From Opisthocomus hoazin (taxonomy: Eukaryota > Chordata > Aves > Opisthocomiformes > Opisthocomidae), in the NCBI RefSeq assembly GCF_030867145.1, contig NC_134428.1, forward strand, positions 19,261,537 to 19,325,536: a DNA stretch of 64,000 nucleotides, read 5' to 3'. Positions 1 through 64,000 of the stretch are shown one piece after another. Below the pieces are notes generated by a model that ran no database searches, was not told where the DNA came from, and saw only the letters and a program-made list of their open reading frames with translations. Position 1 is the stretch's first letter. The number at the start of each line of letters is the position of its first letter. The translations under genes were made by a program, and so were the position numbers.

Positions 1-2780
1 GTGAGCAACTGTTGGCTAGAGGAGTGGAACCCAGCTGGTCCTGCTGGATACAGAATGGGCTGCTCTGTGCCTCAGCCCTGCAAGCAAAGCTCTAACCATG
101 CTTTAAAATTTTAGAGAGAAAGAAAAATAATAAATTTTTTTTGCTTTATTAGGCAGCTGCAGGATCAACAAAAATCACAGTTAACAGGCTTGTGTCCGTT
201 TGCTGAGATCAGTCCTCCAGGGAAGCTCACCAGCAGCGGTAACTGAGATGAAACAGCAGATGAGAGCTGTGAGAAGGGCTGCTCCTCCGGCCATGTAATC
301 GGCTTTTCTCCTTAACATCTGAAATCCCCTGTAAGTCAGGAGGATGGGAGGATCTAGTGGCAAAACTGGAGTGCTTAGCAGCCCCCTTTCAACTGATAAC
401 CTAATTGCTCTGTGTGGAGCACCCATTGCCTTTGGCTGACAGCAGTGATGGTGTGGAGAAAGGGCCTGATGAGTTTAGCCATAAAGCGTGATGCAGATGG
501 TGAGAAACTTTTTCTTTGATGAGCAAGAAATCAGACTTCCAGAAGTTTTAGGTGATTTTCGTGCTAGTGCATAGATATGATCATCTTCCCAGCCTTGGAC
601 ATAAAGGTCACCATGCTTTCTCACACGAAGGAGCAGATCCGCAGCATCCCCCTTGCCCAGCACAGCCCTGCCCCGCGCTGCGGCAGCACCCTGACCCCAG
701 CACCCGTCCCTCGGCTGCTGCTGGGCTCCCCGCGACTCCAGCCCTTCCCCAGCCCCACCACCTTCAGGCTTCGCAGCAGTGCCCCAGTCCCCTCGCCGAG
801 CCAGCACCGTCCCGCACTCAGCAGTCCCCCAGCCCGTGCAGTGATGCCTCCATCACCGCGCTGTGATGTACGTAACCACGGAGCGCTGGCCCTCCGTAAC
901 CCGGGAAGAGCGACGTCCCAGCCTCTCCAACCCACGTGGCAGCATGCTGCGCCCAGTACCCCATATCACCAGCCAGAAGCACCTCGTCGCACTGGTTTCT
1001 GTCACATTCGGTCTAGACTCTTGATTGCTGCGGGGACCCGCACATTTTGATAGAAAGGGGCAGAACGTGGAGCAGCACGGGTTTGCTCCGTGAGAGTGCG
1101 GGCATGCGCTGGCCACGGGGCTGGGAATCACACTGGGAAGGGAAGGAAGCAAAAATGCGGGAATCACCATGGGAAGAGATGGAAAGCAGGGGTAGGACTA
1201 GCGAGATGTGGACCTTGGACTGGTTTGGCCTTGTACCGCGGTTTCCTACACCTAGTGTTGGTTAAGAAAGCTTTTTTCCCTAAATCCCTAACTGCCCTCT
1301 ACAGTGGTAAAACTGAAACGTTTTTAATATGATCGATTTTTATCTTTATTGACCATTTTCCTACAGACTTCATCTTAGCCAGTAAAGTGAGACCACTTTA
1401 CGTTCAGAGCTCGTTGTTGAATGCTGAAAAACTCAATTTTCATTTGCCTCAGAGCAGTTTCTTCTGAAATATGAAAAAATTAACTCCCTGCGTGTACCAG
1501 CTTCTTCTCACAAAGCTGGGCCGTCCAACAAAGTTTCTCTTAAATCCTAGAAGCCAGTTGCTCCTCGTAGCTGAGGAGCAGAGGGAAAGCTGAGTGTAAG
1601 CCATCCTCCTCCTGCCTCTTGGCCTGGTCCTGATGGAAAAAACACTGTTTGGGACAAGTCAGAGCAGCCCGGGGAGCTGGAGCGAGGCCCGGGGATCGCA
1701 ACATGCCTCGCCCTGCCAGAGCAGCCAGGCGAACGTGGGGAGAAACATCTCCGGAGGGGCTGGCTGTATAGCACCGAACAGTTTCAGAGAGGTTTAAACT
1801 AAGGAGGGATTTTGCCCTGACTATCTTCAGCCCTTAAACATCATCTAAAGACAAGAAAATTGGGTGTACAGAAAGAGAAGGGGTGGTCAGACACGCGAGG
1901 CGATTCCCCCCGCTCAGAGCATTCGGCCGTCTGCCGGGAGGAGGCGGCTGGCGAGGGGCCGCGTGTCTGCCCGAGCCGCGCTGGCTCCCAAGAGCTGCTG
2001 GGATCAGCCCAACTGTGGCTGCAGCAGCTCAAAACTTTCAGGTAGCTAGAGCAAAGCTCTTGTAAAATAAACAGTAACTACCTAAAATTAGCGCTACATC
2101 GGCATCAGCTAATGTCTTATGTGGATGTCGTTATTCTGCATCCTTTTCTGTTTCTTAAGGATTAGCTACTTTTACCCATTTGGTATCCAGACAAATACAG
2201 AAAGTCTATTTGTTTATCCGGTAATTACCTATTTACTACCCAGTCTTTCCCAGCAAGCTGAGTCATTTCTCTCGCACACACAAGTAAATAACAATTGTTT
2301 GGCCTGACTAACCTTTCTCAAGGGACACGTCCCCTGTCCTTCCATTTGCCGCCATGCGAACCGTCCTCGCCCACGGCGCAGCACCGTGATGCCCGCCGGG
2401 GAGCTGCAGGCACGGGGAGACCGAACGTTTAACGAAACGGGAGTCAGACCAAGATTTGAAGTTGAACTTATTCGTACAGGTTCCCCAAATATTTGAAGGA
2501 TGGGGCTTGTTTCAGGCCTCTCTTTCTCCTGCGGTGGCCCAGCGGTGTCGGCACCGGCAAGGCTCGCTCGAGCGCGTACCTCCCGCCGAGGGGCTGGGCG
2601 AGCTGCGCCAGGAGCCTCGGAGGAGCACGGCAAGGGAAAGGGAAATAATATCCAAAAAAGGCCGAGTGGGAAGGAGAGAGCGAGGGGAGCCGCAGAAACT
2701 CGGGGGAAGGAAACCCACGGGGACCCAAGCGGCAGAGGTCGCAGTGACAGCCGGAGGCGACGCCCCTCGCCTCTTCAGCA
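1..2780. other. Upstream intergenic DNA, no gene recognised
   Basis: I see no exon chain here. An AATAAA at 129-134 and an AATAAA on the minus strand near 144-149 could mark the 3' end of a flanking gene, but there is no supporting coding sequence. The stretch 560-1,170 is GC-richer and open in several frames; its translations are proline- and serine-rich and look like composition rather than protein. In mammals the gene upstream of SUN1 is DNAAF5, but I recognise none of its sequence. Confidence 0.4.
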
Positions 2781-3069
2781 CGCCCCACTCCAGAGGCACC
2801 CGCGCCTCCATTTTGTGGAGGCGGGAGGCGAGGCAGGGGGCTTCGGGGCTGCGGGCGGGCAGAGCCCGGGGTGGGGCGAGGGGAGCCGGGCCGGTGCCCG
2901 CTGAGGGGAGGGGAGGGGCAGCCCCGCCCCAGGGGCGCTGTGAGGGTCGGGCGCAAGGGGCGGCTGCCGGTGGGCGGGGCGTGGGGGGCGGCTGCCGGTG
3001 GGCGGAGCGGGCCGCAGAGGGGGGGCGCTGGCGGCACGCGCCGCGGGGGCGGGGCGAGGCCAATCTCAG

Positions 3070-3116
3070 CCGTCGCCAGTAGCGGTCGGGTCTTCCCCTC
3101 GCTCCGCCGGCGCCAG
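3070..3116 (+). other. SUN1: Candidate SUN1 non-coding exon 1a
   Basis: A strong donor (CCAG then GTAACC) lies at 3,117, just downstream of the GC-box and CCAAT cluster, so this would be a short first exon with an undefined 5' edge. It has no coding potential that links to the SUN1 start codon at 9,758. The call rests on splice consensus and position only. Confidence 0.35.
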
Positions 3117-3509
3117 GTAACCCGGCCCCGCGTGCGTGCGATCTCTCCCTCCCCGCGGCCGCGCTGGGGCGGGTCGGGTCCCCCCCCCCCCCCCCCGCTC
3201 CTCCTTCCCACCGGGGTCAGGCCGCGTTACCCCCGCCCTTCCTCGGAGCGGGCGCTGGCGAACAGCGCGGCGCCGGCCGCCCTCCCGCCCCCGTTTGCCC
3301 GTCGCCCGCTGACTGCCGGTCCCGGGCGAGACGGGCTCCGGCGGGCAGGGCCGCGGTGGGCAGCTACACGCGTGGGAGCCCTCGAGGCGGCGCGTCTCGG
3401 CCTGCACCCCCGTGCGCCCACCCGACCGGCTCCCCCTCAGCTCGGGCGGCGTCCGGCCTGGCGGTCCCGGGAAGGGGGCGTCGGGTCAAGCTCTGACCTC
3501 TCCCTTCAG

Positions 3510-3701
3510 GGCTCGGAGCTCCGCGGCTCGGCGCGGCGAAGCCGGAGAGGAGAGAGGCGAAGCTGTGCCGTGGGTGCCCGGCTGCCTCTCGGCTGGCACT
3601 GGGACTGCTTTCTGGCCGGAGGCAGCTGTAACCCGCCCCCCTCCACCTTGGGCTGGAGCTGATCGGCGGGCTCGCCGCGGCTGCCGAGCTTCGGCGCGAA
3701 G
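3510..3701 (+). other. SUN1: Candidate SUN1 5'-UTR exon 1b
   Basis: A pyrimidine tract ending in TTCAG (to 3,509) and a donor GTGAGG at 3,702 bound a 192-nt GC-rich exon within CpG island 1. It would be untranslated, since translation is placed at 9,758. It could serve as a second exon after 1a or, with a start site inside the island, as part of a first exon. Transcript data would be needed to choose. Confidence 0.35.
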
Positions 3702-4462
3702 GTGAGGTGCGGTGCCGAGCCGGCCTGCGCTGTCCCGCGGCTGTCACCTGCGGGCAGCGGGCGTGGGCGAGCCGCGCTGAGGGGAGGGCGGTGGTGGACA
3801 GGCGGGGGTTTGCTGGGCGAGGGCTCGGGGTCGCTCGCTGAGCGAGCGCTGGTGGCTCTGCTGCGGCACGTGACGTTGCGGCGTGGCGCGTGTTTTGAGG
3901 CGGCGGAGCTGCGATGCGCTGGGCGCCTTTGGTTGCGCTCCGGCAGCCACGGGTGGAAGTGTCCGAAATACAAAACTGCTTCGAGGCAGCGCCTGTTTTC
4001 TGACCCTCTCAAGAAGTTTTGTGTCTGCTGGGAAGAAAAAGTACTTGATTTGCCGTATTTTATGTTTCTTCGTTGATTAAAAAAAAGGTATTGCTTAGAA
4101 TATGTTACAGGAAAGGAGAGTCTTAGCTAGCAAATCCCAGGCTCCGTGTCTCTGAGGTACTCGCCATCCCCCCATCCCACCGACTGGTTTTCAGTTTAAC
4201 GTTTCACAAAAAGGAAATGAAATCTTTCCTTGCTTACTTCAAAACGGGTTTTTTCTTGGTGCCTTGCAACTGGCTGGTAGAGGCTGAGGCTCTTGTTGAA
4301 TTTCAGATTTAATGTCCGATTTCCCTGCTCACCTGTGGGTGGGTTACTGTTTGATTTCCAAAAGAACGCTATGGAGGCGAGCTGCAGGCTTTTTCGCTGT
4401 GATCTGTGTGGAGGGCTGTGTGACCAGTTTAGTGAGCTGTGTACGCCGATGTGTTAGTACAT

Positions 4463-4510
4463 GTGGTGTGTGTGTATATATATAAATATATATACAAATA
4501 TATATACACA
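4463..4510. repeat. GT/TA microsatellite
   Basis: A simple run of TG dinucleotides passes into TATATATA and AAATATATATAC blocks between the two CpG islands. No function is suggested. Confidence 0.8.
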
Positions 4511-4639
4511 TCCCCCCTGAAATCCGTGCTGCTTGGCCTCTGGCCCGGTGACGGTCAGCGCTGTGGACCCTGAGGTGCTCAGGTGTAGGAGTTGGTTATG
4601 AGGAGGAAGATGTTGGGTGTTCCTCTGTTCGACCATTAA

Positions 4640-5180
4640 CTGGTGGGTTTGGGCAAGCGAAGCGTTTTGGGGACGCGGGGCGTTGAGGCCGATCGCCTGT
4701 GGCTGCCGGCCGGCGAGCCGAGGGGTGGGATCCCGGCAGCGCGGGGGTTCATCGGCTCGGCCGGCGCCGCAGAGTGACAGGGGCGGCTCCGCCGGGCCCG
4801 CGGGCTTTGTCGGCCCCGCGCCGCCATTTTGGGCCCCGCGGTGTGGCATGGCCCGGCACGTCCCGTCCGCCGGGGAGCGCGCCCTGAGCCCGGGCCGCCC
4901 CCGCCGCCCGCCGCCGCGCTGGGGAGCGCCCGGCCCCGGGCGGCTGGCCGAGGGCGGTGGGGCGGCCGTGAGCGGAGCGCGGCGGGCAGGGCCTGGTGAG
5001 GCGCGGGCGGCGGGCTCGGCGCGTTCAGCCGCGGGCGGGCTGGGGATGCCGGGTGCGAGCGGAGGGCGGGCGGAGCGCGGTGCGGAGCTGCCTGCTGCCG
5101 GCCTTCCTCCCGCAGAGCCCTCGGGCGGGCAGGGCGCAGCACCGCCGCCGGGCTGAACAGCCTCTCTCTTTCCTCCCCTC
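4640..5180 (+). promoter_or_regulatory. SUN1: CpG island 2, candidate alternative promoter
   Basis: This second GC-rich, CpG-dense block carries a perfect YY1-type motif, GCCGCCATTTTGG, at 4,820-4,832. YY1 sites of this form commonly lie just downstream of the start site of TATA-less promoters. A donor (CCTG then GTGAGG) at 4,996 would end a first exon of roughly 4,810-4,995. It could give SUN1 an alternative 5' UTR. The islands could also serve a minus-strand transcript, which I cannot exclude. Confidence 0.45.
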
Positions 5181-5182
5181 AG

Positions 5183-5226
5183 CATCACGCACCTGTGCTC
5201 GGGGATCTCTGCCGTAACGCTCCATG
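5183..5226 (+). other. SUN1: Candidate small 5'-UTR exon
   Basis: A long pyrimidine tract ending in CCCTCAG precedes 5,183 and a GTAACA donor follows 5,226, giving a 44-nt exon that ends in ATG. The ATG does not connect in frame to the main SUN1 start, so the exon would be untranslated or carry a short upstream frame. Weak evidence. Confidence 0.25.
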
Positions 5227-8200
5227 GTAACAGCTCGTTTAAAGTGCCGATTTTATTCCGCGGGGTTTTGGGGGTTGCTTGCTCTTGTTGTGGTTTTGTT
5301 TTAAAGGGGTGCTGCTGTTTTGAGAATGTGTGTTTTAATAAAACGTTGATGTAGCTTGGAGTTCTTTGCTCTTCAGCCTGTTTCAGCTAGTAGTTAATCG
5401 GGTATGTGGAAGCATGCTTCGTGGAGTATATTTATTTAGGAATTTGCCTTTCTTACCAAAAAGTAATTTTACTGCTTATTCTGAATAATAGTGGAAAATA
5501 ACGTTTGAAATTACGAATAAAAATAGCTTGCTCTCAGGAGCCGGTAGGGCTGCGTGCTCCAGTTTCATTGTTTATTAATAATTTGCCCAAAAGTCTGCTA
5601 ACTTTGGTGGAATTAGTATGTTGTCATGACTTAAACTTTGTTTGCTTTAAAATACAAGGATAGAATAGGTTCTGCATGAAGTACTACCAACATCTCTGTA
5701 AGATTTTAAATGTATACATTTTTTTACCCCTTGTAATGTAAAAATAAAAAGACAGTCTTTCTTGCAAATTTTCTCATTCTGTAACAGTCTTCCTGGTGAG
5801 TATTTCTACTCTGCCAGGTCCCGTTTGTGAAATGGCAATTTACCGCTTCCTTTGTCCCAAGGGTGTTTGTGAGGAAATGCCTAGGTAGTATGTTGGTGGA
5901 AGTCTTTATGTACCCAAAAAGATGTAAGTGGGGGTTCACAGTTGTGCTTGCCACTTGTAGTGCATCTACAACGTGTATTTGGTGCTACTTCTGTGCTTAA
6001 AGGCCACTATCAGAGCATCTCATCGCCTTCCACCAAAGTTTGCTGCAGTGCTACTGGGGTTTCTTTGTGGCTGGTTGGTGCTGAAAGTGATTTCCAGATA
6101 GAGAGACTTACGAGGTAGTGGTGCAGCCTCGTGTCACTCAGATGCTTCATAGCCCCCATCCTCTGGAGACAGCCAAGGAACTTTGTGTGGAGGTAGATTA
6201 TGCTGTGCTGATTGCAGGAGTCCCTCTGCTTCCCTGTGTTCTGCCCAAGTCAGAACCCGTGTCATCTACTGGCCTTCTAATCTGCTGCTCTGTTGTAGCA
6301 CTGATTCAGTTGAATTGCAAGGGAGAGACAGTACTTGAGATTATTGTTGTTGTCTGCTTCCCTAAAACTGCAGATAATCCAGCTGTCTCCTCTGCAGGAA
6401 CATGGAAGTTAGCTTGTGAGTTGAGGCACATTTAGTGTCCGCTTGCATTCTAGCTGAAATGTGTGCTTCTCTTTAATTGTCTTTAGGTTGTCTTATAAAT
6501 GTATTCGTATTATTTGGGATTTTTTTTTATGTATCTGCATTCTTGATTCTTTCATGGTACATCCTGTAGTACTTAGGAATAGATGTTTATGGGCTTCTGA
6601 ACAAGGGAAAACTTGTACTTCACATTTGGGCCCAGTAATGCTTGCAACAAAACTGATAGTAAAAGTGTACATGAGTCTGAGTCCAGGCAGGTCTATGGTA
6701 CCTAAATCCAGAAGTGTTTAAACTGGAACTAGGTCTGCCTCTTGGGTTCTCTGCCAAGCTTTGTGGTTTTAAATTTCCAAAATGTTTTGCTAAGAAAATA
6801 TAAAGTGTCTCTTTCTGTTCCAGTTGTATATGAAAGTTTCATAAACAAGAAGAATTAAGATATGAAAGGTGGAGTGAACAGATTAGAGGGAGTTACTGTC
6901 CTCCACCCACCCCTGGTCTGTTCTGTAGTCTAAAGTTCTGCTGTAATAAGTTTGCAGAATATTTCTAAATAAATTGTGTTCATCGTTTGTTTTGTGGGTT
7001 TTGTTTTGAAGAAATAGGTAACTAATATTAAGCTGTTGAGCTACAACCAGGTTTTAAAGAAAAAAAAAAAATCCAGTTTCAGAGTAAATTTTAGATGCCC
7101 GTTTTTGAAAATTGTGGTGGTTTTCTCTGAAGATCATCTTCAAGTTCCGCTTAAGTCAGTTAAGGCTGTTTCATTGCTTTGAAAAATTGAGTAGAGGTTT
7201 TTCCCTTTGGGTCTGAATTTATTTTAGAGCATCAAACGAACAGCGAGTCAAACAAAACCCCTAAATCCCCCTAAATCTTCGAAGAGTGTTTAGATGGCAG
7301 ACCTGTTATCTCTACCGGAGATCTTGGTGCTATGAAAACCAGCTATTAGTGGACCTATGCATAAATACCTCCAAGGCTTTTCAGTTAGCAATGCCATTGT
7401 CAAGTACATGTTTTATCTAATACTATTTTAATGATATATTTCAAACCTTAGGAAGTAGGGAATATGATGTAAATTCTAGCATTTTATTTCTTCAGAAGTC
7501 AAGCAAAGAGAGAATTTGTGGGGAAGGGGAAAAGAACAGGAAAGAAACTGAGGCAACGTGTTGTCCTTCTAAGTCTGCCTTTGCCCTGGGATGGGTAGCA
7601 GTGGCGGAGGGAGGCGCTGGGTAGCTGCTGAAAGCTCACTCGTGTAGCTTAGCTTTCTATGTGGGAAAATACTGCTGGAGGTCAAAAGCATGATATTGAC
7701 TCTTGAGCTGACAGTTAAAAACTAGGTTTATCGATGAAATGGTGTGTGCTAAGCAGTCAAGATCAGCTCCAGGGGAAACTAAACAGAGCTTTCCCTAGCT
7801 TGTGGTTTCAAAATCTTTATGTTGGGATGGACCAATTTAAAAAGATCAACCTTAATCATAGTTTTGAATTTCAGTAGGCATATGTCTGAGAAATCTGTAT
7901 TGTTGTTGTTTGTAACAAGTGCTACCTGATGTTATCGCTATCCCTCATCTTGAAATTCACTGTATTTCCATTTTCATTACTGGGGAATCTTTACTCTCTG
8001 GTCGCCAGTTCCACATGTGGTAGTGGTTGTTATGTATTCTAGCAGTATTTGCTGCTTATTCTAGCAATAGAATTAGACTGCTTTGCCAGTACTTCTGCAC
8101 TACTGATTTAAGCGTCCTCTAAACAAACAACAAATTTGATATACAAGCCAGTGAAAGCATTATGGCTCTGGGACAAATGAACTAAGTTTAGAGAAAGATC

Positions 8201-9737
8201 ACTTAATGGAAATGCTTCCTCCAGCATATTAAAAAAAAAAAGATGTGTAAATAGCAGAAGGGAGGCCTTATTTTTCATTAACTCCACAAATGCATGGAAG
8301 ATACTTGCATTCAGAAAACTACGATGTTTAGGCCTGTAAGTTTTGATTTTTAAAAACAAGAAGGAAGCTCTGGCTTCGGTAGTAATGGTAATCTCCTCCT
8401 GTGTTATTGGCATCAGGATTTGGAGGGTACAGGTGGACTGACTTTAAATTGCTGTGTGGAGATTACCTTTTGAACTGCTGTTACCTGTACCTGTGATTCT
8501 GGGCTTTTTGTCTCCATTTTTTTTATGTGTATGTAGCTCTAGAAGTGAAAACTGTTACTTTAGTATAGTAAAATGCATCCCCAAAATGAGATACTTGTTG
8601 ATGTTTTGATTACAAGAATTGAAGTGTAGCTAGGGATATTTTTACCTTACTTTGGTTGTGTGGAATATCTTTTACTGATGCTGAAACAGGATAATCTGAA
8701 AATAGCCAGGGTTCCGCTTTGCTAACGATGCAAATCCAGGATAGCCAAATCCCTATTTGTTAACCACAAATAACCTACTATCAAAGTTTTTCTAGAAAAG
8801 CGAAACTTTTCTTGTGGGTAACAAAACTGAGAAGGGCTCTAGTTTTTTTGCAAATATTTTGAACTTAAAATTCAAATCGTTTATAATACCACAAGTGGTG
8901 GCCCATTCAGCTCTGCAAGTTTCTTGATATGACAACATCAATTTTTATTTGCTTCCTAAACCTATTGTACCTCTCAGAGACCCCATGGAAAGTTTTACAA
9001 GTGTGGGTTGGGTTTGTAGCTTTTTTGTAATGGAAGTGGATGGCATTCTGGAAAACGTACCTAACTCTAGCCATGTGAGTCATTTTGCAGTTGGCTCTTC
9101 TGCTAGGGTGTGTATTCAGTGTTTTTATGACAAGAATAAATTAACTGATACCAAATATTACAATTTGATGTGAACTGAAGGAAGCTGTCTTGCTGCTTAG
9201 TGGATGGTGTTCAAAGGTTGTAGAGTAAAATGATTTGACTATATGTAAAAACTGTCTCAAGTTTCAGCTGTGTTACGCTTTGGTACACGCAACAGCCTGT
9301 GCTTTGCTCAATGGGCTTTCAAAGCAAAACTCATTGTGAAGAGATCTCTGAAAGCATGGCTACGTAGTTCTTTAAATCTTCATACCTAACTTTTTGGGGT
9401 GCTAGCATAACTGAGTTCCTATGGAAGTGTTGTAGTGTAGTTGTGATAAGAGCTTGGCTCTTACTACAGTAATGTTCCAGAGAACTCGGAAATTGCTGAG
9501 AATAGAGTATCATAAAGCAAGCTGCGGTCAGAAATTCGCTGAGCTTCGAGCAGTAATGATAAGGGATATCTAGCACTAGCAGCAATACTGCCGAAATACT
9601 GAGAGCTCTGTATTTCTGGTGACAGTAACTTTTTTTTATTTCAATACTTCATAACACAGGCTGAACAGTGCAAGGGCTCTTACATTGGCTTTACGTAATT
9701 TCAAGTCATTGCATTACTCTATTTTCACCTTTTACAG
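5227..9737 (+). other. SUN1: SUN1 intron 1
   Basis: AT-rich intronic sequence between the CpG islands and the exon with the start codon. The longest open frame (about 6,118-6,435) has no recognisable domain and no convincing flanking splice sites. I see no repeat family. Confidence 0.6.
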
Positions 9738-9757
9738 TATGATTTGAAACAGTCAAC

Positions 9758-9834
9758 ATGGACTTTTCACGTCTACACACGTACACCCCTCCCCACTGTC
9801 TGCCAGAGAACACTGGCTATACGTATGCACTCAG
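9758..9834 (+). CDS. SUN1: SUN1 exon 2 (start codon; residues 1-26)
   Basis: The exon begins at 9,738 after TTTTACAG, with 20 nt of leader before the ATG at 9,758. It encodes the conserved SUN1 N-terminus ([14 protein letters not shown], then [10 protein letters not shown]). The donor is GTGAGA, and the exon ends two bases into codon 26. The duplicated copies lack this exon. Confidence 0.92.
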
Positions 9835-12800
9835 GTGAGAACTCTTTTCTTCTTGTAGAGAAACTGTATGTTCTTTGAATGTTGTTGACTCTGGAGAGTT
9901 TAGCTTTCATGGTAAGTAGCTGTCGTCTTCGAAGGAGCGTGCTTTTTCTAGTCTGTTTTGAAAATAACTGCTGCCTCCTAAATGGAGGAAACATGTTGAA
10001 CTAACAGGACAATGACTAAGATAATGACTCGGTGTTTATTAGTTGCTATGAATAACTAGTCTCCGCCTAGTTACAATTGCTGTGTTGTTTCTATAACTAC
10101 ATCATCAAAGTTCTTAGATGCTTTCTGGTGTGTCTTATAACTTCTATGTGTGTTTTCTTTTGCGACATGGCACTGTTTTCGCTTTCAAGCACGGATTGAT
10201 ACCCACTCTTTGCCGCTTGTGTGGAACTTGTCTGGAAGTCACATATTGATTACTTTTCTTTTTAACAAAACTGCTTGTTGTGTTAATGTAAAATCTGTAT
10301 TCTACTGAACTTGGTTTTTCTTGTGTCTTTTTATTAAGCTGACCATTATTATACTGTTTTTCTTAAATCACTTCAGTTTTCTAAAAATATCTCTGTAGTG
10401 TGTTTCCTAGTTTTTCGTGTTATGTATTCAAAATAAATGTTGGGATGCCCACTTGAGTTTGAGATTAATAGCTTAGGTTGTGGCTGCTGGTTTATCTGTG
10501 TAGGTTTTCTTGTGGTTGAGTTAGTAGATGTATTTTGAAGCAAGTATACGTCAGTGAGCCTGAGTTACAGGTTTAGCTTTGTTTAAAAAAAAAAAAAAAA
10601 GAAAACACTTGTTTGTAAGGATGAAGTATGAGATTGCTTTTCTGTTCTGTGTCTGTAAATCATTGTTATGTATTTAATGCATTAAAATACAGAGGTTAGA
10701 TTGGAGAATATTTGGCTACCTGCCAATAAAACAGAAGTTGGCAAAACTGTAGAATGAAGACATCACTGACATCGTCAGTATTGTTGGGGATCATGTCTTT
10801 TTCTTGCTGCAGCCTGATGTCAATAATGTTGCAAAATGGCATGTGTTTTATGTTGCATCAATTAAATCTCAAGTCCTCCTGAATTTTTAGAAAAGCATTG
10901 GTAAAATGTTGGTTAAATGCAAATAGATTTACTCATTTAAAGAAAGAGAATGCTGGACAATGAAAGATCATTTATGTGCCTTGTGTCAGCAAGCAGATTC
11001 ACTGTTATATTTCTGTTTCTGGATAGCTCTGCATTTCAAATGTACCTTAGAGGTTGGCTGAAATATTTCAGCTCTTTTACAGAGGACAGCTTTCCCTGTT
11101 GTGAGCAGCAAAAGTCTAGACGGCGTTTTTTATGTCTCTGTGAGCATATCTTTCTTAAAACAAGCCATGAAATTGTAATCGCATTCATTTGTTTTCCTTG
11201 GTTGTTATATTTGTCTGAAATGATACTAACGTGTTCTGCTGTACAGTCTTCTTCACACCAACTAATCTTTCTTGCAGACAAGAGGGAAGAAGTAGGTCTT
11301 AGTATTATTAACTTAAGAAATTAAGATTTAATTTCTTTTTTGTTGTTGTTTCATTGTATGCATTTTCAAGAGTATTAGCAAAGTAAAGTTCAGTGGCTTG
11401 CTTAAACTAATCTGGGGTTAATACGCTCCTGAGCTGTGTTTTTCTTGCCCACTGTTTTGTCCGATACGAATTTTGTTTCTCACTGAAGCAAACAATACCA
11501 CAGGAGCAAAGATTAACCTGCCAGGAAAGGAGGATGCAGAATGGTAAATCCTGTTTGAAATCTGGAGTATATTTTTATGACGTTGGTGGATTTTGCGTTG
11601 AAGACAGCTGGAGTGTTTGACTTCCTGCATAAATGCAGATTGTTTTACAAAACTGAGTACTTGTGAAGAGGCCTTTGTAGAGGGGAAGGGTTACATGTCT
11701 TGAAACTTTCAGACCTCCCATTTTGCTGTGTTAAACTATGCTAGGCCTAGGTATTCAGAAATGGATGGAGCTGGAGAAGGTGAAGCTTAACTGATTTAAT
11801 GAAGGCAAGTATAGTTAAACTAGGTTGAAATTAACTTATTGTGTTGTCTTTAGTATTTCCTCTTGAAAAATGCTGTGATGCCCCAAATATTAAAATAATA
11901 AGGGGAAAGTACTTGGTACGCTGCCTGCTTTCAGGGTGTGAGGAGAGTAAACTACAGTCTTTTGAGCAAACTCGCTCTCTGCTTGCTGAATCTGTGCAGA
12001 ATGCCATGACTATTGATGTAGTTCTTCGTACCTTGGGTCGAGCAGTACTTGAAGAATCTGCGAAAAGGGCGAGTTAGGCAGAGGTGCTAATCAGAAATAT
12101 TTCCGTGCTGAAGTTCATTCCTTCTCCTTTCCCCCCTACCTGTATTTGTTTTGCTTGTATTCTGATCTGGCTTGTTCTGCCTTTGACAAATCAATCTTTA
12201 CAAAGTCTGTCTGAGTTTCTTTAAAGAAATTGGCTTGTGCATGCAGCTCTACTGAAGTACAGTGAAGTTAGATACCACAAAGATATTAATAGAGTTGGGT
12301 GTGACCTATTAATAGAATTTATATTAATACTCATTAGGATTACTGTATATTCATATCTGTTTCTAGTGCTTCTACTTTGCTTTTACTCCTCCAGTCCAAA
12401 TCAGAAAAACTGATATAGCTGAATAACTTTCATCCTCTTCAAAATGCAAGTCAAACCTGTGAATCTCACCCACTTGTCAACACGTAATTTACACCCTCCT
12501 CTTCAAACTGATCATTCCTTTTAGTCACCTTCATCTTTTGAGTTGTTTTTGTCAGCTAGGGTGCCTTTAACACTTCTTTTGCTTCACAAATACAGATTAA
12601 ATTGATAAGAATTTGGTTTGATTTTTTTTTTTTTTGCCTGTGTCAGAGCATTAAATCAAGATGCAACTTACTACAAAATAGTTGAATAAAATCCTTTGGT
12701 GTTTTTATGTGTGTTCAGGGACTGATTGGAGCAATAGCTAAACAACTCACGGTAGTGGTCTTGGTCAGTTAATGTAAGTAACGCCCTGGTCCGAAAGCAG

Positions 12801-15800
12801 CATACAGACGTTCATATGATTATATGCCTGCATCAATGTTAGAAGATGTCCTTTTAGCTGTAGTTCTCTAGGTGTATTGCATTTATCTGTTATTATCTGG
12901 AATAATCAAGAGCATTACTGCCCATTTCATTCCAAGGAATACTTATAAAATAAATGACACTTAAGGACCTCCAGACAAAGCTATAGGTGTGCTAAAATTG
13001 GCAGACCTTGTTCTCGTTCCACTTATAAGTATATAACTTGAAAATTAACATGCTGAAGTGAGAAGCTGGAAACATAGGACTGGATACAGTCAGCTGACCT
13101 GCCAGCAGCCATGGCAGCTGCGTCGGTGGAAAGAACCAGGGTCTGCACAGTCTCTAGGGGTTGTCTAGAAGGGTAGGCTTACTGCACTCCACCTTTAATA
13201 CGTTTTTTTGGTAGCCAGACATATTGGATAGGAGTACCGTCAATGTTCAGGTTCATTTCTGTCCTGTGAAAAGAAAAGCAAGAGTCTTTTTGTTTACTGT
13301 AGTCTTGTCTGTAGAAGGTAAAAGGCTGCTTTCCAAAGCGTGGAAAGTGAGACAGCAAGTTAGGAGATTTGCAGGTACTGTCCTGCCGACAGAGGATGGA
13401 TAATTCTCTTCACTTTCAGTGTGAAGAGAATTATTATCCTGCATAAGCAAGAGAGATGGCTCTGTCTTTGTTTAAAGAGGAAAAGGTCCCATGATTTTTT
13501 CGTTTCTTTTTTTTGTAGATAAAATAGAGCCCAATTACAAGCTATGTTTTCAACTCAAATTGATACAAATGCTCATTGAGATAATAACAGCAAGTGTTCA
13601 TAAACAAAAACAAATGGAGGCTGGACACAGCTGTCAGCTTGTCCTGTGTACTTTGTGTTCTTGTGAATTGAGTATCTGTAAGAAACCCTGGGTGAAGATG
13701 AGGAAAGGCAAATGCTTAGTGGCAAGTGTAAACAGCAAAACAGAGTTCTGAAACAACTGTTTAGGGAGGTACTCAAGACCAAACTACTGCTGCTCTGACC
13801 CTTTGTTTTGGTTTGGCCTGGACAAATGCCCAGAGAAGCGGCTGAGTCGCCATCCCTGGAGATATTTAAAAGACTTTTAGATGTGGTGCTTAGGGACATG
13901 GTTTAGTGGTGGACTTGGTGGTGTTATGTTTATGGTTGAACTTGATCTTCAAGGTCTTTTCCAACCTAAATGATTCCGTGATTCTGCAATACAAATGACA
14001 TGATTACTTCGTAATGTTCTGGGGTCTTTAACGCTTGTGTGAGAAAACAGATTCCATGAGATTGCTTTTGTACCAATACATTTTATAGGAGCTGTTCGTA
14101 GGTATTTTTGAAAGAGAAAACTTCCATTTCAAATACAGATTGCACAGTAGAATTTACTCATTCAGATCTAATTTGTTGCTTGCTTTTGTTTAGGATTTTG
14201 GGGAGAAGGAGCTGCTTTCATTGACAGTATTGCGCTCAGCTCTTTTGTTTTGTATTTTTTTAGAAAGAAAAGCCCCAGGAATGTTGAAATAACGTGTTAC
14301 ATCTCTGTACATCCCTGTGGCCCAAGAAGGGACAGACGCCTTAAGAAAGCTAGCCTAGAACACTCGAGAAAAGCACTAGAGGGTTTAGATGATTTGGGTC
14401 ACGATGCTGGGTGGTTCTAGAAGCTGGTCTTCTGCTGCGCAGTGCCCTGTAGCAAGGAGCTCGGCTCAGCTACGCAGCAGTGTTTCCTTCGAGTGCAAGT
14501 ATGAGGGTTCTGCTTGAGGCTAAACTTCTGTTTTAGTACGTTTCTTTCCTGCCGATTCCTCTGTTTAATCTGTTAGTGATTGCCTTGTGTTGCTGAGTCT
14601 TTACCTTGAAACTCCGAGTGCATCCTGATTTTGAATTTGTGGCTCAGCGTGGCAAAGAAACTGTCCTGAATGGCTTCCTCTCTCCACTTGGTCCCCAGAG
14701 AACTGTGTCTAAAGCTGTACAACGAATGCTTGCTCTGGTTTGACTTCAAACATGGGTTTCCATGGTGGTTGTTTCTTTCTAACTAGCATTTGCTTTCAGT
14801 TGCTCAACTTGCAATGTGAATTGCTGAAGAGAACCTTGACTATCGACGTACTTCTAAGCTGTTTGTATTATGTGGCGTGTCTTGTAGGAGTTGCTCCATA
14901 ACCCCGGATAAACTGCTTTGAATGGAAACTCAGACTAGCTTGAAGGGCGTGTTTGTTACGAGGGGAATTTTCTCTTCACCTCAGGTAACTTTGCTCTTCA
15001 TGTTTTGCTGCAGTTCGAGTTATTCTTCGTCTGCTTTGGATTTTGAGACTGAAAATAAAATAGATCCAGTATTTGATTCGCCAAGAATGTCGCGGCGTAG
15101 CTTACGGTTATCTGCTGCGGCATTGAAGAAATCCAGTGATGCACCAAAGGATACCCATCCTGACAGCTCTTACGCTGGAAACCTGTCCTTCAGAGAGCAG
15201 TCTTCCAAGTAAGCACTTTTTGTCGTCACAAGTTAATTTCTCGGTTAGAGTCTTGAGACTTGCTGTTTGAACATGACAGTACAAACCTAGTTTCCCGGCT
15301 GCTTCATTCTTTGTTCTCGGCGTTGACTGCCATACTCTGAGAATTATGCTCAGTGTGTGGTTTGCAGTGAAGTCTTTGCAAAAGCGTAGATGTTGGAGGA
15401 CTGTCTTTTAAACCTGATTTGAGCCGTTTAGTCATGTCAGTGTTAACATACCCTGCCTTTCTTTTTCATTTAAAGTGAGAGAGAAAGAGAAATTTGCATC
15501 TTTCGTGCTGTATCGTATGTGTCTTTGCTCTGTTTCGTAGGGTGCTGAAGCACCGCCCAAGTGTGAATAAGAAATCTGGCAGTGCAAGACACACACCAAG
15601 GAAGAATCTGTCCCGCTCTTCCATTATCTGCCAAAGCAGTTTCAATAGCCATGCCAGTGATGCATCAATTGTATCCAGTGCATTGGATGAATCCTGGATT
15701 CAAGAGCAGACAGAAGTTAATCATTTTTGGGGTAGGTAATCATTGCCATTGCTTGTATCGGACTGTTAAAGCTGCTTCTGGGTTGGCGTGTATGAACGTG

Positions 15801-18800
15801 TGTCCTCATCTTCCCTCTTTCCCCATCCATGTTTCCGTTCTGCCCTCAGACGTGTGCACGTACTCACTCTTCTGCTGTAGATGTCTGCCTGCTGGAAATT
15901 CACAGTCCAGTGAGTAAACTTGATTTAGTGGTGTGGTCAGCAGCAGGACACGTTGCACAGTCAAGTGAATGTGCCAGGCAAACGTATATGCGATGCAGCA
16001 CCGTAGATTGTATAGATGCAATTCTCTGTTGTCATCTGTGCATAGAGTACTGTGTTTGAAGAATGGTAAACACGTAGCTTGTCTTTGCAAAGCCAAAGGA
16101 AAAGCTTTCTCTTGATTGTGCGTAGCCAGAAGTGTGTTTCAACTTAATATACCTTCATCTGACAGTTTCAAATTCGTGGCACTGCAGTGTTTCCTGAGAG
16201 GGTTTTTGTCTGTGGCTGGCTGGTTTGTTTTTGCAAGGAGGTACAAGTATGCTTTTCTGGAACCTACTTTTTTCGTTGAAGAGGAGAATACTTTACGTAG
16301 ACAATACTCCAGGTGTTGTGTAGGAGAAGATCAACAAATGACTATATCACAGAATCACAGAATAGTAGGGGTTGGAAGGGACCTCTGTGGGTCATCTAGC
16401 CCAACCCTCCTGCCGAAGCAGGGTCACCTACGGCAAGCTGCACAGGACCTTGTCCAGGCGGGTCTTGAATATCTCCAGAGAAGGAGACTCCACAACCTCC
16501 CTGGGCAGCCTGTTCCAGTGCTCTGTCACCCTCAGAGGGAAGAAATTCTTCCTCATGTTCAGACGGAACTTCCTGTTCCTCACTTTGTGCTCATTGCCCC
16601 TTGTCCTGTCACTGGGCACCACTGAAAAGAGCTTGGCCCCATCCTCCTGACACCCACCCTTCAGATATTTGTAAGCATTTATTAGGTCTCCTTGGAGCCT
16701 TCTCTTCTTCAGGCTGAACAAGCCCAGTTCCCTCAACCTCTCCTTGTAGGGGAGATGTTCCAGTCCCCTCATCATCCTCGTAGCCCTCCGCTGGACTCTC
16801 TCCAGTAGCTCCTCATCTTTCTTGAACTGGGGAGCCCAGAACTGGACAGAGTACTCTAGATGAGGCCTCACTAGGGCAGTGTAGAGGGGAAGGAGAACCT
16901 CCCTCGTCCTGCTGGCCACACTCTTCTTGATGCACCCCAGGATTCCATTGGCTTTCTTGGCAGCCAGGGCACACTGCTGGCTCATGGTTAACCTGTCGTC
17001 CACCAGGACACCCAGGTCCCTCTCCGCACAGCTGCTCTCCAGCAGATCCACCCCAAGCCTGTACTGGTGCATGAGGTTGTTCCTCCCCAGGTGCAGGACC
17101 CTGCATTTGGCTTTGTTGAACCTCATCAGGTTCCTCTCTGCCCAGTTTTCCAGCCTATCCAGGTCACGCTGAATGGCAGCACAGCCTTCTGGTGTATCTA
17201 CCACACCTCCCAGTTTGGTGTCATCAGCAAACTTGCTGAGGGTACACTATAACTCTTCATCCAGGTCGTTGATGAAGAAGTTAAACAAGACTGGGCCCAG
17301 TACTGACCCCTGGGGGACACCACCTAGAATCGTAGGTTGGAAAAGACCTCTAAGATTATCAAGTCCAACCATCAACGACTATTTGTTTCCAGTCAGTGTG
17401 CCTGTGCCCTGGACTTGTTTCAATCTCAGTAGAATGCGTTCTAAACTTTCAAATACCTGGCTCTTCAAACAGAATCTTAAAATACGGTAGTACCGAAGTA
17501 GTTACCAAGCAACAGAAACGGCATAAGCTTGTGATTAGCTGCTTTCAAGTCAGATGGGAGGTAAGAAAAGGTGCAGTTGTCATTCATGTTTAGTCTGCTG
17601 CTCCCGTGGCAGAATGCTTTTCACTGTCTGTTACCCTACTACATTGACGTCTGAATGTATGGATCTGTTTCTGTTCATGTAGTGACTGCAAAATGCATTC
17701 AATACCAATCATAAGGTGGCTTTTCTTTGCAGTATTAAAATCAGTGGGACTTTCACTTGGAGTTCTTGTCAGATATCGTAGTTGATTGTGGCACTTCCTT
17801 ACTTTTGGGACCAAATTTTTTTTTTTTCTCTTCAAGGTCTTGATGATGAAGGCGACCCTAAAGGTAACTATGGTTTCATTTTCTTTCCGAGTGCATTCTA
17901 TTCAACGGTAACTAGCGACGGCGATACTGATAGCAGTGCTCTATATGTTTTACTCTTGGTTGGCTAGGTAGTGATACTACACTAATGCAGGGAAATGGTG
18001 ATACAGAAACAGCAGAAAACAGCACAGTGGTCAATGGCTACACTTGCAGTGATTGCAGCATGCTTTCTGAACGGAAGGAGGTTCTGACAGCATACTCGCC
18101 TTCTCATGTGCCATCTTCCAGAATTTACTCCAGGGATAGGAGCCAGAAACATGCATCCAGTAAGTTACTTTCTCTTTTTCTTTTTTTCATGTGGATGGCA
18201 GAATGGTGTACAGTTCAGTTGATGCTTTTTTCATGTAGTGTTCTTTAAGTACTCTTCCTGCCCTGCTAAATTTATCAATATCCAAATTCTAGATATCAGC
18301 TTACAAGGAATACCTTCCTCTGTTTCATTTGAAACTTTGCATACTTGTTGGCTTCTGATATCTAATGATCAGCTTTTCTTTTTCAGTGCTACTGTAGGAC
18401 TTACACGGTTTTCGAATACGTGTCTATTTCTAAGGTTTTGGTAAGGGTTTTCAGATGAAACTGCTTCTGTATGGTCCAGATTTTTGATGCTTTTTTTTAT
18501 TCTTACGTGAACTTTCAAAATTGAGCAGAACAGTTACTTTGCAGTGCTTCTGTTATGCAAGAAATTGGAGAGATGCTGTCCTACTTTGCTTTGGGTTTTT
18601 TCTCCTCATTTAACCGTGCAGCTTATTAGAGTGTTTTTAGAAGCTAAACCTCAAGTCCTTGAAAAATGGAACTCCAAAGGGGAAAACTGATTCCAGATAG
18701 ACTCCCTGGTGACCATATTCCTAAAGCTCAAAACCAAATGAATCTGCTGTAAACAAGGTTCTGCCTTTTCAAGGCAATCTCCATTATAGGGATGCTTGTC

Positions 18801-21800
18801 CTCAGTGTCCTGACTGCATCTGCCTGCCTCTTGTATACCATCTGTAATTTCTTGATGGTTGGTAGTCCTCAGTTCTCAGGAAGTTGTTTCGTGAGTGGCC
18901 TTGAATTAGGAGCCGATTTTGGAATTCTGTCAGTGTGCTATTCTTGAATGAAGTATGTTCTCAGTAGCAAGAAATCCGTTAGTTCGGACTGTGAGGTGTG
19001 ACTTCAAGTGCTTTGGGGCAAGTATATCTTTTTGGTAAATCGGTATCACAGGTAGGAATTCTGTTGGCTTAGCGTCATGAATTACAAGGGACACTGTATG
19101 AAACCTACTTTCTGTGCTCCTGAGTTTGTATTCACGCAGGAGAATTCTACAAGGAACTCATCTTTGCACATGCATTTGAACTTGAACTGAGTAGTTTGGG
19201 TTCAACTTCGGGAGGGCGGGGGAAGAGGCACACAGTCATGGCAGGTTTTGGGAATGTGGCTGATTCTAGGAGAGCAGCAGTATGGAGGACTGCCGCTTTG
19301 TTCCCGTGGCTCTGCAGAAGTGTGTGTCTCTAGCACTTGAGACAGACCGCTGCAGGAACTTCCTGCAATGCAGAGGCAGAGGAGGAGGTGAGAAGTCCTC
19401 ACCCTTTCCAATCCACAAGAAGAATGCAGTTTGTCGCTTTGGAGCTGTAACCCACAAAATCAGTATCAACAGCTCACATCATCCTTGGGAAATCCTGAGT
19501 AGTGTAAGCAAGGAATTCATTGCTGTGTAGAGTTCTTAATTCTGATGAAGAAAAGGTATTCTTGCTGAAGTCATAGATTCTGTCTTGAAGGTGTTTTCCC
19601 TAGGATGTGTAGTTCTTCCAAAAGCTCTGCTCTAATACCCAGTGCATCCAGCCTTTTCAAACCACGCTTGCTTAAGTTTCACACTCCTGGCTAAACAAAG
19701 GTTTTCCATGCTTTTTCCTCACTCTTCGACAAGTTAGCGGTCACCAGAGGACAGAAGTACATCTTTAGGTAGGTGAACAATTTGTATTCACACTGTTTTT
19801 TCCAACAGGAGGAACCTGTTTCTACATGAGTAAGATTCTGCGATTGGTCAAACACACTGCAGCATCTTTTGCATCACTGTTAGTGCAACTGTTTCAAATG
19901 GTTTTGCTGAAGCTGGGTTGTGAATTAAAAGGTACCTTTTCAGTTGTCTTCCTTGGTCTCCACAAAAAGCTGGAGTGTGTCTGCTGGGTTTTTTTCTTAC
20001 GGACTTCATCTTTGGCACTACGGTGTTCTTTTTCTATAGTCTTTTGGCTGGCTCCTGTCTTTCTCTCTTTTCAGTTGTGCTACCCTTTTCCTACTTTCCC
20101 CCTGTTTTGGAAGTATCAGGATTCACATATGTGAGATACGTGTTACAGTTAAGATTCACATGTTGATTTTGACTAGGAAGTGGTAGAAGGTAATGTTTAA
20201 ATTGAGAAACTGAAGTTGATTTTTTTTTTTTAAACTGTTTGCTGTGAGAGTGTCAAATCCTAACTCTTCAATGTCTGTAGGTTTGGACTGTCTTCGTACC
20301 CTTAAGCCCACTGTGCCATTAAAGCTTGATGAGATCTGTCTTGCAAAACTAAAACTGCCATCATCACTCCGCACTACTCTAAAGCACATCTTGTTTTCCC
20401 CAAAAATGTTCCATTCTTCTTTAGTGCTTTCTCTTCTGTAACGCCTGCTCTGTGAGTGAAGTGAAATTGCCATAGGCAGAAGGTAACTGATTTCTGTGTG
20501 TGAATAAAACTTTGCGCTCTCCTGTTCTCTCTGCCTCAGTGCCTTGTAACTTGCTAACGCTCTCTTCTCAGTCTTCTAAGATCTCCGGTAAAACCTGTAC
20601 AAAGAGGTATTGCTTGGCCTGTTTGACAGGATGATGGGAATAGGAGCTGAAGATTTGAGTAGCTGAAGATTTGAGGAGTTGTTACTTGGGGACTTTTGTA
20701 CTAACTTTGCTATCTGAAAAGAAGCAAGAAAGGTTTTTGAATGAAAAGGCGCCCTGTTATTTACAGAAGGAAAAAAAAGAAGTTTGCACAGAGTAGGCTG
20801 CTGCTTTGGTTGTTTTTCAGTTTTTCTGTGACTAACCTGGCTTTAGTAGTGAACCAAGCCAGTTTAGCTGAAATCTGTATCCATGATAGCTCAAATGCGC
20901 ATATGTGAAAGGCTTTGAACTTGAGTTACATTCCATGTATGCTGTTTGAATGCGTTGCAGCTCACTCAGACTACTGTGGAAGCATGAATGTGAAGGAGTT
21001 TTACAGAGAAGATGGCCATCTTGGTGTAAATGAGGAATCAATATGTAAGTAGAATGACTGATGTTGTCTTTCAGCCTTGGGCTGTACACCAGGTTGTTGC
21101 TGTAACAGTAATATCAGATGGCCCCTGACTCTAGGGAAGCTGCAAAGTCAACGATTGTTTGGCAACTTGAACGTAGGGGCAAGAATGCCGATTGCCTGGT
21201 GTACTGTAAGATTTCCCCAAGCAAGATTGACTCTGCTGTAGTTTGCTTAGTGGTTTTTGGTTTGATAACTGGTGTGATGACATAGACTTGTTCAAGTTTT
21301 CTTGTAACAATCTTGATTTGATCCTGGCTTTGTCCCATTAATCGACTGTTACCACCACCAACCGGTGATGACTGTAAGGGGAAGAAACCTCTTGAACTGT
21401 ACGCCACAGACCACATGCAATCTTTACGGGCTAAAAGGGTAGCAAGGACCATTTGGCACACCTTTTCTTATGCAGGTTGACTTGGACCTTTTTTTTTCTC
21501 TTGTTTTTGTTTTGAATCGCAATCTCACAATGTTAATCCTACATATTGTTTTGCGTTTGTTTTCTTATCTTCATCTATCAAAGTAGATGAAAAGTGTAAA
21601 GTGTCTAGAAAATTAATGAACAGCTCTTCTGTTTGATTCTTGCTGAGATACTGGCTTTCGTACGAGCTTGGCGCGCTGCTTACCTATTAGGAAAAACAAG
21701 GTGTAGGGACAGCGTACACCTTGTATGTTAGAAAGAAGAAGTCATATTGTTAATTGATTCCACTTTGGGGCAGTTGGTACACTTGACAGGTTGAAAAGCT

Positions 21801-24800
21801 GCCTTGAAAAGAAAGCAAGGTATGAGGTATTGGTGTGCAGATGATTTGAATAAAGGGGTTTTAACATTTTATTTTTGTTCTAGTGATAGTCAGTTTTTCC
21901 AGGAGTCTTCTAGAGGGATAGCATCTTCCCTGTGAGATGAGCGTTTGCTAGCTTGAATGACAGAGGCATCAAGAATCTGTGGAGTGCCCTTTATTCAGCA
22001 AAGGAAAATGATTTGAGACACTTCAGTCACCTAGATGCTTTGCAGAATATTGGGTTGGTAGATCTATAGTCCCTCAGATGAAGCCAGACATATCTGCTAA
22101 TCTAAAAATGTAGGATTATTTTCTCAATTTGTACTACGTAGTATGTTCTGTAGAACGAGCAGTCCTAGTCTTGGAAATAGTAATTGTTGGCTTCAGTGGG
22201 CTTCAAGTCACAGCACTTTGTTCTAGTCTGTTGGGGTTTGTTGTTGTTGTTGGTTTTGTTCTTTCTAAGAGCCTCAAAATTGACCTGTTGAAGATCCTTG
22301 GGAACATTCAGTTTATTGAACGTTTACTGCTTGTAACTTTTAGTAGGGAATATTTTCTATTATTTGTGAGTATTTCTCAGGCATCATTAATTCTTTCTCT
22401 AGGATTTAAAACTTTTAATTGTTCCTTCTTCTACACATGAACCCAGACAATGAACTTGATGTAGAACTCGGAACAAATCAGATGCTTTTAAAGTAATGAT
22501 GTGCTTAAAACTTGTTTTTGTGGTACTACTTTTTTACTCTTCTTCTACACTTAGCATGACATTGTTAGATAAACATTTTTGGAAAAGTGATACGCTACAC
22601 AGATGCTGTTGATCATTCTGTTGATCTCTGTAGATGAAAATTGTGTTTCTAAATTGGCTTGCTTTTACTTGGCTTCATATTTATTAGTGGCTTGCTTTGC
22701 TTCTAAACAGTGAAGAACCAAGTCTGTAGATTACTGGAAGGTATGGTTTAAAATATTGCGGAACGTGTGATGTGCAGGGGATCGCATCTGTTTTACTGCA
22801 TGTGCTGGGAAAGAACATTAAGCACGTATATGTATGTTACCACAAGAAGTGAATTTGTTGTAATCTAGGTTACTTTATGCTTGACGTGTTGCAAACAGTG
22901 GGAGCAACAGGATGGCTTGTGTCTCAGAAGGTGGTGTCTCTACTTTGGCTGGCCGTTCTTTCTCCAGGTGACTGTCTCAGTCTCTGTGTGTGTGTGTGTG
23001 TGTGCGCGCGCATTGCCCGTTCCTTTTGACAAACTAGGACTCTGCAGGACGTGGCATACACTAATTCAACTATGCTTATGCTGTAGCTTTGGTGTCTTGA
23101 AATGCATGTGCTGCTTTTCTTTATTGACCAAAACATGCGTAATGGGAGGGTATATTTCTGTTCGCAGGCATAATGGGAGACTAAGCAGACCGCTTCATGC
23201 GGGAACAAGTGTGTGAATAGCACAGAATATGGGGTGCCAAGAATAACGGGGCGTGTTTTGGTTTGGTAGTCACTGCCCATCTTGGTATTCCTCTTAGCAA
23301 AAACTGATGCTGCTAATCTGTGCATTTCTTGAAACATCTTGAACTGTCTTCATTGTGTGGTAACTTCGATTCAAACATTGACTTCTGGCAAGATAGCGTT
23401 GTTCTAACAAATGAGCATTTCATATTTTTGCGTGGCTGTAGGTTTTGTTGAGTAGCTGGTGTTACAATGCTGTCGTGCTTGTGCTATCTAGATGTTAATA
23501 AGCTGCATGCATTGCCTGTGCTCACGCATTTCTCTGCTCCGCAAAGCGTTCTTGGCCACAGTTGCATGTCCCTCTGCTTGGTTCCTTTGAACATGTGCCG
23601 CAGTAATGACATTTCGCGCTACCACTTTTTGTCTTCTAGGGAGGGCAGCTTCTGGCATGTACCGGTTACTTAGAACTGGATGGTATCAACTTGCTACTCT
23701 GATGTCTTTTCTCAAGGTGTTTCTTCTAAAGAGGTGTGTATCCTTTGAGAAAAGTGTTTTGTGAGCAAATGATTTACCCAGTTATAAAACAATACAAGAG
23801 GAGAAATGTGTTGTTTCATGTGAACTTTCCTCTCTCTTTCTCTAGATGCCTTCCAAAGACCTACAAGCTGTTCCTGTTTCTTCTCCCGCTCCTGTTTCTA
23901 CTAGGTACGTGAATCGCTTAGTTATACTACAGACCGGTGTATGCTTACTGCAGCCGTTCCAAGAGAGCGTTTTTAGTTGAACTCTCGGTTTATGAAGAAG
24001 ACGCAGAAGCAAAAAAGAGCAAGTTTGTTTGTGACTAGGGCAGCAATTCAAGCTTTCAAAGTACTGACAAGTCAGTAGCCTTCCCCTTGCCGTGAAAGGA
24101 ATACCCTCGATTTCATTTCATAGAGCTCTTTAGAAAGTGAGAGTGGGTGCGTAAATGCACTGAAGTCCTTTTTTCTTCACCTCCCTTGATAAGAATAGCA
24201 GTGAGGTCACAAAGAGCAGGTTGTGTACCGATTGCTTTGATTGTTGTTAATCTCTGTAAAAGTGGGGTTAGGTTCTTTGAGCAACTCATCCAAAGTCTTT
24301 CCCTTGCTCTGGACCATCCTTGAGTTGCTTAAAATACTGCTGTTTAGACTGGTTAGTTGACAGTATTCCAGGCCAGCTGTCGTCTTTGAAATAAACAAAC
24401 TCAGTTTCAAACACTTGCCAAAAGTGGTGGGCTGTTTCTGAAAAGCAGGTTCATGTCTTCACATGTCCTAAAAACTTTAGAAACTACTCTGGGGAGAAGA
24501 TGAAGCTTTGCAGAAACTTACAGTCAGGATTGAAAATCCTCTGTACTAGGGAGAATAAGAAAGGAAGAACTTCCCTACCCTCTGTAGAAAGTGCTGCTAC
24601 TTCTTGCTAAGACAGTGGGAAAACAAGCGTCATGTTTGTGAACTGCGAGATTGTTTCCAGGGAAGCCCAAGTTTCTTCCAACTTTTTGTTAGGTATGCAA
24701 AGTGGTATGTAGTAAGTAGGGTATAGGGCAAGATATTTTCCATGGAGATAAAAAGCAGTTTTTACATCTGCCTTCAGTGAGCATGGCCTGTCTTAATTGG

Positions 24801-27800
24801 TAAATGAGATCTAGGTCCCAGGGACGCAGTAGTATGAGATTGAGGATATACCATGAGACATAAGTGCAAGCTGCCTGCCATACAACGGTGTGAGCAGTAC
24901 TGATGGATGTTCCCCAATATGCTTGAGTGCTTGACTTCACAGTTTGAAAGCTGGCTCATACTGATTTTTGTTTAGACTGGAGTAGTGTGCGCTGTGTGAC
25001 GTCTAGCTTGCAAACTTAAGGTAGCTTGTGTCACGAAGTAGGAAGACGACCTGTAGATCTAAGCAGTCTTCAGGGGGAATTCTCTTGAACACTCTTTTTG
25101 CCTTTTGTTTCTGATCTAGGTATATGGTTCTGGGGGTTTGATGGCTTCTTCTCACTATTACCTTCGTTGAACTGGATCAAAATTGATAGAATACAGAGAA
25201 CAGAGGACTCTCTCCGTGTTCGTGAACCGCAGGCTGATTCTTTGCACTCTGTGCAACCTCCAGAGGTAAGGGAGAACAGTCTAGGGAAGAACTCTGATGT
25301 CTTGGAAGACTTCTTAACTGCCATGCCTTCAATATTTGGCAAGAACTACTTGACACACAAGGCTAATGTGAATAAATGTCTTGATGTTTACATATATAAA
25401 AAAAAATTCCGTATACCTCAGGATTCCGTCAACATCTTTGCTTCTGGTCGTGAAAGTGAGCTGGAAAAGCAAATGGCCTTTCTGTCTGAGAGATACCATC
25501 ACCTTGATGAAAAATATAGCAAAGTGATGCTTCTACTCCAGAACCTTCAAGATCAGGTTGCCCAGAAAAGTGACAAAAGCGAAACATTGACGCTAATAAG
25601 AAATACGATGAATCAGCATCTTCAAGATATGAAACGGGAGGAAAAGGTAAGATAGTCAGTTGTTGGTGCTTTCTGGTGCTGATCGACGTATCCTGTTTCA
25701 GTAATGCAGATTACTAGCCGTTTGATTCAGGGTTCTTTCTGTTGCAGAATTAGCTGGTAGGTAGTAAATGCCAGGGAGTAGTCGCTGGCATTTGTTCCTC
25801 CTTTGTTATTGCTGACAAAGATTTCCAGATACTTGGTCTAAAGTAGAATCTTCAGTTGCTGAAAGTCAGTTGAATTTATCTTGTTTTCATACAGAGAAAG
25901 AAGACTGTAGAAAGGACTAGTGACAAAGAAGGGGTTTTCTGGTAAACTTTCCTGTGTGTAATGCGTACTGCTGCTGAATCAGGCCATTATATTTATTACA
26001 GATTCTATCGTTTCTCACAGTAGCTGCAGGATAAGTCACTTAAACACAGAACGAAATAAAAATTATGCTTGGTAGAAAACCTCAGTTATGCTATTTGTAC
26101 TCAGCAAGAAAATACACCCCTTTTTTCTTTCCTCTCTTTTAAGAGTGACTTCCTGGCTTTACGTCAAGAACATGAGTTGCGTATCCTGACACTGGAAGAC
26201 CTTCTTCAAAAACTCTCTGCTGAATATAAGGTATTTGAAAGTTAACTTTGTAACCTTGCTGTAATTGTAACCCTCTGGTAAAACAGACTTAGTTTTTTGT
26301 TGGCTATCGTAAGCCCCAGTTTGCTTTACTCTAGCTGTCACAGTTATTTAAGTCTCAAAAGTTGTTTGTGTTCTTGCTCCCCGTTCTTGGAGAGCATTTC
26401 AGTCCATCAATTAAATATTATTCTCTTGACCGAAGGCGCAGGTTTTTTTAATAAAGATCTTATTATACAGAGGCACAAACACAAGTATGGAGACAGTCCT
26501 GTATAGGTGGTGCTAAAATGTGTCATTTTCATTTCACATTCTTTATTCTCTTTCTGTCAGTTGTGTTTCTTTGTATATGTTAAAACTAACTTTTGTATTC
26601 TGTAGGCCATCCAGAAGGAGCTTGATGTAGCCAAAGCAAAACCAATGAGGTATAAGCACATTTCAAATAATTTTCATTTTTTGATCCTGATGCTAACTGA
26701 TGGTGATATATGTGTTATTCTTTGAAATACAACAGTACTTTGTGTCCTTTAACTGACTGTAAGAGTTTGTGTCATCAGCAAGAGTACTGCTGTCTTATAG
26801 TGGGCTTTAACTGTGATGCCGAACATCAGCACAAGGCCGACTTCCAGTATGTGAGCAGTCCTACAACTACATTTTGTACTAGAGAAAGCTGTGAATGTAC
26901 AGGAGGAGAACGAGTGACTTCTCATCCTATTATAAATGCATTAGAATATTTCCTCAGATTATGTAGTGATGTATACAGTAACTGCTTTTGATAAGAATTT
27001 AAATATAAAGCCTAATTGTATCAGTTCTAACCTTTTGTTTCTGTTTTGGTTTGTCAGCGATACTACTTTCCACTCACGTACTGTGTAATACCAAAATAAA
27101 AATTGCGGCACTTCATGAAGTAGTTTCCCCGTTGGGAAGAGGAAAAGACATGCTTCTTTACTGAATCTGAATTGTTGTTTACATTGGTTCTAAATGTAAA
27201 ACAGCTTTAAAGCAATGGCTGATAGTTTTTTCCATAGCATGCACTAAACACTGAACTATATTGGTAATATGTGACCTGCTTAACTTAAGCTTAGCTTGAC
27301 ATCTGCCTCTAAAGCTATTCTGGTTTAAGTAAGGTAACCTGAAACTCGCTCTAACCAATGGCAAACTCATGCAAATAACATTTGACTGGTTTGCCAGAAA
27401 CCTTAAATCGCATAAAATCTATATATGTTTGACTTACAGTCGATCTGGTGATGTTCTAAAGTCATCACTGCTGGATTTTGTTCACAACTTCAAAATACTT
27501 TGCTTTGAATATATTAATCCTAAGTATGCCTTAAATGCCATCTTCGTGGAACTGCAAGCTCGCAGTGGCTACCATGGTGAATAATTGAGCTAGGAAAGCA
27601 CTTTGTATTAGACAAGTAGGTTCTCGCACCTCTGCAATTTGATGGAATGATTCAAACTACTCTTTCCTAACTATTGACTCCTTGTTTTTGTCAGAGATGA
27701 TGATGAACATAACCAACTTCTGTCCAAAATTAAAAAGATAGAACTAGAGTTGTCTCAGATGAAATCGGAGTTGTTAACTGCAGAAAGTCTGAAGAAAAGT

Positions 27801-30800
27801 TGTGAGAAAATAGAGGTCATTCATGAAAAAGTAGGTTCTGTAACTTCTGTAACTGTCCCAGTAAAACTTCGTACTACTTGATTTTGTTCACTAACTTTCT
27901 TGAAATGCACTGCAGTAAGTAATGTGGGGGTAGTGTTCATGTTGAAGAATGGTTGTGTTCTATGTAGTGGTACTATAAATTCTTTCCATTAGCACGTAAC
28001 ATTTCACTCAACTAGTTTATGGCTTGTTTCCTACAGCAGCAGGGTTTTTTGCATTTAAGACACGATGCAGTAGCAGGATGCAATAGCAGTTCTGTATACA
28101 GGACTTACCAATGCGTTATGCCTAACCCATGGGAATATGGAACAAAAACTTATGTAAAAGCAAGTTAGGTTTGTGATCCGAGAGATGTTTTTAAAAAATC
28201 GGGCTTAATTTCTTTTGAAGCCTTTTATACAATCTGACTAGAATGTAGCCAACAAAATACAACAGCAAGTACTAGTGCAGGATTATCAGCTTTGACTAAA
28301 CTATTGTCTTGTGACAGTGCTCAAATATGATCTACCTATTGTGTACGGAATCAAAGCATACCATAAGGAAGTAATTAAGCAACTTGCTTAAGTAGGCCGA
28401 ACAAGTACCCTGCTCCTCTTAGAGTTGCCCCGGTGCCTTCTTTGAAATGTTGCAGCCAACGTTTTTATTCTGAAGCGTTGAACCCCTAGTGTAAACTACA
28501 CACTTTCCTAGGGCTTTAAGTGTGTCGTGTCCACCAAACCAGTGCGGCACCCGGATTTCACATATGTTCTTCTGCACACCTGACTGGTCTGTTACTGCAG
28601 TGTTAGTCAACGTAGTTAAAATAGGCGTGAAAGCTAGACTGCTGTGTAGTATCGAATGTAGGTATTGATTTCACGTATGTCTATTAGATATGGTGTTACT
28701 TGGTTTATAAAGATTAATCATTTTGGTTACAACTGTTAATGGCTTCTACTAGGTAAATGCCCAGGTCAAGGAATCTGTCAAGCTAATGCTTTTTGGTAAT
28801 GAACAAGAAGACTTCCCCGAATCGCTTCTTCAATGGCTTGCATCCAATTTTGTGAGCAAAAGTGATCTGCACACTTCTCTGCAGGATCTAGAGTCTCAGA
28901 TCCTCCAGAAGATCACTCTCCATATGTCTGTGACAAACCAAAAGCTAACATCTGCAGTAGTAACAAAGGCTGTGACTAATGCAGGGGTTCATGGAATCAC
29001 AGAAGCGGTGAGTGAGTTGAAGTTCTCGCAAGTTCAACTAAAACTGTAAGGCGTCCTTTTCTAGGCATTTTTTGGAGCATCGCAGTCAATATAAATGTCA
29101 GTGGCTTGAAGAGATGTTTAGAACATGAATTGAAATGGGGAGAGCTACAGAAAATGCTTGATGAAGCGTACGCTTACAGCATTGCTTGTTGCCTGTTGCG
29201 AATGTTGGTTTTTTTTTCCAAAGTATGCTATCTTGAAAATTGCAGAATTCCCAAAAAACAGCTATACCAAAGCAATGCAGCTCAGGGTCTTGGGAAGGTG
29301 GGGGAAAGAATGCAACTTTTGAAGAAAGCACCAGTCAATATGCAGTATGAATTTGTATTTTAAGCCAAAAAACCATGCACTAAAAATGGCCTCTGTCTTG
29401 AGAGAGGCTTTCAAAGACTTGCGATGGAGTGCAGCATCTCAAAAAGATGCTTATTCTACATGTATACAGATGTGTATAGATCAATTACTTTATCAGTTGA
29501 TATTATTAAATTCTTCCCTTTCTCCTCTTCTATGTGTATATCTGTAGCAAGCCCAGACTATTGTAAACAATGCCCTGAAACTTTTCTCTCAAGACAAGAC
29601 TGGTATGGTGGATTTCGCCTTGGAATCTGGAGGTAAATAGTGGAGGAAACTCCATTTTCACGATTCGTGTTATTTATAGTATCTACTAAGAATGTTGAAA
29701 GAAAGACGAAAGGTTAGCAGAGCATCCTTGTGTTCTGTCTGATCATCAGACTACCACAATCTGTGTGTGTTCTTTACGGGGTTCCATATCAGCCCAGGTA
29801 CATGTGGATGGGGATGGAGTAGTTCTTGTAAGCAAGTGTACAACTGAATAATAGAGAGCCACAGATCTGCTTGCGTGGGGTGTACGCACCACTGAACTCG
29901 CTAGGGAAAATGTGTATGTTTTAGCCCTCTGAGGTGAAAAGCCTTGAACATGCTGAAAAGAACACTGTACTTGATAGAAGCATTGTATCCCCAGCCAATG
30001 ACTAGACTTGAACAGTATCTTTACTAGTTGGTTTTGAGGAAAAGAACTGGTATGTTCACGAAGCTTTGTACAAATCTCTGGCTGAAAAGTCTTCAGGAAG
30101 AAATGAGTAATTATTTCGGCTAACCTGATACATCTTTTTTAAGGTGGCAGCATTCTGAGTACTCGCTGTTCTGAAACCTATGACACCAAACCAGCAGTGA
30201 TCAGCCTCTTTGGAATTCCTCTGTGGTACCTCTCTCAGCCTCCAAGGGCGGTGATTCAGGTAATTAAAGGCCGAGTGAAGAAATTCAGCAATGTTATTTT
30301 GTGCTGAGGGGTTTGGATTGTTTCTTGGATGCTGGATGTTTCTGTCTGCAACACACTGTGGGGCACGGGTCCTTTGAACCATGTTCCCAAGAGTGCCATT
30401 CTTCTGGTAGTTCCTGGGCACTGCTCAAGTCGTCTTCTAGCAAAACGAAGACCCTGCTAGGAGGCTTGGGTGGTACACTGGACTTCTGCAGAGTGTGAGC
30501 ACTGGGAGGGTTCCTGTTGTGAAGTAGTCTCCGGGCGGGTCTTCAAAACGCTGCTGGCTGTTCGGGAGGATGTGCTGTCTCCCTGAAGAATGCTACCAAA
30601 TAGATTATATTCTGCCACTTACTCTCTAAGACTGTCCCTAATAATTCAGAATTCGCCACAACTCTTTCTGGCAAAATGCTTGTGGCTGCAGGTTTTGTTG
30701 TTGCTGTTGTGTTCCATCCTGTTCTCTCCCCTTTCCTCCTGTCTAGCCGGACGTGTATCCAGGAAACTGCTGGGCTTTCAAAGGATCACAGGGGTATCTC

Positions 30801-32415
30801 GTAGTTCGACTTTCAAGGAAGATCTATCCGACTGCCTTTACGTTGGAACACATCCCAAAAGCACTTTCAGCAACAGGAGAGATCTCCAGTGCTCTGAGGA
30901 GCTTTGCAGTATATGTAAGTCTGTCTGTGAACTTCAGAGGATATTTGTATGCATAAAGAATATTTGTGGCGCAGATCTTGGAAAATAAGGACTGAAGGGA
31001 GGACAGCTAAGGAGAGAAACTGCTTGCTTTTAAAATTGCTGTTTTTGTAATCAGCTTTGAGATTAGGAATAAGAAGTGTTGCAGCTAATTTTGAGGGAGC
31101 TGTTTCTTTTTTTCCTGCTTTATACAGTAGTAAATATTTTTGGAGGGAGGTGATTGTTTTTGATTTGGTATCGTTCTTTCGGACACTCGAAATGTTCCAT
31201 CCTTCCACCACTCCTGCTGCTTACCCTCTCCCTCCCCAGTGTTGGCTTTGCACCTTGTCTGTGATGTGCCTTCAGTGTGTTTTAAATTGATTTTAACTAG
31301 CACCACAGCTGCTTAGGCAGGACTGCAGAACAGAAGACCACAGGCTACATCAGAGTGTAGCTGTGATCCCTGAGAACATTTGTCTAGCTCCATTAAATGC
31401 TGAAGCCGCCGTCTGCAAGCATCTGAATCTTGGCTTCCATCTTGTTTGTGATGTTGCTGTTTTCTCATTCTTGTTTGTCCTGAGCAGTTTACATTGTCCA
31501 CTGCGATCTTGGTTGTGCCATGGAAATGATGGGGTTTGACCGTGAAAACAGCAACATACAAACATAGCACAGCTCTTTGCAGTTCAGGAAAGTCAAATGC
31601 AGAGCTGTGGCTGAAGAAGCATGACGTTCCACGGGAAGTATTCTGACCTCGGTTTCAGAGACTTGCGTTGACAGGCAGTTAGGTAGGCATGCTTCTGGCT
31701 TCGGTTTGACTTGAAATGTGATGGAAGCAAACGTCTTTCTCCTGTTGTTCTAGGGTCTAGATAATGAATATCAAGAAGGCGGCAAGCTTCTAGGACAGTA
31801 TGTCTACGACCAAGACGGAGAACCACTGCAGACCTTTCCAGTGATGGTAAGTCTGGATGAGAAGATTTCAAGTGTCAGAAGAAGCACACGCATATTTTCT
31901 AGGGTAGTGCACAATGAGCAGTGAAGGAAAAAGGCTTCATTCTCTGTTGGGCACCGTAGAAACTGAGGTGGAAAGTAGCTACTGATCTGCCTCAAAACCT
32001 AAGGTTCGGATAGTTTAGAGGGGAGGAAAGTTTTGTGCCAGGTGGACACAAGTGGTGTGAAGATACCGAACGTATGAGGAGTCTGCTTCATGCTGCTTCT
32101 GACTCCCTTCACAAAAAAAACCCCAACAAACCGGTTGTAAGGCAAAGAAGGTTCTGTTCCAAGTGGCAGAAGGTTCCCAAGGCATCACTCAGTTATTAAT
32201 CAAAGTTGGTAGTTGCAGGAATGAAGGAAAGCGCCTTCAGTTGCACCTGTTTATACTCCAAACCGAACTCTGGTTTGTGTGTTTGTTTTTTCCTTCTGCA
32301 GGAGAAAAGTGAAAACGCATTCCAAATAGTGGAACTGAGAGTGTTTTCTAACTGGGGACATCCGGAATATACCTGCCTTTATCGGTTCAGAGTGCATGGG
32401 AAACTTGCCGAATAA
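9758..32415 (+). CDS. SUN1: SUN1, inner nuclear membrane SUN-domain protein (copy 1, complete)
   Basis: SUN1 is the inner-nuclear-membrane half of the LINC complex. It binds lamin A and pore proteins on the nucleoplasmic side, and KASH peptides of nesprins in the perinuclear space. Twenty coding exons, all GT-AG and all phase-consistent, give 841 codons (human isoforms are about 785-812). Order: N-terminus starting [12 protein letters not shown], like mammalian SUN1; a region with the landmark [12 protein letters not shown] (about 77-88); a CSDC motif in exon 6; hydrophobic segments at about 290-301, 317-331 and 340-353; coiled coil at about 402-650; SUN domain at about 655-841. Key SUN cysteines are present: C687 (KASH disulfide position) and C725/C829 (cation-loop pair). 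The ATG has A at -3 and G at +4. An 84-nt cassette exon (20,961-21,044) would give 869 residues. I see no break. Three partial duplicates lie downstream. Confidence 0.93.
9835..15013 (+). other. SUN1: SUN1 intron 2
   Basis: Intronic sequence. It holds an A-homopolymer near 10,584-10,600 and a CR1 3'-end fragment at about 13,790-13,993. From 14,594 on it is also present in copies 3 and 4, so the left edge of the duplicated SUN1 block lies inside this intron. I see no further exon. Confidence 0.6.
13790..13993 (+). repeat. CR1 LINE 3'-end fragment
   Basis: The sequence reads through the typical bird CR1 3' end in forward orientation: a stretch encoding the last ORF2 residues (a PSLEIFK-like block at about 13,850-13,870), then the 3' UTR with TTGATCTTCAAGGTCTTTTC and a terminal GATTCCGTGATTCTG tail. 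It is truncated and diverged, so an old insertion in SUN1 intron 2. Confidence 0.8.
15014..15208 (+). CDS. SUN1: SUN1 exon 3 (residues 26-91)
   Basis: The acceptor is CTGCAG and the donor AA|GTAAGC. It encodes the nucleoplasmic segment that includes [20 protein letters not shown] and RRSLRL, closely matching mammalian SUN1. Copies 3 and 4 have 12 extra bases just upstream, which add a second possible acceptor (TTTCAG). Confidence 0.92.
15541..15731 (+). CDS. SUN1: SUN1 exon 4 (residues 91-155)
   Basis: The acceptor is TTTCGTAG and the donor G|GTAGGT. The basic, serine-rich nucleoplasmic region ends [17 protein letters not shown], a SUN1 hallmark (human reads LDESWIREQTTVDHFWG). In copies 3 and 4 this end carries a cluster of replacements. 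Confidence 0.92.
16346..17322 (-). mobile_element. CR1 LINE, 5'-truncated, ORF2 reverse-transcriptase part
   Basis: Non-LTR retrotransposon of the bird CR1 family lying antisense to SUN1. The 3' end is at 16,346, where TCACAGAATCACAGAAT is the reverse complement of the CR1 terminal repeat. On the minus strand a frame stays open over about 258 residues (17,204-16,428): the C-terminal half of the reverse transcriptase and connector, including [19 protein letters not shown] and ending LDKVLCSLP. Just upstream, at about 17,220-17,231, the complement encodes the catalytic FADD box, and [10 protein letters not shown] lies near 17,310. The element is truncated at its 5' end, so it cannot move by itself. 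The long open frame suggests a fairly young insertion. Confidence 0.92.
17323..17390 (-). repeat. Second CR1 3'-tail fragment
   Basis: The sequence AGAATCGTAGGTTGGAAAAG, followed by a segment ending AAGTCCAACC, is the inverted 3' end of another CR1 subfamily. It abuts the truncated 5' edge of the larger CR1, so one element probably inserted into or beside the other. Confidence 0.7.
17837..17863 (+). CDS. SUN1: SUN1 micro-exon 5 (residues 155-164)
   Basis: A 27-nt exon (acceptor TTCAAG, donor AAG|GTAACT) encoding LDDEGDPK, matching human LDDDGDLK after HFWG. It keeps phase between exons 4 and 6. Confidence 0.88.
17968..18159 (+). CDS. SUN1: SUN1 exon 6 (residues 164-228)
   Basis: The acceptor is GGCTAG and the donor A|GTAAGT. 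It encodes a nucleoplasmic segment with QGNGD, then the [19 protein letters not shown] block (human [17 protein letters not shown]) and [13 protein letters not shown]. The C-x2-C pair is part of the zinc-finger-like region described for SUN1. Confidence 0.92.
18160..19808 (+). other. SUN1: SUN1 intron 6
   Basis: An intron of about 1.65 kb, repeated almost unchanged in copies 3 and 4. An open frame at 19,282-19,530 is shared by all three copies, but it lacks a phase-compatible acceptor and is judged intronic. Confidence 0.6.
19809..19931 (+). CDS. SUN1: SUN1 exon 7 (residues 228-269)
   Basis: The acceptor is CCAACAG and the donor AAAAG|GTACC. It encodes an amphipathic to hydrophobic stretch ([19 protein letters not shown], then [13 protein letters not shown]) before the first strong hydrophobic segment. 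In copies 3 and 4 a 32-bp block of this exon (here 19,845-19,876) is inverted, which brings in a stop codon. Confidence 0.85.
20280..20510 (+). other. SUN1: Candidate alternative last exon of a short SUN1 isoform
   Basis: After the acceptor TGTCTGTAG a phase-compatible frame runs about 53 codons (starting [19 protein letters not shown]) to a stop at 20,439-20,441, and AATAAA follows at about 20,502. Splicing exon 7 to it would give a short nucleoplasmic protein without the SUN domain. The block is preserved in copies 3 and 4. Truncated SUN1 isoforms are known in mammals, but I do not recognise this tail, so it may be chance. Confidence 0.3.
20961..21044 (+). CDS. SUN1: SUN1 cassette exon 7b (28 residues)
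   Basis: The acceptor is GCGTTGCAG and the donor T|GTAAGT, a near-perfect consensus. The 84-nt length and the phase let it be included or skipped without a frame change. It reads [18 protein letters not shown], then [13 protein letters not shown]1 is known to splice exons between the CSxC region and the membrane segments. Copy 3 keeps the frame; copy 4 has one extra G near the 3' end, which breaks it. Confidence 0.65.
21696..21724. repeat. Perfect 10-bp inverted repeat in an intron
   Basis: ACAAGGTGTA, a 9-nt loop, then TACACCTTGT. It could form a small hairpin in the pre-mRNA. It is kept in copies 3 and 4, as is the surrounding sequence, so conservation says little. Confidence 0.6.
22869..22967 (+). 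CDS. SUN1: SUN1 exon 8 (residues 269-302, hydrophobic)
   Basis: The acceptor is TAATCTAG and the donor CCAG|GTGACT. It encodes [12 protein letters not shown], then [13 protein letters not shown], aligning with human GYFLLQIL and SALWLAVVAPG. It provides the first strong hydrophobic membrane segment. Confidence 0.9.
22985..23012. repeat. TG/CG microsatellite in intron 8
   Basis: A TG run ends in alternating CG. The equivalent tract differs in length in copies 3 (about 47,296) and 4 (about 62,172), giving a handy marker for telling the copies apart. Confidence 0.8.
23640..23733 (+). CDS. SUN1: SUN1 exon 9 (residues 302-333)
   Basis: The acceptor is GTCTTCTAG and the donor AAGAG|GTGTGT. It encodes [20 protein letters not shown], then [11 protein letters not shown] (human KAASGVFWWLGIGWYQFVTL, then ISWLNVFLLTR). 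Part of the membrane region. Confidence 0.92.
23846..23904 (+). CDS. SUN1: SUN1 exon 10 (residues 333-353, transmembrane)
   Basis: The acceptor is TTTCTCTAG and the donor CTAG|GTACGT. It encodes [20 protein letters not shown], equivalent to human CLRNICKFLVLLIPLFLLLAG, the main inner-membrane anchor. Confidence 0.92.
23905..25119 (+). other. SUN1: SUN1 intron 10, breakpoint hub
   Basis: No exon is seen. This intron holds several array junction points: its sequence from 24,328 onward reappears after each GC-rich spacer (40,195 and 55,064), its segment 24,654-24,700 is inverted in copy 3, and copy 2 starts at sequence equivalent to about 24,730. Confidence 0.75.
25120..25265 (+). CDS. SUN1: SUN1 exon 11 (residues 353-401)
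   Basis: The acceptor is GATCTAG and the donor CCAGAG|GTAAGG. It encodes [18 protein letters not shown], followed by a charged luminal linker that includes [15 protein letters not shown]. It completes the membrane region and enters the perinuclear space. Confidence 0.92.
25422..25646 (+). CDS. SUN1: SUN1 exon 12 (residues 402-476, coiled coil)
   Basis: The acceptor is TACCTCAG and the donor GAAAAG|GTAAGA; 75 codons. Heptad-rich luminal coiled coil ([20 protein letters not shown], then [17 protein letters not shown]) that trimerises SUN proteins. The last residues, [13 protein letters not shown], differ from the GQHPQDARLEQK of copies 2 and 3. Confidence 0.92.
26144..26230 (+). CDS. SUN1: SUN1 exon 13 (residues 477-505, coiled coil)
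   Basis: The acceptor is TCTTTTAAG and the donor TATAAG|GTATTT. It encodes [20 protein letters not shown], then LQKLSAEYK, matching human FMAFHQEHEVRMSHLEDIL. Missing from copies 2-4. Confidence 0.92.
26606..26649 (+). CDS. SUN1: SUN1 exon 14 (residues 506-520)
   Basis: A 44-nt exon (acceptor TTCTGTAG, donor ATGAG|GTATAA) encoding [14 protein letters not shown]; human has AIQKELEQTKQK. Missing from copies 2-4. Confidence 0.9.
27695..27830 (+). CDS. SUN1: SUN1 exon 15 (residues 520-565, coiled coil)
   Basis: The acceptor is TTTGTCAG and the donor GAAAAA|GTAGGT. It encodes [20 protein letters not shown], then QMKSELL, aligning with the human HLQLELDQLKSELS region. Missing from copies 2-4. Confidence 0.9.
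28753..29007 (+). CDS. SUN1: SUN1 exon 16 (residues 566-650)
   Basis: The acceptor is CTACTAG and the donor GAAGCG|GTGAGT; 85 codons. It runs from [20 protein letters not shown] to [12 protein letters not shown], the last coiled-coil part before the SUN domain. Copies 2 and 3 keep only the 3' part, from about residue 594. Confidence 0.9.
29548..29632 (+). CDS. SUN1: SUN1 exon 17 (residues 651-679, SUN-domain entry)
   Basis: The acceptor is ATCTGTAG and the donor GGAG|GTAAAT. It encodes [20 protein letters not shown] and VDFALESG, the helix leading into the SUN domain, nearly identical to human. Confidence 0.93.
30144..30259 (+). CDS. SUN1: SUN1 exon 18 (residues 679-717, KASH lid)
   Basis: The acceptor is TTTTTAAG and the donor ATTCAG|GTAATT. 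It encodes [20 protein letters not shown], then [14 protein letters not shown]. It includes C687 of the KASH disulfide and the KASH-lid hairpin. Copies 2 and 3 read CSKTYD here. Confidence 0.94.
30747..30914 (+). CDS. SUN1: SUN1 exon 19 (residues 718-773, SUN core)
   Basis: The acceptor is CTGTCTAG and the donor GTATAT|GTAAGT. It encodes [20 protein letters not shown], then [18 protein letters not shown], with C725 of the cation-loop pair. In copy 3 the RLS arginine codon is a stop. Confidence 0.94.
31754..31846 (+). CDS. SUN1: SUN1 exon 20 (residues 774-804)
   Basis: The acceptor is TTGTTCTAG and the donor GTGATG|GTAAGT. It encodes [20 protein letters not shown], then [11 protein letters not shown], the SUN core before the last strands. 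Confidence 0.93.
32302..32415 (+). CDS. SUN1: SUN1 exon 21 (residues 805-841, stop)
   Basis: The acceptor is TTCTGCAG. It encodes the C-terminal SUN strands [20 protein letters not shown], then [12 protein letters not shown], with the TAA at 32,413. C829 pairs with C725, and the tyrosines after it line the KASH pocket. Confidence 0.95.
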   Translation, partial: EKSENAFQIVELRVFSNWGHPEYTCLYRFRVHGKLAE

Positions 32416-34020
32416 TCTCCAGCACTTCAGCTTGGACTGGTTTTACGGTTGTGCATTTTGTTCTCGATTTTTGTATATGCCGGAAAGCCTAGAACACTGG
32501 AATCTTTAAAAGACAAGGATGCAAGATAGACACTGCAGAACTGTTGATCCTCTGATAGAGACAGAAGACTGTCAGCATAACTGTACAACAAAATAATTTT
32601 TATCTGCTCTAGTGCTTGGTTTGCAGTTCCCAGTTTGCTTTCTATTTTTGTGTCCATGCTGAAAGAAACAATGCATGCAAACTACTCTGGTTCATAAAGC
32701 CCAGCTGGCAAACAGGTGACACCTATTTTATTATAAATGAATGTATAGGGTTTTTTAAAAGAAGGCACCTTCTATCACTAGGAATCCGTTTTTTAAAAAT
32801 CTAGGACTTCTCTGCAGCCTTCTGTCAGCTTGGCACCATAGGCCAAAAACAGTGGTATATTGTAAACACGGACTGTGGCTTGAGGTGTCCTTCTGTTGAC
32901 CCTTGGTTTTGACCATTTTGGTGGATCTGAAAGGGCTTTGATACATGTCAGGGAAAGTTAACATGACCAAAACTAGTTTAAACACCAGCAACCAAGAGTG
33001 CTTTGCTATGATTTGTGGTCATGAATTGCTCCAAGTCAGTGACAACTTTTAACTGAAGTTATTTTAAGGGGTTTTACCATAGCAACTTCGCCAGTTTGTT
33101 GTTCTTTAGTGTTAATTCCAAATTGACCTTGCTGTCCTGACTGACTGGACTGGACTGATAAACCTGCAAAATTGCTTAATAAACATTACTATACAGCAAT
33201 TAAACAATCTTAATTTGTCAAAAGTGATCTCTTCAGGACACGAATTCCTTAGGCTGGTTCATTGTTTTACTTGGTGAGCGTTGCACTGTGAGAACGCAAT
33301 ATGTGGAAAACACGACTGAACTAAACCTTGCTACTTCCCATTTACAAGAGGGATGTCTGCTCAGTACTGCTGTGCTGAAACACACGGGCGTTCTTTAGAT
33401 CATCCCCAGAAACCCGAGGCGGGGGGGAGAAGGCTACTGTGGTGTCTTGCTCTCAGAAGCAGCATTGCCATCTAGAATGAGATGAAACTGCTCATTACCC
33501 TGCTTAGGATTGCTACTTTGAAGATACTTTTTTCAGAAAAGATTCCGAACTGTATGTGTATGCAAAATTTTATCTTGCTGTTATAATACATTTTATAGTT
33601 AGGCATGAATTGTTAACACATGGAACTGCTGACTGGTTTTCTGAATAGTTATGTATGTTGCACAACAGTCCTCAAATGTTGAAAAAAAACAAACCACCAA
33701 ACATCTCCCTGTGAAGAACTTCTTTTCACTGGAGCTAGACAGAGAACCTGTGGCCTACGCAGAGGAGCTATGTGACACATGTACAGGTGTTTTCATATTA
33801 TAGACTACATATTTAAAATCAGCATTATCCTGTATGAATTGAAACTGGGTAGCTGGGGTGGGAATATTTTGAATAACACTAACTTATTTTTAAAAAAGCA
33901 AGAGAGGACTTTGTGCAATGTATTTTTGTAAGATGCTTTTCAAAATGTCTGTTCTTCTCTGCTGCCTCCAAACTGACAAGATGCTGTTGAGATGTTTAAA
34001 TAAAAGAGTTTTAATTTTTG
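32416..34020 (+). other. SUN1: SUN1 3' UTR
   Basis: Non-coding, AT-rich tail. Candidate poly(A) signals AATAAA lie at 33,178, 33,999 and 34,048. Copies 2 and 3 share only the first 91 bases (to the equivalent of 32,506) before breaking into the GC-rich spacer. Confidence 0.75.
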
Positions 34021-34079
34021 AAAGTGCACGTAATGTTTGAAAGAAGAAATAAAAGTTTCTTTCCTCTATTTTTGATCAC

Positions 34080-34330
34080 CTGCTGCGATCGCTACACCAG
34101 TAAAACCCAAGGAGTGCCCCTTGCCCGAGGGGCAGGCGCAGGGGCTTTGTTGCCAAATGCCTTCTCCCCCTTCCTCTCTCTCCCCCCGCTGCGTCTCAGC
34201 GGTCTGCAATACCCTCTCCCCAGTTCGTGCCTGAGATGTTGGGGCTTGGGGTTCCTTCCGCTGCCAGAGACCCCTGTCCTCGGCCGCATCGAATGCAGCC
34301 GCGATAATGGTGGCGGAGCAGGAAGCTGCC
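34080..34330 (+). pseudogene. GET4: GET4 promoter and first codons, cut in exon 1
   Basis: A small GC-rich block begins right after the SUN1 poly(A) signals, where GET4 lies in other vertebrates. The ATG at 34,307 starts MVAEQEAA, like the GET4 N-terminus (MAEQE...). After eight codons the sequence jumps into SUN1 intron 10 (match to 24,730). GET4 is the cytosolic partner of UBL4A and BAG6 that hands tail-anchored proteins to GET3. Here only the promoter and exon start remain; a match to the end of its exon 1 occurs at 39,740 and 54,609. A short frame from this ATG ends in the SUN1 intron. Confidence 0.5.
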
Positions 34331-37300
34331 AAAGATATTTTCCATGGAGATAAAAAGCAGTTTTTACATCTGCCTTCAGTGAGCATGGCCTGTCTTAATT
34401 GGTAGATGAGATCTAGGTCCCAGGGACGCAGTAGTATGAGATTGAGGATATACCATGAGACATAAGCGCAAGCTGCCTGCCATACAACGGTGTGAGCGGT
34501 ACTGATGGATGTTCCCCAATGTCCTTGAGTGCTTGACTTCACAGTTTGAAAGCTGGCTCATACTGATTTTTGTTTAGACTGGAGTAGTGTGCGCTGTGTG
34601 ACGTCTAGCTTGCAAACTTAAGGTAGCTTGTGTCACGAAGTAGGAAGACGACCTGTAGATCTAAGCAGTCTTCAGGGGGAATTCTCTTGAACACCCTTTT
34701 TGCCTTTTGTTTGTGATCTAGGTATATGGTTCTGGGGGTTTGATGGCTGCTTCTCACTATTACCTTTGTTGAACTGGATCAAAATTGATAGAATACAGAG
34801 AACAGAGGACTCTCTCCGTGTTCGTGAACCGCAGGCTGATTCTTTGCACTCTGTGCAACCTCCAGAGGTAAGGGAGAACAGTCTAGGGAAGAACTCTGGT
34901 ATCTTGGAAGACTTCTTAACTGCCATGCCTTCAATATTTGGCAAGAACTACTTGACACACAAGGCTAATGTGAATAAATGTCTTGATCTTTACATATATT
35001 AAAAAAAAAATTCTGTATACCTTAGGGTACCATCAACATCTTTGCCTCTGGTCGTGAAAGTGAGCTGGAAAAGCAAATGGCCTTTCTGTCTGAGAGATAC
35101 CATCACCTTGATGAAAAATATAGCAAAGTGATGCTTCTACTCCAGAACCTTCAAGATCAGGTTGCCCAGAAAAGTGACAAAAGCGAAACATTGACGCTAA
35201 TAAGAAATATGATGGGTCAACATCCTCAAGATGCGAGACTGGAGCAAAAGGTAAGATAGTCAGTTGTTGGTGCTTTTGGGTGGTGATCGACGTATCCTGT
35301 TTTAGTAACGCAGATTACTAGCCATTTGATTCAGGCTTGCGTCCAATTTTGTGAGCAAAAGTGATTTGCAGCCTTTTCTGCGGGATCTAGAGTTGCAGAT
35401 CTTCCAGAAGATCGCTCTCCATATGTCTGTGACAAGCCAAAAGCTAACATCTGCAGTAGTAACAAAGGCTGTGACTAATGCAGGGGTTCGTGGAATCACA
35501 GAAGCGGTGAGTGAGTTGAAGTTCTCGCAAGTTCAACTAAAACCGTCAGGAGTCCTTTTCTAGGCATTTTTTGGAGCATCGCAGTCAATATAAATGTCAG
35601 TGACTTGAAGAGATGTTTAGAACATGAATTGAAATGGGGAGAACTACAGAAAATGCTTGATGAAGCGTACGCTTACAGCATTGCTTGTTGCCTGTTGCGA
35701 ATGTTGTTTTTTTTTTCCAAAGTATGCTATCTTGAAAATTGCAGAATTCCCAAAAAACAGCTATACCAAAGCAATGCAGCTCAGGGTCTTGGGAAGGTGG
35801 GGGAAAGAATGCAACTTTTGAAGAAGGCACCAGTCAATATGCAGTATGAATTTGTATTTTAAGCCAAAAAACCATGCACTAAAAATGGCCTCTGTCTTGA
35901 GAGAGGCTTTCAAAGACTTGCGATGGAGTGCAGCATCTCAAAAAGATGCTTATTCTACATGTATACAGATGTGTATAGATCAATTACTTTATCAGTTGAT
36001 ATTATTAAATTCTTCCCTTTCTCCTCTTCTATGTGTATATCTGTAGCAAGCCCAGACTATTGTAAACAATGCCCTGAAACTTTTCTCTCAAGACAAGACT
36101 GGTATGGTGGATTTCGCCTTGGAATCTGGAGGTAAATAGTGGAGGAAACTCCACTTTCACGATTCGTGTTATTTTATAGTATCTACTAAAAATGTCGAAA
36201 GATCTGCTTGCGTGGGGTGTACGCACCACTGAACTCGCTAGGGAAAATGTGTATGTTTTAGCCCTCTGAGGTGAAAAACCTTGAACATGCTGAAAAGAAC
36301 ACTGTACTTGATAGAAGCATTGTATCCCCAGCCAATGACTAGACTTGAACAGTATCTTTACTAGTTGGTTTTGAGGAAAAGAACTGGTATGTTCACGAAG
36401 CTTTGTACAAATCTCTGGCTGAAAAGTCTTCAGGAAGAAATGAGTAATTATTTCGGCTAACCTGATACCTCTTTTTTAAGGTGGCAGCATTCTGAGTGCT
36501 CGCTGTTCTAAAACCTATGACACCAAACCAGCAGTGATCAGCCTCTTTGGAATTCCTCTGTGGTACTTCTCTCAGCCTCCAAGGGCGGTGATTCAGGTAA
36601 TTAAAGGCCGAGTGAAGAAATTCAGCAATGTTATTTTGTGCTGAGGGGTTTGGATTGTTTCTTGGATGCTGGATGTTTCTGTCTGCAACACACTGTGGGG
36701 CACGGGTCCTTTGAACGATGTTCCCAAGAGTGCCATTCTTCTGGTAGTTCCTGGGCACTGCTCAAGTCGTCTTCTAGCAAAACGAAGACCCTGCTAGGAG
36801 GCTTGGGTGGTACACTGGACTTCTGCAGAGTGTGAGCACTGGGAGGGTTCCTGTTGTGAAGTAGTCTCCAGGCGGATCTTCAAAACGCTGCTGGCTGTTT
36901 GGGTGGATATGCTGTCTCCCTGAAGAATGCTACCAAATAGATTATATTCTGCCACTTACTCTCTAAGACTGTCCCTAATAATTCAGAATTCGCCACAACT
37001 CTTTCTGGCAAAATGCTTGTGGCTGCAGGTTTTGTTGTTGCTGTTGTGTTCCATCCTGTTCTCTCCCCTTTCCTCCTGTCTAGCCAGACATGTATCCAGG
37101 AAACTGCTGGGCTTTCAAAGGACCACAGGGGTATCTCGTAGTTCGACTTTCAAGGAAGATCTATCTGACTGCCTTTACGTTGGAACACATCCCAGAAGCA
37201 CTTTCAGCAACAGGAGAGATCTCCAGTGCTCTGAGGAGCTTTGCAGTATATGTAAGTCTGTCTGTGAACTTCAGAGGATATTTGTATGCATAAAGAATAT

Positions 37301-38843
37301 TTGTGGCGCAGATCTTGGAAAATAAGGACTGAAGGGAGGACAGCTAAGGAGAGAAACTGCTTGCTTTTAAAATTGCTGTTTTTGTAATCAGCTTTGAGAT
37401 TAGGAATAAGAAGTGTTGCAGCTAATTTTGAGGGAGCTGTTTCTTTTCTTCCTGCTTTATACAGTAGTAAACGTTTTTGGAGGGAGGTGATTGTTTTTGA
37501 TTTGGTATCGTTCTTTCAGGCACTCGAATTGTTCCATCCTTCCACCACTCCTGCTGCTTACCCTCTCCCTCCCCAGTGTTGGCTTTGCACCTTGTCTGTG
37601 ATGTGCCTTCAGTGTGTTTTAAATTGATTTTAACTAGCACCACAGCTGCTTAGGCAGGACTGCAGAACAGAAGACCACAGGCTACATCAGAGTGTAGCTG
37701 TGATCCCTGAGAACATTTGTCTAGCTCCATTAAATGCTGAAGCCGCCGTCTGCAAGCATCTGAATCTTGGCTTCCGTCTTGTTTGTGATGTTGCTGTTTT
37801 CTCATTCTTGTTTGTCCTGAGCAGTTTACATTGTACACTGCGATCTTGGTTGTGCCATGGAAATGGTGGGGTTTGACCGTGAAAACAGCAACATACAAAC
37901 ATAGCACAGCTCTTTGCAGTTCAGGAAAGTCAAATGCAGAGCTGTGGCTGAAGAAGCATGAAGTTCCACGGGAAGTATTCTGATCTCGGTTTCAGAGACT
38001 TGCGTTGACAGGCAGTTAGGTAGGCATGCTTCTGGCTTCGGTTTGACTTGAAATGTGATGGAAGCAAACGTCTTTCTCCTGTTGTTGTAGGGTCTAGATA
38101 ATGAATATCAAGAAGGCGGCAAGCTTCTAGGACAGTATGTCTACGACCAAGACGGAGAACCACTGCAGACCTTTCCAGTGATGGTAAGTCTGGATGAGAA
38201 GATTTCAAGTGTCAGAAGAAGCACACGCATATTTTCTAGGGTAGTGCACAATGAGCAGTGAAGGAAAAAGGCTTCATTCTCTGTTGGGCACCGTAGAAAC
38301 TGAGGTGGAAAGTAGCTACTGATCTGCCTCAAAACCTAAGGTTCGGATAGTTTAGAGGGGAGGAGAGTTTTGTGCCAGGTGGACACAAGTGGTGTGAAGA
38401 TACCGAACGTATGAGGAGTCTGCTTCATGCTGCTTCTGACTCCCTTCACAAAAAAACCCCCAACAAACCGGTTGTAAGGCAAAGAAGGTTCTGTTCCAAG
38501 TGGCAGAAGGTTCCCAAGGCATCACTCAGTTGTTAATCAAAGTTGGTAGTTGCAGGAATGAAGGAAAGCGCCTTCAGTTGCACCTGTTTATACTCCAAAC
38601 CGAACTCTGGTTTGTGTGTTTGTTTTTTCCTTCTGCAGGAGAAAAGTGAAAACGCATTCCAAATAGTGGAACTGAGAGTGTTTTCTAACTGGGGACATCC
38701 GGAATATACCTGCCTTTATCGGTTCAGAGTGCATGGGAAACTTGCCGAATAATCTCCAGCACTTCAGCTTGGACTGGTTTTACGGTTGTGCATTTTGTTC
38801 TCGATTTTTGTATATGCCGGAAAGCCTAGAAGACTGGAATCTT
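34331..38843 (+). pseudogene. SUN1: SUN1 copy 2, partial (exons 11, 12, 16 part, 17-21)
   Basis: Near-identical to SUN1 from intron 10 to the first 91 bases of 3' UTR. Exons: 11 at 34,722-34,867; 12 at 35,026-35,250; 16 (3' part) at about 35,335-35,506; 17 at 36,047-36,131; 18 at 36,481-36,596; 19 at 37,084-37,251; 20 at 38,091-38,183; 21 at 38,639-38,752. A deletion of about 3.1 kb joins the intron after exon 12 to the middle of exon 16 (copy 1 about 25,732-28,835), removing exons 13-15. Using the intronic CAG at the join would shift the frame to a stop within ten codons. Another loss of about 163 bp lies in the intron after exon 17 (at 36,200). There is no start codon exon and no exons 2-10. 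The SUN-domain exons 17-21 are open and carry all key cysteines, so a domain-only product is conceivable but unproven. Confidence 0.9.
38639..38752 (+). pseudogene. SUN1: SUN1 copy 2 last exon (21)
   Basis: Encodes the same terminal strands as copy 1 ([20 protein letters not shown]) with an intact stop. The sequence continues 91 bases into the 3' UTR and then breaks at 38,843, so this copy has none of the poly(A) signals used by copy 1. Confidence 0.9.
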
Positions 38844-39739
38844 GCCTTTTTCTTCGTGGAGGCAGTCGTGATGCGTGGGGCTGACTGCCTAGGTCTGGGC
38901 AAGCCCGTGCGTGGGCCTTCGTCCGCCTCGTCATTTGCCTGCCCCTCCGGTTCCATTGCCTCATACCTATTGCATCAGGGCACCTGGTGTGGAGAGGGAG
39001 GCCAGGAGGGGATTCGCCTGCCGCCCCGAGCAGGGACCCGTTTCCATTCCCCGCTGTCTCTCAGGTGCTCTCCTTCAGCCTGGTGGCGAGAGGGCAGGGG
39101 ATCTTCTGCTTCTTGCGGAACGTCCATCCTGTGCGCTTGTTTCGGGGGTGGCAGGGCATGGCTCCACCAGTCTATTTCCCCCTCGCACTCCCTGATGCTC
39201 CTGAACCTTTCTGCCTCCTCTTTAAGCTCTGCCACCAGGACGAGCAGATCATCCACCTGGTCACAGCGCACGCAGGCGTTCTGCCTGCTGCCCTCCCATA
39301 CCAGTGACAGGCTCGGGCACTCCCTGCAGCCAGAGACCTGCACAGCTGCCTGTTTATGCGGGAGCTCTGTCTGGGTCGCCGTATTCCGCCTGGTGACGGC
39401 TTTCAGGCGAGTGGAGACCCTAGCTACTAGCTGAGCAAGTGATGACCACCGGCTGAATTTACCCCGGTAGCTGGCCGAGCCTCGGGGCCCTGCCTGCGCC
39501 AGCTGCCGTGCCAACTGCCGTGGCAGGCCCTGTTTGCCTGTCCTGGTCGCCGCACTGCGGGTCGCTCGTGCTCCCTCGGGGCTGCTTTTGTGAGGGGGGA
39601 GGGTGCCGCCGTCACTCTTGACCCCGCTCTTCTTTGGGGGGGGGTTTGGTGGGGGCACGCTCTCTCTCGCCAGGCGGCTGTCTCGGCTGTTGTGCCGCTG
39701 AGAAAAGGTTTCCCCGGTGCAATCCCTCGCTCCGGAGCC
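38844..39739 (-). mobile_element. CR1-like LINE 5' part (5' UTR and ORF1 start)
   Basis: GC-rich minus-strand segment. At about 39,440-38,978 it encodes an ORF1-like stretch: a C-x2-C ... C-x2-C zinc-knuckle pattern (GCRECPSLSLVWEGSRQNAC, then VRCDQ), a short leucine-rich coiled coil (VDDLLVLVAELKEEAERF, RSIRECEGEIDWW) and a basic tail (GEWKRVPARGGRRIP). From memory this resembles ORF1 of bird CR1 elements upstream of their esterase domain. Neither a 3' tail nor a reverse transcriptase is present. One end joins SUN1 3' UTR and the other joins the tail of GET4 exon 1, so it sits at a rearrangement scar. It is repeated at 53,714-54,608. Confidence 0.6.
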
Positions 39740-40194
39740 CAGATGTACCGGACGCTCTTCTTCAGGTGGGGCCCGGCGCGCCGCCCTGCCCCTCCCCGCC
39801 CGGCGTTCCAGAGCCTTCCCATGCACCCGGGTCCCCTGCCGCCCGCCGCGCCAGCGCCCGCTCGTAATTGGCCGGCGCTTCTGCCGATCTCGACCTCCTG
39901 TGCCCTCATTGGGCTGCGGGGCGGCGGGGCGGGTACGTGCCGCGGAGGGTAGGGCTAGCGGCGCCAGCCCAAGCTGGGCGCGGGCCCGGCCTGAGAGCAG
40001 CGCGGGGCCCGCGGGTCGCTCCGGCCCGGCTGGGCCCGGCCCGGCCGTGTGAGATGGCCTGGGTGACGGGCAGCGCTGAGTTTCGCCCCCCAGTCCCCAA
40101 GTGTCCCTTGGCAGCCCCAGGAGGGGATGGCCCGGGCCTGCCCCCCCGCCAGCGTACAGTGTCCCCCGGGGACTCGGACCTGGGCCCTGCCGCA
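39740..40194 (+). pseudogene. GET4: GET4 exon 1 tail and intron 1 (fragment A)
   Basis: At 39,740-39,765 the sequence encodes QMYRTLFFR and ends in a donor (TTCAG|GTGGGG). QMYRTLFFR is a conserved GET4 motif (human YYEAHQMYRTLFFRYM). The CpG-rich sequence after the donor fits GET4 intron 1. Upstream of QMYRT the GET4 exon is replaced by the CR1-like segment, so this piece cannot encode GET4. It ends abruptly at 40,194, joined to SUN1 intron 10. Confidence 0.6.
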
Positions 40195-40520
40195 CTTAAA
40201 ATACTGCTGTTTAGACTGGTTAGTTGACAGTATTCCAGGCCAGCTGTCTACTTTGAAATAAACAAACTCAGTTTCAAACACTTGCTGAAAGTGGTGGGCT
40301 CTTTCTGAAAAGCAGGTTCATGTCTTCGCATGTCCTAAAAACTTTAGAAACTACTCTGGGGAGAAGATGAAGCTTCGCAGAAACTTACAGTCAGGATTGA
40401 AAATCCTCTGTACTAGGGAGAATAAGAAAGGAAGAACTTCCCTACCCTGTGTAGAAAGTGCTGCTACTTCTTGCTAAGACAGTGCAAAAACAAGCGTCAT
40501 GTTTGTGAACTGCGAGATTG
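40195..40520 (+). repeat. SUN1 intron 10 fragment at the head of a unit
   Basis: Matches copy 1 from 24,328 to about 24,653. It forms the start of the 14.87-kb tandem unit and recurs at 55,064 and, as part of copy 4, at 63,514. It contains no exon. Confidence 0.88.
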
Positions 40521-40828
40521 CATAATATGTATCTAGGATAAACCAGAGAAAAACGGATGAAAGACAAAACCATTTTTTGATTTGTTCAGAGTTAAAGATT
40601 TGTAATGATTAAGAGATGAAGAAATCTTTTAAAAACACTTGTTTTTTTTTAAACTCCTGGTAGTTAAAGTAGTGTAGCTAAAGTAGGGAGGTCTTGAAGT
40701 GTCTTCAAGTGGGGAAGTTCTTACTTGCTGGGAAGTGGAAACTTGGAGTAGTGTGGCATATGGATCTTTGGTTCTCCAAGCAAGGAACGGGCAACCCAAA
40801 TGTTTAAAATATCAGCTTTGGCTCTAAA
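40521..40828. repeat. 308-bp array-specific segment of unknown origin
   Basis: I find no match to this AT-rich stretch in the complete SUN1 gene or elsewhere in the window outside the array. It links the intron 10 fragment to SUN1 intron 2 and recurs at 55,390-55,697 and, truncated, at 63,840-64,000. It has no coding signature. Confidence 0.7.
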
Positions 40829-43800
40829 TGAGTCTTTACCTTGAAACTCCGAGTGCATCCTGATTTTGAATTTGTGGCTCAGCGTGGCAAAGAAACTGTC
40901 CTGAATGGCTTCCTCTCTCCACTTGGTCCCCAAAGAACTGTGTGTCTAAAGCTGTACAACGAATGCTTGCTCTGGTTTGACTTCAAACATGGGTTTCCAT
41001 GGTGGTTGTTTCTTTCTAACTAGCATTTGCTTTCAGTTGTTCAACTTGCAATGTGAATTGCTGAAGAGAACCTTGACTATCGACGTACTTCTAAGCTGTT
41101 TGTATTATGTGGCGTGTCTTGTAGGAGTTGCTCCATAACCCCGGATAAACTGCTTTGAATGGAAACTCAGACTAGCTTGAAGGGCGTGTTTGTTACGAGG
41201 GGAATTTTCTCTTCACCTCAGGTAACTTTGCTCTTCATGTTTCAGAAGCCTTCATGCTGCAGTTCGAGTTATTCTTCGTCTGCTTTGGATTTTGAGACTG
41301 AAAATAAAATAGATCCAGTATTTGATTCGCCAAGAATGTTGCGGCGTAGCTTACGGTTATCTGCTGCGGCATTGAAGAAATCCAGTGATGCACCAAAGGA
41401 TACCCATCCTGACAGCTCTTACGCTGGAAACCTGTCCTTCAGAGAGCAGTCTTCCAAGTAAGCACTTTTTGTCGTCACAAGTTAATTTCTCGGTTAGAGT
41501 CTTGAGACTTGCTGTTTGAACATGACAGTACAAACCTAGTTTCCCGGCTGCTTCATTCTTTGTTCTCGGCATTGACTGCCATACTCTGAGAATTATGCTC
41601 AGTGTGTGGTTTGCAGTGAAGTCTTTGCAAAAGCGTAGATGTTGGAGGACTGTCTTTTAAACCTGATTTGAGCCGTTTAGTCATGTCAGTGTTAACATAC
41701 CCTGCCTTTCTTTTTCATTTAAAGTGAGAGAGAAAGAGAAATTTGCATCTTTCGTGCTGTATCGTATGTGTCTTTGCTCTGTTTCGTAGGGTGCTGAAGC
41801 ACCGCCCAAGTGTGAATAAGAAATCTGGCAGTGCAAGACACACACCAAGGAAGAATCTGTCCCGCTCTTCCATTGTCTGCCAAAGCAGTTTCAATAGCCA
41901 TGCCAGTGATGCATCAATTGTATCCAGTGCATTGGGTGAATCCCGGATTCGAGAGCAGAGAGAAGTTACTAATTTCTGGGGTAGGTAATCATTGCCATTG
42001 CTTGTATCGGACTGTGAAAGCTGCTTCTGGGTTGGCGTGTATGAACGTGGGACTTTTACTTGGAGTTCTTGTCAGATATCATAGTTGATTGTGGCACTTC
42101 CTTACTTTTGAGACCAAATTTTTTTTTTTTTTCCCTTTGAAGATCTTGATGATGAAGGCAACCCTAAAGGTAACTATGGTTTCATTTTCTTTCCGAGTGC
42201 ATTCTATTCAATGGTAACTAGCGACGGCGATACTGATAGCAGTGCTCTATATGTTTTACTCTTGGTTGGCTAGGTAGTGATACTACACTAATGCAGGGAA
42301 ATGGTGATACAGAAACAGCAGAAAACAGCACAGTGGTCAATGGCTACACTTGCAGGGATTGCAGCATGCTTTCTGAACGGAAGGAGGTTCTGACAGCATA
42401 CTCGCCTTCTCATGTGCCATCTTCCAGAATTTACTCCAGGGATAGGAGCCAGAAACATGCATCCAGTAAGTTACTTTCTCTTTTTTTTTTTTTCATGTGG
42501 ATGGCAGAATGGTGTACAGTTCAGTTGATGCTTTTTTCATGTAGTGTTCTTTAAGTACTCTTCCTGCCCTGCTAAATTTATCAATATCCAAATTCTAGAT
42601 ATCAGCTTACAAGGAATACCTTCCTCTGTTTCATTTGAAACTTTGCGTACTTGTTGGCTTCTGATATCTAATGATCAGCTTTTCTTTTTCAGTGCTACTG
42701 TAGGACTTACACGGTTTTCGAATACGTGTCTATTTCTAAGGTTTTGGTAAGGGTTTTCAGATGAAACTGCTTCTGTATGGTCCAGATTTTTGATGCTTTT
42801 TTTTATTCTTACGTGAACTTTCAAAATTGAGCAGAACAGTTACTTTGCAGTGCTTCTGTTATGCAAGAAATTGGAGAGATACTGTCCTACTTTGCTTTGG
42901 GTTTTTTCTCCTCATTTAACCGTGCAGCTTATTAGAGTGTTTTTAGAAGCTAAACCTCAAGTCCTTGAAAAATGGAACTCCAAAGGGGAAAACTGATTCC
43001 AGATAGACTCCCTGGTGACCATATTCCTAAAGCTCAAAACCAAATGAATCTGCTGTAAACAAGGTTCTGCCTTTTCAAGGCAATCTCCATTATAGGGATG
43101 CTTGTCCTCAGTGTCCTGACTGCATCTGCCTGCCTCTTGTATACCATCTGTAATTTCTTGATGGTTGGTAGTCCTCAGTTCTCAGGAAGTTGTTTCGTGA
43201 GTGGCCTTGAATTAGGAGCCGATTTTGGAATTCTGTCAGTGTGCTATTCTTGAATGAAGTATGTTCTCAGTAGCAAGAAATCCGTTAGTTCGGACTGTGA
43301 GGTGTGACTTCAAGTGCTTTGGGGCAAGTATATCTTTTTGGTAAATCGGTATCACAGGTAGGAATTCTGTTGGCTTAGCGTCATGAATTACAAGGGACAC
43401 TGTATGAAACCTACTTTCTGTGCTCCTGAGTTTGTATTCACGCAGGAGAATTCTACAAGGAACTCATCTTTGCACATGCATTTGAACTTGAACTGAGTAG
43501 TTTGGGTTCAACTTCGGGAGGGCGGGGGAAGAGGCACACAGTCATGGCAGGTTTTGGGAATGTGGCTGATTCTAGGAGAGCAGCAGTATGGAGGACTGCC
43601 GCTTTGTTCCCGTGGCTCTGCAGAAGTGTGTGTCTCTAGCACTTGAGACAGACCGCTGCAGGAACTTCCTGCAATGCAGAGGCAGAGGAGGAGGTGAGAA
43701 GTCCTCACCCTTTCCAATCCACAAGAAGAATGCAGTTTGTCGCTTTGGAGCTGTAACCCACAAAATCAGTATCAACAGCTCACATCATCCTTGGGAAATC

Positions 43801-44150
43801 CTGAGTAGTGTAAGCAAGGAATTCATTGCTGTGTAGAGTTCTTAATTCTGATGAAGAAAAGGTATTCTTGCTGAAGTCATAGATTCTGTCTTGAAGGTGT
43901 TTTCCCTAGGATGTGTAGTTCTTCCAAAAGCTCTGCTCTAATACCCAGTGCATCCAGCCTTTTCAAACCACGCTTGCTTAAGTTTCACACTCCTGGCTAA
44001 ACAAAGGTTTTCCATGCTTTTTCCTCACTCTTCGACAAGTTAGCGGTCACCAGAGGACAGAAGTACATCTTTAGGTAGGTGAACAATTTGTATTCACACT
44101 GTTTTTTCCAACAGGAGGAACCTGTTTCTACATGAGTAAGATTCTGCGAT

Positions 44151-44182
44151 TGATGCAAAAGATGCTGCAGTGTGTTTGACCA
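44151..44182. other. SUN1: 32-bp micro-inversion in exon 7, copy 3
   Basis: These 32 bases are the exact reverse complement of copy 1 at 19,845-19,876, with collinear sequence on both sides. In the exon frame the residues after LRL become MQKMLQCV and then a stop. Copy 1 keeps the frame open, so the copy 1 orientation is taken as ancestral. Confidence 0.95.
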
Positions 44183-47100
44183 CTGTTAGTGCAACTGTTT
44201 CAAATGGTTTTGCTGAAGCTGGGTTGTGAATTAAAAGGTACCTTTTCAGTTGTCTTCCTTGGTCTCCACAAAAAGCTGGAGTGTGTCTGCTGGGTTTTTT
44301 TCTTATGGACTTCATCTTTGGCACTACGGTATTCTTTTTCTATAGTCTTTTGGCTGGCTCCTGTCTTTCTCTCTTTTCAGTTGTGCTACCCTTTTCCTAC
44401 TTTCCCCCTGTTTTGGAAGTATCAGGATTCACATATGTGAGATACGTGTTACAGTTAAGATTCACATGTTGATTTTGACTAGGAAGTGGTAGAAGGTAAT
44501 GTTTAAATTGAGAAACTGAAGTTGATTTTTTTTTTTTAAACTGTTTGCTGTGAGAGTGTCAAATCCTAACTCTTCAATGTCTGTAGGTTTGGACTGTCTT
44601 CGTACCCTTAAGCCCACTGTGCCATTAAAGCTTGATGAGATCTGTCTTGCAAAACTAAAACTGCCATCATCACTCCGCACTACTCTAAAGCACATCTTGT
44701 TTTCCCCAAAAATGTTCCATTCTTCTTTAGTGCTTTCTCTTCTGTAACGCCTGCTCTGTGAGTGAAGTGAAATTGCCATAGGCAGAAGGCAACCGATTTC
44801 TGTGTGTGAATAAAACTTTGCGCTCTCCTGTTCTCTCTGCCTCAGTGCCTTGTAACTTGCTAACGCTCTCTTCTCAGTCTTCTAAGATCTCCGGTAAAAC
44901 CTGTACAAAGAGGTATTGCTTGGCCTGTTTGACAGGATGATGGGAATAGGAGCTGAAGATTTGAGGAGTTGTTACTTGGGGACTTTTGTACTAACTTTGC
45001 TATCTGAAAAGAAGCAAGAAAGGTTTTTGAATGAAAAGGCCCCCTGTTATTTACAGAAGGAAAAAAAAGAAGTTTGCACAGAGTAGGCTGCTGCTTTGGT
45101 TGTTTTTCAGTTTTTCTGTGACTAACCTGGCTTTAGTAGTGAACCAAGCCAGTTTAGCTGAAATCTGTATCCATGATAGCTCAAATGCGCATATGTGAAA
45201 GGCTTTGAACTTGAGTTACATTCCATGTATGCTGTTTGAATGCGTTGCAGCTCACTCAGACTACTGTGGAAGCATGAATGTGAAGGAGTTTTACAGAGAA
45301 GATGGCCATCTTGGTGTAAATGAGGAATCGATATGTAAGTAGAATGACTGATGTTGTCTTTCAGCCTTGGGCTGTACACCAGGTTGTTGCTGTAACAGTA
45401 ATATCAGATGGCCCCTGACTCTAGGGAAGCTGCAAAGTCAACGATTGTTTGGCAACTTGAACGTAGGGGCAAGAATGGCGATTGCCTGGTGTACTGTAAG
45501 ATTTCCCCAAGCAAGATTGACTCTGCTGTAGTTTGCTTAGTGGTTTTTGGTTTGATAACTGGTGTGATGACATAGACTTGTTCAAGTTTTCTTGTAACAA
45601 TCTTGATTTGATCCTGGCTTTGTCCCATTAATCGACTGTTACCACCACCAACCGGTGATGACTGTAAGGGGAAGAAACCTCTTGAACTGTACGCCACAGA
45701 CCACATGCAATCTTTACGGGCTAAAAGGGTAGCAAGGACCATTTGGCACACCTTTTCTTATGCAGGTTGACTTGGACCTTTTTTTTTCTCTTGTTTTTGT
45801 TTTGAATCGCAATCTCACAATGTTAATCCTACATATTGTTTTGCGTTTGTTTTCTTATCTTCATCTATCAAAGTAGATGAAAAGTGTAAAGTGTCTAGAA
45901 AATTAATGAACAGCTCTTCTGTTTGATTCTTGCTGAGATACTGGCTTTCGTACGAGCTTGGCGCGCTGCTTACCTATTAGGAAAAACAAGGTGTAGGGAC
46001 AGCGTACACCTTGTATGTTAGAAAGAAGAAGTCATATTGTTAATTGATTCCACTTTGGGGCAGTTGGTACACTTGACAGGTTGAAAAGCTGCCTTGAAAA
46101 GAAAGCAAGGTATGAGGTATTGGTGTGCAGATGATTTGAATAAAGGGGTTTTAACATTTTATTTTTGTTCTAGTGATAGTCAGTTTTTCCAGGAGTCTTC
46201 TAGAGGGATAGCATCTTCCCTGTGAGATGAGCGTTTGCTAGCTTGAATGACAGAGGCATCAAGAATCTGTGGAGTGCCCTTTATTCAGCAAAGGAAAATG
46301 ATTTGAGACACTTCAGTCACCTAGATGCTTTGCAAAATATTGGGTTGGTAGATCTATAGTCCCTCAGATGAAGCCAGACATATCTGCTAATCTAAAAATG
46401 TAGGATTATTTTCTCAATTTGTACTACGTAGTATGTTCTGTAGAACGAGCAGTCCTAGTCTTGGAAATAGTAATTGTTGGCTTCAGTGGGCTTCAAGTCA
46501 CAGCACTTTGTTCTAGTCTGTTGGGGTTTGTTGTTGTTGTTGGTTTTGTTCTTTCTAAGAGCCTCAAAATTGACCTGCTGAAGATCCTTGGGAACACTCA
46601 GTTTATTGAACGTTTACTGCTTGTAACTTTTAGTAGGGAATATTTTCTATTATTTGTGAGTATTTCTCAGGCATCATTAATTCTTTCTCTAGGATTTAAA
46701 ACTTTTAATTGTTCCTTCTTCTACACATGAACCCAGACAATGAACTTGATGTAGAACTCAGAACAAATCAGATGCTTTTAAAGTAATGATGTGCTTAAAA
46801 CTTGTTTTTGTGGTACTACTTTTTTACTCTTCTTCTACACTTAGCATGACATTGTTAGATAAACAAGCTGCAAAAGGTAAACTTTGATTTTTGGAAAAGT
46901 GATACGCTACACAGATGCTGTTGATCATTCTGTTGATCTCTGTAGATGAAAATTGTGTTTCTAAATTGGCTTGCTTTTACTTGGCTTCATATTTATTAGT
47001 GGCTTGCTTTGCTTCTAAACAGTGAAGAACCAAGTCTGTAGATTACTGGAAGGTATGGTTTAAAATATTGCGGAACGTGTGATGTGCAGGGGATCGCATC

Positions 47101-48960
47101 TGTTTTACTGCATGTGCTGGGAAAGAACATTAAGCACGTATATGTATGTTACCACAAGAAGTGAATTTGTTGTAATCTAGGTTACTTTATGCTTGACGTG
47201 TTGCAAACAGTGGGAGCAACAGGATGGCTTGTGTCTCAGAAGGTGGTGTCTCTACTTTGGCTGGCCGTTCTTTCTCCAGGTGACTGTCTCAGTCTCTGTG
47301 TGTGTGTGTGTGTGCGCGCATTGCCCGTTCCTTTTGACAAACTAGGGCTCTGCAGGACATGGCGTACACTAATTCAACTATGCTTATGCTGTAGCTTTGG
47401 TGTCTTGAAATGCATGTGCTGCTTTTCTTTATTGACCAAAATATGCGTAATGGGAGGGTATATTTCTGTTCGCAGGCATAATGGGAGACTAAGCGGACCG
47501 TTTCATGCGGGAACAACTGTGTGAATAGCACAGAATATGGGGTGCCAAGAATAACGGGGCGTGTTTTGGTTTGGTAGTCACTGCCCATCTTGGTATTCCT
47601 CTTAGCAAAAACTGATGCTGCTAATCTGTGCATTTCTTGAAACATCTTGAACTGTCTTCATTGTGTGGTAACTTCGATTCAAACATTGACTTCTGGCAAG
47701 ATAGCGTTGTTCTAACAAATGAGCATTTCATATTTTTGCGTGGCTGTAGGTTTTGTTGAGTAGCTGGTGTTACAATGCTGTCGTGCTTGTGCTATCTAGA
47801 TGTTAATAAGCTGCATGCATTGCCTGTGCTCACGCATTTCTCTGCTCCGCAAAGCATTCTTGGCCACAGTTGCATGTCCCTCTGCTTGGTTCCTTTGAAC
47901 ATGTGCCGCAGTAATGACATTTCGCGCTACCACTTTTTGTCTTCTAGGGAGGGCAGCTTCTGGCATGTACAGGTTACTCAGAACTGGATGGTATCAACTT
48001 GCTACTCTGATGTCTTTTCTCAAGGTGTTTCTTCTAAAGAGGTGTGTATCCTTTGAGAAAAGTGTTTTGTGAGCAAATGATTTACCCAGTTATAAAACAA
48101 TACAAGAGGAGAAATGTGTTGTTTCATGTGAACTTTCCTCTCTCTTTCTCTAGATGCCTTCCAAAGACCTACAAGCTGTTCCTGTTTCTTCTGCCGCTCC
48201 TGTTTCTACTAGGTACATGAATCGCTTAGTTATACTACAGACCGGTGTATGCTTACTGCAGCCGTTCCAAGAGAGCGTTTTTAGTTGAGCTCTCGGTTTA
48301 TGAAGAAGACGCAGAAGCAAAAAAGAGCAAGTTTGTTTGTGACTAGGGCAGCAATTCAAGCTTTCAAAGTACTGACAAGTCAGTAGCCTTCCCCTTGCCG
48401 TGAAAGGAATACCCTCGATTTCATTTCATAGAGCTCTTTAGAAAGTGAGAGTGGGTGCGTAAATGCACTGAAGTCCTTTTTTCTTCACCTCCCTTGATAA
48501 GAATAGCAGTGAGGTCACAAAGAGCAGGTTGTGTACCGATTGCTTTGATTGTTGTTAATCTCCGTAAAAGTGGGGTTAGGTTCTTTGAGCAACTCATCCA
48601 AAGTCTTTCCCTTGCTCTGGACCATCCTTGAGTTGCTTAAAATACTGCTGTTTAGACTGGTTAGTTGACAGTATTCCAGGCCAGCTGTCTACTTTGAAAT
48701 AAACAAACTCAGTTTCGAACACTTGCCAAAAGTGGTGGGCTGTTTCTGAAAAGCAGGTTCATGTCTTCACATGTCCTAAAAACTTTAGAAACTACTCTGG
48801 GGAGAAGATGAAGCTTCGCAGAAACTTACAGTCAGGATTGAAAATCCTCTGTACTAGGGAGAATAAGAAAGGAAGAACTTCCCTACCCTGTGTAGAAAGT
48901 GCTGCTACTTCTTGCTAAGACAGTGCAAAAACAAGCGTCATGTTTGTGAACTGCGAGATT

Positions 48961-49011
48961 GCCTAATATCTAACAAAAGTTGGAAGAAACTTGGGCTTCC
49001 GTGGAAACAAT
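48961..49011. other. About 50-bp inverted block in intron 10, copy 3
   Basis: The core AGTTGGAAGAAACTTGGGCT is the reverse complement of copy 1 at about 24,654-24,700, with small differences at both edges. The flanks are collinear. This is a second micro-inversion between the copies; which orientation is older is not clear. Confidence 0.85.
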
Positions 49012-52000
49012 GTGGTATGTAGTACATAGGGTACAGGGCAAGATATTTTCCATGGAGATAAAAAGCAGTTTTTACATCTGCCTTCAGTGAGCATGGCCTG
49101 TCTTAATTGGTAGATGAGATCTAGGTCCCAGGGACGCAGTAGTATGAGATTGAGGATATACCATGAGACATAAGCGCAAGCTGCCTGCCATACAACGGTG
49201 TGAGCGGTACTGATGGATGTTCCCCAATGTCCTTGAGTGCTTGACTTCACAGTTTGAAAGCTGGCTCATACTGATTTTTGTTCAGACTGGAGTAGTGTGC
49301 GCTGTGTGACGTCTAGCTTGCAAACTTAAGGTAGCTTGTGTCACGAAGTAGGAAGACGACCTGTAGATCTAAGCAGTCTTCAGGGGGAATTCTCTTGAAC
49401 ACCCATTTTGCCTTTTGTTTGTGATCTAGGTATATGGTTCTGGGGGTTTGATGGCTTCTTCTCACTATTACCTTCGTTGAACTGGATCAAAATTGATAGA
49501 ATACAGAGAACAGAGGACTCTCTCCGTGTTCGTGAACCGCAGGCTGATTCTTTGCACTCTGTGCAACCTCCAGAGGTAAGGGAGAACAGTCTAGGGAAGA
49601 ACTCTGGTATCTTGGAAGACTTCTTAACTGCCATGCCTTCAATATTTGGCAAGAACTACTTGACACACAAGGCTAATGTGAATAAATGTCTTGATCTTTA
49701 CATATATTAAAAAAAAAATTCTGTATACCTTAGGGTACCATCAACATCTTTGCCTCTGGTCGTGAAAGTGAGCTGGAAAAGCAAATGGCCTTTCTGTCTG
49801 AGAGATACCATCACCTTGATGAAAAATATAGCAAAGTGATGCTTCTACTCCAGAACCTTCAAGATCAGGTTGCCCAGAAAAGTGACAAAAGCGAAACATT
49901 GACGCTAATAAGAAATATGATGGGTCAACATCCTCAAGATGCGAGACTGGAGCAAAAGGTAAGATAGTCAGTTGTTGGTGCTTTTGGGTGGTGATCGACG
50001 TATCCTGTTTTAGTAACGCAGATTACTAGCCATTTGATTCAGGCTTGCGTCCAATTTTGTGAGCAAAAGTGATTTGCAGCCTTTTCTGCGGGATCTAGAG
50101 TTGCAGATCCTCCAGAAGATCGCTCTCCATATGTCTGTGACAAGCCAAAAGCTAACATCTGCAGTAGTAACAAAGGCTGTGACTAATGCAGGGGTTCGTG
50201 GAATCACAGAAGCGGTGAGTGAGTTGAAGTTCTCGCAAGTTCAACTAAAACCGTAAGGCATCCTTTTCTAGGCATTTTTTGGAGCATTGCAGTCAATATA
50301 AACGTCAGTGACTTGAAGAGATGTTTAGAACATGAATTGAAATGGGGAGAACTACAGAAAATGCTTGATGAAGCGTACGCTTACAGCATTGCTTGTTGCC
50401 TGTTGCAAATGTTTTTTTTTTTTTCCAAAGTATGCTATCTTGAAAATTGCAGAATTCCCAAAAAACAGCTATACCAAAGCAATGCAGCTCAGGGTCTTGG
50501 GAAGGTGGGGGAAAGAATGCAACTTTTGAAGAAAGCACCAGTCAATATGCAGTATGAATTTGTATTTTAAGCCAAAAAACCATGCACTAAAAATGGCCTC
50601 TGTCTTGAGAGAGGCTTTCAAAGACTTGCGATGGAGTGCAGCATCTCAAAAAGATGCTTATTCTACATGTATACAGATGTGTATAGATCAATTACTTTAT
50701 CAGTTGATATTATTAAATTCTTCCCTTTCTCCTCTTCTATGTGTATATCTGTAGCAAGCCCAGACTATTGTAAACAATGCCCTGAAACTTTTCTCTCAAG
50801 ACAAGACTGGTATGGTGGATTTCGCCTTGGAATCTGGAGGTAAATAGTGGAGGAAACTCCACTTTCACGATTCGTGTTATTTATAGTATCTACTAAAAAT
50901 GTCGAAAGAAAGACGAAAGGTTAGCAGAGCATCCTTGTGTTCTGTCTGATCATCAGACTACCACAATCTGTGTGTGTTCTTTACGGGGTTCCATATCAGC
51001 CCAGGTACATGTGGATGGGGATGGAGTAGTTCTTGTAAGCAAGTGTACAACTGAATAATAGAGAGCCACAGATCTGCTTGCGTGGGGTGTACGCACCACT
51101 GAACTCGCTAGGGAAAATGTGTATGTTTTAGCCCTCTGAGGTGAAAAGCCTTGAACATGCTGAAAAGAACACTGTACTTGATAGAAGCATTGTATCCCCA
51201 GCCAATGACTAGACTTGAACAGTATCTTTACTAGTTGGTTTTGAGGAAAAGAACTGGTATGTTCACGAAGCTTTGTACAAATCTCTGGCTGAAAAGTCTT
51301 CAGGAAGAAATGAGTAATTATTTCGGCTAACCTGATACATCTTTTTTAAGGTGGCAGCATTCTGAGTACTCGCTGTTCTAAAACCTATGACACCAAACCA
51401 GCAGTGATCAGCCTCTTTGGAATTCCTCTGTGGTACCTCTCTCAGCCTCCAAGGGCGGTGATTCAGGTAATTAAAGGCCGAGTGAAGAAATTCAGCAATG
51501 TTATTTTGTGCTGAGGGGTTTGGATTGTTTCTTGGATGCTGGATGTTTCTGTCTGCAACACACTGTGGGGCACGGGTCCTTTGAACGATGTTCCCAAGAG
51601 TGCCATTCTTCTGGTAGTTCCTGGGCACTGCTCAAGTCGTCTTCTAGCAAAACGAAGACCCTGCTAGGAGGCTTGGGTGGTACACTGGACTTCTGCAGAG
51701 TGTGAGCACTGGGAGGGTTCCTGTTGTGAAGTAGTCTCCAGGCGGATCTTCAAAACGCTGCTGGCTGTTTGGGTGGATGTGCTGTCTCCCTGAAGGATGC
51801 TACCAAATAGATTATATTCTGCCACTTACTCTCTAAGACTGTCCCTAATAATTCAGAATTCGCCACAACTCTTTCTGGCAAAATGCTTGTGGCTGCAGGT
51901 TTTGTTGTTGCTGTTGTGTTCCATCCTGTTCTCTCCCCTTTCCTCCTGTCTAGCCGGACATGTATCCAGGAAACTGCTGGGCTTTCAAAGGACCACAGGG

Positions 52001-53713
52001 GTATCTCGTAGTTTGACTTTCAAGGAAGATCTATCTGACTGCCTTTACGTTGGAACACATCCCAGAAGCACTTTCAGCAACAGGAGAGATCTCCAGTGCT
52101 CTGAGGAGCTTTGCAGTATATGTAAGTCTGTCTGTGAACTTCAGAGGATATTTGTATGCATAAAGAATATTTGTGGCACAGATCTTGGAAAATAAGGACT
52201 GAAGGGAGGACAGCTAAGGAGAGAAACTGCTTGCTTTTAAAATTGCTGTTTTTGTAATCAGCTTTGAGATTAGGAATAAGAAGTGTTGCAGCTAATTTTG
52301 AGGGAGCTGTTTCTTTTCTTCCTGCTTTATACAGTAGTAAACGTTTTTGGAGGGAGGTGATTGTTTTTGATTTGGTATCGTTCTTTCCGGCACTCGAATT
52401 GTTCCATCCTTCCACCACTCCTGCTGCTTACCCTCTCCCTCCCCAGTGTTGGCTTTGCACCTTGTCTGTGATGTGCCTTCAGTGTGTTTTAAATTGATTT
52501 TAACTAGCACCACAGCTGCTTAGGCAGGACTGCAGAACAGAAGACCACAGGCTACATCAGAGTGTAGCTGTGATCCCTGAGAACATTTGTCTAGCTCCAT
52601 TAAATGCTGAAGCCGCCGTCTGCAAGCATCTGAATCTTGGCTTCCGTCTTGTTTGTGATGTTGCTGTTTTCTCATTCTTGTTTGTCCTGAGCAGTTTACA
52701 TTGTACACTGCGATCTTGGTTGTGCCATGGAAATGATGGGGTTTGACCGTGAAAACAGCAACATACAAACATAGCACAGCTCTTTGCAGTTCAGGAAAGT
52801 CAAATGCAGAGCTGTGGCTGAAGAAGCATGACGTTCCACGGGAAGTATTCTGATCTCGGTTTCAGAGACTTGCGTTGACAGGCAGTTAGGTAGGCATGCT
52901 TCTGGCTTTGGTTTGACTTGAAATGTGATGGAAGCAAACGTCTTTCTCCTGTTGTTGTAGGGTCTAGATAATGAATATCAAGAAGGCGGCAAGCTTCTAG
53001 GACAGTATGTCTACGACCAAGACGGAGAACCACTGCAGACCTTTCCAGTGATGGTAAGTCTGGATGAGAAGATTTCAAGTGTCAGAAGAAGCACACGCAT
53101 ATTTTCTAGGGTAGTGCACAATGAGCAGTGAAGGAAAAAGGCTTCATTCTCTGTTGGGCACCGTAGAAACTGAGGTGGAAAGTAGCTACTGATCTGCCTC
53201 AAAACCTAAGGTTCGGATAGGTTAGAGGGGAGGAAAGTTTTGTGCCAGGTGGACACAAGTGGTGTGAAGATACCGAACGTATGAGGAGTCTGCTTCATGC
53301 TGCTTCTGACTCCCTTCACAAAAAAACCCCCAACAAACCGGTTGTAAGGCAAAGAAGGTTCTGTTCCAAGTGGCAGAAGGTTCCCAAGGCATCACTCAGT
53401 TGTTAATCAAAGTTGGTAGTTGCAGGAATGAAGGAAAGCGCCTTCAGTTGCACCTGTTTATACTCCAAACCGAACTCTGGTTTGTGTGTTTGTTTTTTCC
53501 TTCTGCAGGAGAAAAGTGAAAACGCATTCCAAATAGTGGAACTGAGAGTGTTTTCTAACTGGGGACATCCGGAATATACCTGCCTTTATCGGTTCAGAGT
53601 GCATGGGAAACTTGCCGAATAATCTCCAGCACTTCAGCTTGGACTGGTTTTACGGTTGTGCATTTTGTTCTCGATTTTTGTATATGCCGGAAAGCCTAGA
53701 AGACTGGAATCTT

Positions 53714-54608
53714 GCCTTTTTCTTCATGGAGGCAGTCGTGATGCGTGGGGCTGACTGCCTAGGTCTGGGCAAGCCCGTGCGTGGGCCTTCGTCCGCCTCG
53801 TCATTTGCCTGCCCCTCCGGTTCCATTGCCTCATACCTATTGCATCAGGGCACCTGGTGTGGAGAGGGAGGCCAGGAGGGGATTCGCCTGCCGCCCCGAG
53901 CAGGGACCCGTTTCCATTCCCCGCTGTCTCTCAGGTGCTCTCCTTCAGCCTGGTGGCGAGAGGGCAGGGGATCTTCTGCTTCTTGCGGAACATCCATCCT
54001 GTGCGCTTGTTTCGGGGGTGGCAGGGCATGGCTCCACCAGTCTATTTCCCCCTCGCACTCCCTGATGCTCCTGAACCTTTCTGCCTCCTCTTTGAGCTCT
54101 GCCACCAGGACGAGCAGATCATCCACCTGGTCACAGCGCACGCAGGCATTCTGCCTGCTGCCCTCCCATACCAGTGACAGGCTCGGGCACTCCCTGCAGC
54201 CAGAGACCTGCACAGCTGCCTGTTTATGCGGGAGCTCTGTCTGGGTCTCCGTATTCCGCCTGGTGACGGCTTTCAGGCGAGTGGAGACCCTAGCTACCAG
54301 CTGAGCAAGTGATGACCACCGGCTGAATTTACCCCGGTAGCTGGCCGAGCCTCGGGGCCCTGCCTGCGCCAGCTGCCGTGCCAACTGCCGTGGCAGGCCC
54401 TGTTTGCCTGTCCTGGTCGCCGCACTGCGGGTCGCTCGTGCTCCCTCGGGGCTGCTTTTGTGAGGGGGGAGGGTGCCGCCGTCACTCTTGACCCCGCTCT
54501 TCTTTGGGGGGGGTTTGGGGGGGGCACGCTCTCTCTCGCCAGGCGGCTGTCTCGGCTGTTGTGCCGCTGAGAAAAGGTTTCCCCGGTGCAATCCCTCGCT
54601 CCGGAGCC
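53714..54608 (-). mobile_element. CR1-like LINE 5' part, second occurrence
   Basis: Second copy of the segment at 38,844-39,739 with few differences. A one-base length change in a G run near 54,505-54,520 splits the long minus-strand frame that is continuous in the first occurrence. It has the same junctions to SUN1 3' UTR and GET4, so it was copied with the unit and is not an independent insertion. Confidence 0.6.
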
Positions 54609-55063
54609 CAGATGTACCGGACGCTCTTCTTCAGGTGGGGCCCGGCGCGCCGCCCTGCCCCTCCCCGCCCGGCGTTCCAGAGCCTTCCCATGCACCCGGG
54701 TCCCCTGCCGCCCGCCGCGCCAGCGCCCGCTCGTAATTGGCCGGCGCTTCTGCCGATCTCGACCTCCTGTGCCCTCATTGGGCTGCGGGGCGGCGGGGCG
54801 GGTACGTGCCGCGGAGGGTAGGGCTAGCGGCGCCAGCCCAAGCTGGGCGCGGGCCCGGCCTGAGAGCAGCGCGGGGCCCGCGGGTCGCTCCGGCCCGGCT
54901 GGGCCCGGCCCGGCCGTGTGAGATGGCCTGGGTGACGGGCAGCGCTGAGTTTCGCCCCCCAGTCCCCAAGTGTCCCTTGGCAGCCCCAGGAGGGGATGGC
55001 CCGGGCCTGCCCCCCCGCCAGCGTACAGTGTCCCCCGGGGACTCGGACCTGGGCCCTGCCGCA
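54609..55063 (+). pseudogene. GET4: GET4 exon 1 tail and intron 1 (fragment B)
   Basis: Duplicate of fragment A: QMYRTLFFR at 54,609-54,634, then the GTGGGG donor and CpG-rich intron. It is essentially identical to the first, which points to recent tandem duplication. Confidence 0.6.
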
Positions 55064-55389
55064 CTTAAAATACTGCTGTTTAGACTGGTTAGTTGACAGT
55101 ATTCCAGGCCAGCTGTCTACTTTGAAATAAACAAACTCAGTTTCAAACACTTGCTGAAAGTGGTGGGCTGTTTCTGAAAAGCAGGTTCATGTCTTTGCAT
55201 GTCCTAAAAACTTCAGAAACTACTTTGGGGAGAAGATGAAGCTTTGCAGAAACTTACAGTCAGGATTGAAAATCCTCTGTACTAGGGAGAATAAGAAAGG
55301 AAGAACTTCCCTACCCTGTGTAGAAAGTGCTGCTACTTCTTGCTAAGACAGTGCAAAAACAAGCGTCATGTTTGTGAACTGCGAGATTG
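55064..55389 (+). repeat. SUN1 intron 10 fragment, second occurrence
   Basis: Head of the next tandem unit, matching 40,195-40,520 and copy 1 from 24,328. It carries a few substitutions that it shares with 63,514-63,839 and not with 40,195-40,520. Confidence 0.88.
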
Positions 55390-55697
55390 CATAATATATA
55401 TCTAGGATAAACCAGAGAAAAACGGATGAAAGACAAAACCATTTTTTGATTTGTTCAGAGTTAAAGATTTGTAATGATTAAGAGATGAAGAAATCTTTTA
55501 AAAACACTTGTTTTTTTTTAAACTCCTGGTAGTTAAAGTAGTGTAGCTAAAGTAGGGAGGTCTTGAAGTGTCTTCAAGTGGGGAAGTTCTTACTTGCTGG
55601 GAAGTGGAAACTTGGAGTAGTGTGGCATATGGATCTTTGGTTCTCCAAGCAAGGAACTGGCAACCCAAATGTTTAAAATATCAGCTTTGGCTCTAAA
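55390..55697. repeat. 308-bp array-specific segment, second occurrence
   Basis: Matches 40,521-40,828 with only scattered differences. It again joins the intron 10 fragment to SUN1 intron 2. Confidence 0.75.
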
Positions 55698-58600
55698 TGA
55701 GTCTTTACCTTGAAACTCCGAGTGCATCCTGATTTTGAATTTGTGGCTCAGCGTGGCAAAGAAACTGTCCTGAATGGCTTCCTCTCTCCACTTGGTCCCC
55801 AAAGAACTGTGTGTCTAAAGCTGTACAACGAATGCTTGCTCTGGTTTGACTTCAAACATGGGTTTCCATGGTGGTTGTTTCTTTCTAACTAGCATTTGCT
55901 TTCAGTTGTTCAACTTGCAATGTGAATTGCTGAAGAGAACCTTGACTATCGACGTACTTCTAAGCTGTTTGTATTATGTGGCGTGTCTTGTAGGAGTTGC
56001 TCCATAACCCCGGATAAACTGCTTTGAATGGAAACTCAGACTAGCTTGAAGGGCGTGTTTGTTACGAGGGGAATTTTCTCTTCACCTCAGGTAACTTTGC
56101 TCTTCATGTTTCAGAAGCCTTCATGCTGCAGTTCGAGTTATTCTTCGTCTGCTTTGGATTTTGAGACTGAAAATAAAATAGATCCAGTATTTGATTCGCC
56201 AAGAATGTTGCGGCGTAGCTTACGGTTATCTGCTGCGGCATTGAAGAAATCCAGTGATGCACCAAAGGATACCCATCCTGACAGCTCTTACGCTGGAAAC
56301 CTGTCCTTCAGAGAGCAGTCTTCCAAGTAAGCACTTTTTGTCGTCACAAGTTAATTTCTCGGTTAGAGTCTTGAGACTTGCTGTTTGAACATGACAGTAC
56401 AAACCTAGTTTCCCGGCTGCTTCATTCTTTGTTCTCGGCATTGACTGCCATACTCTGAGAATTATGCTCAGTGTGTGGTTTGCAGTGAAGTCTTTGCAAA
56501 AGCGTAGATGTTGGAGGACTGTCTTTTAAACCTGATTTGAGCCGTTTAGTCATGTCAGTGTTAACATACCCTGCCTTTCTTTTTCATTTAAAGTGAGAGA
56601 GAAAGAGAAATTTGCATCTTTCGTGCTGTATCGTATGTGTCTTTGCTCTGTTTCGTAGGGTGCTGAAGCACCGCCCAAGTGTGAATAAGAAATCTGGCAG
56701 TGCAAGACACACACCAAGGAAGAATCTGTCCCGCTCTTCCATTGTCTGCCAAAGCAGTTTCAATAGCCATGCCAGTGATGCATCAATTGTATCCAGTGCA
56801 TTGGGTGAATCCCGGATTCGAGAGCAGAGAGAAGTTACTAATTTCTGGGGTAGGTAATCATTGCCATTGCTTGTATCGGACTGTGAAAGCTGCTTCTGGG
56901 TTGGCGTGTATGAACGTGGGACTTTTACTTGGAGTTCTTGTCAGATATCATAGTTGATTGTGGCACTTCCTTACTTTTGAGACCAAATTTTTTTTTTTTT
57001 CCCTTTGAAGATCTTGATGATGAAGGCGACCCTAAAGGTAACTATGGTTTCATTTTCTTTCCGAGTGCATTCTATTCAACGGTAACTAGCGACGGCGATA
57101 CTGATAGCAGTGCTCTATATGTTTTACTCTTGGTTGGCTAGGTAGTGATACTACACTAATGCAGGGAAATGGTGATACAGAAACAGCAGAAAACAGCACA
57201 GTGGTCAATGGCTACACTTGCAGGGATTGCAGCATGCTTTCTGAACGGAAGGAGGTTCTGACAGCATACTCGCCTTCTCGTGTGCCATCTTCCAGAATTT
57301 ACTCCAGGGATAGGAGCCAGAAACATGCATCCAGTAAGTTACTTTCTCTTTTTTTTTTTTTTTTTTTTCATGTGGATGGCAGAATGGTGTACAGTTCAGT
57401 TGATGCTTTTTTCATGTAGTGTTCTTTAAGTACTCTTCCTGCCCTGCTAAATTTATCAATATCCAAATTCTAGATATCAGCTTACAAGGAATACCTTCCT
57501 CTGTTTCATTTGAAACTTTGCGTACTTGTTGGCTTCTGATATCTAATGATCAGCTTTTCTTTTTCAGTGCTACTGTAGGACTTACACGGTTTTCGAATAC
57601 GTGTCTATTTCTAAGGTTTTGGTAAGGGTTTTCAGATGAAACTGCTTCTGTATGGTCCAGATTTTTGATGCTTTTTTTTATTCTTACGTGAACTTTCAAA
57701 ATTGAGCAGAACAGTTACTTTGCAGTGCTTCTGTTATGCAAGAAGTTGGAGAGATGCTGTCCTACTTTGCTTTGGGTTTTTTCTCCTCATTTAACCGTGC
57801 AGCTTATTAGAGTGTTTTTAGAAGCTAAACCTCAAGTCCTTGAAAAATGGAACTCCAAAGGGGAAAACTGATTCCAGATAGACTCCCTGGTGACCATATT
57901 CCTAAAGCTCAAAACCAAATGAATCTGCTGTAAACAAGGTTCTGCCTTTTCAAGGCAATCTCCATTATAGGGATGCTTGTCCTCAGTGTCCTGACTGCAT
58001 CTGCCTGCCTCTTGTATACCATCTGTAATTTCTTGATGGTTGGTAGTCCTCAGTTCTCAGGAAGTTGTTTCGTGAGTGGCCTTGAATTAGGAGCCGATTT
58101 TGGAATTCTGTCAGTGTGCTATTCTTGAATGAAGTATGTTCTCAGTAGCAAGAAATCCGTTAGTTCGGACTGTGAGGTGTGACTTCAAGTGCTTTGGGGC
58201 AAGTATATCTTTTTGGTAAATCGGTATCACAGGTAGGAATTCTGTTGGCTTAGCGTCATGAATTACAAGGGACACTGTATGAAACCTACTTTCTGTGCTC
58301 CTGAGTTTGTATTCACGCAGGAGAATTCTACAAGGAACTCATCTTTGCACATGCATTTGAACTTGAACTGAGTAGTTTGGGTTCAACTTCGGGAGGGCGG
58401 GGGAAGAGGCACACAGTCATGGCAGGTTTTGGGAATGTGGCTGATTCTAGGAGAGCAGCAGTATGGAGGACTGCCGCTTTGTTCCCGTGGCTCTGCAGAA
58501 GTGTGTGTCTCTAGCACTTGAGACAGACCGCTGCAGGAACTTCCTGCAATGCAGAGGCAGAGGAGGAGGTGAGAAGTCCTCACCCTTTCCAATCCACAAG

Positions 58601-61600
58601 AAGAATGCAGTTTGTCGCTTTGGAGCTGTAACCCACAAAATCAGTATCAACAACTCACGTCACCCTTGGGAAATCCTGAGTAGTGTAAGCAAGGAATTCA
58701 TTGCTGTGTAGAGTTCTTAATTCTGATGAAGAAAAGGTATTCTTGCTGAAGTCATAGATTCCGTCTTGAAGGTGTTTTCCCTAGGATGTGTAGTTCTTCC
58801 AAAAGCTCTGCTCTAATACCCAGTGCATCCAGCCTTTTCAAACCACGCTTGCTTAAGTTTCACACTCCTGGCTAAACAAAGGCTTTCCATGCTTGTTGCT
58901 CACTCTTCGACAAGTTAGCGGTCACCAGAGGACAGAAATACATCTTTAGGTAGGTGAACAATTTGTATTCACACTGTTTTTTCCAACAGGAGGAACCTGT
59001 TTCTACATGAGTAAGATTCTGCGATTGATGCAAAAGATGCTGCAGTGTGTTTGACCACTGTTAGTGCAACTGTTTCAAATGGTTTTGCTGAAGCTGGGTT
59101 GTGAATTAAAAGGTACCTTTTCAGTTGTCTTCCTTGGTCTCCACAAAAAGCTGGAGTGTGTCTGCTGGGTTTTTTTCTTATGGACTTCATCTTTGGCACT
59201 ACGGTATTCTTTTTCTATAGTCTTTTGGCTGGCTCCTGTCTTTCTCTCTTTTCAGTTGTGCTACCCTTTTCCTACTTTCCCCCTGTTTTGGAAGTATCAG
59301 GATTCACATATGTGAGATACGTGTTACAGTTAAGATTCAGATGTTGATTTTGACTAGGAAGTGGTAGAAGGTAATGTTTAAATTGAGAAACTGAAGTTGA
59401 TTTTTTTTTTTTAAACTGTTTGCTGTGAGAGTGTCAAATCCTAACTCTTCAATGTCTGTAGGTTTGGACTGTCTTCGTACCCTTAAGCCCACTGTGCCAT
59501 TAAAGCTTGATGAGATCTGTCTTGCAAAACTAAAACTGCCATCATCACTCCGCACTACTCTAAAGCACATCTTGTTTTCCCCAAAAATGTTCCATTCTTC
59601 TTTAGTGCTTTCTCTTCTGTAACGCCTGCTCTGTGAGTGAAGTGAAATTGCCATAGGCAGAAGGCAACCGATTTCTGTGTGTGAATAAAACTTTGCGCTC
59701 TCCTGTTCTCTCTGCCTCAGTGCCTTGTAACTTGCTAACGCTCTCTTCTCAGTCTTCTAAGATCTCCGGTAAAACCTGTACAAAGAGGTATTGCTTGGCC
59801 TGTTTGACAGGATGATGGGAATAGGAGCTGAAGATTTGAGGAGTTGTTACTTGGGGACTTTTGTACTAACTTTGCTATCTGAAAAGAAGCAAGAAAGGTT
59901 TTTGAATGAAAAGGCCCCCTGTTATTTACAGAAGGAAAAAAAAGAAGTTTGCACAGAGTAGGCTGCTGCTTTGGTTGTTTTTCAGTTTTTCTGTGACTAA
60001 CCTGGCTTTAGTAGTGAACCAAGCCAGTTTAGCTGAAATCTGTATCCATGATAGCTCAAATGCGCATATGTGAAAGGCTTTGAACTTGAGTTACATTCCA
60101 TGTATGCTGTTTGAATGCGTTGCAGCTCACTCAGACTACTGTGGAAGCATGAATGTGAAGGAGTTTTACAGAGAAGATGGCCATCTTGGTGTAAATGAGG
60201 GAATCAATATGTAAGTAGAATGACTGATGTTGTCTTTCAGCCTTGGGCTGTACACCAGGTTGTTGCTGTAACAGTAATATCAGATGGCCCCTGACTCTAG
60301 GGAAGCTGCAAAGTCAACGATTGTTTGGCAACTTGAACGTAGGGGCAAGAATGGCGATTGCCTGGTGTACTGTAAGATTTCCCCAAGCAAGATTGACTCT
60401 GCTGTAGTTTGCTTAGTGGTTTTTGGTTTGATAACTGGTGTGATGACATAGACTTGTTCAAGTTTTCTTGTAACAATCTTGATTTGATCCTGGCTTTGTC
60501 CCATTAATCGACTGTTACCACCACCAACCGGTGATGACTGTAAGGGGAAGAAACCTCTTGAACTGTACGCCACAGACCACATGCAATCTTTACGGGCTAA
60601 AAGGGTAGCAAGGACCATTTGGCACACCTTTTCTTATGCAGGTTGACTTGGACCTTTTTTTTTCTCTTGTTTTTGTTTTGAATCGCAATCTCACAATGTT
60701 AATCCTACATATTGTTTTGCGTTTGTTTTCTTATCTTCATCTATCAAAGTAGATGAAAAGTGTAAAGTGTCTAGAAAATTAATGAACAGCTCTTCTGTTT
60801 GATTCTTGCTGTGATACTGGCTTTCGTACGAGCTTGGCGCGCTGCTTAGCTATTAGGAAAAACAAGGTGTAGGGACAGCGTACACCTTGTATGTTAGAAA
60901 GAAGAAGTCATATTGTTAATTGATTCCACTTTGGGGCAGTTGGTACACTTGACAGGTTGAAAAGCTGCCTTGAAAAGAAAGCAAGGTATGAGGTATTGGT
61001 GTGCAGATGATTTGAATAAAGGGGTTTTAACATTTTATTTTTGTTCTAGTGATAGTCAGTTTTTCCAGGAGTCTTCTAGTGGGATAGCATCTTCCCTGTG
61101 AGATGAGCGTTTGCTAGCTTGAATGACAGAGGCATCAAGAATCTGTGGAGTGCCCCTTATTCAGCAAAGGAAAATGATTTGAGACACTTCAGTCACCTAA
61201 ATGTTTTGCAAAATATTGGGTTGGTAGATCTATAGTCCCTCAGATGAAGCCAGACATATCTGCTAATCTAAAAATGTAGGATTATTTTCTCAATTTGTAC
61301 TACGTAGTATGTTCTGTAGAATGAGCAGTCCTAGTCTTGGAAATAGTAATTGTTGGCTTCAGTGGGCTTCAAGTCACAGCACTTTGTTCTAGTCTGTTGG
61401 GGTTTGTTGTTGTTGTTGGTTTTGTTCTTTCTAAGAGCCTCAAAATTGACCTGCTGAAGATCCTTGGGAACATTCAGTTTATTGAACGTTTACTGCTTGT
61501 AACTTTTAGTAGGGAATATTTTCTATTATTTGTGAGTATTTCTCAGGCATCATTAATTCTTTCACTAGGATTTAAAACTTTTAATTGTTCCTTCTTCTGC

Positions 61601-63839
61601 ACATGAACCCAGACAATGAACTTGATGTAGAACTCAGAACAAATCAGATGCTTTTAAAGTAATGATGTGCTTAAAACTTGTTTTTGTGGTACTACTTTTT
61701 TACTCTTCTTCTACACTTAGCATGACATTGTTAGATAAACAAGCTGCAAAAGGTAAACTTTGATTTTTGGAAAAGTGATACGCTACACAGATGCTGTTGA
61801 TCATTCTGTTGATCTCTGTAGATGAAAATTGTGTTTCTAAATTGGCTTGCTTTTACTTGGCTTCATATTTATTAGTGGCTTGCTTTGCTTCTAAACAGTG
61901 AAGAACCAAGTCTGTAGATTACTGGAAGGTATGGTTTAAAATATTGCGGAACGTGTGATGTGCAGGGGATCGCATCTGTTTTACTGCATGTGCTGGGAAA
62001 GAACATTAAGCACGTATATGTATGTTACCACAAGAAGTGAATTTGTTGTAATCTAGGTTACTTTATGCTTGACGTGTTGCAAACAGTGGGAGCAACAGGA
62101 TGGCTTGTGTCTCAGAAGGTGGTGTCTCTACTTTGGCTGGCCGTTCTTTCTCCAGGTGACTGTCTCAGTCTCTGTGTGTGTGTGTGTGTGCGCGCGCATT
62201 GCCCGTTCCTTTTGACAAACTAGGACTCTGCAGGACGTGGCGTACACTAATCCAACTGTGCTTATGCTGTAGCTTTGGTGTCTTGAAATGCATGTGCTGC
62301 TTTTCTTTATTGACCAAAATATGCGTAATGAGAGGGTATATTTCTGTTCGCAGGCATAATGGGAGACTAAGCGGACCGCTTCATGCGGGAACAAGTGTGT
62401 GAATAGCACAGAATATGGGGTGCCAAGAATAACGGGGCGTGTTTTGGTTTGGTAGTCACTGCCCATCTTGGTATTCCTCTTAGCAAAAACTGATGCTGCT
62501 AATCTGTGCATTTCTTGAAACATCTTGAACTGTCTTCATTGTGTGGTAACTTCGATTCAAACATTGACTTCTGGCAAGATAGCGTTGTTCTAACAAATGA
62601 GCATTTCATATTTTTGCGTGGCTGTAGGTTTTGTTGAGCAGCTGGTGTTACAATGCTGTCGTGCTTGTGCTATCTAGATGTTAATAAGCTGCATGCATTG
62701 CCTGTGCTCACGCATTTCTCTGCTCCGCAAAGTGTTCTTGGCCACAGTTGCATGTCCCTCTGCTTGGTTCCTTTGAACATGTGCCGCAGTAATGACATTT
62801 CGCGCTACCACTTTTTGTCTTCTAGGGAGGGCAGCTTCTGGCATGTACAGGTTACTCAGAACTGGATGGTATCAACTTGCTACTCTGATGTCTTTTCTCA
62901 AGGTGTTTCTTCTAAAGAGGTGCATATCCTTTGAGAAAAGTGTTCAGTGAGCAAATGATTTACCCAGTTATAAAACAATACAAGAGGAGAAATGTGTTGT
63001 TTCATGTGAACTTTGCTCTCTCTTTCTCTAGATGCCTTCCAAAGACCTACAAGCTGTTCCTGTTTCTTCTCCCGCTCCTGTTTCGACTAGGTACGTGAAT
63101 CGCTTAGTTATACTACAGACCGGTGTATGCTTACTGCAGCCGTTCCAAGAGAGCGTTTTTAGTTGAACTCTCGGTTTATGAAGAAGACGCAGAAGCAAAA
63201 AAGAGCAAGTTTGTTTGTGACTAGGGCAGTAATTCAAGCTTTCAAGGTACTGACAAGTCAGTAGCCTTCCCCTTGCCGTGAAAGGAATACCCTCGATTTC
63301 ATTTCATAGAGCCCTTTAGAAAGTGAGAGTGGGTGAGTAAATGCACTGAAGTCCTTTTTTCTTCACCTCCCTTGATAAGAATAGCAGTGAGGTCACAAAG
63401 AGCAGGTTGTGTACCGATTGCTTTGATTGTTGTTAATCTCCGTAAAAGTGGGGTTAGGTTCTTTGAGCAACTCATCCAAAGTCTTTCCCTTGCTCTGGAC
63501 CATCCTTGAGTTGCTTAAAATACTGCTGTTTAGACTGGTTAGTTGACAGTATTCCAGGCCAGCTGTCTACTTTGAAATAAACAAACTCAGTTTCAAACAC
63601 TTGCTGAAAGTGGTGGGCTGTTTCTGAAAAGCAGGTTCATGTCTTTGCATGTCCTAAAAACTTCAGAAACTACTTTGGGGAGAAGATGAAGCTTTGCAGA
63701 AACTTACAGTCAGGATTCAAAATCCTCTGTACTAGGGAGAATAAGAAAGGAAGAACTTCCCTACCCTGTGTAGAAAGTGCTGCTACTTCTTGCTAAGACA
63801 GTGCAAAAACAAGCGTCATGTTTGTGAACTGCGAGATTG
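55698..63839 (+). pseudogene. SUN1: SUN1 copy 4, partial (exons 3-10)
   Basis: Matches copy 1 from intron 2 to the middle of intron 10. Exons: 3 at 56,132-56,326; 4 at 56,659-56,849; 5 at 57,011-57,037; 6 at 57,142-57,333; 7 at 58,990-59,112; 7b near 60,126-60,210; 8 at 62,057-62,155; 9 at 62,826-62,919; 10 at 63,032-63,090. It shares with copy 3 the deletion in intron 4, the 12 extra bases before exon 3 and the inverted block in exon 7 (59,026-59,057; stop at 59,052-59,054). It is unique in an extra G in exon 7b and a weaker exon 9 donor (GTGCAT). It never reaches exon 11: at 63,840 it runs into the 308-bp segment that opens the next unit. Confidence 0.92.
59026..59057. other. SUN1: 32-bp micro-inversion in exon 7, copy 4
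   Basis: The same inverted block as in copy 3, with the same edges, so the inversion happened once, before copies 3 and 4 separated. Confidence 0.95.
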
Positions 63840-64000
63840 CATAATATGTATCTAGGATAAACCAGAGAAAAACGGATGAAAGACAAAACCATTTTTTGAT
63901 TTGTTCAGAGTTAAAGATTTGTAATGATTAAGAGATGAAGAAATCTTTTAAAAACACTTGTTTTTTTTTAAACTCCTGGTAGTTAAAGTAGTGTAGCTAA
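63840..64000. repeat. Start of a further tandem unit (cut by window end)
   Basis: Matches the first 161 bases of the 308-bp segment (40,521 and 55,390). By analogy the array should continue into SUN1 intron 2 and exon 3 just past the window edge. Confidence 0.85.

Follow-up and report, generated by a model that had tools for sequence, protein, structure and literature searches.

A tandem array of SUN1-GET4 mosaic units between SUN1 and GET4 in the Opisthocomus hoazin assembly

SUN1 and the units beside it

In the window, that is, the whole stretch of 64,000 nt that was analysed, the coding region of SUN1 lies intact on the + strand at 9758-32415, in agreement with the preliminary description. 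It consists of 18 coding exons encoding 791 aa with no internal stop, and the product gives a match to the Sad1_UNC domain (5.9e-45). SUN1 is the tether of meiotic telomeres to the nuclear envelope and is normally single-copy. No Rfam match at the gathering score and no tRNA were found in the whole window. The features are given below in window positions.

9758-9834, 15014-15208, 15541-15731, 17968-18159, + strand: SUN1 coding exons e2, e3, e4, e5
22869-22967, 23640-23733, 23846-23904, 25120-25265, + strand: SUN1 coding exons eX, TM1, TM2, TM3
25422-25646, 26144-26230, 26606-26649, 27695-27830, 28753-29007, + strand: SUN1 coding exons CC, K1, K2, K3, L
29548-29632, 30144-30259, 30747-30914, 31754-31846, 32302-32415, + strand: SUN1 coding exons S1, S2, S3, S4, S5
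32416-34030, + strand: SUN1 3' UTR, its end inferred from AATAAA-type signals
34080-34331, + strand: GET4 upstream region and first exon 1 codons, cut by the array
34332-38843, + strand: first partial unit (SUN1 24,730-25,731, 28,835-29,702 and 29,863-32,506)
38844-39740, strand not assigned: D1, an interspersed repeat fused to SUN1 position 32,506
39741-40194, + strand: D2, GET4 exon 1 end (up to 39,765) followed by a portion of GET4 intron 1
40195-55063, + strand: type I unit, 14,869 bp
40520-40828, strand not assigned: F, an insertion not in the SUN1 gene
55064-63513, + strand: short unit, 8,450 bp
63514-64000, + strand: beginning of a further type I unit, which continues to 78,227

The copies were located by a self-BLAST of the window, in which pieces of 0.3-8 kb were 96-99% identical to the SUN1 gene, much more than chance would give. 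This comparison bore out what had been described from the letters, namely that partial SUN1 copies lie at this place in the orientation of SUN1, and that they differ in extent and reflect more than one simple duplication. The partial unit at 34,332-40,194 starts with SUN1 intron position 24,730. The type I unit consists, in order, of SUN1 24,328-24,653, F, SUN1 14,594-15,800, 17,744-25,731 and 28,835-32,506, D1 and D2. F was found at 27 places, all inside the array, and D1, which we take to be ERV-like, gave 1502 first-look candidates in the genome search, 40 of which were scored. The short unit is what would be expected if two copies of SUN1 24,328-24,653 had recombined. A fourth unit had been placed at 63,840; the unit exists, but it begins at 63,514, and 63,840 is its inner joint between SUN1 position 24,653 and F. 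Only the first ~90 bp of the SUN1 3' UTR is carried by most copies.

Extent and composition of the array

The array extends from 34,332 to ~470,836 in window numbering (436.5 kb), on the same strand as SUN1. The genome search with SUN1 30,000-32,500 gave 33 matches, with all 33 candidates scored. On SUN1's contig (C15), 31 of them lie outside the gene (30 full length and 1 partial), all on the + strand, at a spacing of 6-29 kb, and the last ends at C15:19,732,375, which corresponds to window coordinate 470,839; the sole match off this contig covers 149 bp at 71% on C8. The partial copies that had been counted as three or four are present, but there are 31 additional copies of the 3' portion of SUN1 over ~436 kb, and the array outruns the window. 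Ns are absent from the window and from the part of the 436.5-kb array (230 kb) that was read base by base. An array of SUN1 copies next to SUN1 is confirmed as real in this assembly.

Beyond the array lies what we take to be GET4, where a GET4 sequence matches nine ordered pieces at 471,795-483,035, with 68 Ns inside exon 1. SUN1, the array and GET4 are on one strand, and the array lies between both parental genes. A SUN1 3' UTR that leads directly into a complete GET4, the layout that had been proposed as the sign of an artefact, is absent from the assembly: the UTR is followed by the first GET4 codons, which are broken at 34,331, and GET4 is found ~437 kb on, with the array filling the gap. 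At the left edge (34,331/34,332), GET4 exon 1 is interrupted and SUN1 intron sequence takes over, which is what a tandem duplication would leave. The GET4 stretch in front of it (34,080-34,331) lacks the 225 bp found before the intact GET4 start, and its first ATG is altered.

The copies had been described as SUN1 only; the units are in fact SUN1-GET4 mosaics that fill the SUN1-GET4 gap, with GET4 pieces upstream of SUN1 pieces. A search with a 191-bp stretch of GET4 exon 1, in which all 24 candidates were scored, gave 21 full-length matches, none of them outside the array, and 17 of these 21 copies are identical. A special constraint on GET4 exon 1 is unconvincing as a reason, since neighbouring stretches are little diverged too. 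Type I units carry the end of GET4 exon 1 only; in the fusion-bearing units, GET4 exon 1 and SUN1 are separated by a remnant of GET4 exon 3. The 225 bp directly before the GET4 start codon is absent from the six copies aligned, unit Q included. GET4 exon 1 followed by e3, e4, e5 and eX was also seen at four more places, near C15 19,564, 19,588, 19,687 and 19,717 kb.

Divergence and coding capacity of the copies

Unit types have internal joints and insertions in common, and units within a block are the most alike. Pairwise differences among seven type II units are 0.13-0.37%, and 0.70% separates the two type I units that start at 40,195 and 63,514, whereas a third type I unit differs by 2.1-2.3%. 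A tree built from a 2.6-kb piece (15 rows) groups three proximal type I copies (99/99) and places a fourth type I copy with seven type II copies (96/97), although the deeper forks are weak. In five representative copies compared with SUN1, the divergence is 4.6% (254/5511) within 8-130 bp of a structural joint and 1.6% (700/42,891) further away, where the bins range from 1.2 to 2.3%; the 1,000-2,000-bp bin, at 2.3%, contains an intron cluster near 24,650. The argument that the copies must be recent because they are alike is therefore rejected as stated: it is suitable for the type II units and for two type I units, but not for a third type I unit or for the sequence near joints.

The joint between SUN1 positions 25,731 and 28,835 could be analysed further, as one copy, L020, retains the part that is deleted there. 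Counting derived changes common to at least five of six copies, 14 were found in the 126 bp to the left of the joint and 9 in the 103 bp to the right, whereas the adjoining 846 and 765 bp have 2 each. The comparison with L020 indicates that many of these changes arose in the deletion lineage. Error-prone repair or old divergence may account for such clusters. Blocked gene conversion is unsupported, because no excess is seen beside the two repeat insertions of L020 (1.9-2.1% within 8-130 bp and 1.7-2.7% further away), which form one control.

In a type I unit, exons are more diverged than introns (44/1950 vs 131/10,757; Fisher P = 0.0007). Neither type II (33/1273 vs 139/5096; P = 0.85) nor unit Q (35/2299 vs 241/11,566; P = 0.09, exons lower) shows this, and the type I excess, by itself, runs counter to plain neutral decay. 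Positive selection on exons was rejected, since the excess is absent in type II and Q and the changes beside 25,731/28,835 form a cluster at a joint, for which no selection is needed.

In all 13 copies examined, exon L is cut at the 25,731/28,835 joint and K1-K3 are removed with it. The uncut exons, read in 4-14 copies per exon, retain canonical splice sites and are free of frameshifts, and just two copies carry an in-frame stop, in exon S3. Decay would not lead one strongly to expect this, although at this divergence it is only mildly surprising. No purifying selection was detected in the copies; the best copy has an N:S of 30:5, with no sign of constraint. Because exons are lost or cut, the 225 bp before the GET4 start is missing and purifying selection is not seen, most copies most likely are by-products that would be mostly unexpressed or non-productive. 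In the seven complete type II units read, an open frame of 386 aa from GET4 exon 1 to S5 is present in all seven if TM1 is skipped, and with TM1 kept the frame stops after 109 aa.

Unit P carries the upstream region of SUN1 itself together with e2-e5. It begins at a non-homologous joint between D1 and position 185, differs from the SUN1 gene by 0.1-0.6% per kb over its first 13 kb, and turns after ~13 kb into array-type sequence with array deletions. It is ruled out as a second intact SUN1 by the missing eX and by a 1-bp indel in TM1. Outside the gene, the genome contains a single further copy of e2 and the upstream region, in this frameshifted unit, so that the dosage of SUN1, about which concern had been raised, is probably not increased much.

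In unit Q, GET4 exon 1, whose end phase equals that of SUN1 e2, is followed in phase by the 17 other SUN1 coding exons, all of full length and with canonical splice sites, and the frame is open for 817 aa. The C-terminal Sad1/UNC domain of the predicted product is complete (Pfam PF07738, 4.5e-45, profile positions 2-131 of 132). Synonymous changes number 5 against 10.3 expected (P = 0.03), and the probability of finding no exon indels at its divergence is ~0.05-0.1. Judged from its letters, unit Q most likely can still encode a complete GET4::SUN1 fusion.

Origin of the array and comparison with known systems

We consider it probable, with good confidence, that a tandem SUN1-GET4 array arose between its parental genes by ordinary duplication mechanics and that its copies are mostly non-functional, Q excepted. 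From this one genome, without an outgroup, we infer the following order of events. One or more tandem duplications across the SUN1-GET4 border would have placed GET4 5' sequence before SUN1 sequence. Deletions, at SUN1 25,731/28,835, at 32,506/D1 and in GET4 intron 1, would have reshaped the unit, which repeat insertions would also have changed. Unequal crossing-over would then have multiplied the unit in waves, giving the type I block beside SUN1, a run of ~15 type II units (12.1 kb each), and a mixed distal block, in which the most complete copies lie.

Replication driven by repeats or template switching, rather than crossing-over, is an unlikely main builder of the array. The clusters at the joints would be its trace, and both the concentration of derived changes beside 25,731/28,835 and the raised divergence near joints in five copies are in line with it. 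However, a count by eye of the changes at 25,731/28,835 gave 17 transitions and 6 transversions, as in slow divergence, the L020 insertions lack any such excess, and old divergence retained near joints would look identical. It is quite unlikely that the array is a functional, Sdic-like fusion family, with expression of Q, and perhaps of shorter fusions of other units, probably in germline cells, giving SUN-domain proteins that affect SUN1 or compete with it. The open frame of Q with its matching phase and canonical splice sites, its deficit of synonymous changes and the type II frame kept in 7/7 units argue for such a family, whereas the loss of the 225 bp before the GET4 start, Q included, the early stop of the type II frame when TM1 is kept and the lack of purifying selection argue against it, and the GET4 exon 3 remnant before SUN1 might disturb splicing. 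The stronger proposal of a young gene nursery like Sdic, where a germline Q fusion, with or without shorter SUN-domain fusions, modifies the SUN1 LINC complex, is improbable; if it held, the Q product might, for example, act as a rival in the attachment of telomeres or take part in a meiotic conflict, and the surplus of amino-acid changes would reflect selection.

False joining of alleles or units, by which the copy number or unit P would be unreal, is given a similarly low probability. The first 13 kb of P and the type II units are within the allelic range of birds, for which heterozygosities of 0.34% (hummingbird) and 0.95% (zebra finch) are quoted in PMC9516828, and P opens with a non-homologous joint. 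On the other hand, most copies are 1-5% from the gene and form families with joints, insertions and deletions of their own, the array as read is free of N, and the array-type second part of P argues against P being merely the second allele. An assembly error could affect the copy number and unit P, and is unlikely as the cause of the whole array.

On the favoured reading of ordinary duplication, one contig documents how a duplication across two neighbours can give rise to mosaic units by the tens, with one or more complete fusion frames among them. The array opens direct tests of how fusion genes begin, of the rate of array variation and of whether meiosis is disturbed by extra SUN-domain products, and its copies will disturb both read mapping in this species and the gene models of SUN1 and GET4. 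A literature search, which subscription papers mostly fell outside, gave no description of such a SUN1 array in birds.

The macrosatellites D4Z4 and DXZ4 are large tandem arrays of kilobase-sized units with CpG-rich parts. The present array resembles them in these respects, with tandem units of at least a kilobase in tens of copies (31), and differs in that its units are mosaics of the flanking genes at a spacing of 6-29 kb. False duplications in bird assemblies (PMC9516828) give apparent extra gene copies at near-allelic divergence; the type II neighbours and the first 13 kb of P are at an allelic level of divergence, and most array copies are more diverged, with private rearrangements and unit families.

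The closest parallel is Sdic of Drosophila melanogaster. According to PMC7475035, it arose by a segmental duplication across the adjacent genes sw and AnxB10, with fusion via deletions and many substitutions, followed by tandem expansion, for which unequal crossing-over is invoked, into an array between the parental genes. The repeat includes a transposable-element fragment, the X-linked array of the reference strain has six copies of essentially one length in ~46 kb, and the chimeric gene affects sperm competition (PMC7475035). The SUN1-GET4 array is alike in the proposed duplication of two neighbours, the deletions and the unequal crossing-over, in its place between the parents in the same orientation, with the GET4 5' part before the SUN1 parts, in the repeat element within the unit, and in an open chimeric frame, which is present in one unit, Q, and in type II only with TM1 skipped. 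It is unlike Sdic in having 31 copies over 436 kb and in its several unit lengths and mostly broken units. If the array is real, it would be the vertebrate equivalent of Sdic as regards architecture, at roughly five times the copy number.

Extent of the array and its flanking genes

SUN1 exons were located with the human SUN1 sequence and with splice sites, and the coding exons were named e2, e3, e4, e5, eX, TM1–TM3, CC, K1–K3, L and S1–S5. The SUN1 gene is intact; its coding exons give 791 aa with no internal stop. The translation contains a Sad1_UNC domain (5.9e-45) and a SUN2-type helix-turn-helix domain, and the best PDB matches of the SUN domain are SUN1 structures (2.1e-102 and 2e-101), with SUN2 structures at 2.2e-84 and weaker. 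In the available text of PMC10687773, SUN1 is mentioned only for meiotic telomere attachment.

The genome comprises 1.48 Gb in 415 contigs, and the window is C15:19,261,537–19,325,536 of its plus strand. A genome search with SUN1 30,000–32,500 gave 33 matches, every candidate having been scored (33 of 33). One is the gene itself, 31 are copies sharing its contig and strand, and one, of 149 bp at 71%, is on another contig, C8. With the window count continued along the contig, the last copy has SUN1 sequence up to 470,836. From the gene outward, the matches are spaced by 6.3, 14.9, 23.2 and 14.7 kb, then by 13 intervals of 12.1 kb interrupted by a single 16.3-kb one, and finally by 17.2, 17.2, 17.5, 6.2, 17.5, 6.2, 6.3, 28.6, 18.7, 21.7, 17.5, 12.7 and 19.2 kb. 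A search with SUN1 protein parts gave at least 116 matches among the best 100 of 286 candidates scored, and a further one gave 55 (61 of 61 scored), all on SUN1's contig. In this second search, every genomic copy of the following exons outside the gene lies within the array: e2 once, e3 11 times plus two parts, e4 11, e5 13 and eX 12 times. Beyond the window, −19,999 to 0, 64,001–184,000, 283,465–301,464, 353,965–379,964, 379,965–402,964, 441,965–450,964 and 466,465–496,464 were read; the 230,041 bp read out of the 436,505-bp array contain no N.

On the far side, human GET4 matches nine ordered pieces at 471,795–483,035 on the plus strand. The integrity of the GET4 gene is not fully demonstrated because 68 Ns, which may be an assembly gap or withheld letters, lie inside exon 1 (locus L015) at 471,870–471,937 (C15:19,733,406–19,733,473, C15 being SUN1's contig); the array copies are readable there. 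At the left edge, the pre-array sequence stops within the first GET4 codons, at 34,331, and continues as SUN1 intron sequence from 24,730 on, a junction such as would be left by tandem duplication of a SUN1-to-GET4 segment. Searching the genome with 191 bp of GET4 exon 1, taken from a type II unit, gave 24 matches (24 of 24 scored). Of these, 21 are full-length and in the array (17 at 100%, 3 at 99%, 1 at 90%); the other three are the GET4 gene, which the Ns interrupt, and a pair of 85-bp pieces that includes the left edge. Unit Q, a distal copy, three copies of type II and the left edge itself all lack a 225-bp stretch that stops 3 bp short of the GET4 start; its composition suggests that it is probably the GET4 core promoter. 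The available texts of PMC12958008 and PMC8773107 merely co-list SUN1 and GET4 among human and sheep genes.

Anatomy of the units

The order of the copies, their junctions, their mosaic make-up and their unit families are shown by the sequence. In the following list, pieces are SUN1 positions unless named; D1 is an interspersed repeat, D2 the end of GET4 exon 1 with part of intron 1, and F an insertion absent from the SUN1 gene.

Type I: 24,328–24,653; F; 14,594–15,800; 17,744–25,731; 28,835–32,506; D1; D2
Type II, 5' part: spacer with a CR1-like piece; SUN1–GET4 intergenic sequence; GET4 exon 1; GET4 476,155–476,658 including exon 3
Type II, middle: 13,827–14,040 and 14,181–14,609; F remnant; 15,769–16,409; 17,325–17,951; 21,653–22,112
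Type II, 3' part: 23,504–25,734; 28,835–29,702; 29,863–32,506
Unit P, 354,245–382,262: copy of 185–22,193 in one piece, SUN1 upstream region included
Unit Q, 384,920–400,935: GET4 exon 1, then SUN1 e3–S5

Some type I units additionally lack 29,703–29,862. The joints 25,731/28,835 and 32,506/D1 occur in both types, so types I and II have a common origin. Recombination joining one copy of 24,328–24,653 to another would yield the short unit at 55,064–63,513 and is its putative source. In a distal 17.2-kb unit, F is a 399-bp insertion between repeats of SUN1 14,594–14,609. Searched with 60 bp of F, the genome gave 27 matches, in the array only. Twelve are full-length, and the other 15 cover 38 bp and follow the spacing of the type II units.

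D1 (1502 first-look genome candidates, 40 scored) is taken by us to be ERV-like and the intron element CR1-like; a Pfam search of their frames gave no match above the cut-off. Among the 40 scored, D1 (38,850–39,740) has 11 main matches outside the array, 7 of them on contig C40 at up to 90% identity; C40 may, at a guess, be a repeat-rich sex chromosome. The 46–49 bp or so flanking the intron element 16,344–17,327 (about 16,361–16,409 and 17,325–17,370) both align to one type II stretch, as if duplicated at insertion, though they are long for such an element.

Coding state of the copies

The first exon survey covered 4–14 copies per exon from part of the stretches read, and its uncut exons had canonical splice sites and no frameshifts. 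One copy of CC carries a 6-bp in-frame insertion, two copies of S3 (matches from 51,929 and 75,091) an in-frame stop, and all 13 copies of L were truncated. Outside this survey, Q and the distal copy L020 (441,965–450,964) retain K1, K3 and an untruncated L. In L020, a 978-bp CR1-like piece and about 2 kb of unmatched sequence lie between K3 and L (445,089–448,031). In all seven complete type II units read, the frame that runs from GET4 exon 1 through S5 stays open over 386 aa when TM1 is skipped and stops after 109 aa with TM1 kept. Type I copies, unit P and unit Q carry 7–9 substitutions in exon e4 (15,541–15,731), most of which lie in its last 45 bases and alter residues matching human SUN1.

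Unit P contains e2–e5 but no eX; its TM1 is altered by a 1-bp indel, and the array deletions appear further on. It differs from the gene by 0.1–0.6% per kb over the first 13 kb and by 0.8–3.1% over the remainder. A nearly identical second copy of the SUN1 upstream region (2,400–5,400) lies in the array at C15:19,617,999–19,620,995 (L021).

In unit Q, all 17 SUN1 exons have the gene's length and canonical splice sites, and the joined frame is open over 817 aa because GET4 exon 1 and SUN1 e2 both end in phase 2; 736 of 766 aligned residues are identical to SUN1. Relative to the gene, there are 35 substitutions in 2299 bp of exons (1.52%) and 241 in 11,566 bp of introns (2.08%). Introns contain 15 indels and exons none, where 2.98 were expected (P = 0.05), or 2.19 frame-shifting ones (P = 0.11). 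The ratio of nonsynonymous to synonymous changes is 30:5, against about 25:10 expected without constraint (P = 0.03). The frame is therefore open, yet these figures do not indicate selection keeping it. Most units are most likely without function, and the strongest candidate for a product is Q.

Divergence, origin and comparison with Sdic

Pairwise divergence is 0.13–0.37% among seven type II units. It is 0.70% between the type I units at 40,195 and 63,514 and 2.1–2.3% between each of these and the one at 78,228. A tree of a 2.6-kb piece has 15 rows, 14 of them distinct. It groups the three proximal type I copies with support 99/99 and places the type I copy at 88,949 with the seven type II copies at 96/97. 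Support for deeper forks is weak, as is the placement of one distal copy beside the SUN1 gene. At a substitution rate near 2e-9 per site and year, 0.3% would correspond to under a million years and 1–2% to roughly 3–5 million, unless exchange with the gene has reset the divergence. Divergence is elevated near structural joints, and the first rearrangements may therefore be older.

A cluster of derived substitutions flanks the joint 25,731/28,835, with 14 in 126 bp (25,606–25,731) and 9 in 103 bp (28,835–28,937). It is common to at least five of six copies (type I, type II, distal and last) and absent from L020, which lacks that deletion. It could stem from error-prone repair or from old divergence.

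The array most likely began with a tandem duplication over the SUN1–GET4 border, followed by decay through deletion and insertion; unequal crossing-over would then have multiplied the units, perhaps with exchange between copies and the SUN1 gene. False duplications associated with heterozygosity occur in assemblies, according to the available part of PMC9516828; such an error would be relevant mainly to unit P and the exact copy number.

The literature searched contained no report of this SUN1 array. As described in the available part of PMC7475035, Sdic of Drosophila derives from a segmental duplication spanning sw and AnxB10, was fused via deletions with multiple substitutions and later expanded in tandem, and is flanked by sw and AnxB10. 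Every structural feature of Sdic tested was found in the hoazin SUN1–GET4 array. As the comparison is one of structure, it says that the array is built like Sdic and not that the two are functionally equivalent.
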